Assembly: GCA_023375675.1 (NCBI GenBank)
Contig: JALQBC010000011.1
Span: 310,001 to 374,000 of the forward strand
Source of the DNA: Cytospora piceicola
Taxonomy: Eukaryota; Ascomycota; Sordariomycetes; Diaporthales; Cytosporaceae
Length of the DNA: 64,000 nt
Direction: 5' to 3'
Shown: in pieces, positions 1 to 64,000 of the stretch
Position numbering within the stretch: the first letter of the stretch is position 1
Layout: each line of letters opens with the position of its first letter
The notes under the pieces: model-generated
What the model was told of the DNA's origin: nothing
The model's input: the letters and a program-made list of their open reading frames with translations, nothing else
Databases searched by the model: none
Program-made: the position numbers and the translations under genes

Positions 1-1224
1 CTATTGGTATAAGCAGCAGAGTCTTCCCAACCGCTAAAATGCCTTTGCATAAGCCCATCAAAGTAATCTCTAGCCGGCTCGATCAATTTACTGTCGTCCG
101 TGATGCCGTACCATTGTGACCTGTCGTGCCAGAACCGGTCTTTTGCGCCCCCGATGACGATGGATCTGTCCAGACGTGGGATCATGTAGTCATATAGTGC
201 CGGTCCGTAGCGAAGAGAGTAGGTGTTGACCAGGCTTGATGTCTTCTCTGGCACAGTAGGAATGATGCGGCTGCATATCCCGCGGACTGGCACGATCTTC
301 TGCTCAAATTGAGGAGCGATGGCTGCTGTGTACCCGTTTGTGGCGAATACAATCTTAGTTGCGCAGATGGAGCCTCTCGGAGTCGTGACCAGCCAGCGTC
401 CTTCTGGATCTGGCGTCGAGGAGATGGACAATACGGGCGTGTGAGTTTGCAGGTTGATGCCTTTGGCAACCAGCTTGGAGAGAAGATGCATGATCAGCTT
501 GTAAGGCCATAAGTGCGCGGCTGTGAAGGAGAAGCAGCATTTGGCTCCCTTGACCCCCGATATCTGGAATGTGTCAGCATCGGGGCGAGCTCGACATCAT
601 GGGCAACACACAGTCTCAGCGTTTGGTCCTTCAAGGTAATGAATATCACCGAGATCCGCCACTCCTATTCTGCGTAATTCTTGGTATGCTTCGTAAGTTG
701 CCTCAGCATGAGCCTTGTCAAGGTAAACGTCAACGGCCCTAGTTAGGACAAAGTCGCAGTCGATATTCTCCTTCTCCACCATATCCTTCACCGCAAAGAT
801 ATTTGCGGCCTCAAAACGAGCGAAGGCAGCAGCGTTTTCTGACCCATACTTCTTGGTGTATTTCAAGATGTTGTAATACACATCGGGCTTGATATGACCA
901 CCTGAATACAATCAAATTCTGTTTCTTGCTAATATGGAACTCGACAGTGGCCATCCTACCATTGCGCCCAGATGCCCCTGAGCACGCCTCACGCGCCTCC
1001 ACCAAGACTATCTTCGATGGATCTGGGCTATCGCTTGACTCAAGGAGATGGTACAAGGTACTGACGCCAGCGTACCCGGCACCAATCACGAGGATGTCAC
1101 ATTCCGAAGGCAGTGACCCGGATGATCTGAAGCTGTCAAGCTCATGGAGCTCGGTCCGCCAGAACGGCAATGTTGCATCCGCCACGGGCAGACCGGTTTT
1201 GGTGTTCAGGGGCGTGTCAGACAT
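1..1224 (-). CDS. FAD-dependent amino-acid-oxidase-like protein (5' part; runs off the left edge)
   Basis: Likely a FAD-dependent oxidoreductase of the DAO family, oxidising a C-N bond of an amine or amino acid; the substrate is not predictable. Exon 1 (1224-960) starts at ATG 1224 and carries the dinucleotide-binding motif DILVIGAGYAGVS near residues 43-55. An acidic residue ends the next strand (VLVEAREACSGASGRNGG), which is typical of the family. I place introns at 959-902 (GTAGGA...CAG) and 611-564 (GTGTGT...CAG). They join the frames so that the conserved SGRNGGHIKP block is continuous across the first junction. Exon 3 (563-1) reads through FATNGYTAAIAPQ and IVIGGAKDRFWHD to the window edge, so the C-terminus is missing. 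No defect is seen in the visible part. Family call is confident; the exact reaction is not. Confidence 0.85.
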
Positions 1225-2140
1225 CAGGAAAACAAAAAATCGTACGGGCTCCTGGGGTTCAAACTGATTCTAAAGTAATGTGCTTCGAATAATGTGCTTC
1301 GAAGTTGTCTGAAACGGCTTCTCTTCTGGTACCCCTTTTCAGCTGGTGCACCTTGCCGGACTTGCCCGCGATCCATTGATAACAAGCAGGGGAACTCCGA
1401 GTAAAACCCGGACTGCGCCGCTCCGGTGAAAACGGCCGGCCCGGAGTATTGATGACCCCCGGATAAAGTACTCGTAGAATTACCTGACGAATTGAGTCTT
1501 GAAAGCCGGGAGATTAGTAGTGATAGACCAGGGTGGGGGTCTGTAAGAGTGTGGCCAAGACTGAAAGGTAAGATAGGGCGGCCCGGATGTATTGTTACAC
1601 ACATGCATAGATCTACCAACTGGTTCTCTTGTTACAATTATTTGTTTGGTTTAATGTTTCCATACTCATGTTAAGGACATCTGGAAGGTCTTACAAGAAC
1701 AGTAAAATCTACTATTTCGTATAAGGTGACCATCCATATCCAGATTTGGCCCCCCATCGACGCCTGGTGTGACTCCTAGCCTGCTGTTTCAGATTGACGA
1801 TGACAACCATAAAGGAGCGAGAGCCATGAAAGAGCAAGCGCCTTGAAAGAGTGATAGTCATAGAATGGTGTCCACAATAACTCACATACGAGTAACAGAG
1901 TGACGGTCATGATTCATGAACGACTAACTGCTGTAAGGAGGCAACATGCATGAAGTGACATTCTTTCGAAGAGTAATGGCTATAAAAGCAACATCTGTCT
2001 AGAACTGACAGCTAGTGATATAAGAAACCTGCAGAGCATAGCTACAAGGTCCACAGATGCCTTGGGTATAGCTTCATAGGTGATATCACGGGCGATCCGG
2101 AGCCATGAAGACGTGGACATTCAGGTAAAAAGCAAAACTA
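1225..2140. other. Non-coding spacer upstream of the FAD oxidoreductase gene
   Basis: This stretch holds the presumed promoter of the leftward oxidoreductase gene. Around 1395-1450 there are several CGG/CCG triplets in inverted arrangement, of the type bound by Zn2Cys6 regulators, but no specific site can be named. No convincing ORF, RNA gene or repeat is seen elsewhere in it. Confidence 0.5.
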
Positions 2141-2206
2141 CGAGCTGCCTAGGATTCGAACCTAGAACCTCTACCATCGGAAAGTAAAACGCTAACCATT
2201 GCGCCT
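2141..2206 (-). pseudogene. 5'-truncated tRNA-Arg (CCG) copy at the edge of the AT-rich block
   Basis: On the minus strand the D-stem GCGC, an anticodon arm with loop TTCCGAT (anticodon CCG), a T-arm with GGTTCGAATCC (B box) and the 3' acceptor strand GCAGCTC are visible, followed by a T-rich terminator. The matching 5' acceptor strand is absent: sequence in front of the D-arm is AT-rich and does not pair. The 3' flank resembles that of the intact tRNA at 3411-3500, so the two look like inverted duplicates of one locus. Probably non-functional. Confidence 0.55.
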
Positions 2207-3410
2207 TATATCTTATTTTAAATATATTAATATATATTATTCTTTATATCTATAACCTTAACTTTAATAAGTTACTTAGTTAGCCGGAAATTCTTTATAA
2301 AGATCTTATTTATTTTATAAAGCTAGCTTTATATAGGTTATATATAACTTTTAACTATATAACCTTTTAATATTATAACCTTAAAGTATAATAACTAATA
2401 ATATTAGCTTTATAAGTTATAACCTATACTTTTATAAAGGTTATACTATAATTATTATATTTAAATACTATAAATCTTAAAAGCTTTTTATATACCTTAG
2501 TTATACTATTATAGTAGCTATTTAAGTATAAGTAGTAGTGTATATATTAGTTTAGTTCTCTTTATTACTATATAAGGGCTTAAACGCCTAATAGATATTC
2601 TTATAGAAAAGTAAGGCCGAGTAGCCTACCTAAACGGTAGCCTTTTATTAGCTACTATAACTATTTTTAAAAGCTTTAAAAAATTTATTAAATTATTATA
2701 ATATAATAAAAAGTAGTAGTAAACCTATTTATTAAAAAAGCTTTTTATTTAAAAGAATTTAAACTTAATAAACTAAATTAACATAGCTTTAAATAGTAAT
2801 AATAAGCTTATATTAATGTTATTTTAACTACTTACTTACTTACTTAATTATATACTTAAGTATTTACTTACTTACTTATTTATATACTTACTTATTAAAT
2901 AACTTTTACTTACTAGCTTACTTATTAGCTAAGAATTAAATCTATTAGCTTTAATAATAAGTTTATTTTAAAGGTTATAATTTAATTATATATACTATTT
3001 AATAGCCTTTTATTTAAGAATTTAGATTTTAGTTTTATTATTTAAATTAAACTTAATTTTATACTTATATTTTAATAAAAACTTAAAGCTTTAAGTAAGC
3101 TTTTTTATTATAAGCTTTAAAGTAATTATAAGCTTTTTAATAACTATTTAAAAGCCTTATAATCTTTATTTTACTTAGCTATTTAAGAACTAGAATTACT
3201 ACTTTCTATAGCTAACTAAATGCTATAAATAAGTATTATAGTAAATTAGTATAATTATAATTTAAAGCTAATTAGTATTAAAAACAGGTAGTAGAAATTC
3301 TAAGTAACAGTTTTTTATATACTTGCTTATATTATAAAACAAACGTTAACCTTTTTAACAGAAGGTATTTAAATACTTAATCTGTAACTCTTTCACTTAT
3401 TTTATTACAG
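2207..3410. repeat. AT-rich, RIP-like decayed repeat DNA
   Basis: The sequence is overwhelmingly A/T with TA-rich words and has no ORF of note. It contains the decayed solo LTR listed separately. Its composition contrasts sharply with the balanced genes on either side, which is the usual picture of a repeat island mutated by RIP in an ascomycete. Other parts recur in altered form further right (for example near 3285-3355 and 4760-4860). Confidence 0.75.
2510..2659 (+). repeat. Solo LTR, copy 1, heavily C-to-T decayed
   Basis: This 150-bp segment aligns end to end with the segments at 11819-11966 and 29000-29145. The ends TATAGTAGC...GCTACTATA correspond to TGTAGTAGCC...GGCCACCACA in the better copy, with almost all differences being G-to-A or C-to-T. 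It is bounded by a 5-bp direct repeat ACTAT (2505-2509 and 2660-2664), the target duplication expected of an LTR retrotransposon. No internal domain is attached, so it is a recombined solo LTR. Confidence 0.8.
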
Positions 3411-3500
3411 GGGCTGCTAGCGCAAGGGTAGCGCGTCAGTTTCCGATTTCTGTGTATTATTAGTTACTGAAGGTTCTAGGTTCGAATCCTAGGTAGCTCG
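3411..3500 (+). tRNA. tRNA-Arg (anticodon CCG) with a short intron
   Basis: A full cloverleaf can be drawn. Acceptor GGGCTGC pairs with GTAGCTC; the D-stem is GCGC/GCGC with an A-box-like AAGGGTAGC; the anticodon stem is TCAGT/ACTGA; the T-stem is CTAGG/CCTAG with TTCGAAT. The loop TTCCGA is followed by about 17-18 nt of extra sequence at the canonical intron position (37/38). Reading the loop gives anticodon CCG, for CGG codons. A T-run follows at about 3503-3508 as a Pol III terminator. It sits inside strongly AT-rich decayed DNA yet has kept its pairing, which suggests it is functional or recently so. Confidence 0.7.
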
Positions 3501-3663
3501 AATTTTTTGCTTTTACTTCTTATTATACCGCCTTTTATACCTTTTATTAAAAAGGTAAACATTTATTTTATAATACTAGGGAACAGCGGTAGAACCGCCT
3601 GCCGAGAAGGCCTTCTGTTAAAAAGAATAGGAAACTTAATAGCTACTTAGTTAAATAGTTAGA

Positions 3664-3753
3664 TACGCCGCTTAAGCTGCTTTAAATCCGATAAAGTAAC
3701 GCTTATAAGGCGTTACTTTATCGTCTCCTCTACAGCCTTAAGCAGCGAAATAT
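3664..3753. repeat. Long hairpin repeat, with inverted partner at 7697-7740
   Basis: Bases 3664-3701 and 3710-3750 are near-perfect reverse complements around a short loop (ATAAAGTAACGC / GCGTTACTTTAT core). A decayed direct copy lies at about 5165-5250. A GC-richer inverted copy lies at 7697-7740, immediately before the helicase leader. The copies flank microsatellite tracts in opposite orientation (CTTA to the right of 3753, TAAG to the left of 7697), so this looks like the boundary of a repeated unit. Confidence 0.6.
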
Positions 3754-3774
3754 TTATTTATTTACTTTATAATT

Positions 3775-3830
3775 AACTAATTTATTAGCTAATTTATATA
3801 TTTACTTACATACTTATATATTTACCTACC

Positions 3831-3869
<39 letters not shown>

Positions 3870-4170
3870 CTACTTACTTACTTATTTACTTACTAGCTAA
3901 CTTACTAGCTAACTTACTAGCTTATCTACCTACTTACCTACTTACTTACTTATTTACTTACTTAATAGCTAATTTACTTACTAGCTAACTTATTACCTAA
4001 CTTACTTACTTACTTACTTAATAACTAAGTAATAAACTTATTAACTACTTTAATAGCTACCTTTCTAGCTAACTTACTAGCTACTTTACTAGCTAATATA
4101 TTAGCTAACTAACTTACTTACCTACTTACTTAGTTACCTACTTACTTACTTACTTACTTACTTACCTACC

Positions 4171-4210
<40 letters not shown>

Positions 4211-4320
4211 AGTTAATTTAATAGCTAATTTACTAACTAACTTACTTACTTACTTATTTATTTACTTATTTACTTACTCTCTTACTTCTTTACTTACTTA
4301 CTTACTTATTAACTTAATTC
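3775..4320. repeat. (CTTA)n microsatellite tract
   Basis: Long uninterrupted runs of CTTA alternate with CTAGCTAA and CTAC variants. A shorter tract of the same type occupies about 5295-5420. This strand is the reverse complement of the TAAG tract at 6355-7690. Confidence 0.9.
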
Positions 4321-6354
4321 GAATCTAAAGGCTTATATAAGCCTTCGGTAAAGAAAAAGGAAGGGAAAGGCTAGGGTTCGGGTTAAGAACCTTAAGAACC
4401 TATAGAATTAAAACTATTAGCTTTAATAGTAAGCCTACTTTAAGGGCTACGATTTAATTAAATATACCGTTTAATAGCCCTTTTTCTTAAGTTTCAGATT
4501 TAGGTAAGCTCTTTTTAATAGGATTAAAACTCGAGCGTACATCTTAGTTAAAACGTAAGGTCTTTAATAAAAGGCTTTATTGTAGGTCCGACCTTATCTA
4601 GGCCTTAAAGTGACTGTACGTCCTCCGGCAGGCATTAAAAGGCCTTATAATCTCTAGTTCTCTTAGCCGTTCGACGGCTAAAAACACTACTTTTAACATC
4701 TAATTAAATCCGAGAAACAGGTACTATAGCGAATCAGTATAATTATAATTCAGAGCTAATCAGAATTAAAAACAGGTAGTATAAATCTTAAAGGTAATAA
4801 TTTTCTATATACTCGCCCGGCTTATAAAATAAACATTAACCTTTTTAATAGAAGGTATAAGTAAGTATATAGAAAAAACTATTACTTAGAATCTATACTA
4901 TTTATTTTTAATTTTAATTAGCTTTAAATTATAATTATATTAATTTACTATAATACTTATTTAAAATATTTAATTAGCTATTAATATTATAATTATATAC
5001 TTACTTAATTATTTTAAATACTCTTTTAAAACTTTTAAAATTATATAAGTATACTTTTAATTAAAGTTAATATTAAAGTATATAATTTAATTAAAAATAG
5101 TAGTAAAACCGCTTACCGAAAAGGCTTTCTTTTAAAAAGAATTAGAAACTTAATAACTAAATATATTATTTAAACTACTTTAAATTTAATAAAGTAACGC
5201 TCTTTAAGCTATACCTTATTATCTCTTTTATAGCCTTAAGTAGCAAAATATTTATTTACTTTATAACTAACTAATTTATTAGCTAATTTATATATTTACT
5301 TACTTACTTACCTACTTACTTACTTACCTACTTACTTAGCTATTTACTTTCTTACTTATTTACTTACTTATTTGCTAGCTACATTATTTATTAACTAAAT
5401 TACTTAGCTACTTATATACTTACTTGCTTATATAAGCCTTTAATAGAAAAGAAAAAAGAGAAAAACCAAGGTTTAAGTTTAAAACTTTAATAACTTATAA
5501 GATTAAAACTATTAGCCTTTATAGTAAGCTTATTATATAAGCTATAATTTAATTAAATATATAGTTTAATAGCCTTTTATTTAAAGATAAACATTTAAAT
5601 AAATAAATTAAAACTCGAGCGTGTATTTTAATTTAAATTTAAAGGCTTATATAAGCCTTTAGTAAAAGGATAGGCTAAAGTTTAAGTTAAAACCTTTAAG
5701 AATTTAAAGAATTAAAACTATTAGCTTTAATAGTAAGTCTACCTTAAAGGCTATAATTTAATTAAATATACTGTTTAATAGCTTTTTTTAAAAAGTTTTA
5801 ATTTAAAGTAAGTTCTATATTAGTAGGCGTAAAGGTAATTAGTTACAATCGATCGTATATATTCTTTAATCTTAGTTATACGTATGTATTTCTTAAGTTT
5901 AAAGCTATTACTAAGTAGTACGGTAAACTAGCTATAAGCTAAGCAGCTTAATAGTTCTACTGCTCTACCAGGGCGGTAAGCTTAACCGCCTGCCTAATTA
6001 GGCAGTCGTTCTATATTCTATATAATTAAATTAAAACTTAAGCGTGCATCTTAATTTAACCTTAAAGTCTTCTATATGCCTTATTATAAGCTTTATTATA
6101 AGCTTTAAGTAATTATAAGGTTTTTAGTAAGTATTAAAAGGCTTAATATACTTTAGTTTTTTTAGCTATTTAACAGTTAAAAACACTGCTTTTAGCAACT
6201 AATTAAATCTTTTAAACAGGTATTATAGCGAATAATTATAATTATAATTCAGCTAATTAAAATTAAAAACAGATAGTACAAATCTTAAGCCTTCCTTACC
6301 TTCTTCTATACCTTAAAGTATTAAAGGCTTATATAAGCCTTTAAATTTAAACTA

Positions 6355-7690
6355 AGTAAGTAAGTAAGTAAATATATAAGTAGCTAAGTAAGTTAGCTAA
6401 TAAATATACTAGCTAGTAAATAAGTTAACTAATAAGTAAATAAGTAAGCTAGTAATTAAGTCTACTAGTTATTATAATATATTAAAATAGTCGAGGTAAA
6501 GCTGTAATCTTAATATAATATAAAGATTTTAGCTAATTAAAGAGAAGGCTTAAGTATATCTAAGCCTTTTCGATCGAAGGTGTAAATACTAAGTATAGTA
6601 AAGCTTAGTAGGTTACTTAGTTTATACGTAGGCGTTAAGTTAAGTAACTTCTAGCCTTACGCTGTTCTATTAAACTAGTAATTACATTAGTTAATAAGTA
6701 AGTAAATAAATAAATATATAAGATAGCTATTAACTTAATTAGAAAATAATTTAGCTTATAAATAAATAAGTAAGTAAGTAAGTAAGCTATTTAATAAGTT
6801 AGCTAGTAAGTTAGTTAATAAAATAAATAGTTAGTTAAATAGTTAATTACTAAGTAAGTTAGTTATTAAGTAAGTTAGCTAGTAAGTAAGTAAGTAAATA
6901 AGTAGGTAGGTAGCTAAGGAAGTAGGTAAGTAACTAAGTAAGTAAATAAGTAAGTAAGTAAAGAAGGAAGTAGGTAAGTAACTAAGTAAGTAAATAAGTA
7001 AGTAAGTAATAAAGGAAGTAAGTAAGTAAGAAAGTAGGTAAGTAAGTTAGCTAGTAAGTTAGCTAGTTAGTTACTAAGTAAGTTAGTTATTAAGTAAGTT
7101 AGCTAGTAAGTAGGTAAGTAAATAAGTAAGTAAATAAGTAAGTAAGTAAAGAAGGAAGTAAGTAAGTAAGTTAGCTAGTAAGTAGGTAAGTAAATAAGTA
7201 AGTAAATAAGTAAGTAAATAAGTAAGTAACTAAGTAAGTAAATAAGTAAGTAAGTAAAGAAGAAAGTAAGTAAGTAAGAAAGTAGGTAAGTAAGTTAGCT
7301 AGTAAGTTAGCTAGTTAGTTACTAAGTAAGTTAGTTACTAAGTAAGTTAGCTAGTAAGTAGGTAAGTAAATAAGTAAGTAAATAAGTAAGTAAGTAAAGA
7401 AGGAAGTAAGTAAGTAAGTTAGCTAGTAAGTAGGTAAGTAAATAAGTAAGTGAATAAGTAAGTAAATAAGTAAGTAAGTAAAGAAGGAAGTAAGTAAGTT
7501 AGCTAGTAAGTAGGTAAGTAAATAAGTAAGTAAATAAGTAAGTAAATAAGTAAGTAAGTAAAGAAGGAAGTAAGTAAGTAAGTTAGCTAGTAAGTAAGTT
7601 AACTAGTAAGTAGCTAATTTAAAGTAAGTAAGTAACTAAGTAGGTAGGTAAATAAATAAGTTAGCTAATAAGTTAGTTAGTTAATAAGTG
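6355..7690. repeat. (TAAG/GTAA)n microsatellite with higher-order repeats
   Basis: About 1.3 kb of GTAAGTAAGTAA interspersed with TTAGCTAG, GTAGGTAG and AAAGAAGGAAG variants. From about 6860 the variants recur in a fixed order, giving a higher-order repeat on top of the tetranucleotide. It ends directly before the helicase upstream region. On the + strand it is full of GTAAGT words. Confidence 0.9.
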
Positions 7691-7746
7691 AATAAGTATT
7701 TCGCCGCTTAAGGCTGCGGAGGATACGATAGAGTAACGCCCGAAGG

Positions 7747-7889
7747 GTGCAATTTGTTGTACTACCGCAACCACCGCGACCAAATCCCAAGCATCGACCA
7801 CCGCAACCAACGCAACCACACCAAAGCCATCACAACCTGCCTACAACCACCGCAACCAAATTTCAACCATCGACCACCACATCATCAAA
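7747..7889 (+). promoter_or_regulatory. G-poor ACC/CAA-rich leader of the DEAH helicase gene
   Basis: From GTGCAATTTGTTG onward the sequence consists of irregular repeats of CCACCGCAACCAA-type words up to the start codon. It is almost free of G, as expected of an unstructured 5' leader. A diverged inverted copy of 7747-7850 lies at 25217-25335, and the leader of the RRM gene (25430-25590) has the same style of ACC/CAA repeats. No TATA box is visible; the transcription start is not defined by sequence alone. Confidence 0.5.
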
Positions 7890-10138
7890 ATGTCAAGCTC
7901 TCAGATCACCGCGCGCGTTGTCGTGGACCAGGAGAACGGCGAGTTCAATTGGATCAAGACGGCCAAGACAGCCTATACTCCCAAGTACAAGCAAATCCTC
8001 GTCCAGCGCCAAGAGCTTCCTGTTTTCAGACAGCGCGAGGAGTTCCTCAAGAAGTACCAGAGATCGCGCGTCGTCGTCCTGACTAGCGATACGGGCTCGG
8101 GAAAGACGACAGAAATCCCTCCCCTGGTCTATTTCAATGACCAGTCGAGTGGTTTGCAGGTCGTCTGCACCCAACCGCGTCGTACAGCAGCTACATCTGT
8201 GGCCACACGCGTAGCAGATGTCCTGGACGTGGAGCTGGGCAAGGAGGTCGGGTACAAGGTCCGATTCGACGACAAGACGAGTCATGATACCAAGATCATT
8301 TACGCGACCGACGGTATCTTGCTCAGAGAGTTCCACAAGGATCAGACATTCTCTAAGTATAGCTGCATCATCGTCGATGAGGCGCACGAGCGCAACGTCA
8401 ACTCCGACATCCTGATGGGTATGCTCAAGTATGCCCTTACCAAGCGGGTGGACTTGCGCGTCATCATCATGTCGGCTACTCTGGACGCCCAAAAGTTCAA
8501 AGATTACTACCCTGGGGCTGACGCCCTCCATATTCAAGGGCGGACTCGACCTGTCGCCATCTCATATCTTTCGGAGGCAACTCTCGATCCAAACTATTTC
8601 TTTGCTGCTATGCGGACGGCTATATCGATCCACATGACACACGACGAGGATCGCGAGGACAAAGGTCATATTCTTATCTTCTTGCCAGGGGAAGAAGACA
8701 TCCAGAGGGGGTGTGTCCTTCTGCGTATGGAGGCGCCAAGTCTTCATGTGCTTCCTTTCTATTCCTCCTTGGCCCGTGACGAGCAAGACAAGGTCTTCCG
8801 CCCAGTCTCGAAGGGCACGCGGAAATGTGTTCTTTCTACCAACATTGCCGAAGCGAGTGTCACTATCCCAGACATCGCCTACGTTATCGATACCGGGATC
8901 ATGAAGACCATCAGGTACAATCCGCGTGCTGGAATGGAGATGCTTGAGACTACGACCATTTCCAAGGCTGCTGCCCAGCAGCGGGCCGGGCGAGGTGGAC
9001 GCACGCGGGAGGGCCAATGTTTCCGTTTGTATACAAAGGAAACATATGACCGAGACTTCATCCAGTCAACTGTACCGGAGATCATGACTTCCAACATGGC
9101 CCCCGTGGTTCTGCGTCTGAAGGGCGTTGGTTGGAACAATGTCCTGAGTTGGCCTTTCATTGACCCTCCAGCACCAGAGTTGCTGTTCCGCGCTTTGGAG
9201 GACTTGCATGCTATGTAAGCATCCAATTCCCGTATCTGTTCCTACACTCTAGCTTAAGATAAAACTGACCCTTATACCTGACAGGGCCCTCATCGACGAC
9301 ACCCGTGTCCTCACAGCGAAGGGCAAGCAAGCCGCCAACATGTCGATCGACCCCGCGTGGTTTGTGGCAATTGATGAGGGGCATAGGCTGAAGTGTTCCT
9401 CCGATATGGTCACTCTTGCCGCTATATTCGGCATCCAGAACTCCATATTTGTTCGGCCTTGGCACATACAGGAGGTAGCTGCACAAGCGAAGACGTTCTT
9501 CTCCCATCCGCTTTCGGAGCACATGGCGTACCTCAATGCGGTACATGCCTACGTTCGGGAAAAGATAGCCGAGAGGATTGATATAGACCAGTGGTGTCGA
9601 GACCATTTCATCTCGCATCAGGCTATGGAGCAGGTCCTGCAGCTCCGAGCTCAGTTCATTCGCGAATGGGAGGTAGAGTTCGGGCCAGTCATCGGTGTGC
9701 CATGGTCCGCTGAGAACACTGAGGACGGCACCACGGCTATCCGAAAAGCTTTAGCTCGTGGCTTCTCTCACCAAGTTGCTTTCCTGCACGCTAAAGGGTA
9801 CGTGACGGTCCACGGCAAGCAGCATGCCCTGCTCTCGACGGACAGCCCGTTGGCTGAAGCCGAGCACAAGTGGGTGATCTACGACAAGTTTCGCCTCATT
9901 GGCAAGCAGAATTTGCTGGTCACCACCGCCGTGGAGCCTGAGTGGCTCATGGTAAGTTCACCAACCATGTCTTACACCAGTAATGACACATACTGATCTA
10001 GTACAGGACCTACCAGTTTTCCGAGATGATCGGTGGCACAAAGACCACAGCGGTATGCTGAAGCAGCAATATGCTAAGGATTCGCTGGATGCTGCTCGCA
10101 CCCACATGCAGTCCAGTTCTGGGGCTTCAGGAGTCTAA
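7890..10138 (+). CDS. DEAH-box RNA helicase, Prp43-like
   Basis: ATP-dependent RNA helicase of the DEAH/RHA group, closest in style to Prp43, which works in spliceosome disassembly and ribosome assembly. The role of this copy is unknown. It is encoded in three exons (7890-9214, 9285-9951, 10007-10138) with GTAAG...AG introns; the product is 707 aa. Visible motifs: TSDTGSGKTT (motif I, residues 65-74), CTQPRRTAA (Ia), VDEAHERN (II, 162-169), MSATLD (III, 194-199), STNIAEASVTIPD (V) and QRAGRGGR (VI, 364-371; the usual form is QRAGRAGR). The C-terminal half keeps the winged-helix/ratchet/OB-type region, including GFSHQVAFLHAKGYVTVHGKQ-like text. The frame is intact although the gene lies between RIP-decayed DNA and decayed virus-like genes. 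It ends 33 nt before a hairpin array. It may be an extra, mobile or recently acquired copy rather than the housekeeping Prp43. Confidence 0.9.
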
Positions 10139-10170
10139 ATAGGGATCTCTATGGAGTGGATTTGGTGTTC

Positions 10171-10280
10171 GGAACGCAGGTCCGTTATGGTATCCTGTCG
10201 TTAGGACGCAAGTCCGTTATGGTTTTCTGTCGTTAGGACGCAAGTCCGTTATGATTTTCTGTCGTTAGGACGCAAGTCCA
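10171..10280 (+). repeat. 3'-UTR tandem array of GCAA-tetraloop hairpins (helicase gene)
   Basis: Four copies of a 32-bp unit start 33 nt after the helicase stop codon. Three carry the perfect hairpin GGAC-GCAA-GTCC (10204-10215, 10236-10247, 10268-10279). The first (10171-10183) is a variant, GGAACGCAGGTCC. Units are otherwise near-identical (GTTATGGTTTTCTGTCGTTA). GCAA is a stable GNRA-type loop in RNA. Orientation matches the transcript. Comparable arrays follow the RRM gene and the 642-aa gene. Confidence 0.8.
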
Positions 10281-10404
10281 TCATGATTTCTTAGGTCTTT
10301 GCACATGCAATGACTTGATGAATGAAAATGGAATGACTGCGCTAAGCACCGGCAATACTTGAGTCTGTATGAATTGAGAATTATATAAGAATTGGGCTGG
10401 CCAC

Positions 10405-10490
10405 GAGATAAAATCACCAGGGTTATTCCGTACTTTCACAGTTGAGCGATCAGCTAGGGTACGGCCAACGTACAATCCCTTACTCACTGG
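10405..10490 (+). repeat. Truncated copy of the upstream region of the 642-aa gene
   Basis: The block around GTACTTTCACAGTTGAGCGA and CTAGGGTACGGCCAACGT (10430-10478) is an inverted, slightly diverged copy of 33525-33595, the region upstream of the 642-aa gene. In this orientation the copied promoter faces right, into the virus-like block, whose first decayed gene ends at 10496. No gene follows it. Confidence 0.7.
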
Positions 10491-10495
10491 CTACT

Positions 10496-11710
10496 CTAGG
10501 CTGATGTGAAAATTGCTTTATACTTGCTCCTCAGGCACTTATCCATGTATATGTAGAGGCCCACGTTATTGACGCCGCATATGTCTATGTAAACTCCGTA
10601 CCCAAAGTCTGCTCTCAATAACGCGCTAAAAGGGTCTGAACATGGACACTATTTCAGGACTGCTATGCTTCACGTGGTACATCATGACTGCGTTGTCAAA
10701 TCCGTCGGAGTTATAACCAACGAGGGGGCCGGGAGCCAGTTAGGTCCGTGGTAATCTATGAAGCTCATGGACCTGCTAACGAGTATTTTTAACGTCGAGC
10801 AGAAAGTCACGGTCTCGCTGCTTGCAACTCTCGTTGTTGTCCATGAGTGCTTTAGTCCGCAACTGCACCACAGAGCTATGGATATTATCTTCGAGTTGAG
10901 AGGGATGATGGATCCGTACCCAGCTAACTTCTGACTTGTCTCTATGTCGTACCCCATCGTGCACCCATAGTCAAAGTCGTCGGGAACGGAATCCAGGCCG
11001 GGACTACATCTACTGGTACTGCCCAAGTTCAGACCATATATGGACGCCAGTCTGAGATTCTTGAGCCACCCCATAGGCTGCCATATGGGGCCCACCAGGA
11101 CACCAGGGCATGCAGTGGCCTCCATCCGCAGTATCTTCTCGTACTCTATGGTGTCAGGAAGTGTGAGTAAATCCATGGTGATATATCTCTCCTTATTGTC
11201 TAGTTTTGACACCATTCGTATGTCTATTCTGTTTCCTGATCTGGACCCTTCCCATAGTATACTGTGGTTGCTGGTCACACACCGCTTTACCTCAGCGTAG
11301 CTTACTATATCCATGTCTGTGGGTGTATGTACGGCGATTCTGTTGGTGCTTGCACTGCGTTACATCTTTGGAGCATCCACATCGCGTCACCAAGACAGAC
11401 GCTCGAAATGCTGGAGACCCTTTTGACCGACGATGGGTGAAACAACGAGATAGTCCCAGGAACGAGGCCTAAGGCAATATGTACCGTGGACAGTGCGCTG
11501 GGGTCTAAGGGGCTCGTCGTAAGTTACAGAGCGACAATATACATCTACCTGGGAGAGTTCAACTGTTGGGGAGTCATCGTAGACCCAGAGGCGGCGAAGC
11601 AGATAGGGATGCGATATAGCGGGTAGCGAGAATGTGAGTGTCAACTTCCATGCAGCCACGCAGCCCTACCACAGGTTTCTCATCAATGCCGCGAGAAGGT
11701 TGGGGTCCAT
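10496..11710 (-). pseudogene. Family-B DNA polymerase, N-terminal/exonuclease part only, decayed
   Basis: About 400 codons of the amino half of a replicative B-family DNA polymerase read leftward from ATG 11710. The exonuclease motif Exo I is clear as GYDIETS (DIET at 10948-10937), followed by KIISIALWCSCG. Exo II appears as GYNSDGFDN near 10720-10695, but in another frame because of a frameshift at about 10711. A third frame then continues to 10496 with FGYGVYIDICGVNNVGLYIY. In-frame stops lie at 11668-11666 (TAG), 11387-11385 (TGA) and 11362-11360 (TAA). The palm domain with its catalytic aspartates is missing: the gene is cut at about 10.49 kb, next to the copied promoter fragment. There are no introns. 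Which virus or element family it came from cannot be settled by eye. Confidence 0.75.
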
Positions 11711-11818
11711 CCCGATCTCTGTGTGCCTGTGAACACGGAGGTAATTACGAAGTGAAGATCGCGGAAGGCGGAGTGTCACTAGAGGAGTGCACTGGAATCG
11801 CTAGCGTGGAAGCCGGAA

Positions 11819-11966
11819 TGTAGTAGCCGTTTAGGTACAAGTGGTATATTCTGTGTTCGTGTGTCTTCTTATTTCTACAGAAGGGCCTAAACGCCCGATA
11901 GATATTCTTACAGAAAAGTGGGGCCGAGGAGCCCACCTAAACGGTGGCCCCCTATTGGCCACCACA
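11819..11966 (+). repeat. Solo LTR, copy 2, with 5-bp target duplication
   Basis: The 148-bp segment begins TGTAGTAGCC and ends GGCCACCACA, flanked by the direct repeat CGGAA (11814-11818 and 11967-11971). It matches the copies at 2510-2659 and 29000-29145 in the same orientation. It inserted just upstream of the polymerase remnant, so the insertion is younger than the virus-like block. Confidence 0.9.
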
Positions 11967-11971
11967 CGGAA

Positions 11972-12470
11972 TTATGAATAGACGAGCGAGTGTCGGGCTT
12001 CTGCCTCATGCCTAGCATCTACAAGTCATTCCGTCCACATTGAGGTTGGGTGAAGACAGGAACAAGTGCAAGCTGTACAGATACTTCTCCAGCCTTTTCG
12101 TCAATGTCACTGACTTCAGGACCATAATGTGGACACATGGTCAATTTGTAGTGGATCCAGCAAGCACCAGCAGGTTCCTTATCCTCTGTGGTCCTACGTC
12201 CACATGAAATAGTTCCAGGATAGAGACTATATCAGAGCTCTTTACGGGATGTTGTGGCATAGTTGACGTAGAGCAACTGGTGTGTAAGCGTGAATGTAAG
12301 ATGCCTGCAGGCTGCCGACACTGCCAAGACCTTTGCATCGAACAGGATCATTACGACGAGTGAGCTCGATCTTGCTGAGTGCAGACTTAACCTCACTCAT
12401 AAAGTACATGCCAGGACATGACAGCATCTCTATCCTGCCTATAAAGGTGGCAACTAGGTGCAGCATCGTG
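11972..12470. other. Virus-like block, no confident gene
   Basis: Short open frames on both strands are present but none is recognisable. A leftward frame at 12466-12242 and a rightward frame from 12333 compete. Composition is balanced and similar to the neighbouring decayed genes, so this is probably more decayed coding DNA of the same origin. Confidence 0.35.
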
Positions 12471-12935
12471 TCGTCTTCGAATGACCTTCTAGACCCTGTC
12501 GAGCAGAAGGACTGGCTTCATTCCACGGCAATAGCAAGAAGAGCAGTCGTAGTGCCCATGGAGGTGGACATAAGTACTCTTCCCAAGGGAGAATGGCCCG
12601 ACTCAGAGGCAGACTGCCTGGACTTCCCCCTCACTACCCTAGGGTAGGTGTATGACTTCCTTACTAATGACTCCATGCCTATAACTACGCGGTCTATGCT
12701 GTACAGCACCCTGGGAAGCTGGTACGAGTCTAACGCCGACTTCATAGATATATTCCCTGGTGCATCTATGCAAGACGTAGTCGACGCTAATGTGCTCATA
12801 GAGCAGTCCCTGGGCATGGAGAGTGGGACATCAGGTCAGCTGACGTCGCTGAGATCTCCCACCTGCGCTGTTAGGTACGGAAAGAGCCTCTTTCTAGACG
12901 GTATACGATGCAGAGGTGATGCCAGTGACGTCTAG
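12471..12935 (+). pseudogene. Decayed unidentified gene of the virus-like block
   Basis: A rightward frame with natural protein composition (STLPKGEWPDSEADCLDF, then VYDFLTNDSMPITTRSMLY and GSWYESNADFIDIFPGAS) is interrupted by one in-frame TAG (12645-12647) and ends at 12935. I do not recognise the product. An overlapping leftward frame (12817-12518) is Ser/Arg-rich and looks like its antisense shadow. The start is not defined. Confidence 0.4.
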
Positions 12936-13106
12936 GCGTAGTGACGCTTTATGCTCTGAAACCGACAGCAACTCTGCCGTTGCTGCAACGCATTATGATC
13001 AAGACACAGGACACTTTGCTGCCGCTGTCTATACCCGGACTCCACAAGTACAATTCAATTATTCACTAGTCAAGTCTCTACCGGTGCGCTAGAGCTCACA
13101 GACAAG

Positions 13107-13922
13107 ATGGCGGGCGAAAAGGAAGACATCATCTATGTCGACATTGCCAACGAGGGTGAGAACAATGAGCACATCTTCCTTACCGAGGATGCTCACATAC
13201 GCGATGAGAACGTCCTGGATATGAAGTTCGTGTTCGACAAACCTGCTGACATCACAGACAGTATCAAGAAGAGTAATGCCACCTCTGACTCGGGACGTAT
13301 ACAGCTGGGTTGCCTTGAGTACGGTAGGGTCAAGGTCGTGTATCCAGACGGGTCCCAGTCGGTAAAGGCGTACCTCGGCGACTGTGTTCTTCAGTACTGC
13401 GCTCGACCCGACAAGAGGTATGGCGTCACCTGTGTGTGCCTTGGTGTGACCACTTCGTACATTCGCTCGATCATCTCTGGAGCGTCGTCGAGTGGTGTGA
13501 AGCTTAAGGTGAAGGACAACGTCAAGGAGAGCGATGGATACTGGTGGCTCTCTGCTTCAGTGGACGACTTCAACAAGGACACCATGGTGGTCACTCCAAA
13601 CGACGATGGGACTCTGGGTCAAGTGAACTTGGAAGTACTCCCGTTCCTCAGCAAGGCGGAGAAGAACCTTTAGGCGGACGTCATTGTGGTGATCTCCGCT
13701 AGCCAGACTACCTCTGACGAGGGCACTCCCACAGACCTCTGTGGGAGATTCAACCTCGGCGTGAAGATATCTGAGGTCTACATCACCGACGTGACCGATA
13801 AGAACGGTCCTGTCCTTGAACTCTCGGACAAGTCCAAGAAGGAATCTGTGGAGCCGACCAGAAAGGCCGTAGTCAATACAGATCTCGCTCGCCTACTAAT
13901 GTCTAAGTTCAATCTCAAGTAG
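13107..13922 (+). pseudogene. Unidentified ~270-aa protein with one in-frame TAG
   Basis: ATG 13107 opens a 188-codon frame with an acidic N-terminus (EKEDIIYVDIANEGENNE). It reaches TAG at 13671-13673, after which the same frame continues as ADVIVVISASQTTSDEG to the stop at 13920-13922. Alternating hydrophobic strands (RVKVVYPDGSQSVKAYLGD, YWWLSASVDDF, NLGVKISEVYITDV) suggest a beta-rich fold. A single-stranded-DNA-binding role would fit its place next to replication genes, but no family motif is visible and that is a guess. No introns. Confidence 0.45.
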
Positions 13923-13939
13923 GGCTAGTACATGTCTGG

Positions 13940-14841
13940 ATGACCAGAATGTCTGCACCAGTCTCCGTTATCTCACTACTTTTGTCTCTTCTATTGTCCA
14001 CTCACAGCACACCAAAGCTCGTACAGAATGCCATACCCTTGAGCCAGGGATCATTATCGAACTTGCGTTACCCGAAGGTGTACATGACTGCGAACACAGT
14101 TGACGTTCTGTTTGCGCACATGTACACAAGCTTGGGCACAGGTTCCACAGTATGTCTCAAAGCCGGGTCAAGAGAGAGGATAGAATACACTCAGGTGTTA
14201 CAAAGCTGCTGGGGAAGGGATGCGCGCTCGTCATACACACACCGCTTACTCTGAATGCCACTGGGTTAGGAAATGTTGCAGTAATTATGGAAGAGTAAGA
14301 GTGTGGATATTAGCGAAGACCTGTATGCATCGATGAAGGACGCTCTTAAGCGTAGAGGGGCAGCACCATACACATGCGTACGCTCCTATACGCAGATTTC
14401 GGCATAGCGCTACTTCTGAGCCAGGGATACACTCTCAACAGTGGCGTCACCCCTGACATAAGTCACCACGCATACGCTTCTGCATGGCGAGCACTCAACA
14501 CAGTGAGCATAGTGGGTTAAGAGAATGTGAAGGGCTGGATACTGTCCAATATGGACGGGAGTTCTGCCGTGGGATACGCAATGTCGCAGGGCGTGTCCTT
14601 GTCCAGCATAGACGCCACGCCTCAACTGACTTTCGGTAGGGATAAAGGTATGTCGGACATGAACTACGGTATCCTATTAGAGGCTATCTCCACGAATAAG
14701 ATAGTGAGTGTATTCCGCAGGACATGTAGGCTTCCGTCTTCAGGTGAGTATACTGGATTCTCCTCCGCTAGCCCTGATCTCCAGCTTAACAGTATTTTCC
14801 TTCTTCATATGGAGCTTATGGGCGGCAACCGGGGCGCGTAG
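13940..14841 (+). pseudogene. Decayed unidentified gene with hydrophobic N-terminus
   Basis: The first frame (13940-14254) begins with a strongly hydrophobic stretch (VISLLLSLLLSTHS) like a signal peptide or membrane anchor. It then shifts; the middle part (about 14280-14520) is readable in other frames. The last frame (14527-14841) is open with NMDGSSAVGYAMSQGVSL. At least two frameshifts and an in-frame TAA (near 14518) break it. The product is not recognised; the run of decayed rightward genes continues with the Pif1-like gene 96 nt further on. Confidence 0.4.
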
Positions 14842-14936
14842 CATGATTGACCACTTTCGCAATACCTTCAAATGACACACGCACGCTTCAGACCATGCAA
14901 CACTGGTTGCCTGCTACACACTGCTTATTGTGCATT

Positions 14937-16256
14937 ATGAGTGAGCAAGAAAAGACTCTTTCCGCAGGCCAGAGAGCAGGTGTACATGCGGTCAGCATAG
15001 ACAAGCCCAATGTATTGTTCACTGGTTCAGGAGGCACGGGAAAGTCCTTGATCGTAGAGAAGATGGTGGAGATACTTAGATCTTCTGTGCACTCCAAGAC
15101 TGTGGCCGTGACGGCAACCGCTTGAAGAGCCGCCTTCTCCATTGGAGGTACAACGCTTCACAGCTTTTCCGGAATCAGTCTTGGAGTAGAACCAAAGGAA
15201 GCCCTCTACGCTAAGACTAATAGAAGCTCCATTGCCTCTGGTAAGTGGACAAACACTGACGTGCTCATAGTCGACGAGGTGTCTATGCTTAGCGGAGAGT
15301 TATTTGATAAGCTCGAGTACAAAGCCAAGAAGGTAAGGGGAAACGAGAAGCCCTTCGGTGGCATTCAGCTCGTGCTGGTGGGAGATCTACTCCAGCTGCC
15401 TCTCGTGTCCCAGGGCTTTACTGCCTTGAGGACGTTCCAGGCCGCGTCCTGGGACAAGTGTGTGGACAAGTACATGAAGCTTGACCAAGCCCTCAGGCAG
15501 ACTGACAGAGATTTCATAAGGGCACTTAGATGTATACGTGTCGGTGCAGGTACGGAAGAAGTGGATCTCTTCATATAGAAGGTCTCTCGAGAGGTAAAGT
15601 ACGAGGATGGACTTCGACCAGTTCTGCTTTATGCCACAAAGAGCTGAGCTGAAGGATACAACAATGAGATGATTGAAGAGATAGACGGGGAGCCCGCGGT
15701 GTATCGTTCAGACGACAGGATAAGTCAAGGCGGAAGCTCAAGCATCCATAAACAATTTCCGGCCCCGAAGGAACTAGTCCTCAAGAAGGACACTCAGGTG
15801 ATGCTTGTCAAGAACCTTACCAAGCAGCTCGTTAACGATACTGTCGGAACCGTAGTGGGGTTTGTAAAGCCCAGATCGTCTTCACAGGTCAAGTCATTTG
15901 CAGACCAAACGGAGAAGCTGCCTGTCGTCAGATTCACTCTTGCAGACGGTATGATGCGTACGCTCCACATTACCCGCGAGAGCTGGGAAACTTTTCTTCC
16001 CGACGGAAAGGTTCAATGCCGGCGCGTGCAGATACCTCTGATCCTTGCGTGGGCGATAACTATACACAAGTCCCAGAGTTAGACTATCCAACGGCTGAAG
16101 GTAGATCTCAGTGGTACGTTCGAGAAAGGATAGGTCTATACTGCGCTCAGTAGAGCGGTCAATACCGACAACCTCGAGGTAGTGAACTTCAAGAGAGACC
16201 TGGTGAGAGTTGACGACGAGTCCGTGAGCTTATGCCTCAAGAATGACCTTCTGTAA
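14937..16256 (+). pseudogene. Pif1-family helicase with five in-frame stops and no frameshift
   Basis: A 439-codon frame from ATG 14937 to TAA 16254-16256 keeps the architecture of Pif1-like SF1B DNA helicases. It shows Walker A GSGGTGKS (residues 30-37), RAAFSIGGTTLHSFSGI, Walker B LIVDEVSML (about 110-118), LVLVGDLLQLPLV and, at the end, IHKSQS and ALSRA (motifs V/VI). Stops interrupt it at 15123 (TGA), 15576 (TAG), 15645 (TGA), 16080 (TAG) and 16131 (TAG). The last two fall where the family usually has Gln, as expected if CAG became TAG. The whole length stays in one frame, so decay here is by substitution only. No introns, unlike host Pif1 genes expected in this fungus. It likely served replication or recombination of the lost element. 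Confidence 0.8.
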
Positions 16257-16346
16257 CTTTCCTCTAAAATCTGAAGGCAACTACAACTACGTTACGCTAA
16301 CATATACACACTGAGAGTAGTATACCACGCTCCACGTTCTGCAACA

Positions 16347-17225
16347 ATGGAAAGACCGACCATGAACACAGTCAGACCAAAGCCGCAAAGGAACACAAGG
16401 ACCATTACAGGCACATCCAAAGCCACCCGGGAGGTGAGGAGTAATGTACGAGCGAGCGTTACAGTCGCACCCAGGAGGCCTACACCACTGCCGGAAGCGC
16501 CAAAGAGAACTCAGCATCACGGAGTGAGACCCAGGGTCAAGACCGTGTCTTAGCCAACCGAAGCGAGTAGTGGTGTAAAGCAGACATCCGACACCGAGGA
16601 CTCACGAAAGACAGTGACAGAGGAGGGATGACCGGACAACGACGTGAGCAAAGAGCAACCCCAGACGAGCACCTCCGCCGGTGAGGTACAGCATAAGGAT
16701 GTGCCACTGCCCGCCAGCACGAACGATGAAGTGAACACTTCTCGAACACAGTCTGCATATGTGATCCACTTTAACGACAAGTCCGTCTCTACGCTGCACC
16801 TCTCCAATGACTACAATGTCGACATGATGATAGACGGTACGTTTTACCATTGCGTTACGGCATACATATACTCTAAGGAGTATAAGGTAGAGGAGAACAT
16901 TGCTGCAAACAAGCATATGAAGTCGCAGTCTAGTACTCTGTGCTGCAGGATATCCAGAGGGCAGAACCCACTCAGGAACGCTACTGAAACCTCTATCCAA
17001 GTCCACGCGCACATGTGCACGGCACTCGCGGTAAATTTCACTTCCAACGGTGATCTAAGCAGTACCCTGTGCAGCCTTAACGAGTCCGCCATCGTGTACG
17101 ACAGTGACGACTGCTACTGGGGATGAAAAGGATGGAAGTGTTATGAACAAGCCTGGAAGACTTCTTGTTAATGTGCGCCTCATCGTGAGAAGTAGCGATA
17201 CGAAGTTAAGAATAACGGTATGTGA
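16347..17225 (+). pseudogene. NADAR (YbiA-like) domain protein, decayed
   Basis: One frame from ATG 16347 runs to 17126 with two in-frame stops (TAG 16551, TGA about 16629). The N-terminal part is basic and Pro/Arg-rich. The C-terminal part matches the NADAR pattern: IHFNDKSVSTLHLSNDYNV, MIDGTFYHCVTAYIYSKEYK, RISRGQNPLRNA and SNESAIVYDSDD-like text ending in YWG. After a frameshift near 17125 the usual last block is visible as MNKPGRLLVNVRLIVR. NADAR proteins are linked to ADP-ribose or riboflavin-related N-glycosidase chemistry and occur in large DNA viruses and phages as well as cells. Function here is lost; the family call rests on the motif order. Confidence 0.65.
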
Positions 17226-17343
17226 GTCATCTCCTTTACGGTGTTTGTGGGGGCCAACACAGTGCAACACTGTTGCTTTACAACACCTGTGCAGCTCTCC
17301 TGGTACCGAAGATGTGCTAGACCACGTGGGTGTTTGAACGCAC

Positions 17344-18035
17344 GTGCTACAACCTTGGAATGTCTATATGGACGGTGCATGTAGCTCCAACGGCATGCCG
17401 TCTGCCGTAGCTGGAATAGGTGTATGGGTGGAAGAAGACCCAAACTCTCCGTGTCTGAGGCCATATAGACGTATCACCCGCAGACGAACAACGTTGCTGA
17501 GCTCCTCACAGTGAAGCGCGCGCTACCGTTGGGCAGTAACTGTAGAGAGTTGAGGATATTCTCAGACTCCATATACGCGGTCACCTCCATTACCAACTGG
17601 CACGACACATGGCGCAAAAACAACAGGAAGAAGAGGAACGGTGATGCCCCGCAGAACATATACAAAATAATGAAGATAAAGCAGGAGAAGGTCAGTCTTC
17701 AATCCGCGGATTGTAAGGTGTCTCTGCTTCACGTGAGGGGCCACTCCTCGAGCGCGGGTAATACTATGGCCAATGACCTAGCCCAGAGTGTAGTGAAGAG
17801 GGCGCGGCAGAGGGACACCCACGCCACAGTTGCCACCTTGATGAAGCTTGACTGCACTGAGACCCTGAATGACGATGAAGAGTGCGCAGTACTGGGCCAG
17901 GCGTCCATCGACTCTCCAGGCACCCTGTACGACTCTCCTCATACTGAAGACAATGCCATGCCGCTACCTCTTTCGCCATCTACTGTAAGTGGCGACAAGC
18001 ATGTACGCCCTGTGGATAACAGTTGGAGACAATGA
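17344..18035 (+). pseudogene. Ribonuclease HI, decayed
   Basis: The first catalytic block is WNVYMDGACSSNG. After a frameshift near 17475-17485 the second block reads QTNNVAELLTVKRAL, then IFSDSIYAV, and finally HVRGHSSSAGNTMANDLAQ. These are the four conserved blocks of RNase HI (D, E, D and the His/Asp region) in order and spacing. In the last block the usual Asp after GN..A reads Asn, so catalysis would be weakened even without the frameshift. The enzyme removes RNA from RNA/DNA hybrids. An insert of about 35 residues separates blocks three and four. It follows the NADAR gene in the same direction and precedes a small coiled-coil ORF. Confidence 0.75.
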
Positions 18036-18038
18036 TCA

Positions 18039-18233
18039 ATGGCCGAGAGTATGCTCAGGTCTCTCTCTACTCCCACGACAGAGAATATACACACAGTGCG
18101 TAAGCAGCTGGACATGGTAGAGAACAAGCTGAGCCAGATACTGAACATTCTTGTTGAGTGGCGCCATTACTTTCTGAGTTTAAAATATACTTCTGGTCAA
18201 CCTTCAGTACTGATAGAAGGCCTCTACATGTGA
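18039..18233 (+). CDS. Small possible coiled-coil ORF
   Basis: A 64-codon ORF opens 4 nt after the RNase HI stop. Residues 19-42 (HTVRKQLDMVENKLSQILNI) have a heptad pattern of a short coiled coil. No family is recognised. It could be a real small gene of the virus-like element or the tail of another decayed gene. Confidence 0.35.
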   Translation: MAESMLRSLSTPTTENIHTVRKQLDMVENKLSQILNILVEWRHYFLSLKYTSGQPSVLIEGLYM

Positions 18234-18429
18234 GTATACTTTAGTACTAACTGACGCAATGGAGGGGTGGCTATTGCTCAGAAACTCATACATGTTCGTG
18301 TCGCGTTCGCATACGGACTTTATTCAGACTTGTTGAGCTGCCCAGGTGGTGTGTGCGTTGCCGCCCCCTTACTGCTGTGCCCTCGTTTTCCTGCCTCTCT
18401 CAAGGCCGTGGTTCGTTTGATACAACTGA

Positions 18430-19296
18430 AGGTACCCTTGTAGGATGTCCTCTGGCAACATTATTGCACAGCACTTGAGTACTCTGCCATGTATTTTAAA
18501 AGGCTTGGTCTCATTATCTACTCCACCATAATGTCCATGTCGGAGTGAAACCTGTAGCTGAGCGTGCCCAGAAACATAGGCATGTGTATTGACTCCACCA
18601 CTCCGTGTATGGCCGTAGTAAGAGCGTTCGGCAGGTCCGTGAGGTATCGGTCCTTGCCCTGATACCTGACAGATCCACTGCTGCTGACTATGAGATGTGT
18701 ACCCTAGGGTAGCATCGTTCAGGTTGCCCTCTATCTTCAGCGATATAGAACTTCCGACAGTGACTTCCTCTGTGTCTACACACCAGCTAGGTATTTACCT
18801 CACGAGTATAGAGAGAGACTCCTGAGTGAGCTTGCACATGTACAGGGACTTGTTAGAGACCAGCATCCAGAAGAATATGTCCGACTGGCATATGTTGAGG
18901 TTTGCCACACTCACATCGTCCCGGGAGACAGTGCCTCAACTTATCAGCTCGCTGGCCAAGGTCTAACGACCATCTCCCCTGGATCTGAATACTCTTGCTG
19001 TTATCCTTCACGATGCAGGATGAACTCTCCAGTCCGTGAGAGACGTAGTCCTCCGATAGAGTCTCAGCGTCCTCGTACCTGCATCCCTCTATATTAACCC
19101 AGGCCCCCGCAATGTTGGGCTGCATCATTTCTGATGCTATGGTGACGTTTGTGCCTATGTACCACGTTCCCAGTGTCCAGGTATTCCGCCACGCTCGGTC
19201 AACTCCGGCATCGGGCGAGACCCTGTACCCTTTTGACTGTACGAAGGTCACGATAAATAGAATGGTGGGCGAGATGAGAGGGAACAATAGAGACAA
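18430..19296 (-). pseudogene. Decayed secreted or membrane protein gene
   Basis: From ATG 19296 the product starts with a hydrophobic leader (LLFPLISPTILFIVTFVQS) like a signal peptide. It continues with Trp/Tyr/Asn-rich extracellular-type sequence including NVT and CIVKDNSK to about 18950. A frameshift follows, and at least two further breaks separate later readable pieces (EEVTVGSSISLKIEGN at about 18770; RYLTDLPNALTTAIHGV at about 18630). A virion-surface or secreted protein of the lost element is possible, but no family is recognised. Confidence 0.45.
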
Positions 19297-19479
19297 TAGG
19301 CAAATGGGTGTAAGTCCTTAATATGAGAGGTAGTAGTTTAGGTGGTGCCTGAGGGAAGGGAAGGCCCCTATATATAGTTGTTTAGGCAGGTCGACTTGAG
19401 GCAGTCAGGTGACCTGGTGGGCCTAATATTATTATTCATCTAGATTACTAGAATCTTCGATATAGCCTCACATTGACAC

Positions 19480-19701
19480 CTAGGACATTATCTCCACCCT
19501 CAGTGAGCATAACTCCCGTGGGGTCTGTGCATATATGTACAGCTCCTCCTCCACGTCGTACTGTCGGTCACATGTGGAGTCCAGATGGAGGTTCACATTG
19601 CTGGGCCTTGCTTTGGCACTTGGTCTAGGTCCTCTTGCATTCCTCTGTTTCGTGGGCCTTCGAAGCTTTCCAGACTGACGGCGCTGGTGTGGTAGAACCA
19701 T
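19480..19701 (-). CDS. Small basic ORF, unidentified
   Basis: From ATG 19701 a 73-aa product has a very basic Arg/Lys/Pro-rich first half (RRPTKQRNARGPRPSAKARP) resembling a nuclear-localisation or nucleic-acid-binding tail. The second half is acidic and hydrophobic (YDVEEELYIYAQTPRE). It lies divergently just before the 343-aa ORF. No family recognised; it could also be a fragment. Confidence 0.35.
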   Translation of the reverse strand: MVLPHQRRQSGKLRRPTKQRNARGPRPSAKARPSNVNLHLDSTCDRQYDVEEELYIYAQTPRELCSLRVEIMS

Positions 19702-19765
19702 CGTATAGGAGTGTATAGAGGCAACGTCAATTTGCCTCAATGCATCGTTATACGAACAGGACAGC

Positions 19766-20797
19766 ATGGACAGCACTATAAGAAATTCCAACGACTTGGT
19801 GAAGGCGTTGCAGCATATGTCAACAGGGACAAATGCACCAAAGAGAGAGCTAAATGGCATCAGTACGGCTGGTACGTATGTCGACGACGTATCCGCATCT
19901 TCTCAGCAGGTGCCACTTAATGCGCCTAGGCAGATGTCTACCAACCAGCTTTTGAAGCATCTCTGCGCCCTTCAAACCAGGTCTAATGCCATAGCTGAGG
20001 CTCAACTCGACGCCATGACGAAACTCACCAGCCAGGTAGACCGTATGGTCCCCGACCAAGCCCAGAATGTTGCACTCCTATCGTCCATAGCACGCAACAC
20101 GGCGTCGTCTTCAGTGCCTCTCTCCACAGTCCTTCCAGGTACTCCCAGGACCGCTCCCAAGACAGCCGTCAAGGACTACGGAATGAACAATCCCGCAGAC
20201 CTGGCTGCTGAGCTGCTACTCAAGGTTCTCAGAGTGGCGGAGACAATGATAAAGCTAAGAGGAATAGACTACAGAAGCTCTAGAACCTGCAACAGAAGCG
20301 TTGTGTCTTCCAGAATACGCACACTCATTGCGACGAACCTGGAGTACCGTGGATACGAAGTTAGCTCTTCCAAGTTCCCGGAGAACAAGGACAACGCAAC
20401 GCTGAAGGTGGCGAGCAGGGTAGGCACTGTAGACGGGTTCTCTTCGGTGCTTACTGCGGAGTCGATACGGGACTTGATGCTAGATCCGGAGTGTCGGACC
20501 TTCGTGGCTGCGTCCAGAGATGTAGTAGAGCGTATGAAGATAGTTAGACTGGGTATACCGTACTATGAGGCTGATATTCTCGAAGCCATAGAGTATCCGT
20601 ACTTTAACTCTGCAGGTGAGCTCATATGCGAGTGGGGGAAGCTCAACGCGCGCACAGAGACGGAAGTCGAGCGCAAAGTCTCTGAGCTTCCGGCAAAGAG
20701 TAGGGAGACTCTCATAAAGTACATGGGGAATTTGTGTGCAGTGAATCTTGCACTTACGGCTATTTCGAAGAAGCGGGTAGTACGTATGCATAATTAA
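19766..20797 (+). CDS. Intact 343-aa ORF of the virus-like block, unidentified
   Basis: This is the longest uninterrupted frame of the 10.5-25.1 kb block. The first 150 residues are Ser/Thr/Gln-rich and probably disordered (DDVSASSQQVPLNAPRQMS). From about residue 155 the sequence looks globular and alpha/beta (LAAELLLKVLRVAETMIKL, SRIRTLIATNLEYRGYEVSS), with a charged helix near the end. I do not recognise the family. A structural or DNA-associated protein would fit. Its openness among so many broken neighbours is notable and may mean recent decay or selection. No intron signals are needed to explain it. Confidence 0.6.
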   Translation: MDSTIRNSNDLVKALQHMSTGTNAPKRELNGISTAGTYVDDVSASSQQVPLNAPRQMSTNQLLKHLCALQTRSNAIAEAQLDAMTKLTSQVDRMVPDQAQNVALLSSIARNTASSSVPLSTVLPGTPRTAPKTAVKDYGMNNPADLAAELLLKVLRVAETMIKLRGIDYRSSRTCNRSVVSSRIRTLIATNLEYRGYEVSSSKFPENKDNATLKVASRVGTVDGFSSVLTAESIRDLMLDPECRTFVAASRDVVERMKIVRLGIPYYEADILEAIEYPYFNSAGELICEWGKLNARTETEVERKVSELPAKSRETLIKYMGNLCAVNLALTAISKKRVVRMHN

Positions 20798-20912
20798 TAC
20801 TGAAGTGCATGATTGCATTTTTTGAAACTCGCCAAGTTACGAACATCTAGTTTTGAAATTTATAGACAAAAAGTTGCTGTACGGGCAGTACCACGCGACA
20901 TAATCAAAGAGA

Positions 20913-21308
20913 TCACTCTATTTTGAACACTCTCTTGCATACATCAAACGTGTACGAGTGTCCACTCACGTCGTTACCAATCCAGTCGGCGAACTGGAAA
21001 TCTGGGTTCGCTGCGAGGTCCATCTCCATGGCTCTTACGAGCTCCCTGACTACGTCGTTGTATGTAATCTTCCACTGTATATTGTTGTCTATGGCGTCAA
21101 TGATGTCAGAGTTCTCCTGCAGACCCGTATCACATTGTGAGCACATGGGACAGCCACAACTGCAGAGAGCTGGTTCCTTACCGCAACAGATATAGGGTGG
21201 TCCCTGGAGAGGTCTCATAGACTGGCACCAAGGAGGCCTGCCTACTTAGGTAGGGACTACGGTCTGCCGGGAGCTATTTGTGGCCATCTTCTTCAAAGTC
21301 TCCGCCAT
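20913..21308 (-). pseudogene. Small Cys-rich protein with one in-frame TAA
   Basis: From ATG 21308 a 131-codon frame is interrupted once, by TAA at 21248-21246. It contains a cysteine cluster (CCGKEPALCSCGCPMCSQC) that could bind zinc. A hydrophilic helix region follows, ending in FADWIGNDVSGHSYTFD. The family is not recognised. Confidence 0.4.
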
Positions 21309-21316
21309 AGAGGAAT

Positions 21317-22880
21317 CTACAGGCCTGTCTCTGTCAGGAGTTCTGTGGGTCTCTCTGGAGTTCGAACTCTCTCCGGGGTCCGTATGCCCTCCGCCTGCCT
21401 CGTCTTCCCAGTGCTGCGCCTAGTTCTCTCGCGCACGGGAGTGATGACAGCGGTTTTAATTCCCTTTCCCCCGTCTGACGCAGGCGTGTCCCTCTGAACG
21501 GTCGGCGTAGCGACCCTTCCTCTGGCCTCTCTCTTCGCAATGGTCAGAGACGGTGTATACTCAGCGCCGTCACCTGACGTCCCAGAGGTGATGGACATGG
21601 TTGAAGGCGTGGTAACACCGGAAGCAACGGAGACACAATTTCGAGGTGTCTGCGTACGGAGGAGCGTCTGGGAACAAAAGTGGAGACGACCGCTGTTTCT
21701 TTAGAGCACCGTGTCACCCCCCCCCTGTCGACACATTTCTCTGCCACACACCACACTATTTCAGCACAAGTTTCTATATATATCTACTAATATCTTCGCT
21801 ACTATATAATTCTAAAACTTTACACTTTATATATAAGGTAATCGTACTTAAGGCTATTATTATATATTAAATACTTCTAAATCGAGTAAGAGTTAAAAGG
21901 GTTAATGTTTTTCGATTTATAGATATATATATATGAATTTAATCGGAAAGAAGGGGGTAACATTATACCTTAAAAGTAAGAATCGGCTAAGCTTTATTAA
22001 TTTTTAAGTTATATATCGATATAAGATGTTTAAAAATATATTTTATACGCTACTATATAGCTTAAAGCTATACGGTTTTAATAAGCCTGGTTTAACGATT
22101 ATCAGAGACGTATACGTAGAGGTATATCAGAAAGTAGGGTTGAGAATATATGGTGTGTGAGAGAAATACGTTGACAGGGGGGGGTGACACGGTGCTCTAA
22201 AGAAACAGCGCTGCGGAGTGGAGCTTGCCATCGTCTCGTGAGTCTTCATAGCATGACGCTCTATGGCCTCGGGTGTGGCATGACCCCTTCCCAACGACGG
22301 CCCTGGCTTGGCAACAAACGAGGCTGAGCTTTTGCTCGTATTGTCGACAAACTTGAGAGAAGCGGACGTAATGATCATCCGCGTCAGCAGAGTTTCACCC
22401 ACGTCTGTGAACCTCGACAGTAGTTCCCTGAACTCCTCAGCCTCAGGGTGCTTCCCATCTTATCGACGGTCATAGCAACGAGCTGCTTTTCCAGATCTAT
22501 GAACTCCCTAAGGTTGCTTCCAGCCAAGGACGCCGATTCTGCAGTCTGTCGTACGCGCAGTTCAGACTCCCTAACGCGAGGAGGTCCCATTGTATGCGAG
22601 TTTGCAACAACGTTGCCTTCATGAGTGTGTGTGGAAGCAACGGGGTTGCCTATGTACATGGAAAAGGCCTTGGAGGATTTGCTGTCGCCAAGGTTACACC
22701 TAGGGTCGCGGAGGTCGTCGTACTTGTAACTGAGGCTAGCAGGATGGCGCGCCTTATGGAAAGGGCCCCCCAAGTGAGCTTGACGTTTGGGGACTCGAAG
22801 GACTTCTTGAGGGTCCCTGCGGGCCCCCCCCCCGTCCCGCCATCCTCTCGCCCGATACGCCAAGGGAAAATATCTGCACA
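21317..22880 (-). pseudogene. Low-complexity protein gene split by an inverted-repeat insertion
   Basis: Leftward frames on both sides of the insertion at 21694-22212 look like parts of one gene. The right part (22880-22213) has NLREFIDLEKQLVAMTVDKM, then after a frameshift near 22440 TRMIITSASLKFVDNTS. The left part (21693-21317) is Thr/Pro/Arg-rich (TPSLTIAKREARGRVATPT and repeated RTPER units). The protein is unrecognised and apparently mostly disordered at its C-terminus. Confidence 0.4.
21694..22212. mobile_element. Inverted-repeat-bounded AT-rich insertion (MITE-like)
   Basis: The left arm (about 21694-21756) starts CGCTGTTTCTTTAGAGCACC, continues through a C-run and reaches CACACACCA. 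The right arm (about 22152-22212) is its reverse complement with few differences. The 390 bp between are very AT-rich and TA-rich, like RIP-decayed DNA, while both arms are not. No clear target duplication was found at the outer edges. It could be a small DNA transposon or a palindromic junction. Confidence 0.65.
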
Positions 22881-23505
22881 TTTATCTTGCCGTATTTCGA
22901 CGTCTCTCTTAGAAGCCTTGACAGTATGTTGCACTGGTCTAAGAACTCCCTTATAAGCATTGAAGTCGCTGCTGTCTCTCTCCGGGAACACCCTCTCGTT
23001 GACAAGCAGAGTACCCCTTACTACAAGTATCCATCCATCTCGTATGAGCTCTACTGCCTTAATTCTGCTCATAAGGTTGTTTACCACCATGTCGTTAGCA
23101 ATGATTTCTACAGTGGGCGGTGCGTTACGCCCCATGATACTGCCACACGGTTCCTGTGAGTACCTAGGTAAGACATCGCAGCAGCAGTCTCGGAGTATTG
23201 GTATTAGGGTAAGGACTCTGAGCCATAAGTATGACGTTTAGCGGCACTGATGTAGCCACGTATCTGCAGAACGGGTCTGTGTACGGATTGTCGCCGCGCC
23301 TGTAGAACTCCAGTTGATATACGAGGATCCTATATGCTTCCTCCACTGTGTAATCTTTAAGGTCCACTGAAGGGTCCATCATACGTTTTCTCTGTACGAC
23401 ACTTTCTGGTGTCGAGGTACAATAGCACAGTGTTGTTCCAAGTCTCTCTGTAATTACTGCTGACACCTGCCGAGGGCCCCCAAGAACATATTTCAAAGGG
23501 TCCAT
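22850..23505 (-). pseudogene. Possible uracil-DNA-glycosylase-like protein, decayed
   Basis: From ATG 23505 the frame runs to about 23200 and ends in VPLNVILMAQSPYPNTN, which resembles the first active-site block of uracil-DNA glycosylases (G-Q-D-P-Y). The catalytic Asp position reads Ser and the first Gly reads Ala. After a frameshift near 23190 the next frame gives LPRYSQEPCGSIMG, NLMSRIKAVELIRDGWILVV and RGTLLVNERVFPE, similar to the WL..GVLLLN region of the family. If right, it was probably a non-catalytic, processivity-factor-like relative. The resemblance is partial, so this is a moderate call. Confidence 0.4.
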
Positions 23506-23687
23506 CAGGACTCCTATACATATGTGTGTATGTAAGGTGTAGATATAATGAATGGCCTGTCATGCTACTCCTCACCTCGGAGTCTAGTAGCGTTCACTAT
23601 GGCGTCCGTAAGCTTTATATTCGCGCTTTCTACGGGGCTGGGAGTAGGAAGCTTGTACACGAGCGCTACGACTCTGAAGAGACTGTC

Positions 23688-24420
23688 TCAGTCGTAGCGT
23701 TTACCTGTCACCTGCCTGGACCCTCCTATGCACCTGGAGTAGTAATACATTCTCCCTATGTAATCCAGCGGCGCGTCCCCGGCATCCATATCTATAGAGC
23801 CTGTGCCCACAGCCCTGGTCTCAGTAGACATGGGACAGCCGTACACAGGGCATATGTACTTGCACCTACCAGTTCCGTCTAGGGGTCTCACATACCTTGT
23901 CTTGGTGCATTGTATGGACCAGGAGTATTCAGGCATTATAGTTATACAACCTACGTACTCTTGTATACTCGTATCGTGACATATGACACATATCTTGCCA
24001 GGCATGTACCATGACGTGACAAACGACGAGATGTCTAACCTGTATGTGGACAGAGTCTCCTTCACGCCGTTAGTCTCATACATGGCACGTCGCAGTCAGT
24101 GGCGGTGACTATGGTGCCTCCAGGATCCTCCGTAGATATGCACACCACTGTGCACCGCGCGCCACAGACCTGTGCCCTATGAGCTCAGTCGTGGCGTCTA
24201 CGTACTTGTATCCCGGCTGCGTAAGAAGAACGCACACAGAAAACTTCTTGCTCCCGCTGAACGAGTACACGTCGAGGGCAAAGTTCTTTACGGAGTCTTC
24301 CCATGGAACCTTCATTAGATCGTTCCGTGTGCTCGACTCCATTCCATAAGAACTCATGGGTATGTAGTCAACATTTAGAAGCCTGTCTATGTACACGGAA
24401 TACGCTGGAGAGGCAAACAA
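23688..24420 (-). pseudogene. Decayed unidentified Cys-containing protein gene
   Basis: From ATG 24420 the first frame gives SVYIDRLLNVDYIPMSSYG and VKNFALDVYSFSGSKKFSV. Two frameshifts near 24110 and 24085 lead into the last frame (24083-23688), which has paired cysteines (KICVICHDT and CKYICPVYGCPMS) spaced like a zinc ribbon. No family is recognised. It lies head-to-tail upstream of the glycosylase-like remnant. Confidence 0.45.
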
Positions 24421-24716
24421 GCCTCTACAGCCACCGTACTTGTTACATATATAAGATATCTGCAGCAGTTCCTAACCTGAGTACTCAGGCCTTGCAATAC
24501 ACTGCCTGCGTCGCCTGTACTGTCTGTGTCAGTGTCGTCGCCAGCCTTTGGCCCGTCCTTGCTTCCTGCTCATCTTATTGCCTCCTCCACCGGTTCTGCT
24601 CTGCTTGACCACACGGAGGTATATCTTGAGAGTCACGTAGTTGTACACAGCGACGTGAGTCGCATACGTCACACACCACACGCTCTTGCAATGAGAAGCC
24701 TCTACACTGCAGAGAC

Positions 24717-25124
24717 ATGGACAAGAAATTAGAGGACTACGGCGGCTACTGAGAAGAAGGGAGACACGAAAACATTGAGGGCGACCGTCCCAACACTGTG
24801 CTACTTTCGAATGGAGGTGGAAGTGAGCCCAATATGGGAGCCCTACTGAGGTGCCGTGGAAGTGATCTTTACTCTGTACATCCTGCCCTCGACGGCTATC
24901 TTACATTATTTAGGTGTAACAGAGAGTATGGAACATACGGCGGGTGTAAGTACGGTGGGGCAGAACTACCTGAGTTTGACCAACGCCTTACGAAGGGGTG
25001 TGTGACGCCACTCAAGGGTTTTGATAACTCAGTAGGACACTTCGTTGGCAGAACACCCGACGACACAGACGGGTGCAACTCGTTCACTGTGTGCTTCGGG
25101 CCTGAGCTTGTGCCAGATGTATAG
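24717..25124 (+). pseudogene. Unidentified 135-codon ORF with one in-frame TGA
   Basis: ATG 24717 opens a frame interrupted by TGA at 24750-24752 and continuing to the stop at 25122-25124. Gly- and Cys-containing text (FRCNREYGTYGGCKYGG, GHFVGRTPDDTDGCNS) looks like a real folded protein. It is the last gene-like unit of the virus-like block. Not recognised. Confidence 0.4.
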
Positions 25125-25216
25125 ACGTTCGTAGAGTCGTTGAGAATGAACCTCAGCCCCAGTGTTGCGCGCGCCGCGCGGACGTCTGTGGTCGCTTAGC
25201 AACTCGAGGATGACAG

Positions 25217-25335
25217 ATTATCAAGAAGGTAAGTTGTAATGGCTTTAGTGTGGTTACGTTAATCGCGGTAGTCGATGCTGAGGATTTGGTCGCGTTAGTT
25301 GCGGTAGTGCAACAAACCTTTCCCCAATTGCACAA
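25217..25335 (-). repeat. Truncated inverted copy of the helicase gene upstream/leader region
   Basis: The reverse complement of this segment matches 7747-7850 over about 95 bp. It has the words GTGCAATT, GCACTACCGCAAC, CGCGACCAAATCC, AGCATCGAC and AACCACACTAAAGCC, with differences mostly C-to-T and a 10-bp insertion near the outer end. The helicase coding sequence is not present. The copied promoter faces left, into the virus-like block. Confidence 0.8.
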
Positions 25336-25397
25336 AAACAGTCTTACATCCCTCGAAAGTTATTACTGCGCTGCAAGGCTGCAAAATATTTTGGGTT

Positions 25398-25682
25398 TAT
25401 AAAAGTGGGGCCGAACGAGATGCACCCAGCTATTACTTAGGAGCTTCGCAACATTAAAACCACCACAACCTTCGCAAACCACCACAACCTTCGCAAACCA
25501 TCACAACCATCACAACCATCACAAGCCATCGCAACCACCACAGTTCATAACAATCATATCATTTCCACGTTGACCCTCCTCCGCATTCAAAGTAAGTGAC
25601 CAATCTTTCATCGGGCACGTCGCATACAGCTTGCGGCTGTCATTGCCGTTCCTTTGACATCTTGAGCTAACATATAATCAAG
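25398..25682 (+). promoter_or_regulatory. TATA box, CAA/ACC-rich leader and 5'-UTR intron of the RRM gene
   Basis: TATAAAA at 25398-25404 is followed after about 30 nt by a G-poor leader made of ACCACAACCTTCGCAAACC-type repeats (25440-25550). A probable 5'-UTR intron starts at GTAAGT 25592 and ends at the AG just before the ATG (25682), with a CTAAC branch site at about 25665. The leader style matches that of the DEAH helicase gene. Confidence 0.55.
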
Positions 25683-27674
25683 ATGTCGATTCAACACAGA
25701 CTCACCAAGAAGCAAGACAAGACCGAGGCCGGTCGCTTGCGAAGAATTTTTATCACAAACCTCCCCATCGCCCGCTCCCGCGTCGAGGTTGGTGATTTCA
25801 TTCGACAGCAGGGTTTCGATGGCAACATCATCTGCTACTGGGAGTGGCTGGAGAAGGATGGGCCCCACAAAGGCCGATGCTGGGTGAGCTTCGCCGATGA
25901 GGCGACTGCGCAGCGCGCATCGGCCGCTCTGAACGGTCTGGTATTCGGCGGCAGGAGCATGCGTGTCGTGCGGGATGGAGAGACAAAGGCCGGTATGGCG
26001 GCCAACGTAAGTTCTTCATGATTCTGTCCCGATGAATCCCAATGTCTATGGATATAGCGCGGCTAACATTATCGCTTCTAGCAACCGAGCGATACCCCGT
26101 CTGCCCCCCAACAGCATCCTGCTCCACAGGCTGGACCGTCGCAGCCGGTCAAGGGAACGCGCGACCTTACACTGGCCGAGCGTAGTGCTAGTATGGGTAA
26201 ATACCTGAAGGGGGTGCAGGACCTGGACGAGAAGCTCGAGAAGGAGATGCGTGCTGCGCCACAGACAACCCACCAGCCCGAGATTGTCGACTCCTCCAAG
26301 CATACGACTTCGGTTGGAGGAATGGCAACCCACACCACGGCCGTCTTCGAGCAGGCCAGGCCAATTGTCCGTCTGCCCGTTGTCCCGGCTGCCCCTTGCA
26401 CCGTGGACGAGTCAAAGGCTCTGCAGTAAGTGAACAAAAAAAGAATACCCATGATATCATGACAAAGCTGACCATGATACAGATGTGTCCCCCACGCAGC
26501 GGAGGTCAACACCCCCCCCTCCCCAGTCGAACCTCAGCCCACCATCGAGAAATACACATTTTTTTTGACGCCATACACCCTTGTCAATTTAGCGCAAGCT
26601 AATCAAATTCTCGAATCTATTCGTCTTCAGTTCTATCCCACCTCTTTTTCAGTCATAGGGGAGAACACGCTGGACGACGCTCTTACAGCATTCATCGAGC
26701 GCTGTAAGCGAATTGATAGCGCATATATGCGCGCTGGTGTGCAGGGTGGTGCGCCAGTTCTTCAAGCCAACGAACACAAGGGTGGCGCCAATCCTGAACC
26801 CGTGGTCATGAATGCATTGATCGCTCGACATTATCCTGCCCCCTCCTCCGACAACGACTCGTTCGCACAGTCGTTACCTGTTTATGTCTATAAAGACATG
26901 GAGAAGGTTAGCGATTTCTGGGAGGGACATGTCGACAAGACTGCGGTGCCGGGTTCCTCGCAAGCGATCAAGCAGGACAATTTCCCTGACGTCAAGCGTA
27001 TCGTCGACGTTAAGACTGTTCTGCTGCGAGACGTAGCTTCCTACGTGTCTGATGGCTGGGATGTCTGGTACCAGGTAATAACGCCGCACAACATGGATAC
27101 CCGAACCATTCCCCGTATCCTTGACGTGTTGTCAATGAACGAGCCATGGAAGGATACGATGTCAATGTTCTCTGTTGGCATCCGATTGTCAGGCATAGAA
27201 TGGTCTCCGGGTATGACCCTCCCACTTGGCCCGCAAGGAAGTTACGTCCCGGACCCCTTCAAGGGCACGACCTTCAGTCCGCCGTCCGAGACCGGCAATA
27301 TCATGCAGACGGCCACCTCCGCCTGTCATGCCCTGATGGACAGGCGCCCAACGCACATCAGCGCCGGCTGGGGAGATCATGATCTCTTCAGGGATTGGCA
27401 GGCCCATGGCCGTCAGGTCAAGCTCGAAATGATTGATAAGGATCGCGAGTGGCTGAAGAGCTCCGCGGGGCCCTTGATATTCGAAGAGGACGGGAACCCC
27501 AGCAAGCAGTACAAAGTCACAGTGATGCCGAAGGGGATTCTTGAGCAGTTGGATATGGATGGTCAGGCCATGGACAACAAGCTCGAGACGCTATATGAGA
27601 GGAAGGCCCCTAAGAACAAAAAGGGTGCAGGCAAGGCCACATATCGGCGGACACCGAATCCGGGCGCGTGGTGA
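25683..27674 (+). CDS. RRM-domain RNA-binding protein, 619 aa
   Basis: Three exons (25683-26006, 26082-26425, 26483-27674) with GTAAGT...AG introns give an intact 619-aa protein. Residues about 20-100 form one RNA-recognition motif: RRIFITNLPIARSRVEVGDF (RNP2 region), then KGRCWVSFADEATAQRASAA (RNP1 region). A Gln/Pro/Ser linker with a short charged helix (KYLKGVQDLDEKLEKEMRA) follows. The C-terminal 370 residues (from YTLVNLAQANQILESI) look globular but I do not recognise them; they end in a Lys-rich tail (KAPKNKKGAGK). The gene begins after a TATA box and CAA-rich leader and stops 16 nt before a GCAA-hairpin array, as in the helicase and 642-aa genes. An RNA role is certain only for the RRM. 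Confidence 0.8.
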
Positions 27675-27689
27675 ACAGGTCTTTTCTTT

Positions 27690-28030
27690 TTAACGCAAGT
27701 TGATCTTTCTTTTGTATGGCCTTTGGCCACCTGTTGTTGGGGATTGTATGGTGTTTTTCCCCCCTCTTTTTGACGTAAGTCAATCATATTTTGTATGACC
27801 CTTGGCCCGCCTGTTTAGGATTGTATCGTGTTTTTTCCCCCTCGTTTTGACGGCAGTCAATCATTCTTTTTTATGGCCCTTGGCCCGCCCGTTGAGGATT
27901 GTATGATGTTTTCCTCCCCTCTTTTTGACGCAAGTCGATCCTTCTTTTGTACGGTCCTTAGCCCGCCTGTTTTTAGGTATTGGCGTATTGGCTGTCTGGG
28001 GTCTCTTGTCGTCTTTTTAATGCAAGTCAA
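27690..28030 (+). repeat. 3'-UTR tandem array of GNRA-type hairpins (RRM gene)
   Basis: Five units of about 77-80 bp begin 16 nt after the RRM stop codon. Each carries a 5-bp stem with a tetraloop: TTAAC-GCAA-GTTGA (27690), TTGAC-GTAA-GTCAA (27770), TTGAC-GGCA-GTCAA (27847), TTGAC-GCAA-GTCGA (27925), TTAAT-GCAA-GTCAA (28017). The first copy changes C-G neighbours as a pair (GAC/GTC to AAC/GTT). The units also share TTTGTATGGCCCTTGGCCCGCCTG text. Confidence 0.8.
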
Positions 28031-28157
28031 TTCAAAATAATGATACGGCCCAAATACATCGGTTTCCTGGGCCCTGTGCATGTACAATGCTACTTATGAG
28101 GACGTAGGCTTTGGGGTCACACCCCCCATTTACCTATAAATATATACATACTGTAAC

Positions 28158-28232
28158 AGCTCACATACATGAGAGATGGCCTAGTACACAAAACCCAGCT
28201 GAACGGGGCTTCAAGGTCGAGTTATGAAGGAT
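28158..28232. repeat. Left member of a direct repeat pair flanking the gag remnant
   Basis: The text AACAGCTCAC, GAGAGATGGCCTAGTACACA and GGGGCTTC (28158-28232) recurs with few changes at 30657-30723. The two copies bracket the decayed gag region in direct orientation, so they are probably parts of its LTRs. A TATA-like element (CTATAAATATATAC) lies just left of this copy. Confidence 0.6.
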
Positions 28233-30140
28233 CTTCGAACCGAGCTGAGACTTTGCTCTCTTTCCAGAGGTCTTCCGGACCCTGTTTCCCCCTCTACGGC
28301 TCGAATTCTAGGCCTAGGTGGTACGTTATCCGAGAACGAAGCTGCAGTGATCGATCTAGTAGCTGACCTAGCGTGAGACGAATCTCTGTATTCAAGTAAC
28401 TCGCGTACTCTAAACCTCTGGTCCTCCATGCCTTCCATTGCCCTAATCGGGATAGTGTCCTTTTTCACTCCCTTTGATCTGGATTGCAGAAACTCGTCCA
28501 TTTTTCCTTCGTCCGATTCAGAGCATCCTTCCTTCTTCTCATTTCAGCCGGTTTATCCTGTCTCGGGTGAGGAAAGGCCGTTCTTCGAGGGGACGGGCGG
28601 GGCGCCTTAAACATAGCTTTATCTTCATCCTGATCCTCTGCAGTAATGCAAGCCCGTTTCCTGCCTATCTCTAAGCCCATTGCGGGAACTGTGTCGTGAG
28701 ATTCAATGTTCCATCCACTCTTCCCAAGCATCCTTGGTCACGGGGCCCGCGCCCCAATCCCTCTCTATTCCGGCTTTTAAGGTGAGCAGCTTAGCCGGCA
28801 CCGACTGAACCGGTCCCTCTCGATTGTTAAAGAATCCCACCGGCCGGGGGTGTTCTGGAATCGGCTTGTTCTGTTCCACCAGTTAGCGGATCTCATACGG
28901 CGGGAACACGACTGCGGGGCCTGTTCACAGCGAGTAATGCCATGTCCTTGCACTTCCTATTTGTAGCAGGTGAACGGAAAACCGAAAGAACGGGATGGAT
29001 GTAGTAGCCTTTAGGGTACAAGTAGTAGTTATGTTCGTGTGTGTCTCTTTTATTGAACTACGAAGGGCGTGGGCGCCAGATAGATATGTCTACAAAAAGT
29101 GGGGCCGAGGCTCACCTAAACGGTGACCCCCTATTGGCCACCACGATGGACCTCCAGGGCTCCCGCAGCGTAACCATCGCCCCGGGCACTACCCCTGGAA
29201 CCTCCTCCATAACACCACGCCCTGGTAGGAACCCTGTCCCCGGTCGTAAAAAGACCCGGCCTGGCCTGCCTGAACCGTCGGAGTCCATCGACACCGGTGT
29301 TCTAGGAGCAGACTTGATCTCTTTTACCTGTTCAAAGAGTTCTTTCATCAAGCCACCCATCTGCAGGACCACGTTCTCCCCATCTTGAGGCATCTCCGAG
29401 TTCCGGTTTTCCAAGAAGGGGTTGTCGGTGGACCCAGGCGCCCCCCCCCCCCCTGGGGAGGAAACAATCGATGACAACCCCCCGCACGTCTTCGAACTTA
29501 CATTCCTAAGACAGCACATTGCCTCGACCCAAAATTCTTTCCCGAGTACAATCTTCCAGCAACTGTCTCCTGCAAGTGTCTGCCCTGGTCATAGAGTTTC
29601 CCAGGAGGACCCGGCAAGGCGGCAAAGAGACGTCTGGTCAGCTCCTGGGTCGGTTCTTCGTTGCACTGAAGGAGAGTTCTGTCGCCCGGCGAACAAATTC
29701 CGGCACAGTTTTCTACCGAAAGCATAGACTCGAGTACCCATATTCTGGTCGAGGTTCCCGTCCCGGATTCAGAATCTCTTTATGAACAGCTTAACGACAG
29801 TTTCCTATTTGCGTTTATCTGCATACAATTTCAAGTCCCAGTTCAGACGTGCCGAGCCTCGAAGACGTAAGCGGAAAGCAACGTTCATCTGACGGGTGCT
29901 TAGAGGCTCTTTATCCGGAGCTATTTGAAGTCTGTGTATCTCGACCTCCTCTAGGTATTCTTCTGGAGATTCTCCAGGAAGTCCTGAGAAGCTGTTGTTG
30001 GAAGAAATTATCACGGGAGCCGACACCTTTGCAAGTAGTTCACAGTGTTCTCTAAGCTGTTCAGCCTCTTCCTGTACCGGCTCTGGAGATAGCGTAGTAT
30101 ATGCGTAAGGTGACAGCGGATCTTCAGACCAGGACTTCAC
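28211..30140 (-). pseudogene. LTR-retrotransposon gag region, decayed
   Basis: From ATG 30140 the frame contains GESPEEYLEEVEIHRLQIAP and FRLRLRGSARLNWDLKLYAD, the typical core of fungal retrotransposon Gag proteins. It breaks at 29805; further leftward pieces are readable at 29519-29146, 28731-28495 and 28501-28211 (Arg/Ser/Glu-rich C-terminal part). At 29000-29145 the region is interrupted by an unrelated solo LTR. No protease, reverse transcriptase or integrase is seen. Direct repeats at 28158 and 30657 may be its LTR remnants. Confidence 0.6.
29000..29145 (+). repeat. Solo LTR, copy 3, inserted in the gag remnant
   Basis: The 146-bp segment starts TGTAGTAGCC and ends GGCCACCACG, flanked by the direct repeat ATGGA (28995-28999 and 29146-29150). 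It aligns with the copies at 2510 and 11819. Apart from a few substitutions it is not AT-shifted, so it escaped or postdates the decay seen in copy 1. Confidence 0.85.
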
Positions 30141-30656
30141 CCAAGCTTAAATATCCTCCAGGGGACTTTAAGCTGCTAACCGGTCTACCGGCTTCCTTTT
30201 AGTCGTAACATAGGGCATGGGATACCGAAATGTTTGAGGTTACCGTAGTTGTACTAAAAACTCTAGAATGTTTGATGAATGGTTCGAAGAGGGTGGGGTG
30301 GATGATGACTGGTTGCTCGGGACAGGGGTTCCGGGAGGTGGTGACAGATCCACTTCTGCTGGGTGTCTCTCCGACCGATTCGGAGAATTAAGGATTTGTA
30401 GTTGGTCTCAATCTGATAATAGGCCTGAACCGGTTCAGAGATGATGGGGATGTAGCTTTTAGGTCAAAGATTGAGGAATTGGGCAAGTGTCTTGATGATC
30501 CGTTGCTGGACACGCTCCTCGGCGCGGCAGCGAAAAGACCCCCTTGCTTTTGCTGGTCTGCTGTTTACAAATGGGCAAACCGTTTGTCGAGTTTTTTTTC
30601 GCACGCAAGGAATCGTTCTTTTGGTCTTCAAGGTCTCTCTGAGCACACCATGAAAC
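30141..30656. other. Spacer between gag remnant and right direct repeat
   Basis: No convincing ORF. It probably holds the 5' untranslated part of the decayed retrotransposon, whose gag reads leftward from 30140. Nothing else is recognised. Confidence 0.4.
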
Positions 30657-30723
30657 AGCTCACCTACACGAGAGATAGTCTAGTACACAAAACCCCACTG
30701 AAAGGGGCTTCGAGATCGAGCTG
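30657..30723. repeat. Right member of the direct repeat pair flanking gag
   Basis: Matches 28158-28232 in direct orientation (AACAGCTCAC, GAGAGATAGTCTAGTACACA, GGGGCTTC). Likely a 5'-LTR fragment of the leftward retrotransposon. Confidence 0.6.
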
Positions 30724-30814
30724 AAGATTTGAGTACGGTTTCTTGATTGTCGGGTCTAGTACATATAAACAACCGACGGGCACCTTCCCCCAGTACAGTA
30801 CGTACTAATGAAAA

Positions 30815-31140
30815 ACATGGATTGGCTTGCGCCGTAAAGAAGAAAGGAAGATGTACTTGCGTACTAATGAAAACATGAATCTGCTTGCCCTGTAACGAAG
30901 AAAGATGTACTTGCGTACTGGAAAAAAAACACCACCAATGAATGGGCTTGCGCCGTAAAGAAGAAAGGAAGATGTACTTGCGTACTAACGAAAAACATGA
31001 ATCGGCTTGCGCCGTAACGAAGAAAGGAAGATGTACTTGCGTACTAACGAAAAACATGAATCGGCTTGCGCCGTAACGAAGAAAGGAAGATGTACTTGCG
31101 TACTAATGAAAAACATGAATCGGCTTGCCCTGTAACGCAG
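30815..31140 (-). repeat. 3'-UTR tandem array with two GCAA hairpins per unit (642-aa gene)
   Basis: Six units of about 54-67 bp begin 17 nt after the stop codon of the 642-aa gene, in its sense (minus) orientation. Two hairpins alternate. GTAC-GCAA-GTAC is perfect in five copies (plus-strand 30853-30864, 30907-30918, 30974-30985, 31033-31044, 31092-31103). GGC-GCAA-GCC is present in four (30824, 30945, and with a 4-bp stem CGGC/GCCG at 31003 and 31062); two further copies are altered and do not pair. Confidence 0.8.
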
Positions 31141-31156
31141 AAAGAAGGGGGGAGGC

Positions 31157-33134
31157 TCAAGACGCAACGTCCTCCCTTGTCCAACTTCCCTCTGGAGGAG
31201 GTTCGTTTGATCCCTTGGTCCTCCTGTACCACATCGACTGGTGATACGGGACCTTCCCAGGCCCGAAGGTCCGTGCAAGCTCACGCTCGACATGCTTCTT
31301 GATATTGTTCATCCCGAACACGCCGTTACACACCATGCACACCGTCTCGAATACACCCGCGGTCCTGGCACGTTGTGCTGCTGCGTTCTCCCTTAAGCCG
31401 GCGAGCTTGACGGCTGCGCGAGGTCGGTCACTTGTAGCAGAATGTTCATCAAGCTCCATCTCGCTCTCTGTCATGAGTCTGCGCTTGACCATCGAGAGAT
31501 CCCAGACAGCTCCTTTATGCCGACTAAGGAAATGTTCCTTGACGCTGTCCGGCCTGCCGTAATGGCGTTTGCACTGCTCCCCGGTCTCAGGGTCGACGTA
31601 ATAGCAAAGGCACCGCGGCTTGCTTGCGTCCTTCTTCCCTCCTCCGGAAAGCTTCTTGGTTGAAAGCTCCTGCCCGGCATATTTATGGTCGAGAGGGTAT
31701 AGCCTTCCCGGCTTGTGCTTTCGCGGTCGTCCGGTGCTGCCTTGCCCTGTCTTGCGCGGCTTCCTGTCCTTCCCTCGCGGCTTCCTGTTCTTGTTGCTGA
31801 TGGCCGAGAGGTCGGCGAATTCCGTGCCTGTATAGTGGACATGGGCATCAAAGGTAAGAATATCCACCCCGGCGAAAGAGCAGGCGGCATTCCATATCAG
31901 ATCGTTATATGCCCCACGCAAGTAGTCGGAAGTATGGATCATGTACTGGCTATGGAACACCAGGAAGACCAGATGCTTGACGACCCCAAGAGAGTCTTTT
32001 ACCAGCCAAAATGACGGCGTGTTCTGGTACACATGCGGGGGCATTTTGACCGTGCATCCGTCGACTAAGCCGTTGAACTTCACAAGCTGAAAACGGTCGG
32101 CGACGTCGAAGAACCGCTTCCAGTTCGTCGAATTTTCCTTCCCGACAAGGACAATTACTCGGGCTCTTTGGATCAACGTTTTGTTGAATGCGACGCACTT
32201 CTCCTCGATGAGCTCCCAGTTGGGAATATCGTCTGCCCATGGGACACCCCCCTTCACGAAATGGTGCCTGATAGGAATCCGGTCTTGGGTTCGCACCCAA
32301 GCGTTTGGGCCGATGCGGTCGTCATGCAACCGCAGACACGGGTTGCTCCTATCGTGTACATGCCCGTACTCTGCATGTAGTGTGTGGTAGGTAGGATACT
32401 CCCACAAAGACATGATGGCAGCATCTAGAGGGCCAGACGGCTTGACCAGGTGTTTTTCCTCGATCGCACCTTGCCCTAGGTCAACAACCTCTTTTACTAG
32501 TTCTGCCCACAAGGCGTCAATGGCCAGGTCGTGGCTGTCCCAATTGGTTGGATTTGGCTTGCGCCGGAAGGAATCGATTGGCATGAGGGCCTGCTTCAAG
32601 GACCCGTCCTCCTTGTCTTGTTGCACCTTTGTACGGAATTGAGAGAGGGCCGACTTGGTATCATCGGCAAGGACACTAATCTCCACCAAGAGGTCGGCCG
32701 CGTCGATGTTGCCGCCGTCTATGTCGATGCTGTGCAGGCCGTCGAGGCCCAGGCCCTTGAGGACCCGGAGGATCTGACCGACCTTGACAGCCACAGATGT
32801 AGCGGGTATCAAGGTGGGTGTGAAGGAAGGCGCCTCGGGCTCGTCCTCGGTAGCCTCCCCGGCCTCGGCATCGATGCTGTCATCGTCATCGTCTTCCTCA
32901 CTCTCCGTCTCCTCCTCGCCTTCCTCGTCTTCGTCCTCATCATCGTACATCTTCATGTCAGAAGCAGAGAGTTCTTCCTCGTCATCATCATCCTTTCCCT
33001 CCTTTGTTAGATATATATCCGGGAGAGATATGACACGATGATACACTCACGTCGAAGATATCCACCTTCACTCTCTTCGAAGGCACCATCACCGCATTGG
33101 AACGTCTCTTGGAAAGGGGAGCAGAGGAAGACAT
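31157..33134 (-). CDS. 642-aa acidic protein with zinc-finger-like C-terminus, unidentified
   Basis: I start it at ATG 33134: 28 codons (basic, KRRSNAVMVPSKRVKVD), a 49-nt intron (33050-33002, GTGAGT...CTAACAAAG), then one long exon from 33001 to 31157. An internal start near 33046 would give 629 aa. After the basic N-terminus comes a strongly acidic run of Asp/Glu/Ser (about residues 30-85). A globular region follows with LDAAIMSLWEYPTYHTLHAEYG, RVIVLVGKENSTNWKRFF and NDLIWNAACSFAGVD. Then come a basic KPRGKDRKPRKTG linker and two Cys/His clusters (CLCYY...CKRHYG...HFLSRH and VCMVCNGVF...KKHVE) that resemble zinc fingers. The frame is intact. I do not recognise the family. Its upstream region occurs again, truncated and inverted, at 10405-10490. 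Confidence 0.7.
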
Positions 33135-33284
33135 CTTGATTAATTTGAACTGTCAATGTATTACTGGGTTGTTGAATTGGAAAAAATTGCAGTGTGCTGG
33201 CTTGGTGTCGAGTGCGGGTGATCGCAAGAATCTCTGCATGTTCTCTACATCTACAGTGGAAGGAATCATTCCTCGCGGGAGTGC

Positions 33285-33400
33285 ATAGAGAGCAACTGCC
33301 CAGAAGGAAGGCACACACGACGCGGATGGGAGCACTTGCTCATCAGGAAGGTACGATGCGGTTGAGAGCAACTGCCTGGAAGGAAGGCACGTCGCTGCAG
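33285..33400 (-). repeat. Three irregular repeats upstream of the 642-aa gene
   Basis: The plus-strand words GAGAGCAACTGCC...GAAGGAAGGCAC occur at 33288 and 33364, with a diverged copy from 33328 (GGGAGCACTTGCTC...AGGAAGG). They lie in the presumed 5' leader or proximal promoter of the leftward gene. A leftward 97-codon ORF covers them but looks like leader sequence rather than a protein. Confidence 0.5.
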
Positions 33401-33524
33401 CCATCTGCAGATTACATAGAGGCCGGTACATGTTTCCTGTCAAACTGCCGCAGCATCGTGTTGAAGAGACCTACGACAAATGAATCCTACGGTAAACTTA
33501 GGGCAAGTATATAGGTCTTTTATC

Positions 33525-33640
33525 TAGACGTTGGCCGTACCCTAGCCGATCGCTTAACTGTGAAAGTACCGGAAAAAATCCGGTGATGCATGGTGTGTAT
33601 ACTTTCCCGAAAGGGTAACCACGCAGCTGCAGCGACCGGC
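33525..33640 (-). promoter_or_regulatory. Distal upstream region of the 642-aa gene, duplicated at 10405-10490
   Basis: The segment with GTTGGCCGTACCCTAG and AACTGTGAAAGTAC is repeated in inverted orientation at 10424-10478. It also contains a perfect hairpin ACCGGA-AAAAA-TCCGGT near 33571-33587 and CCC-GAAA-GGG near 33605. Read leftward, GATAAAAG and TATATAC follow at about 33505-33520 as TATA-like elements for the 642-aa gene. Confidence 0.45.
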
Positions 33641-33720
33641 AGAATGTACACTGGATATGTGCGTAGCTGATTCTGTATAAACCTACCTACGTACTGCCAC
33701 CATAGAACCCAAAGGGAACG

Positions 33721-34503
33721 GTGAAAGAAATATACTATAATATCGTCTCCCCCGGAGATGGTGATGTTCCGAAAGACCAAAGGCTCCATGAAAGGCCCCA
33801 AGAAGGCCTCCATGGTCATCGTATTAATCTGGGGATTGTTGATGTGTTTTGCGGGTTATATGGCCAGGGAAGCAATCCGGGGACACCTGTTAATGTCCAG
33901 GATGACGAGGATGACGAGTCCGTATATGGCGGACGGTTCAACCTCAGCCAGTCCATCAGACAGAACAAGAGGCCCCGCCTCAACAAGGAACGCCCCGTCG
34001 GCGACGTGTCCGCAAAGTCTGACAAGACTGACGTGCTTGCCCAGGCCACCGAACGGGAGAAGCTAATGTACTACCAACTCGTGGCAAAGGCACTCGCGGA
34101 GGCTAACCACGACACCTGGGCATAGTCCGCTCTTCGAGTGGCACCCCGCGTGTCCGGCCGTAGTCGCGGCCGAAAAGAGAGAGAACATTGCCCAAGCCAC
34201 TGAGGTTTCCCTAAAACGCACCCAGTTTAGCCTCGCATTCCTGTACGACAAGGGAAATCATAGACAGTTCGTTCCTACTAACACGGTCAAGGCCGTCTTC
34301 ACCTTTGTCGACTTCCTGCAGTGACCAGTACTACGGAGCTTTGCTTTGACGCCCCTGAGGAGGGCCGGAGAGCTTCCGCCATCCATACCCAGAATACGTT
34401 CAAAGACTGGTGCGGCGAGAACCAGGCCAAACTCAACATCAATTCCAGTGAGACCTTCAAGCGCCGCAATCTCGACCTTTTTTTATTTCCCCTTTCCGGC
34501 TGA
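33721..34503 (+). pseudogene. Broken unidentified ORFs
   Basis: A frame at 33721-34125 has an acidic stretch, a likely nuclear signal (NKRPRLNKERP) and a helical tail (REKLMYYQLVAKALAEAN). After a shift, 34137-34323 reads AEKRENIAQATEVSLKRTQF and NTVKAVFTFVDFLQ. A third piece ends at 34503. Together they look like one decayed gene. The family is not recognised. Confidence 0.35.
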
Positions 34504-34770
34504 GCGCCAGGCACCTCATTCACGTACTCACCATCAATCTGGGCAACTCCGTCCTTTCGCGCCACTCCTTATGAGTACACATGGGGGATGCCGGGGGCGG
34601 GGGACCCCAGTCCTGGCCACTCATGACTTTCATTTCACATCGCATGTCCGTCTCTCCAAATCTCTCCAGGATACGAACCGTGCTTGTACGTGCATTCAGC
34701 AAAGGATGTTTAGGCTCTCATGGACAAGGACTATATTCCGTAGAATATAAACACCTGCTACTATTCAACG

Positions 34771-35875
34771 GTGTACTGCGCAGTCGTTTTGCTTTTCACA
34801 TATCCGGGGGCAATTGTTGTCGTTTATAGTCGGGATGAAGACCATCAAGTTCCAACAGACGTTCGCTGGAAGTCAGTAAATATGTGGCCAAAGAACTGGA
34901 GCAAGGAGGCCATCGATCTCGAGACTCTCAAGGCGTCCGTCGAGGATGATCACGATGTAGATCCAGCACTCGACAGAGAACCGACAACCCCCACCCCACC
35001 ATGAACATCACCTTGAACCCCACCGACCAGAGAAGCACGAGCACCACCCCGGAGGCGACCAACAACACAGGCACGATGCCGTCGACGCCCGAGAAGCAAG
35101 ATCAGACCGCGGGGTTGACCGAGACCAACAATCCGACAACGGCTACCTCTTCCAACGCCGATGAGAATCCCACTCCGGCTCAGATCACGACCAAGTCGTC
35201 CAAGTTGAATATTCTCAGGAAGAAGGCCGAGGCGTCACGCGAGAAGACGGCCATCGACGCGATGAGAAGGTTGGAGATGTTCGACTCCACGGGGGCCAGC
35301 GACTGGAAGACCACGGGCTCGCAATCGCTCGGTGCGATGAAGATCGAGAACAATGCGACCACGGTCTCCGGCAAGAACATCGGCGCTGAGCAGAAGGAGC
35401 CGGAGTGGACGAAGGAGCAGCTGAAGGTCATCCGGAAGGCCAGGTCGACCGTCCTTTCTGTACAGCAGGTGAGCAACACCAAACGCGCCGTTATGGACCC
35501 GATCATGGAGTTCGTCGGGAGGGGTGAGAACGACACCGCCCACCGAAAGGGCCTACATCTCGTCCTTGGTCGCCACCCGGTACTGCATCGGTACCGAAAT
35601 CGAGAAGTACGACGTCACCGGATCCCCCGCTACTACGCGGAATTGGTTGTGGCCGACATCGACGGTAATTGGTAGCGAAACCAGTGGACCTCGGAGTGCA
35701 TCATTTCGAGGTGGTGGCCAGCAACGTCCTCAAGCAGAACAACAGAGCCGGCAGCACAAGCGGGCGCAGGAACGGGTACCATTTCGCGAGGATCGGTCTG
35801 CCCATGTACGCCTTCGGGCCGCTGTTCAACACCCTGTCCAGAAGCACGATGGCATTCTGTCGCAGATGACCCAGA
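34771..35875 (+). pseudogene. Two overlapping, then frameshifted, unidentified ORFs
   Basis: The first ORF (34771-35004) ends in TGA that overlaps the ATG of the next (ATGA at 35001-35004). The second ORF has a Ser/Thr/Asn-rich N-terminus (about 80 residues), then a charged region (KKAEASREKTAIDAMRRLEM) and KRAVMDPIMEFVGRGENDT. Two further frame changes near 35535 and 35665 are needed to follow it (ERAYISSLVATRYCIGTE; VHHFEVVASNVLKQNNRAG). The end lies near a run of 13 C at 35926. Not recognised; possibly another element remnant. Confidence 0.4.
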
Positions 35876-36259
35876 CGACCGGGTACTACCGTATACAAGA
35901 GGATAGTCTGCGGGCTTGGGAAATACCCCCCCCCCCCCTGGACCCCCCGCCGTCGCCGCCGCCGGTCCCTCCTTGTGTAAAAGGTGGCCTTGTGTAAGCC
36001 TTGCCTAGAAGAGCGACCAGTTTGTTTACCGTGTACTGAAGAAAATAATCCCTATGGTGATTGTACTGGTGGTCTTGTCTCCTTATTATTGAATTTACTA
36101 CATAAAACGGGCTGGCTCCGTCTCTCTATGTTCCTTTTCTCCCTTCACCATCCGTCTTGCACGCAGGACGTCGGAAACCCCCCTCCTTTAACATCTCCAT
36201 CTTATCATTCTCCCATGGCCATACACTCAAGCGTCCAAAAACAACACCAAAGTTACCCT

Positions 36260-38770
36260 TCACCCAAACTCGGCACGAGCCATCCGCTGCTGCTGCTCCC
36301 GCAGATCAGCCCAGTTGCGCAGCTCCTGCTCCTCATCGTCAGGCGTCATGGTGCCGTTAGCCTGTCCACCGGGGCTCGGCGTGGTACCGGTGCCCGTCTT
36401 CTCCAGCCGCGTGAGGATCTCCAGGAACACCCTCAGGTACTCCTCGTTCTGCAGCTCGTACCGCCCCTTCCGGTCCACCGGGTCGCCCAGCAGCGTGCCG
36501 GCGACCTGACGGATCTTGCCGATGAGTGAGCCACCGTTGGGCTCCATGTTGCGCTGTTCGATGGACGTCACGACTGTGAAGAAGTTGTGGACGACCTCTT
36601 CGCGCTCTGCCAGAAACATGTCGTCGATCTCGTCCCGCTCGGCGACAGCTCGCATGGCGGCCGCTGCCAGGGAAGATGACGTATCCGGGGCCGTCCTATA
36701 TATGATGCTGCCACTTGACTCGGTCGCGCGTGCCTGCTCAGCACGTTTGTTGCTGCGATAGACATCGCGGAGGGACAGGTAGCGCTCGACATAGTGAGAC
36801 CGGGTGCTCAGTAAGGACGCGTAAGTGTTGGCTTTCTGTATCTCGTACTGCAGATACCGCTTCTCTGCCTCATTCGCTGCGACCAGATGCCGGACATCAT
36901 TGTTCGGCTGGGTATTCGGGTAAGCCGGCGGCACATACTGGTAGGCCGAAGTGCTGTTCGAGCTGTCCGGCACCGGCGGCACAAAGGGAGCTGTTTTCGG
37001 AGTGTGGGTGCTCATGTCGAGTTTCAGCACAGGCGGGAGATACTGCTCAATGGATTTGACCTGGACGAGAGAATCGTGCAGACACTGTTTCTGCTGCTCC
37101 CAACTACAGGCTGAAATGCCATGTGAGAGGTCTACCCGTACAAGGTCATCCATGGTCTGGTAGATCTGGATACACTTAACGAAGCCAGTCAAGACAGAAA
37201 TGGTTCCCTCGGGTTGCGGGAGGATTCTGTCAGGGAGGATATACGCATCGTCCACCTCTCGTGGCAGGTCAGGGTAAGGCGCATTTGGCGTGGCTGGCGG
37301 GATGATCAAGTCTCGAGAAGAATTGCCCATCTGGCCCATAGAACTGGATCAAAGTTAGTTATCTGAAAGAATAAGCACACCCCCGTGGAAGCTTACCGAA
37401 CGCCCAAATAGAGGGTCCAATATATACGCTTTCCAATCTCATCAGTAATGAAGTCGGGAGGCTGGTCGTCTAGGCGGTCTTGGCCGAGAGAAAGAGAAGT
37501 TGGAGGAGGCCTCCTCCTATGAAATCCCATCTCACGAAGGAAACGCAGTGATTCTCCTATGAACCGACGACACTGGTTCCAACGCATTGTGTAGCCTGAT
37601 GCAAGACACAGGAAGTAGCTAACAGCTGCATCATTCACGGTGACATTGTCCCTGAGCATCGACTCGGATGTCCGCATATCAAGAGCCACTTTCATGCACC
37701 GATCGACCAACATTATAGCTCGTGGGAACTTCTCGTAGCTATGCGAGGCCTTCAAGTGGAGACGCGCCGAGCGTGGGAAAGACGCAACCAGGGTACCAAT
37801 CATGCCTGCCAACAGGGCCAGAAATTCGGGGTTCTTTCGATCCTCGCGGTTCTCGAATGCCTCGCGAAAAGTGGGCTCATGTGGGAACGGGACGAGTGGG
37901 TGTATGTAGGTGTAGAAGTCGTCTACAAAAAGTCTGAGAACGCCTAGGGGCGCGATACACAACTCAGCATCCATAACTGTCGGTGTATCCGATACGCCCA
38001 ATGAGACTAGTGCCTGGGCTGCGTTCTGATGGGTTGGGGTTGCGATGTCGCTTGGACCATCGGACTCGAGCCTTCGTCTTTTCTCTGCCTCTTTTGCCGC
38101 TTGTGCGGCTCTGTTCGGAGGTCCTCTTCGTTTCTTCACACGTTCGTAGGTGCATGAGACGTTCAGCTCCCGGCAAGGCCCGCATGGAGGAGGCCCTCCT
38201 TCGCACTGGTAAGACAAAGATGTTAGCCTGGGCGCAGATTCCATGACCAGCAAGGTGGTAGACCAGAGGTTCAAGACTAGAGAACGGGCATGCCGAGAAT
38301 GAACGCACCTTGACCTTTCTCGTGCTACAGAGGTCGCAAGCTCTCGGTATCCGAGTGTTCTTCTTCGAATAGGCCGTCCCAGAACCACCAGGCGTGGATG
38401 CCTGCTGGCTTCGTGGACTTGCAGAGGATCCATGTTTCTCTACGGAAGAGTACTGGACTTCCTGGGGGCCGATGTGTGGCGGCTGTGGTTGGTGATGTTG
38501 TTGCTGCTGCTGTTGATGTTGTGCAGGGTTCAGGATACCATGAGGCAAGGGGTCTTGCAAAGCAATAGCCAGGCTACCGTGAGCACCGGCTGCGTATGCT
38601 GGGCTTTGACTCTGCTCAGGTCCATGATGGGGATTGGCGTATGGTGACTGTAGGGCCGGGGTTGGTGGCGGCAGGTATGGAGGAGCATTCACGGCGGGTT
38701 CGGACTTCGTCGAGGATATTGCTTGGCCAGATAAGGACGCCGCAGGATTGTCGTGATATCCTGACATCAT
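36260..38770 (-). CDS. Zn2Cys6 fungal-type transcription factor, 784 aa
   Basis: Three exons (38770-38309, 38205-37397, 37343-36260) give a 784-aa regulator. After a Pro/Gln/His-rich N-terminus the zinc cluster CDLCSTRKVK + CEGGPPPCGPCRELNVSC spans the first intron. It is followed by the linker ERVKKRRGPPNR, a style seen in sugar-metabolism regulators. The middle homology region (fungal_trans type) is visible as DFYTYIHPLVPFPHEPTFRE and GKRIYWTLYLGVR. I chose ATG 38770 (MMSGYHDNP); an in-frame ATG at 38926 would add 52 residues. Position-specific target genes cannot be inferred. The gene appears intact and marks the start of ordinary chromosomal sequence. Confidence 0.85.
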
Positions 38771-40267
38771 GAACAATCGCGTCACCCTCCCTCCTGTCGC
38801 AGGGGCTGGAATTGAAGGCGCGGTGGTAAAATGTCGGTTGCAATCCGGTTTAACATCGGACGTTGCGTCAGGTCCGGAAGGAAATGGCGGGGGTCTGTCG
38901 GAATGACACTTTACCCCTGACATCAATCACGTGCACTGTCAGGTACATACCTCGGTACCCACCTAGGTACCTAGGTATCTTAAGTAGGTACCGAAGTATC
39001 TCGGTAGGTACCTACCTAGGTACCAGCATTTTAGTAAGTACCTACATCATCTCCAGATTTCGACTCAGTTGAACCTCAACCTGGCAGCCAGGGTGCCTGG
39101 GTAGTAATAAGGGATCCCATCTCCCTTCTCAGACCCGATCAAGATGTGGATATATTGATCAGTTGCTAATGATAACGTGCACCAAAATGGGGCCCTTTTC
39201 GAAAACAGCCGGGTTGTTGCATCCCAGCTGTATATAGTAGATTAGGCAGATCTAACATGCCTCCAGTGCGAGGGCAAATATATCTCCGACTGAGAATCTA
39301 GTGTTACTTTGTTCATGACTGTATTACACACACGTGATAAGTAAAGTAGGAAAGGTCGAATGAGCCTTTGACCAGGGAGTGTTCCTAAAAACTTCACATG
39401 TACGTATATAGTACACACCAGTTGACACTGCAGCATTTGCAACACTCGTGAAGTCCCCCGGGCTCCGGACTGATGTGTTCTAATCAACCAAGCTAATAAA
39501 GGTGACGAAGGCTATGTACTGTAATTACATCATCTTCTATGAAGTCTGAACTCCATGGAATCGAACTATAGACATAGCACACCCACACTCCTTTCATGCC
39601 ATGGTCATTAGTATAAATTAGACGCAGTTCTAAACATATGTTCAGACATCGATATATGTCCCATCAAGTACATACATGAAGTCTTCTGAAGAACTCCTAG
39701 TTCAACATACCTGCCTACTTGAGTGTTCACTTGGAGGAAGGACTTATTGTGGCAAGGGAGTAAGCCCCCAGGTATTTCTGGATTTCCAGTTTTTTATAAG
39801 CGAGACGAAAACCATACACCATAATAATCAGTGATACGAGGTAATTAGATGTAGAGACATAATTCGTAGGTATAATTAAAAGAAATTTCTTGGTACTGGA
39901 TTTTCCAGCCCATACATGTAAAAAATAGCATGTCGTAGCTATAGCAATAAATTACACACTTGAACGCCGGACCTCCTCTCATGTGTCCATTTTTCTGGAG
40001 GTCATTCATTATACAGTATCAAGCTTGGCTTTGCGTATACTGCCATCGTCAATCGTGGCTGCAAGGCCAGCTGCTTCTCAAGTCGTGGGGAACTTATTAT
40101 TAGAGGTTCTGTAAAGCGTCAGTGGAATTTCAGACAGTATATCTGGGTTTCAAAGAGCGGGTAATACATACCTTCCCCCCCCCCCCAGCCAGAAGGTCTC
40201 ACTCTGGCGATCGGAACTCGGAAGAGTAACAGCACAAATGTAACGAATCTGCCCACATGAAGGCGGC
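38771..40267. other. Spacer with CCTAGGTA-type short repeats
   Basis: Upstream region of the leftward regulator gene. From about 38943 to 39045 it contains many overlapping GGTACCTA/CCTAGGTA words in both orientations. A 12-base C-run lies at about 40175-40186. The rest shows no ORF, tRNA or transposon. Confidence 0.55.
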
Positions 40268-41609
40268 TTAGAAACGTTGCTGCCCCCAATGCTGACCTGT
40301 CCTCTCGTTCAAGTTGTTATTATGTTGCTGAAAGTGAATTTCCTCCATATCCCCCTGCGAAGCAAGACCAGAGCTTGTCCTACTGCTGTATCCACTACTC
40401 CCAGGCCCTGGCTTTGAGAGGTTTTCTGCGCCGACCGATCTGTTAAAAACCATGGTATCGCGGATTTTCTCAATCTCAACCTGGGACACGCGCTTTCTCT
40501 GCGCGAAGAACTCATAGGCCCAGTAAAAGACGCAGAGAAGCATCAGTGCGAACGTAGCCCAGGTCATGGCAATGAACTTGCTGCCCCGTTCGGCGTAAAG
40601 TCCGATGCCGTTACCATGCTCTGTGACCTCATCGACAACCTTGCTACTGCCGATTGTCGTGATGAGGTTGCCTACCAAGAGGAAGAGGACCGCGAAGCCA
40701 GCCAGGCCCAAGTTGGCCGTAGCGAGGATCACTCCGGACTTGGGTATGAGAATGGCGGCGCCAATGGAAGCGAAGAAGTTCAGTCCGATGAATATGGCGG
40801 CAATGATGTACATGGCCACGATTGCCTTGATGGCCTTGGGGATGATGTCGAGTCCACTCTGGATGTCCTCGGTGAAGCCCAAGTCTGCCAGGTTCAATGA
40901 GAAGGGGCCAACGCTGAGCTCGTGATCGAGCAGCGCAGAGATGTTGAGCATATCTGTGAGCCATGTCAGATATCATATGAGTTTATTCCGACAACGAGTT
41001 ATACTTACTATAGTCGAATGCAGTCGTGCAGTTCGTGACGTTGAAAGTAGCGTGGGGGTCAGTGGCATTAGGCTCAAAACTGCCATCGCATAGGTCTACC
41101 AGGTGGATGGAGTAAAATTCCTTGATGCCCAAACTTTTAGCTAGCTTATCCGCAACGTCATTCTCTATATCAGACAGGGCGCTCGTGGCTTTGTCTACCG
41201 CGGAGGTTGCGACGCTCCCAGCTTCAGAGGTGACGTCGCCGACGACAGATGTGGCACCGTTTTTCAGGCTGTTGGCTGCGTTGCCCAGGCCACCGACGAT
41301 ATCTCCGAGACCTCTCTCCTTATTGGATGAAGCATGAAAGCGGTTCAAGAGGGAGGGGGGCGCTGTGGGCTCAGGCATTGGTGCCCGGGCCTTCAAGGAG
41401 GGAACAAGGTTCTGGCCGAGAGTGGACGTGTTGAGCTGTAGACAGCGTTAGTGTCTTATGAATGCCTCCTGAGACGTTCCGAAAATACTAACGTAAAGAA
41501 CGTGGTAGTCCTCCATGAAATCAGGCTTGTTGCCGGCAAAGATAGTTAGCATCACCAGCACGAAGCTGACGGCTGCAAGGAGGATGGAAATTCCTGCGAA
41601 GGGATGCAT
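40268..41609 (-). CDS. Sur7/PalI-family plasma-membrane protein, 409 aa
   Basis: Exons 41609-41493, 41435-41009 and 40953-40268 encode a four-span membrane protein. TM1 is near the N-terminus (FAGISILLAAVSFVLVMLTI), followed by a long extracellular loop with YSIHLVDLCDGSFEPN. In this family that loop bears conserved cysteines (here LCDGSF...NVTNCTTAF). TM2-4 follow (VAMYIIAAIFIGLNFFASIG; LAGFAVLFLLVGNLI; TWATFALMLLCVFYWAYEFF) and a cytoplasmic Ser/Gln-rich tail. Such proteins organise eisosome-type cortical domains or act in ambient-pH sensing. The family call is from topology and loop motifs. Confidence 0.8.
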
Positions 41610-41639
41610 TTTGATTGATTAGTGTGACGAGTACCAGCT

Positions 41640-43096
41640 CGTGTAATGAATAAAGACTTTCACCGCACGGTACTCCAGGACTAGTTGAAAACGAAGCGAA
41701 GTGAATAGCGGACTTGAACCGTACGGAACAAACCCCTTTCAGCGAACGGGGTGGAGCTTAGATAAATAATATCAGTGGCTAAGATCAGGCAGAGCACCTC
41801 AGGCAACTGAATAAGCCTAGAGCTATGATATCAAACATTTGTCAATCTTTGAGACACATTTGAAGACATGAAATAGCGATTCGGGTCAAGGTTGGGCTGC
41901 AGGTGGGCGCCCACAACTGCCCATTTGATGATCTCCATGCTGGCTCCAGCCAAGGAGATGTGACAACGCCACTCTTTTCCTACCTATTAGCTGGTAGTAG
42001 ACAAAGGCTTGCAAGAGCCAACCTGCCTTAAGATTCAAATCAAACTGTACTTGGACTTTCGTTGGTAATGAACGACGGATAGGTACGTCGAAACGGTCAC
42101 GTCTCATTGTTCAAATTGACCCATATCAAGGCCGAAGACTGTGTGGAATCAATTCCGAAACCCAGGAGAGCTCCAAAGAGAAACAATTGGTCGGTCAAAA
42201 TTATAGTCCACAATTAGAGGCCCAATGCCAACCGTGGCCTGTCAATTGATTTGACACCGCGGCACTGTATTGCTGTGTCTTGGTCGACAGGTAGGCCACC
42301 CGCTTTCCGGCCCTGAGGTCTAAAACACTTGCAGATGGCCGGTCTGATGAGGCCGTCCTGCACATACATGGACATCAACCAAAAATGACATCACCTGCAT
42401 AAATCTGGCCAGTGCTGAGATTGAGTCCCATGAAGCTGTGCAAGACAGCTTGAGAATTGTCATTATGCATGTGTTGTCGCTTGGATGCTATGACTTCCAA
42501 ACTCCTCTGCAGACATCTGGACTTGGTCCAGTTAACATCTTGCTTTTCCCTTTTCCCCCATACTGATACAGAGCAAAAACTAAAAACAGAAAGGAAAAGA
42601 TAACATGAACCAGGCAAGAAATGATTTCTTTCTCTAAGAGGCTGCTTTCATCTATTATTAGGATAATTACAATGACCCCATTGCCTGAAGTATGACTCTC
42701 CGCAGATTTGTTCCACCTTTCTCAACTTCTCATCATTAATTTCTGATGCCGAGTATTGAAGTATTTTACTCACGTGATAACCAATGAGGCAGGTTGGGTG
42801 TAATGCGCTTTTATTTTTAGAAGTCAACAACATGCCTACCTAAATAACCAAGTAGGTATGTAAATGGTGAGAAAGATGCTAGCACAGACTTCTTAAGGAA
42901 CCGGCATTGGCGAACTTTGAAGAAAGCAAATGCTAAAAATGTAAACCACAAAAGCAGAGTACCCAAGCGACCTGATGCATGGCCCATGGATCGTCCTAGT
43001 CAGGACTGTGCTTGCAGTTCCTGTCACTCTTGCCCCCCCCCCCTCCCATCCCATCTCTCCCACGCATTGACAACTGTCGTACCCATCCAGGCTTAA
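41640..43096. other. Spacer between divergent/convergent genes, no gene seen
   Basis: About 1.4 kb with only short frames on either strand. A run of 11 C lies at about 43033-43043. No RNA gene or repeat is recognised. Confidence 0.5.
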
Positions 43097-44670
43097 TCAG
43101 CGTCTCATCCGATGAGCGAGGAACCAGCCAAAACCCAGGAGAGCTCTCAGGCTACCCAGATTACTGCCAGGACCACTGAGGGCCATGCCAGAGGCACGGC
43201 CGCCAAAGCGGCCAGAGTTGGGTCTGAGGCTATGGCCACGAGGCATGTCGGCCAGGCCATGCTTGGGAACTGTGCCAGCGGTGTTGAAGGCACAGCTGCG
43301 AGTCGCGGCTGCGGCCAATGTCGAGGGAAAGGCACGCGTATGTAGCCCACGGTTTGACGGAAGACTAGAACCGCCGAGTGGCAAGGCAGCGGGCGAGGGC
43401 CTGGGCTTATTCTCTGTCGACTTTGACCGGAGAATGTCCATGTTCTTCTGACGGACTGCAGCTATGCTCAGGCTTCTTCGCAGGCTCGCATGTTGCAACT
43501 GGATGCTGAGCAGGCCAGCAGCACCGGCGGCCGGATGGGTCGAGGCGATGCGCCAGGCCAGTTCGGGGAAGAGGATGGCCAAGGGAATTTCAAGCAACTC
43601 CTCTTTGATGTTCTTCTGTTGCTGCAGGAGAGGGCGGTTGCGGACCAGGAATTGTAATCTGTTCGAGGGGGACGAGGATGACAAATTATCGACACCATGA
43701 AAGGCGGATGTGACGGCGGCGTTGCTGGACCGGATAATGATATCGTAAAATAATTTGTGGACTGACACCGTGTTGCCAGCGTTAAAGGCCGCAATACGCG
43801 CCTTTGGGTTGAGATAGGGTATATCTGCACGTATGATGGTGGCACCTGGGTACATGTCAAGAAGACGTGCAGCATTCTGGTCATCCGGACTGCTGCTGAA
43901 GTCTACCACCAACATAAGGAGAGGTATGTCCACGTCGCCTTTGTCGTCTGCGAGAAGAATCACCGCGGGAATGATCATCTCGCGGGTGCCAGTCGACGGA
44001 TTGAAAACGGCACAGTCGTATGATACAGTGAGCATATCCAGAGTTATCTGGGCCTCGTCGCGGATGGCAGAGGTCAGGGCGTTGTCGTTTACTAACTCGG
44101 TCAGTTTGCTGGTGAGACTTTGGCGGAGGGCGGCGCCAAGTTCCTGCGAGACAGTGCTGCGCAGCTCGGTGCTGAACATGATGAGAAGCCGCTGGCGGAT
44201 GGGGTCGTAAGCCAGTTTGAGAGGCGAGTTCTGTAGGTTTTTGCCGAGCTGATGGAGGAGGGTGGATGGGGCTGGGTCTGGGTGGTGTGGATTAGTTAGA
44301 GGTAAACCGAGTGATATATTACTGAGTTGCATGTGGGCCTGAGATAGACACTGAAACAAAACAAAGGGATATGGTTATAAACAAGAACAAGTGGAGCTGG
44401 GGCACGTGGATAAAAGGATGAATGGTTCAATGCCTCTGAGGAAAAAGAAAGGAGCATAGCACCCTGGTACATACTATCCATAGACAGCTGCTGTTCTGGG
44501 CTGCCAAAGAGCAGCTCTTCTAGAAGCTGGTAGTCGTCCAATGACATTGGAACAGTGAGCTGTTCGGTCTCCTCCTCGTTGAAAGTGCCATCAAAGGAAG
44601 ACAATATCTGGACGGCATGAGAGATCGCAAGGCTCTGCATGCCGTCACTCTTCAAAGTAGATATGGCCAT
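43097..44670 (-). CDS. Hypothetical protein, about 458 aa
   Basis: Two exons are proposed: 44670-44475 and 44277-43097, with a 197-nt intron (GTATGT...CTAAC...CCAG) that keeps the frame. Exon 1 is acidic and helical (SLDDYQLLEELLFGSPEQQ). Exon 2 has a globular core (LAYDPIRQRLLIMFSTELR, MIIPAVILLADDKGDVDIP, LLMLVVDFSSSPDDQNAARL), then a hydrophobic segment and a Ser/Arg/Gly-rich tail ending GFGWFLAHRMRR. I do not recognise the family. The intron choice rests on the branch site and frame only. Confidence 0.55.
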
Positions 44671-47638
44671 GATGGAGGTGAATATGGGAACGAATTTCGA
44701 GACCAGGAATGTAGAAGACGTGGATGACAGTTGGTGGTGTCAAGCTCTAGGGAAATCGAATGTTGAAGGGAAAAGTTCTTGCTTCGATCAAACAAGTAGA
44801 AGAGAAGGGGAGGGGTGCGTTGCTGGCTACATGTGGCTTCAATTCGACACTAAACAGCTGATATAGTCCTTAGTGGCGCTGGAACTTAGGACCAGCAGTA
44901 AATTCAAAATATGTTTAAAAGTCGAAAATAACGAGCCTTCCTGGGTATAGAATTACTCTAGGGTAGGGTTAGTGTGTTTATTCAGTTCTATCACTTTCAA
45001 ACCCCGACCAATCTCTCAATACCCCAGGGGAAACACCATCCATAGATTGACAATCTAACATGGCGCGCTGAGTATCTAAAGTATCTTTGTTCGAACTAAT
45101 ATTTAGAAGACTATATCATTTTTCGAGCACCTGTGTTCATGAGAATAATCTTACGCATTGCTTACAATCCTCTTGCTTCCGAGTGTCTCTATAAAGTGCT
45201 CATTAGCCGCCTCATTTCCATTCTCGACGTATGCGTATTGAAATGGCTTTACTCTTCCACCCGATACTTGAAAAGTGGCTGCCGTCCTGATATGAATATC
45301 ATGACCCTGCAGGCCAACCGTCACACATGGTCGTCGATAGTCCCTAGGCCCCCTTTTGGTCCTCCTTACTAATAACCGCCAACTCCTTGCATCCTGTACA
45401 TCCCAGCATGGCATATACGCATTTTTACTCTTCCATTCTGTGAGGTCCACCAGTGATCTGTGATTATTGGTGAAGGACTTGTCCATGTAGCACTAGACGA
45501 CTAGCAACATAGTCCTCGTTCTCGAGATACGTGTCTAAATGGTAGCATCGAGCTAAAATCTATCAACCAACCGTATGATACTCTCCAGTAATCCGGTCGC
45601 CCTCTCATCTAAACAAGGCACCTCAGATCCAGATGTCTGGTACCACAAATGACTTTTATCATGGTCACACCGCATCCTTATACGTTATATGAATACACTG
45701 TTGTCAGATCAGCAATGAACTGTACAGTGAAGCTATATATGTCGAACAGATCCACTATACTAGCTAAGTAAAAGGGTGCCCAGGGTGACCACCCCTAGAC
45801 GACTGGGATTGAGTCGTGTCTGATAGCTGTAGCAACAATATAGCCTATATGCAGGGAAAGCAGCAGAAGTATTGACACCAGAATTGAACATAGCAACGTG
45901 TAATATACACCCAGGTATGTATGTTCGCAACATAATTACAGCATTCATAAGTACTTCAAGATTAGAGTGCCTAGAATACTATGAATACTGGTTATGTGAA
46001 CTCCACCAATCCACAAGTTCTACAACTTGTGTGAATCTTCGCACTTCCACCACTGTCCCTTTTGAATACTCGTTCCAGATTCGTTGGCACCACCAGCCAG
46101 ATTGAATGGTCTGGAACGCGGCCACCCCCCCAGAATACTCCACCATCACCAAAACCCCTAACCTTTCAAACCTTGACTGTCAACTACTTGGCAGCCGTAT
46201 GATGTGTAGCATCAGTTCTATTTTGCCTGTGTAGTCGGGTTCTTTTGCCGTGTTTTATGTCTGAAAGGGTTCAAGTTCCGCTTTGGATGTTGGCGAGGTC
46301 GAGGGTGCATTTGCTGCAGGCCCCAGGAACTGCGGAATTTGTCAACCAGCCTTACATCATACGCGCATTGGTGCTGGCACACTCCGCTCAGAACTTCCGT
46401 CGGCTTGGTATTACAATGCTTGGGATCGTTACATGGTTTTTGGCACACCGCCTCTAGCGAGAAGCCCAGAGGACAGTTGAATTTGACTGGTGGGAGCCAT
46501 TGGCACATGTTGATTTGTGGAGGGGGTCTAGACTTTTCAAGGTGATATATCTCGCTGACTAGGAAGTAAGTTCTCTGTTTGGGATGGTAAGCAGGATACA
46601 TTATCAGGTCTTAAGAATTGGTGTTACGAACAGGTTTGTCCACGGCCGCCCCCGTTGAAGAGTCTAATTATCACGAGGAAGTCTTCAATATTTGCACCGA
46701 CGGAGAAATAGAAGGAATAGTTTGGATACTTTGATGATACCGTTCAATCGGATATTTCTGAGAGCTTCGGTCTGTCTTTATATATTTGCAGATAACGGTT
46801 TTGTCTAAATCCATTCAGGGTGTCAGTCTAAGAATAATGTAGGTGGACTGGACCGACCAGGGCAGCTGGCCCGTCGACCATATTCCATTGAATCCTGTTG
46901 ACCAAACAGACCAAAGGGCCTGAGGTTGACCATCTGAAAAATCTACTGGATCTGGTAGGCGCTCTCAAATTGGGGCCTGTTTCATTCCCGTACGCTTGTC
47001 TAGATATCCATAGTTTTTTCTTATTTTACAAAGGGATGGCCATTTGATGTTTGCAGATCGAACATCATGGGTGACGGATGGCACCTAGGCATTTAGACTC
47101 TCGGTGCGATTGTGGAATTAGGGATCAAATTTATCTCACCATTTTGTTTGGATAAGTCCATGAATAAAAGTTTCCCCTACTTTTTCCCTTTCCTCCTCCC
47201 TTTCCAATGATGACTGGTGGTTGCCGGTGAGGAAGTAGTGAGTAATAGAACTATCAGCATATATGCAATTACCAATAATGCAATAGACGGGGCTCCTGTG
47301 GGGTCTGATTGCAACCATCACGCACCATTTCCGATAAGCCGTGCCGTGACATCTAAACCGTACAAGCAATAATTGCCCTAGGTATGACAGCCAAGATCGA
47401 CTTCATCTCAACCACAACACATCCTTAGCCAGCCAGCCAGCCCGTACCAGATACTCATTACCCGAGAGCATGCTCAATCATAGGTCTATGTGAAGTATTG
47501 GTAGGACCTTACTCTGGTCTCTCTTGAACAACTAGACCCATGGATAAGCGGGTCTCACAGAGTGCCTGTCGACATTCTTAGTGCTCTAGCATCCGCAAAC
47601 CCCGGTCTCTTCTCCAGGCCACACAAAGTCCGAGAGCC
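44671..47638. other. Long spacer with few signals
   Basis: About 3 kb with no confident gene apart from the weak small ORF at 46218-46508. The right end contains the promoter of the MFS gene. No tRNA, LTR or hairpin array was found. Confidence 0.45.
46218..46508 (-). CDS. Possible small Cys-containing protein
   Basis: A 96-codon frame from ATG 46508 has seven cysteines in its first 50 residues (MCQWLPPVKFNC, VCQKPCNDPKHC, VCQHQC) and a basic tail. There is no clear signal peptide and no support other than the cysteine spacing. It may be spurious. Confidence 0.25.
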   Translation of the reverse strand: MCQWLPPVKFNCPLGFSLEAVCQKPCNDPKHCNTKPTEVLSGVCQHQCAYDVRLVDKFRSSWGLQQMHPRPRQHPKRNLNPFRHKTRQKNPTTQAK

Positions 47639-49254
47639 TTGGAGAAAAAGAAAATAATGTCTCCCGATGATGGATATCCGAATAATGAGGCTATCAACGC
47701 CATGCCACGCTCTCGCAAACCTGCAAGGTCAGCTATCGCGGCATTGCTCGGTGTCCTCCTCCTCGTCAACCTTGCAGCAAGCCTGTATCAGTTGCCCCTT
47801 AATAGGGTAGTGGAAAGGCATCTCTGCAGGGAGTTCTTTGGCCAACATGACCCATCCAAGATCGGACCTGATGGAAGTGTTGAGGAAGGCCTGTGCAAGG
47901 TGGTGGACACTGTCCAACAAGGTCTTGGACGGGTCCAGGGTGCGATGGACACTATCTGGATTGTCGGCGGTATGCAGAAGGTCCCTTTATCACATTATTT
48001 CTTGATTTTTGGCATGCACAGTGGCTGAACCATACAGACTTCGTTATGACAATACCGCTTGGATTCGTAGCTGAGCAATATGGTCGAAGAGCGGTCCTCT
48101 GGCTCAACCTTGTCCCAAGACTCTTCATGTTGATATGGGCTGTTCTTGTCGGACACCTCGACACCCTCCTTCCGGCTAAGGCCATTCTCATAGGGCCAAC
48201 TCTATCGTTCCTGGGTGGTGATTGTGTATTCAACTCCATCACATACTCCCTAGCTGCAAGCATCACGGATGATTACGTCCTGCGCGCGTCTTACTTTGGC
48301 TACATGAGCTCTATTTCCTATATTGTCAACCTGCTCGGGCCAGCTTTAGCCTCCGGGTCCATGACAGTGCTGCTGTGGTTACCATTCTATATCGGCATCG
48401 CGCTTCTCGTGCTCACCATCCCGGTCATATTCAAGCTCCCCGACCACGTTGCATCCACAGCCCGTCGGGATGAACAAGCAGAGCCGCTCCTATCCTCTCC
48501 TCTCCTCAAGGCCCAAGACTCCGAGGTTTCCGCGCTCCAGTCAGTTGCCAACCGCTTCCGCACGCTGAGAACAGTCCTGGCCAGCCACCCTCGGAACTTC
48601 ACGCTGCTCCTCGTCTGCTTCCTCCTCGCCTCGCTAGCAAGCTCGGACACGAAACTCCTAGTCCAATACATCTCGAGGAGATACCACTGGACGTTCGCAT
48701 CGGCCGGATATTTGCTCTCCGGCAAGGCCGTCGTCAACCTCACGCTCTTGACCGTCGTAGTACCTCGCGTGCTAGCCTCCGCAACCCACAAGGATAGAGC
48801 TGGTGACGACTTCGCAGGCCTGTCAGATCGCGTCAACATGCGCTTCGCCAACCTGTGCTTTGCTGCCTCTGTTGTCGGGGCCCTGGCTATTTCATTCTCT
48901 GCAACTATATGGTTGCTTGTGCCGGCGCTCCTGGTCTACGCACTGGGTTCCGCGCTGCCTATCTTCACGCTGTCGTTGCTCAAATCGCCTTTTATCGCAG
49001 CGAACACACCGGATAGCTCGGAAGAGGTTGATGGAAGATTGCCGCAGTCCGTGCTGGGTGACACAGAGACACACGTCTTTTCTGTTGTCATGCTGGTCAA
49101 GACGTTAGGCTCGCTGTTGGGGGCTCCATTGATGGCAGTATTATGGGTTCGGGGAATCGGCCTAGGTGGCATCGCGTTGGGGCTACCCTACTTCGTGAGT
49201 GGTGGTTGCTACATCGTGGCAATAATAGTCTTTAATCGCATTGTCCTCGGGTGA
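47639..49254 (+). CDS. MFS transporter, 515 aa
   Basis: Exons 47639-47969 and 48038-49254, joined by a 68-nt intron whose removal gives the continuous block TIWIVGDFVMTIPLGFVAEQYGRR (the typical loop 2-3 motif region). About 12 membrane segments can be traced, beginning with SAIAALLGVLLLVNLAASLY and ending with YFVSGGCYIVAIIVFNRIV. There is a long hydrophilic central loop (about residues 265-300, ARRDEQAEPLLSS). The substrate is unknown; the layout resembles fungal efflux-type MFS proteins. ATG 47657 is an alternative start. Confidence 0.85.
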
Positions 49255-49448
49255 TGGGGTCAGCACCTCGTCAGGTAAATGTTCCTCTTGCGCAATAAGG
49301 ACGAAGCTGAAAGGTCACAATAGTGTTTGATTAGGTCTAAAACAAATTAAAGCAGATCTGTGTTTGCGTATTTGTGGAAAGCGAGGCTATTTAAGAATAG
49401 AGCAAGTCTTAAGGTAACCTTGGAAGTGGCCGCACCTCAGTTTCTATT

Positions 49449-50000
49449 CTACTTGAGTGAGCGCTTCTTCAGGAAGTCCTCGTATATGGAGCCGAAGACA
49501 TCAACAAGGTACTTGTTGTTAGGCAAAGTCAGCCTCTTAGTGACCTGTTCTTTTGCGTTTCCTTCAAACCAGACCTTCCAATATTTCTCCACCAGCTGGT
49601 ATAGGGGTGATTTCTGTCCACCCTTCTCCCTCTTCCCCAGCCTGGATAACCACTCATTCTTAGCATCCAGTCCGCCACCTGGATACACAATAGCGACGTA
49701 ATATCCCTGATCAGCTAGCCGAGTAGCTAACCCCGGATGTGTAGAGATCAAGATGATACAGGGCTGCTCTGCAGCTTTTCGTATCGCGGCCTCATAATTG
49801 CCTGGGAAGATGCCTGGCCTCTTGTCCTTGCTGTACAAGCTGGAATCAAGGTCGATAATGTTCATCTTGTTATTCTTAATAATCTCGCGTACTTTGGGAT
49901 CCTTAGCGAAGGTGGATTTCCCGATGGCGGCAAATCCAGAGATGATTATAGCCTTGGGCTTGTCGATGTTTCGCTGTACGAGCTCCTTTCTTGAGGCCAT
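49449..50000 (-). CDS. P-loop NTPase/kinase-like protein, 183 aa
   Basis: The product starts at ATG 50000 (MASRKELVQRN; a longer reading from 50069 adds a basic stretch). A Walker A motif GFAAIGKST lies near residues 21-29, and LDSSLY after NIIDLD resembles the next acidic site of small nucleotide or RNA kinases. The rest (ISTHPGLATRLADQGYYVAI; EKYWKVWFEGNAKEQVTKR) is a compact alpha/beta domain. The substrate is not known. Single exon, convergent with the MFS gene (194 bp apart). Confidence 0.65.
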   Translation of the reverse strand: MASRKELVQRNIDKPKAIIISGFAAIGKSTFAKDPKVREIIKNNKMNIIDLDSSLYSKDKRPGIFPGNYEAAIRKAAEQPCIILISTHPGLATRLADQGYYVAIVYPGGGLDAKNEWLSRLGKREKGGQKSPLYQLVEKYWKVWFEGNAKEQVTKRLTLPNNKYLVDVFGSIYEDFLKKRSLK

Positions 50001-51151
50001 GATGTTCACCCTGTATCTCTTCGCGACGAACCTATCTGTACGAAAGCGAGGAATATATCTGACCGGCAAGACGATTCCGGCGTTTCAGTGAGACAGGTCG
50101 GCTGATGCAGCAGCTAAGCGATGTTGGAAGTATGCAGGGCGACAATTGTACTTGATAATTCGGTCCTTTTGTCTCTGAATAAATGCAGTACAAGTTTGCT
50201 TTGTTCAACTGTTGATTGTTGTTGTTGGCTAAGGCTTCTTTGTTCAAGCAAGAATAGTTCGTAACTAGCGAGCAATCACTGACTTAAATGTTTAGGAAAT
50301 TTATAGCCACCTGGGTAAGTACTTATATTAACAGTGAGTGAGCACAGCCACTATTTGAATCCTAAGACCGGCCAAGTTGCATAGCCAGCTCGAAACGCTA
50401 GCGACTAGGTCCAAATCCTTACACCGGGTTGAAGTTGGGTCAATTCTATGTAATTATGGATCTGTACATATCTACAGAATCTAGTTACCAAAGTGTAATT
50501 AATAAGTCATATACCCAGCTCGAAACGCCAGCGGCCAGGTTAGAATCCTTGTACCGGGTCAGGCCCAGATCGCTTCACTATGATCTTTACTCTCTAAATT
50601 TATCTGGCCCGGACTCTAAGATTCAAAATGTAAGTTATTTGAATTAGCTTGTTACACAGTGCACATTTCCAGGTTAACTACTGCAACGCCGTAATGTTAC
50701 TTGCTGAGTTTTTCGACCTGATTGCTAGAAGGGAGGTTTATATAGGCAAAGATTATAGCTAGGTGACCTTTTTTACATCTGGATATGTAAATTTTAACAG
50801 AAATATAGAAAGCATATAAGCAAGAGTGAGTTTTCATAGTCCCGTTATGTGATGATATCAGACTATAATCACTTGATGATTAGGTCTGCTTGTTTCAGTT
50901 GCCATATTCTATTGGCAATGGATTAGTGCACATGTGATTTCGAAGGAGTTATAGGCCTTGGTCTATTTTCATCGGTTGCTCAAGTAGTGGCCTAATATAG
51001 GACCACTGGTCAGTTGGCGTGGAACCCTGGCCATGTGTACTTTTATGACTGTGGAGGCCCACCTGCATCCTCCTTGTACTGCTGTGGTGGAGAATTCTTG
51101 AGACAATATGGCCTAAGAGGCCAGTCTATACATAAACACACAACCCAGAGC
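50001..51151. other. Spacer with a diverged direct repeat pair
   Basis: Two copies of CCAGCTCGAAACGC...AGCG...CAGGT...AATCCTT..ACCGGGT begin at about 50389 and 50516, 127 bp apart. No ORF of substance is seen. The function is unknown. Confidence 0.5.
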
Positions 51152-51400
51152 CTATCGTCGTTCGTATCTGTTTGCATCCTTTAAGGCCTGTTCTCGAAGG
51201 GCCTTTCTCGATTTCGGATACCAAGGCTCGATGCTATAGTCCCCAACATGCATCGAAGTCTCATCTAGGTCTTTAAGATCTGCCTCCCAATCCCAGGTTT
51301 CGCCTGCTGCAAGTCGTCTGCGGATTAACTTCCTGAGGAGCAAGTCTGCGGGTTCATCCGATGGGAGATCACCGTACCTACAGGATTTCGGCATGTCCAA
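51152..51400 (-). CDS. Possible small ORF or detached 3' exon
   Basis: An 82-codon frame with charged, natural-looking sequence (DEPADLLLRKLIRRRLAAGE; DLDETSMHVGDYSIEPWYP). It could be an independent small protein or a further exon of the gene at 51462-52237. No family recognised. Confidence 0.3.
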   Translation of the reverse strand: MDMPKSCRYGDLPSDEPADLLLRKLIRRRLAAGETWDWEADLKDLDETSMHVGDYSIEPWYPKSRKALREQALKDANRYERR

Positions 51401-51461
51401 GTCATCATAGGAGCTTTGCGAGACCTCTATGATAAGATCATACGAACATTTCCAGGGCGTC

Positions 51462-52237
51462 TTAGTTTAGTATCTTCGAGAGCTCCTCGATATTCGGCAG
51501 GAAGCACGTCATGGCTGTGTTGATGTCATCAGAGGTGGTCCCCGTTGCCGTCCAGTAGTCCATCTCCTCGCAGAGCCTTCTGCTCACTCGCGGCATCTCG
51601 TTCCTAATGCTCGCAGCCATTGACAAGGCCGCTTCTGGTCTTGCCATCAGAAGAGGACAGAGGTTTCTCGGTGCCTCTGTAGGTCTTGTCAGCCTTTGTG
51701 CGTGTAGAGACTTGGAGGAGATGATAACTCACTTTTTGCGACACCAAGCTTGGTTATGAAGACAAGGGCGTCGTTCAGATAGGCCTTTAGGCGCTCTGGA
51801 TCTTGAATGTCGTCGATATTCACAGCCTCTTGGGCATCATGGTCCTCTAATTTTGGCTTTTTGCTTGGCAGAGAAGCATCCGACACATCATCATGACCAT
51901 TATCACCGTTGTCGTCATCATCGTTGTCAGCATCGTTGTCGTCATCAGCGTCTTGTCTGCGGCGCTTCCCTGTAGAAGAAACCTTGGAGCTTCTTCCGAG
52001 TAAGGATGCAATAGAAGACCTTCGTGCAACCTTGCAAGAAGTGCTCAGCGGGTAATACTCAGGTGGTGCCGCTCGAGCTCCTGCCCCCCCCCCCCTGGTC
52101 GATACCGCCGAGGCATTTTGAATATGACTTGAAGAAAGAGTTGACCAAAGTAAGAACGATTTCTCATGAGTTGGAAGATGTATAGTGGAAGTATGTCTCC
52201 AGTTGGGGTCCTCACCGTTTAGAACCGTGAAGATCAT
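51462..52237 (-). CDS. Hypothetical nuclear-type acidic protein
   Basis: Exons 52237-51733 and 51676-51462 are joined by a 56-nt intron (GTGAGT...CTACAG). The first exon is Ser-rich, contains a basic KRRRQ-type signal, then a long Asp/Asn run (DADDDNDADNDDDDNGDNGH) and PSKKPKLED. The second exon is helical and ends in LPNIEELSKILN. The start is uncertain because GTGAGG near the first codons could be a donor. No known family. Confidence 0.4.
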
Positions 52238-52635
52238 AACGTGTCGGACGCCATGCGTATCTTAGGGGTCATTGCAAGTGACCTATATGCCCACCAGCTG
52301 GTGTCAGGCCCGGCACACACCAAATGCATCTAATCGCCGGAGCATCTTAATACATAATCCGCACATAAGACTTAGTCCTGGATATCATAATGTCCATGTA
52401 CAGATGATCAGTCTGGAGGTTACTGCTTGCTTGCATCGTTAAACCGATGACTGTATAAGACTGGAAGTCTATTTCAGGTCTTTGCTTCACTCATCGAAGG
52501 CCTCCTATGCATGTTACGAACGGATCGCGGCCAGATCATATCACTTTTATTACAGGTGTTTGGGTGCAACGAGATAACCGGCCGAGAAATCGAATATCGT
52601 GAGTCGTGACAAGCTTATTGCAAGGGATATATGCG

Positions 52636-53547
52636 TCAGGAGGCCACCCCATCAACGACCTGCTGAACAACCTCATCGAGATCCTCATTCTCCAGGCCAA
52701 GCAAATCCATCGCGAAGTCTGGCTTTTCTTCCCAGTTCCCATTGATTGCCCCCAGGACGAAAACCAGGTCTTCAATGGCACCCAGGTCGCCCTTGTCGGC
52801 CAACGCTTTCTTCTCCCGAATAAACTCCTCCGAATCATACCTCTCAGTCTCCCACTTGATGCCCATGGCCTTCTCCAACGACCGCAGCACCTCGTTCTGG
52901 CTTACGCAGAAGCTCTGGATGAACAACATCCGGTTCTTTGTCACCTCCGGCCGCTGCAGAATTCGCACAGTCGCCTTGGCTATCTGTGCCAGCGTGGCCT
53001 GGGAGCTCTTCTGGTTGCCGTCATCGATGATTTCGGCCTTCCTGGTCTTCAGATTGAAGTGCAGGAAGTTCGCCCTCAGCCCCCAGTCGAAGAAGTGCCC
53101 GTTGACCAGACTCGTCCAGCTAAACCCCTCGCTCTCGGCTGCCAACTTCTGCAGGCTCTCACGGATCTGCACCTTTCGGTCGAACAGCTTCACCAGCTCC
53201 CTCTCCCTCTTTCCGTTGCTGTCACAGCTGCCGAAGTCGGCCGGGATGAGCCTCTTGACTCCTGCCGCCGCCGCCGCCTCCCCGAATTTGATCTGTTCCG
53301 AGGCGTCCTTTGCTCGGTAGCAGACGACCACTGCGTCCTGGCCACGAAGTTTCTCCGTGAGCTCGTCCTGCGGAAGACCATCAGAGATGGTCACGATGCT
53401 GATTTTGTCGGTGTGTGCTGGTTTGGACTTGGACGAGGCGCGCTGAAGGACAGTGACCTTGAAGCTGCCCTCGTCGATAAGAGCGTCGAGCACAGAAGCG
53501 CCAAGGTCGCCAGTGGCGCCTACCAGGGTGACTTTCACAATCGACAT
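52636..53547 (-). CDS. NmrA-like / isoflavone-reductase-like NAD(P)-binding protein, 303 aa
   Basis: Single exon from ATG 53547. The N-terminus VKVTLVGATGDLGASVLDAL carries the GxxGxxG dinucleotide-binding motif of atypical short-chain dehydrogenases. KRLIPADFGSC at residues about 100-110 and the later VNGHFFDWGL region are typical of NmrA/isoflavone-reductase-like fungal proteins. Such proteins reduce small aromatic substrates or sense redox cofactors; this one cannot be assigned. A long open frame on the opposite strand is an antisense shadow. Confidence 0.85.
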   Translation of the reverse strand: MSIVKVTLVGATGDLGASVLDALIDEGSFKVTVLQRASSKSKPAHTDKISIVTISDGLPQDELTEKLRGQDAVVVCYRAKDASEQIKFGEAAAAAGVKRLIPADFGSCDSNGKRERELVKLFDRKVQIRESLQKLAAESEGFSWTSLVNGHFFDWGLRANFLHFNLKTRKAEIIDDGNQKSSQATLAQIAKATVRILQRPEVTKNRMLFIQSFCVSQNEVLRSLEKAMGIKWETERYDSEEFIREKKALADKGDLGAIEDLVFVLGAINGNWEEKPDFAMDLLGLENEDLDEVVQQVVDGVAS

Positions 53548-54395
53548 GGCGGACAGCGAGCGGTATGGAGGGTAAATTACTCTGGTTTGCGATACCGGAG
53601 TGATGATGGGGGGAGGAGAAGGGGGAGGGGGAGGTTAGGTCTTTATGACTGGTGTCCGAGCCAGTATTCAGAGGTTTAAATTAATTCACAAAGGTGAAGG
53701 GTACAACTATGTCTGATCCAAAGGGATGGTCTTTTTGGAAATTTGATGCAGCCCGGGTTTGTGAGTGTGAAACAACAGAGAGGAGGGATGCTATTGATGA
53801 TAAGTACGCAGGACAGTGGATATCTGACTCAACCTTAAATCAAATCAGTGCCTAGGTGTAATGAAGCCGGCTTAAGATCTTAGGGTTAGGGTAAGTACGA
53901 AGGTACACAGTAGACTATCTACCTGGTACCTGGGTATTTGCCCAGGTTATTCCAGGCATTCCAAGGTTGTTTGAAGCGCTCCTCGTGAATGTGCTCTAGC
54001 TCCCAGGATCTGCTGCATGTGCAGCAGCGGGGGTGTTTGGATATTAATTCCCATTGATATGGTAGGAGAGTTGGATGACTGTGACTGTGAGAGTATGTTC
54101 CTGATCTCTGATCTCTGATCTCGAGCCGCTGAGCCGCTAAGCCGCTGAGCCGTCGATATTGAGTTAAAGTTGAGATGTTGAGGCTATTAAAGTTGACAAG
54201 CTTGCTTGAAACTGGAGACTGCAGACTGCAGGTGTGACGTGCTCACAACAGGGGGTAAGCTCAACAGTGGTGGCTTAGGTAATGATCATAGTGGGGCAAA
54301 TGCGGTTGCTATTTCAAGCGATCGGAGTGTCACCTTTTTCCCTTTTCGTGTCTACGGGCATTGCGTGTGTACGTCCTGCAAAGTAATTAACCACC
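53548..54395. other. Divergent promoter region of the NmrA-like and AdSS genes
   Basis: Contains a short telomere-like TTAGGGTTAGGG at about 53881, a G-rich stretch near 53605-53640, and repeated CTGATCTCTGATCTC and CCGCTGAGCCGCT words near 54105-54150. No ORF is credible. Both flanking genes read outward. Confidence 0.5.
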
Positions 54396-55929
54396 ATGAC
54401 GACAATTATTCTTGGATCACAATGGGGCGATGAGGGCAAGGGCAAGTTGACAGACATTCTTTGCCAAGAAGCTCAGCTCTGTGCCCGTGCTACTGTAAGT
54501 GTTTTCCTCCCAGCTATACAAGTCCTCTGTCTCAACACACTTCCACCGCGTCATTTCTGTGACGCACCCACCATTCCCTATGACTCTTTTGCGCTGCGCG
54601 ATCAACCGCCCCAACCCCTCCTCGACCACCCCGCGACCTCGCTTCTAATTGTGTTTCTTCCAGGGCGGTCACAATGCTGGTCATTCCATCAAGGCCAATG
54701 GCGTCTCTTACGATTTCCACCTCCTCCCTTCTGGTCTCGCCTGTCCTGGAACGGCAAATTTAATAGGATCGGGAGTCGTCTTCGCAAGTAACCCCCTTTC
54801 TCCCCGCTACGGAACCTTGCGAGGCTTCCAGGATGTGGCAATTCAGGCTCGGGAGCCCAGCTAATTGTATGTGTAGCACGTGCCCTCTTTCTTCAAGGAA
54901 ATCGGCGAATGCGAAGCGAAAGGAATCAAGGACGCCCGCGAGCGCATCTTCGTTTCCGACCGATGCCACATCAACTTCGACCTCCACGCAGCCGTCGACG
55001 GTCTCGAGGAGATCGAGCTGGGAAACAACGCCGTCGGTACCACCAAGAGGGGAATTGGCCCATGCTACAGCACCAAGGCCGCCCGGAGCGGCGTGCGCCT
55101 GTCCGAGATGTTCAACGAGGAGGTCTTCGAGCGCAAGCTGCGGCAGCTGGCTGATGGCTTCAAGAAGCGCTACGGCGACCTGCTCCAGTACGATGTGGAG
55201 GAGGAGATTGCTCGTTTCAGGGAGTACCGGCCGAAGCTTGCGGACCGCGTCGTCGATGCCGTGGCCTTCATGTCCACCGCGCAGGAGAAGAACACCAAGA
55301 TCCTTGTCGAGGGCAGCCAGGCTCTGTTGTTGGACCTGGACTACGGCACCTACCCCTACGTCACCAGCTCCAGCACTTGCCTGGGCGGGATCGTTGGTGG
55401 CCTCGCGCTGAAGCGGAGGAATATCAAGGAGGTCATTGGTGTGGTAAAGGCATATACCACGCGTGTTGGTTCCGGATGCTTCCCCACCGAGGACCTCGGC
55501 GAGGTCGGCTCGAGCTTGCAGCAGCTCGGCGGCGAGATCGGCGTGTCCACGGGCCGCAAGCGAAGATGCGGATGGCTCGACCTTGTTGTCCTGAAGTATT
55601 CTTGTGCCGTGAACGACTACGACTCGCTCAACCTGAGCAAGCTCGACGTGCTCGACACTTTCGAGAACATCAAGATTGCCATTGCGTACAAGGACCCCAA
55701 CACCGGAGAGGAGCTTCCCTCGTTCCCCGCTGATCCCTCTCTCCTTGAGCACGTCGAGGTTGTGTACCACGAGATGCCTGGCTGGAAGACTAGCACGTCC
55801 AAGACCCGGCAGTGGTCTGACCTGCCGAAGGAGGCACGCGACTACGTCGAGTACATTGAGAAGTTCGTCCAGTGCAAGATCAAGTGGATCGGCACTGGTC
55901 CTGATCGGGACGACATGATCGTCCGGTAA
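54396..55929 (+). CDS. Adenylosuccinate synthetase, 423 aa
   Basis: First committed step of AMP synthesis from IMP: GTP-dependent joining of aspartate to IMP. Exons 54396-54494, 54664-54783 and 54877-55929 total 423 aa, the usual length. The N-terminal [11 protein letters not shown] phosphate-binding loop, [46 protein letters not shown] and [11 protein letters not shown] are all present. The second intron starts with GC (GCAAGT) and ends AG. This is the only placement that restores the conserved GVVFHVPSFF text. A long leftward open frame across exon 3 is an antisense shadow. Confidence 0.95.
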
Positions 55930-57297
55930 CCTGCTGGGGGCCGATGATCAACGCTGGATGAATAATTGAATGTTGTCGATAGATCAAGCTAGCATAAAAT
56001 ATATATCTTTTAGCATTATTTGGCTTGTAACAAGTTTGGTAGCAGCCGTTAGCCTGGAATACGTGTACAAAAGGTGAAGTCGTGATGTCAAGACTTTCTA
56101 AAGCTTGAAGGACAACCTTGAGCCTTCGATTACGTGTACGTATCTCACTATTGTAATAATTCTCGGGCCCCGTCGAGATCATGACAACTCTCTTGGTTTA
56201 TTTGTCCTCTTCTTGATTTCTGATTTTGCCAGGGTAACCACAACGCTGATGGTTCCCGACGCCCCGTCCCCTCGGGTAGATCACCCTCGGCGATTGATCA
56301 ACTTCTTTGTTTTCCTGGAGTAGGTCTCTTGCTGGAGTGTTCCAAAGTTCGGGCATTTGGTGAACTATCTGAGCCTGACGGCATGGGGACCGAACTTTTC
56401 AAGATGACGATCCTCCAGGATGCAGAGACAGTTTGAGGCCCGTGAGGCAGGGCCAGAGGACGTCTCACCAAGTGGGCGTAGATGTCCTGTGCTCAGAAAA
56501 GTTTGTTGATGCGTTCCGGGTGTCCGCTTGTGCCTGGAACCCTTTTGTAGAGTCCTCCCCGTCGCATCACCATCGATGTTCCCCAACTTGCGCGGCTTCT
56601 CTCCAGAGGACCTGGGCATTCGCGGAGAGGTTGGAAGACTCGGGCGACCAGCGGCACCTCACCAATACAAGGACATGTCTGTGATTTCCCTGACGCTACC
56701 GGCGATGTATATTCCCTCATCTGACACCGATGCATCGGAGGAGCTCAGGTGTCTTGCAACAGGCTTTGATATTTGGTCCGCGGTTCTTCCTCTTTCATGT
56801 TGGATTGTCAAGAGGAATACAACACTGACGAAGGTGTAGATGCCAGACTTGATCTGTTGCTACAGCGGCTGGGATTCTTTGCGCAAGTCTTGCCGTTATC
56901 CCATCCTCCGACCATTGGCTGTGGTAACCGAATCTAATTTTTTGCCGGCAAGGCCTCATCCCCATTCTTTTTTGGCGGACCCGGGAATGATCCCGATAGT
57001 CTGTCTTGCCACAGAGTACAGTGCCAGATGCAGTTTGTAGATATGTCAAGTCCTCTCTAGAGAGAGTCGCGTTGTCTTGAAGTTCAAGTTCGAGCTGGGA
57101 ACCAGTGGATCATTATCGGGCGTAGCTAACAACGGAGTAACTGCAGTCCAACTATGTACTTAAGCATCTATATCATGATGGTCAATGCGAGAGCATACGG
57201 CATCCAGATATAGTTACTATGTAAGAGTTCGAGACCCTCAGGCTTGAATGATGAACCACGTAGTCTGTTACTTGACCCAATAGAAGATCGGACTGGT
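55930..57297. other. Spacer with short unsupported frames
   Basis: About 1.4 kb. Small overlapping frames on both strands near 56365-57050 have no recognisable product and could be a decayed gene or antisense noise. No repeats or RNA genes are seen. Confidence 0.4.
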
Positions 57298-60043
57298 CTA
57301 GTCGATCAGCCAGAGCTGGTCATCTGGAAGTCTCTCCAGAATAGCCCGATGTGAATATCGTTTTGCCAGATCTACCCACAAGTAGTCCTTGTTGTACTCA
57401 CCCTCGCTCACTTTCACCGCTTCAGCGAAGTCAGGCCGCGCCTCCCAAGCCTCCGCAACAAGCTCTTGCATGCGGTTTCTTAGCTTATCGCAAACCAAGG
57501 CGCACTCGTCCAACTCTATCTGATCTCGTACCGCAATAAAATCGGCTGTCACCTGTTCACTGGCAAGCTCTTCTGCGAGCTCCGTCATCGTCTCCGCCAC
57601 AGTTACCTGTGCCTCCGTCGCCTCTTTCAGCCTAACAGTGAGCTGTTTCTGCACAATAAACTCGGTCTCGTCCTCTTTCTTTACGAGCATTATCAAACTG
57701 TATTCCCACTTGGGCATGCCATCGAAACCCAGGACTGTCTCTGCAGTCTCTCGGATGATCGCACACTGTCCAGTGCGTATGACCTTGTAAAATTGGGTGC
57801 ATATGTCTCCGTCTGTCGAGCACGAGGTGATACGAGACTCGGTCGCTATGAACCACCGGCCTGTATCCTCTTCCTTGAGCATTAGATTATATCTATAGTC
57901 CTGCTCCAGAACGCCATCCCAAGGATACAGTCTGTACTGCTCAAGGGCAGTGTCTACGCCCGAATACGGCCGAGCAAACACCTTGAAGCCAGGATAGCTA
58001 ACTCGCAGCCCTTTGCGGTCGCCCTCGGAAATCAGCTGAGCCAGCTTAGTATCAGGGCCGCACTGGAAACGAATTAAACGTTCGATCCAAGTTGGCGCCA
58101 AGTCGAAGGACGGCCTCTCTGTGTCAACATCAGGAGTCAGCAGGCTCTTCGGCGCCCACCGAAATCCCCTTATGTCCAGAGGGTTATCGACGGAGAATAT
58201 TATACGTGGGGGAATCCCGCCCAGTCGCCGGGCCATCATCTCCCACACTATCGCCATTCGCTTTTGTGTCACGTTTTCGCCGTTTTCGTTTGCTACACGG
58301 TTGATGTCCAGGCCCAGCATAGTTGCGATACAAAGTGGCTCATCTCGTGGCACAGATACTGAGCGAAAGTTGAAAGCGTGTTGGAGCCACCACAGGACAT
58401 CTCCAGTGCCTCGAGCCGAGTTTGGCGTGTGTTCAGGCGACCCAGGCTCTATGTGCGGCGTAAATTCCCTAAAGAACATGAGTTCGTGTAATGCACGGAA
58501 CACCCGCTCATATCGTAGGTCTATTATGGCGGCTTCCTCTATCTTCGAGAGAAGCGTTTCACTCGTCAAAGCATAGTCCGCGAACTGGTAGTATAGTGAG
58601 CGCGCAAGAGCCCCCTCCTGGAATGTCCAGAGTCGACGCATCCATGCAGAGCAGCTCATAGCTCGGAACGCAAGTTCTGCTGGTTCAACAGTCTCGGAGG
58701 CCAAGGTAGTAAAGGACGCATCAAGGACAAGAACATGAGTGGCGTTTCGGTAGACATCTGCAATGCGCCCGAGTGCGATGCTCTTGCCATTCAACTCGAC
58801 AGGACAACATAGAGGGTCGACCCAAAGTCTGTAGGGGCTTCGGCCTCGTTCTTCCCAATCAGGTTCAACAGTCTTCTGGAGCTTGGCGACGAGGCTGTGA
58901 AGGCGATCGAGTTGGCACCAAGGCAAGGCATTTGCCGTTGGATTTCCTAGACCGTCTGCCCAGACCTGTGTTCAATTGCGTCAGCACTAGTCCTGTCCAG
59001 GTGGACGTATTAACCAGGCTTCATCTTACATGCGATATTGCAACATAAGGTATTCCCAGCTCAAAGGCCTCGACTTGCGCCTCGTCTCTCTTATGCACCT
59101 CATTCCATGCTGTTTTGCCCGTCAGAACAGGGAACGAATGCGTCTTCTCCAAAATGCTCATCGTGCCATCTAGATCCACGTCCAGGAGGTCACAACCACG
59201 GCATTGCTCGACATGGGCAGGCTGATAACTGTCCATCCTGATCTGGAAGGATACGCATCTGTACTTGTGACACCGAGAATGATCCTTCCTAGGCCCAATT
59301 TTCCTCAGTCGACTGACGTAGTGCATGGCTTGGATGCTAACTAACTCCGTCCTGAATTTCTCAATCTCACTGGAACACCATCCATGAGCTAGCATCTGCC
59401 CTTCCAACCATCCTCCTGCTACAAGGTAGCCACGGGACCATGTATTCAATGCGCTAATCAATTGTAGTTGGAGTCTGTTCTCGTAATTCACCGTTTGGAG
59501 AACTTCGGAGAATAGCTCTCCCAGGGCAGCCAGAGAGTATTTGATGCCATGCAGCAATACCTTGCTTATATCCCAACGAGCAGTTACCTCATGCGGATAA
59601 TTGACGCAGTGGTCGAGGTATATCAGCCGCTGCCCGATACCGCCTACGGTTTCGGCCCCTGCCCCGACGCGCTTCAGTATCAAAGGCATCAAGGAGAGGA
59701 CCTTAAGGCCTGTGATGTACTTTCCCCCATCTTCCTTGACAATGACACTCTCTTCGTAGAGGACGTCGAGCTCGGCTTCTGCTTGGGACGAGTCGACGAT
59801 GTGTTGGCCATCCTCCTGCTCGTTTAAGCCCAGGAACTCAGCCACGAGCCCGAAGAACAGCCATGTCTGGAGATGACCGCCTAATTCTTCGCGCTCCAAG
59901 GTTTTGAGGCTCGCGATAGCAGACGAAGAATCGCGACCAGCGTATGTCAGGAAGTGGCCACGTTCCCATCGTTTGTCGCCGGCAAGGTATGGCGTGTCGT
60001 CGGTTGGAAACGCCGGGTCGGCTGGAGCAAGAAGAAGATCCAT
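57298..60043 (-). CDS. HET-domain (heterokaryon incompatibility) protein, about 893 aa
   Basis: Exons 60043-59030 and 58965-57298 are joined by a 64-nt intron (GTAAGA...CACAG). The join gives the hallmark PYVAISHVWADGLGNP. Further HET features are YRLWVDPLCCPV, IADVYRNATHVLVLD and WMRRLWTFQEG. The N-terminal 300 residues have a Cys/His-containing piece (HSRCHKYRCVSF...EQCRGCDLL) before the HET domain, and the C-terminal 300 residues are unassigned. HET proteins trigger cell death or growth arrest after fusion of incompatible hyphae. Which allele or partner it recognises is unknown. Confidence 0.85.
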
Positions 60044-60751
60044 GATGGTCGATGTTGATCAGGTAGAAAGAGGAGAGTCTGGCCACCCCTTCGACAAACA
60101 TCCTTCATCATCATCATCAGCTTACTGCCTCGTCGAAAGAGGGGTCTGCATGGCCGCCATACCACTTTCAGGTACACGTGAGATGGTGACGTGCCGGGCG
60201 AGACGTTCCGCTGACGAATCGGAGTGAATCATGCCCAGATGGTCCGCATACTTTTTATGAGGTTGATTTATACATGATACCTGAGTCTCAGGACCCCTAG
60301 TCTGCCCCTGTTGAGCTGTCGCTCAGGTTCAGGACTTTAGATGCTGACAACGTGCTGAGTGCTGCACATTCTTCTGGGCGATGCAAAAAACAAGTATCCC
60401 GCGCTTTTTGTATGCGATTTGTACTTGGCCGTCCGGCACCGTTTCAATCCGTCACTTCCCAGCGTTATGGACATCCCCGGACAATTTCCTGTCGCACACA
60501 CCCGAGCTTCCGACAAACCGTGGTGGTATAGATGAGCATACCCCAGAGTCAATGACACTGCGACGTTGCGCCTCCGAAACCGCTGCATTTTCCGATCCCT
60601 CAACCCCGGTCTTCCCCAAGTCGCGACCGGGTTCATACCTTCTTAATGCCCTTGGACATACGTCCCCGTCAATATTGACTTCTGTCGCGAGTACGTACTA
60701 TATACTAGGATCAAACTCCCGGACTGACCGTCTGAATTACAGAAGCAAAGG
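60044..60751. other. Divergent promoter region of HET and SDR genes
   Basis: A rightward open frame across 60381-60812 overlaps the SDR start but has no protein-like features. The region otherwise looks like promoter DNA with CAT/ATC-rich leader of the HET gene at 60070-60125. No repeats found. Confidence 0.45.
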
Positions 60752-61833
60752 ATGTCCAGCATGCTCGATGCCAACAGCGTCTTCCGAGTTGACGGCATCG
60801 TCGCCGTGGTGACAGGCGGAGGGACAGGTTAGTCGGCAGGAGCCCTTCCATTTTCTCTTTCGAACCTTGCGTTGTATTTGAGCCTGCTCCTGTTCTGACA
60901 CGTGAGCAGGCATTGGTTGGAACATGGCAGAAGCTCTTGCTGTCAACGGCGCTCGCAAGGTGTACATCCTTGGCCGCCGCCTCGATGTTCTCAAGCAGGG
61001 CGCAGCCAAGTACCCCGATGTCATGGTCCCTATAGTCTGCGACGTAACCTCCAAGGAATCTTTACAGTCTGCGGTAGAACAGGTTTCGCAGGACATCGGC
61101 TACATCAACCTCCTCATCGCCAACAGTGGCATTGCTGGGCAAACGAATCACTACAATCAGTCTCTTTCCCTGCCGGACCTCCGAACCCAGCTTCTCAGCG
61201 CTTCCATGGAGGACTTCACGCAGACATTACACGTGAACGTGACCGGGGCTTGGTTCACCATGGCATCTTTCCTGGAGCTGCTCGACGCCGGCAATAAGCA
61301 CGCCGTGTCCGGCACCGACGGTGCCTTCGGCGCGCCGGTCAAGGAAGGTGTGAAAGTGCCGTCTATCCAGAGCCAGGTAGTCTTCACATCCAGCCTCGCC
61401 GCGTTTTCGAGGGCCCACTGGACCTCCCCATCCTACAGCGGGAGTAAAGCCGCCATAATGCACCTGATGAAGCATGCGTCGACGAACCTTGTTCGGTACG
61501 GGATCCGAGCGAATGCACTGGCACCTGGACGTAGGTGGTCATGAGTCCTTATCTCGTTTATCCGTGACAAGACTGTTTGCCTTCAAGTGGCGTACTGACA
61601 CACCCATGAGATTAGTCTTCCCGTCCGAATTGACAACTAAAATGCTCAGCGGGCGGAAGCCCGAGGAGGAGACCCCTGACGACGATCGCTGGATCCCGAC
61701 ACAGAAGTTCGGCGGGGAGGAGGAGATGGCGGGGGCCATCTTGTACCTGGCGAGCCGTGCGGGGTCTTTCACAAACGGCATGGTCCTTCTCAACGATGGT
61801 GGGCGGGCGTCGATCATCCCGTCGTCGTACTGA
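60752..61833 (+). CDS. Short-chain dehydrogenase/reductase, 304 aa
   Basis: Three exons (60752-60827, 60910-61530, 61616-61833). The cofactor motif TGGGTGIG spans the first junction. Also visible are CDVTSKESL, LIANSGIAG (the NAG position reads NSG), the catalytic Ser in VVFTSSLAAFSR and YSGSK (Tyr/Lys pair). APG then joins LFPSELTTKML across the second junction, a usual SDR C-terminal pattern, ending in GMVLLNDGGR. NAD(P)-dependent oxidoreductase; substrate unknown. Confidence 0.9.
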
Positions 61834-62532
61834 GTAAATGGGCATGCAGGGTGTTGCAGATGGGGGTGGCGGTGTTAATGTCAGCGAAAGGCGAAGCAGG
61901 ATTGACTGTTGTCCGGGGGTTCCTGTCCAGGGTTCTGAGTTATTCAGATGTGAGGCGCTGACTTGACTGCCGAATGAACGGCCTTCGGTTTCGAAACATG
62001 TCGAGTGCCGTCAGACCAGCAAGACCTTGAGAATTCGAAACCGGTTCTTCTCGAAATTCGTTTTTGAATACCGCGTAAGCGGGAGCAATCGGGCTGGAAA
62101 GCGCCATTATATCGGTGTTCAGCATCGACTGTCAGGGCAGCCTATTTGTTCGAGGCGTTGTTTCGGGATCCACCTCCACAAAGTGGTGGTTCGACATTGG
62201 TTCCACATCAGACCACAATCACTCCATCCAACTAGACGCCCTCGATTGTCAGCAGAGAGTCCAAAAACACATGATATGATGTATTCCGGGCCTAAAGCAC
62301 TGGCTTTCATGGGGTCGCCAACCGCGGGGGATTAATGCACATTCGTCCTTATAAAGAAAAGCATATACTTTGCGTCGTGACAAGAGAATATTCATGGCCA
62401 ATCACCCAATTATCCGTTGCTCTCGATTCTTGTAAAAGTTGGCAACTGCGACGACAATTCGCCTTAACACAATTGTAAAATTCGACACCTCACTGAACAT
62501 AATCGAAGATGGGACCCTCATTCCATTTGCCT
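61834..62532. other. Spacer, no gene seen
   Basis: Intergenic DNA between the SDR and protoglobin genes with only short frames. No repeat or RNA gene recognised; the right end holds the protoglobin promoter. Confidence 0.45.
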
Positions 62533-63491
62533 ATGCGGCATATCGACCGCAAAGACCTCTACACAAACCTCGAGGCAAGAATTCAGTACCTGCACACATT
62601 CCTAGATTTCGGTTCAAGTTAGTCCCCGCTATTATTCCCGGCCCCCTTTGATATCGCACTAACACGGAACACAAGACGACATCGAGGCGCTTGTTTCCGG
62701 ATCAAAGTATATCAAGCAGCTGATACCGGCCATCGTCAACATCGTCTATCACAAACTTCTGCAATATGATATCACAGCGCGGGCCTTCGAGACGAGGAGT
62801 ACCAGCTACGAGGGTCCAGTCGACCCAAATTTGGGTGAAAACAGCCCGCAGATCCTCCATCGGAAGATGTTCCTTCGAGCATATCTCAACAAGCTCTGTT
62901 CTGACCCCAGTACCATGGACTTTTGGTACTATCTGGACAAGGTCGGGTGAGTAAAGAGACTGCATGCATCTCCCTAGCAAAGTGGAACTATATCTGACCT
63001 TGGATGTTTTTAGCATGATGCACGTTGGGCGGGGACGTGAGCACCCACTACACATTGAGTACGTGCACATTGGGGTATGCCTCGCATTCATCCAGGACAC
63101 CATGACGGAAGCCCTGCTCTCGCACCCCCGTATCAAGATGGATCGCAAGATCGCGCTGGTCAAGGCCCTAGGCAAGGTGATATGGATCCAGAACGACCTG
63201 TTCGCGAAGTGGTACGTGCGGGATGGCGACGAGTTCCTCGAGGAGATGGAGCAGCCCGAGGTCGAGCCGGAGGGGTACCTCGACGGCCGGAAAGTCCTGG
63301 AAGAGATCGACGAGGAGAAGCAGGAAGGGGCTTCATCAGATGCCACGCCAAAGAGCCCAACGACCCCCCGGACGTGCCCGTTCTCTGGGATTCCAATACG
63401 CACCAAGGGCGAGGCCAGTCCTCCGGCGAAGGAGAAGAGTCCAGTGGCCAAAGAGGCACCGGCAGGCGAAACTGGGGAGGACGGGTCATGA
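62533..63491 (+). CDS. Protoglobin (globin-sensor domain) protein, 277 aa
   Basis: Exons 62533-62617, 62676-62946 and 63014-63491. The N-terminus HIDRKDLYTNLEARIQYLH is typical of fungal single-domain protoglobins. Helices continue with IKQLIPAIVNIVYHKLLQYD, RKMFLRAYLNKLC, then HPLHIEYVHIGVCLAFIQD and KALGKVIWIQNDLFAKWY. The last 70 residues are a Pro/Glu/Lys-rich tail. Such haem proteins bind O2, CO or NO; here a sensor or scavenger role is inferred. The region upstream from 62439 was not included because ATG 62533 fits the family start. Confidence 0.8.
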
Positions 63492-64000
63492 TTATAGGCT
63501 TCTGGGATAATCTCGGTGGGCGTTTGGTATGAGGATTTTGGGGTATAATTGTATATACATGGTCAAGGTTACAGACACGCTAGTGAGGCGACACTCCAAT
63601 GATGAAAGACTTTGGAACCTATTTAAATACTTTAGTATTGGGATAATTATGGGAAGGTGATTGAACGGGTACCTTGGGTCATGTGGTATTCTCAGTATTT
63701 CCCATCCGCAAGTCTGTCGCAAGAGTTCCTGTCTGAATACATGCCATATGTAGGCTGTATGTAGGCAAGGAAGGACAGACCACACTGTGACTTTTCAGGA
63801 CCGGGTGGACTGCATATTGTCTCATCAAACCCGCTATTACAGGATTGAATCACTACTTAAGTATAGTCTCATGCTTATCCTACTCGGCCGTGTATCGGAA
63901 AGGACCAGACGACTGCGTTTAAGCAATGTCACGGCTCAACCGAAACTACCCTGCTTCCAGCGGGGCGGTGAGCAACAGGAAGATATAGGAATAGAAAGTC
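63492..64000. other. Downstream spacer to the window edge
   Basis: AT-leaning sequence after the protoglobin stop with no ORF, RNA gene or repeat that I can support. Confidence 0.4.

Follow-up and report, generated by a model that had tools for sequence, protein, structure and literature searches.

Four neighbouring genes of the fungus Cytospora piceicola, two RRM paralogues, a Prp43-like DEAH helicase and a 642-aa protein, lie within 36 kb on one contig and carry hairpins of a common design behind their stop codons. The repeated motif looks like a control signal shared by the four messages. The reading tentatively preferred here, at somewhat short of an even chance, is that the arrays are a cis-acting RNA element through which a shared RNA-binding protein co-regulates one gene cluster. 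Three of the genes lie in the window, the whole 64,000-nucleotide stretch that was analysed, and the fourth array-bearing gene, an RRM paralogue at C5:305.3-306.6 kb, lies outside it, 36 kb away.

The DEAH-box helicase gene (7890..10138, + strand) encodes 707 aa in exons 7890-9214, 9285-9951 and 10007-10138, the splice sites here and in the other two window genes being placed by eye. The domains of a Prp43/DEAH helicase are all present (Pfam DEAD, Helicase_C and OB_NTP_bind), and the closest outside relatives are about 50% identical among the best 120 of 1927 listed. The RRM protein gene (25683..27674, + strand; exons 25683-26006, 26082-26425 and 26483-27674) encodes 619 aa, with an RRM_1 match (E 1e-5) in the first exon and an uncharacterised C-terminal domain; its relatives are P0002, P0003 and the 50% identical paralogue. 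Structure prediction for the C-terminal domain was uninformative (pLDDT 35) and a sequence search of the PDB gave no match at E up to 1. Convergent with this gene, tail to tail, is the gene for the 642-aa protein (31157..33134, - strand; exons 33134-33051 and 33001-31157). C2H2-like fingers are present in relatives of this protein; the window protein itself has no Pfam match at E 0.01. Its core is possibly uracil-DNA-glycosylase-like, where HSQY (365-368) might stand for the HPS motif of those enzymes. Repeats and broken elements are abundant at this locus.

The three tandem arrays described in the earlier note are real, TRF placing them at 10174-10279 (period 32), 27685-27971 (period 78) and 30801-31144 (period 59), and each has the stem sequences ascribed to it. 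The DEAH array comprises four units of period 32 (10171..10288, + strand), the RRM array five units of period about 78 (27682..28038, + strand) and the 642-aa array eleven units spaced mostly 28-30 nt apart (30814..31141, - strand). The DEAH array has three intact GGAC-GCAA-GTCC hairpins, with loops from 10208, 10240 and 10272, and a decayed first unit. The RRM units have TTRAC/GTYRA stems and the loops GCAA (three times), GTAA and GGCA, and the 642-aa array alternates between GTAC-GCAA-GTAC and CGGC-GCAA-GCCG. The distances from stop codon to array given previously stand for the DEAH gene (stop 10136-10138, first stem from 10171, 33 nt) and the RRM gene (stop 27672-27674, first stem from 27690, 16 nt). 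The 17 nt given for the 642-aa gene depends on where the unit is taken to start: from its stop at 31157-31159 it is 13 nt to the TRF array edge at 31144 and 25 nt to the first, decayed stem from 31132. No such array is found at 36-64 kb by TRF or by the covariance model at E up to 5, as had been noted. Head-to-tail units of 10-100 bp, as reported by TRF, make these arrays minisatellites by definition, which is uninformative on function. A coding origin is unlikely, periods 32 and 59 not being multiples of three (78 is). Rfam at the gathering score gives two tRNAs in the window, none within the arrays, and no match in the DEAH array; a sub-threshold match to sR28 in L043 (21 bits vs 39) is outside the array.

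A single motif, read in the mRNA sense, is common to all 20 window units. It consists of a U/C-rich lead, ending mostly in UCNUUA or UUUUU, a 4-5 bp stem and a loop that is mostly GCAA and closed mostly by C-G, and is usually followed by AUC, AUU or GUU. Every window unit (20/20) is in the sense orientation 3' of its stop codon, as are both units behind the RRM paralogue, whose loops are GGAA and GAAA. A GNRA loop is present in 20 of the 22 units aligned (20 from the window and two from the paralogue), the other two loops being GCAG and GGCA, and GNRA is kept in three of five loop variants. The stem sequence changes from gene to gene, with complementarity mostly retained. Two CGCAA-type sites (L035:5329-5358 and 5236-5265) that also follow the paralogue gene have unpaired arms and were left out of the alignment; including them would reduce the paired percentage given below.

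Models of the units carry over from gene to gene. A covariance model built from the 642-aa units alone finds two of the five RRM units (E 3e-4 and 0.018) and three of the four DEAH units (E 0.0097, 0.33 and 0.61), and a model of the DEAH and RRM units finds nine of the eleven 642-aa units, all in the sense orientation, six of them below E 0.01 (best 5.7e-6); the paralogue units are absent from the listings of both. The DEAH and 642-aa arrays align with a score of 67, the best of 200 shuffles reaching 28, and with the hairpins masked none of the six gene pairs aligns above shuffles. Since lead and tail register also match between genes, the units are probably homologous for the most part and not independent inventions.

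The arms pair more often than in shuffled and slid controls. Paired cells make up 86.8%, vs 63.9% in shuffled alignments and at most 36.8% in slid-arm controls; non-pairing stem cells are 10 of 76 distinct, and some units are decayed. Cells changed on both sides number 19 vs 7.7 shuffled, and the covariation score of 0.614 (0.231 shuffled) was reached by none of 500 shuffles, with similar results for the 642-aa units by themselves and for the combined DEAH and RRM set. The two measures least inflated by relatedness are at shuffle level, both overall and inside each of these sets: pairs with change on both sides (3 vs 2.6 shuffled, 304 of 500 shuffles as high) and further pair types (7 vs 6.9, 359 of 500 as high). 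Independent events are few in the covariation data. The retention of pairing seen in the RRM array has P 0.006 if any change is allowed and P 0.21, not significant, for transitions only. On the sense strand 78 of 88 stem cells are paired and on the antisense strand 81 of 88. There is thus no sense advantage, and loop class, position and orientation become the only features by which selection on RNA can be distinguished from selection on DNA.

Predicted folds vary from array to array. The hairpins form in 8 of 11 units on the sense strand vs 4 of 11 on the antisense strand of the 642-aa array, in three of five on both strands of the RRM array, and in none of four (sense) or two of four (antisense) in the DEAH array. 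Folding stability of the 642-aa array is at shuffle level (z -0.25), and the DEAH and RRM arrays have z -2.4 and -2.0. The earlier argument, that different stems sharing a loop, place and orientation point to selection on RNA structure, is supported in part: the shared design, placement and orientation, the stem changes on both sides and the restriction of arrays to this locus in the genome scans are borne out, the stems are probably not independent, and pairing is equally good in antisense.

The arrays are confined to this locus in scans of the 43.6-Mb genome. Of the six matches to the 14-mer TTACGGCGNAAGCC (control 0), four follow the 642-aa gene and two the RRM paralogue. The strict pattern TTWNNNCGCAAGNNNRT has 49 matches, of which 13 are in the three window arrays and 36 are scattered, near the control level of 34; full stems accompany 11 of the 13 array matches vs 3 of the 36 scattered ones. 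With the loop relaxed, TTWNNNCGDAAGNNNATY gives 119 matches vs 336 in the control, so there is no genome-wide enrichment, and two are in arrays among the first 100 of the 119 places listed. No further array appeared in the stretches scanned or by genome patterns, and DNA searches with each array returned only the array itself. One hairpin resembling the motif (C36:820.58 kb, E 0.025) is isolated. Four DEAH paralogues (two on C47, one each on C68 and C19) have no hairpin cluster in the stretches examined; arrays are thus not a general companion of DEAH genes. The idea of a gene set that moves together has limited support from one decayed, collinear 642-aa/RRM copy on another contig, whose DNA match covers the RRM first exon; the C90 relic suggests that the RRM and 642-aa 3' ends were once about 0.1 kb apart. 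No other named species has all three protein families among the matches listed (for DEAH, the best 120 of 1927): RRM relatives occur in Ilyonectria, 642-aa relatives in Cytospora leucostoma, and DEAH relatives in Thozetella and others. The patterns used on viral contigs yielded nothing related to the RRM protein or the 642-aa protein.

The arrays may instead be a neutral, hairpin-prone minisatellite, a less probable but serious alternative. A short inverted repeat that originated at one gene would have spread to the other 3' ends, through gene conversion or through duplications in the cluster, and expanded by slippage, template switching in the hairpin keeping its arms complementary with no need for selection on RNA. 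The apparent homology of units between genes, their freely varying period and copy number, equal pairing on both strands, pair-type counts at shuffle level, the decayed units, the lack of DEAH hairpins in the predicted sense fold and a locus full of repeats and broken elements would all follow. It is harder to see why neutral copies should in four of four arrays start directly 3' of a stop codon in the sense orientation, why loop class and register should be constant while stem types differ by gene, or why the paralogue should retain GNRA with two other loop letters. Mere coincidence, in which short low-complexity repeats containing CGCAAG happen to adjoin these genes, is very improbable. CGCAAG pairs 19-29 nt apart are indeed common genome-wide (100 vs control 36) and many resemble coding DNA, but none of the 98 others has the lead-stem-loop-tail motif, as judged by eye, and this explanation is largely refuted by the strict-pattern scan, the restriction of the 14-mer to this cluster and the recognition of units between genes by the cross-models.

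Position at 3' ends, U/C-rich spacers and the convergence of the RRM and 642-aa genes, with the short distance implied by the relic, could also indicate an element acting as DNA or in 3'-end formation: a terminator, an aid to cleavage and polyadenylation, or palindromes bound by a protein. This is unlikely, since neither the DEAH gene nor the paralogue belongs to the convergent pair, the lack of further arrays in the stretches scanned and by the genome patterns does not fit general 3'-end machinery, and loop orientation is constant despite symmetric arms.

If the arrays are a cis-acting RNA element, they would lie within the mature 3' UTR, where an RNA-binding protein would read the loop and the single-stranded lead and not the stem letters, several hairpin copies supplying avidity. 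The four mRNAs would then be controlled jointly in stability, translation or localisation. Conceivably this binding protein is the RRM protein encoded in the cluster itself, giving autoregulation, and the DEAH helicase might remodel the RNA-protein complex. An improbable extension is a self-recognising ribonucleoprotein module, in which the cluster's RRM protein, perhaps with the helicase, would bind the arrays on the mRNAs of all member genes and so mark the module's transcripts for joint control or spread. The module would keep its genes intact in a decaying, repeat-filled locus, and its private RNA address tag would make it a gene set of selfish or domesticated character. A functional array would place one repeated hairpin design, as a private tag, on the messages of clustered, unrelated genes apparently devoted to RNA or DNA handling. 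It would offer a simple test case for how post-transcriptional control of its own comes to a gene cluster, and would parallel in nature the hairpin tethering arrays engineered in the laboratory. If the arrays are neutral, they clearly illustrate how inverted repeats can mimic RNA selection, a warning to searches that rely on covariation.

Fungal 3' UTRs are known to carry structured motifs such as rps0 and rps20, the latter with two covarying pairs, and a GNRA loop is part of the ies6 motif (Li and Breaker 2017, PMC5640933). By the headings and passages of that paper none is a tandem array common to unrelated neighbours, and the word 'tandem' is absent from its main text. No description of such arrays was found in the literature searched. 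The Smaug/Vts1 SRE, the Roquin CDE and the histone stem-loop are cis-regulatory hairpins of 3' UTRs that define RNA regulons. The arrays resemble them in placing a short stem-loop 3' of the stop codon in several mRNAs, with a loop more constant than the stem, but differ in having a GNRA tetraloop, tandem runs of 4-11 units, a putative reader and a confinement of all known carriers to a single 36-kb cluster. In lambda boxB, bound by the N peptide, and in tetraloop-receptor contacts, a GNRA-type loop is read by a partner and the stem letters matter less; here the setting is a eukaryotic 3' end with repeated copies, and any receptor or arginine-rich peptide would be hypothetical. Mitochondrial double-hairpin elements are likewise repeated short hairpins, mobile and intergenic in fungal genomes, whereas the present arrays, on a contig of 1.1 Mb, follow genes with introns and have a fixed sense orientation.

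The earlier note placed arrays of GCAA hairpins behind the stops of three genes, for a DEAH helicase (+; Prp43-like, 707 aa), an RRM protein (+; 619 aa) and a 642-aa protein (-), and Tandem Repeats Finder and reading of the sequence recovered all three there. On that reading the first stem lies 33 nt after the DEAH stop and 16 nt after the RRM stop, as had been reported, and 25 nt after that of the 642-aa gene, where the reported 17 nt depends on the point chosen as the start of a unit. The window, bases 310001-374000 of contig C5, has intron-containing genes; the exons of these three were assigned by eye. The RRM and 642-aa proteins have named relatives from the Sordariomycetes Ilyonectria and Cytospora. 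C2H2 fingers occur in relatives of the 642-aa protein, which may itself contain a divergent uracil-DNA-glycosylase-like core (window 31157-33134). An RRM paralogue on the same contig (C5:305.3 kb; 50% identity), some 36 kb away from the array of the 642-aa gene, also has hairpins, bringing the array-bearing set to four genes. CA-rich repeats (ACCACCGCAACC-like) occur in the 5' leaders of the DEAH (window 7741-7889, judged by eye) and RRM (25455-25545) genes, so these two may have 5' features in common besides the 3' ones. The AT-rich DNA upstream of the DEAH gene (window 3800-7700) carries extended arrays of the tetranucleotides TTAC/TAAG and resembles a heavily mutated repeat island.

A loop-anchored alignment of 20 window units and two from the paralogue bears out the claim of differing stems with a shared GCAA-type loop, and the units are alike beyond it. 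Each has a U/C-rich lead, ending mostly in UCNUUA or UUUUU, a 4-5 bp stem of varying letters (GGAC/GTCC, TTGAC/GTCAA, GTAC/GTAC, CGGC/GCCG), a GNRA loop (20 of 22 units; GCAA in 17) and a tail, mostly AUC/AUU/GUU. A covariance model of all units, searched against the window in both orientations with a cut-off of E 5, gave 21 matches, 19 within the arrays and all of these sense; the others were in an RRM coding exon (E 0.011) and elsewhere (E 2.8). The exonic match is a motif-like hairpin, TTAGC-GCAA-GCTAA, in exon 3 (26581-26610), absent from the paralogue by eye.

Judged by the array sequences, the DEAH, RRM and 642-aa genes, though unrelated, carry versions of a single element, since partial models, run on the window and the stretch carrying the paralogue (L035), recognise each other's units. 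The 642-aa-only model made 17 matches: its own 11 units, two RRM units (E 3e-4, 0.018), three DEAH units (E 0.0097, 0.33, 0.61) and one other (E 3.6). The DEAH+RRM model made 21, comprising nine of its own units, 9 of the 11 642-aa units (six at E <0.01, best 5.7e-6) and three others (E 0.039, 2.0, 3.7). Neither matched the paralogue's units. Direct alignment supports this for the DEAH and 642-aa arrays, which score 67 (none of 200 shuffles above 28), and less so for the RRM and 642-aa arrays, at 31 (1 of 200 shuffles as high); with hairpins masked, no array pair aligns above shuffles.

The earlier note also asked whether units recur across the genome (43.6 Mb, 99 contigs), and behind homologues of the same genes. 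The strict motif TTWNNNCGCAAGNNNRT has 49 matches against 34 in the control, 13 inside the three arrays (11 with full stems) and 36 scattered (three with full stems). TTACGGCGNAAGCC has six against 0 in the control, four behind the 642-aa gene and two behind the RRM paralogue, all in the sense of their own gene, with GCAA, GAAA and GGAA loops. A relaxed-loop motif is not enriched (119 matches, control 336), and a DNA search of the genome with any one array recovers that array alone. In further stretches, including C5 280-300 and 374-378 kb, the all-unit model found nothing at E <0.5 except the paralogue; in another set its best match was an isolated hairpin on contig C36 (E 0.025). This lone similar hairpin (G000:C36:820581; L006:1493-1522) is fully paired counting wobbles, with no recognised gene end before it.

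The three genes are open, unlike most of the intervening DNA, which is broken. Window 10400-25400 is a decayed, virus- or plasmid-like stretch with a PIF1-like helicase piece (15126-16079; relatives at 31-37% in 20 IMG/VR contigs), an RNase H piece (17469-18032) and an open 343-aa ORF (19766-20797), single-copy in the genome. What looks, from its sequence, like a decayed LTR-type element (28.15-30.7 kb) lies between the RRM gene and the 642-aa gene, bounded by direct repeats of 70 bp each that share 86% identity (28152-28221 and 30651-30720). A decayed, collinear copy on contig C90 (G000:C90:795746-796809; L038:6746-7809) has the 642-aa and RRM ends tail to tail, so that the pair is present in two places. 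It aligns in order with window 31621-31087 at the end of the 642-aa gene (83% identical), with 28152-28072, past the RRM array, and with 26323-26214, within RRM exon 2. Since it is without the LTR-like insertion, the 3' ends of the pair were probably once about 0.1 kb apart. The hairpin of the C90 copy has decayed.

Selection on RNA structure, as originally proposed, is upheld in part. Stem cells pair in 86.8% of cases across the 19 distinct rows, against 63.9% when shuffled and at most 36.8% with the arms slid out of register. All units together reach a covariation score of 0.614, against 0.231 shuffled (matched by 0 of 500 shuffles); the score is 0.589 against 0.239 for the 642-aa units and 0.458 against 0.191 for the DEAH+RRM units. 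Covariation is suggestive, not decisive, because the two measures least open to inflation by relatedness stay at shuffle level: pairs changed on both sides (304 of 500 shuffles as high for all units) and further pair types (359 of 500), and likewise in each subset. Predicted folds of whole arrays form 8 of 11 hairpins sense and 4 of 11 antisense (642-aa), 3 of 5 in either strand (RRM), and 0 of 4 sense and 2 of 4 antisense (DEAH); sense-fold stability against shuffles gives z of -0.25, -2.0 and -2.4 for the 642-aa, RRM and DEAH arrays.

The hairpins are most likely read within the mRNA, by a protein that would recognise the GNRA loop and U/C-rich lead, not the stem letters, since loop and lead persist while stem letters change. 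The same persistence tells against a neutral minisatellite of inverted repeats that spread from one 3' end to others, a serious if less likely rival. Equal pairing of the stems in both strands (78 of 88 cells sense, 81 antisense) speaks for the minisatellite and against reading in the mRNA, and leaves loop, position and orientation as the basis of the sense claim. Also against reading in the mRNA, GNRA is kept in three of five loop variants, a weak statistic, and pairing survival in the RRM array has P 0.21, with transitions only. If a protein does read the hairpins, several copies per mRNA would provide avidity and the four mRNAs of the cluster could be controlled together, the cluster's own RRM protein being the natural candidate reader.

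No Rfam family matches the three arrays, and a literature search found no description of such hairpin arrays. The element would be a 3'-UTR cis element in kind. The closest work (PMC5640933) concerns fungal RNA motifs, among them some with GNRA loops, as in the arrays here, and some with 3'-UTR positions; unlike these arrays, the motifs in the available part of that source include no tandem element common to unrelated neighbours. What appears to be new is the design: GNRA hairpins in tandem, confined to a single gene cluster.
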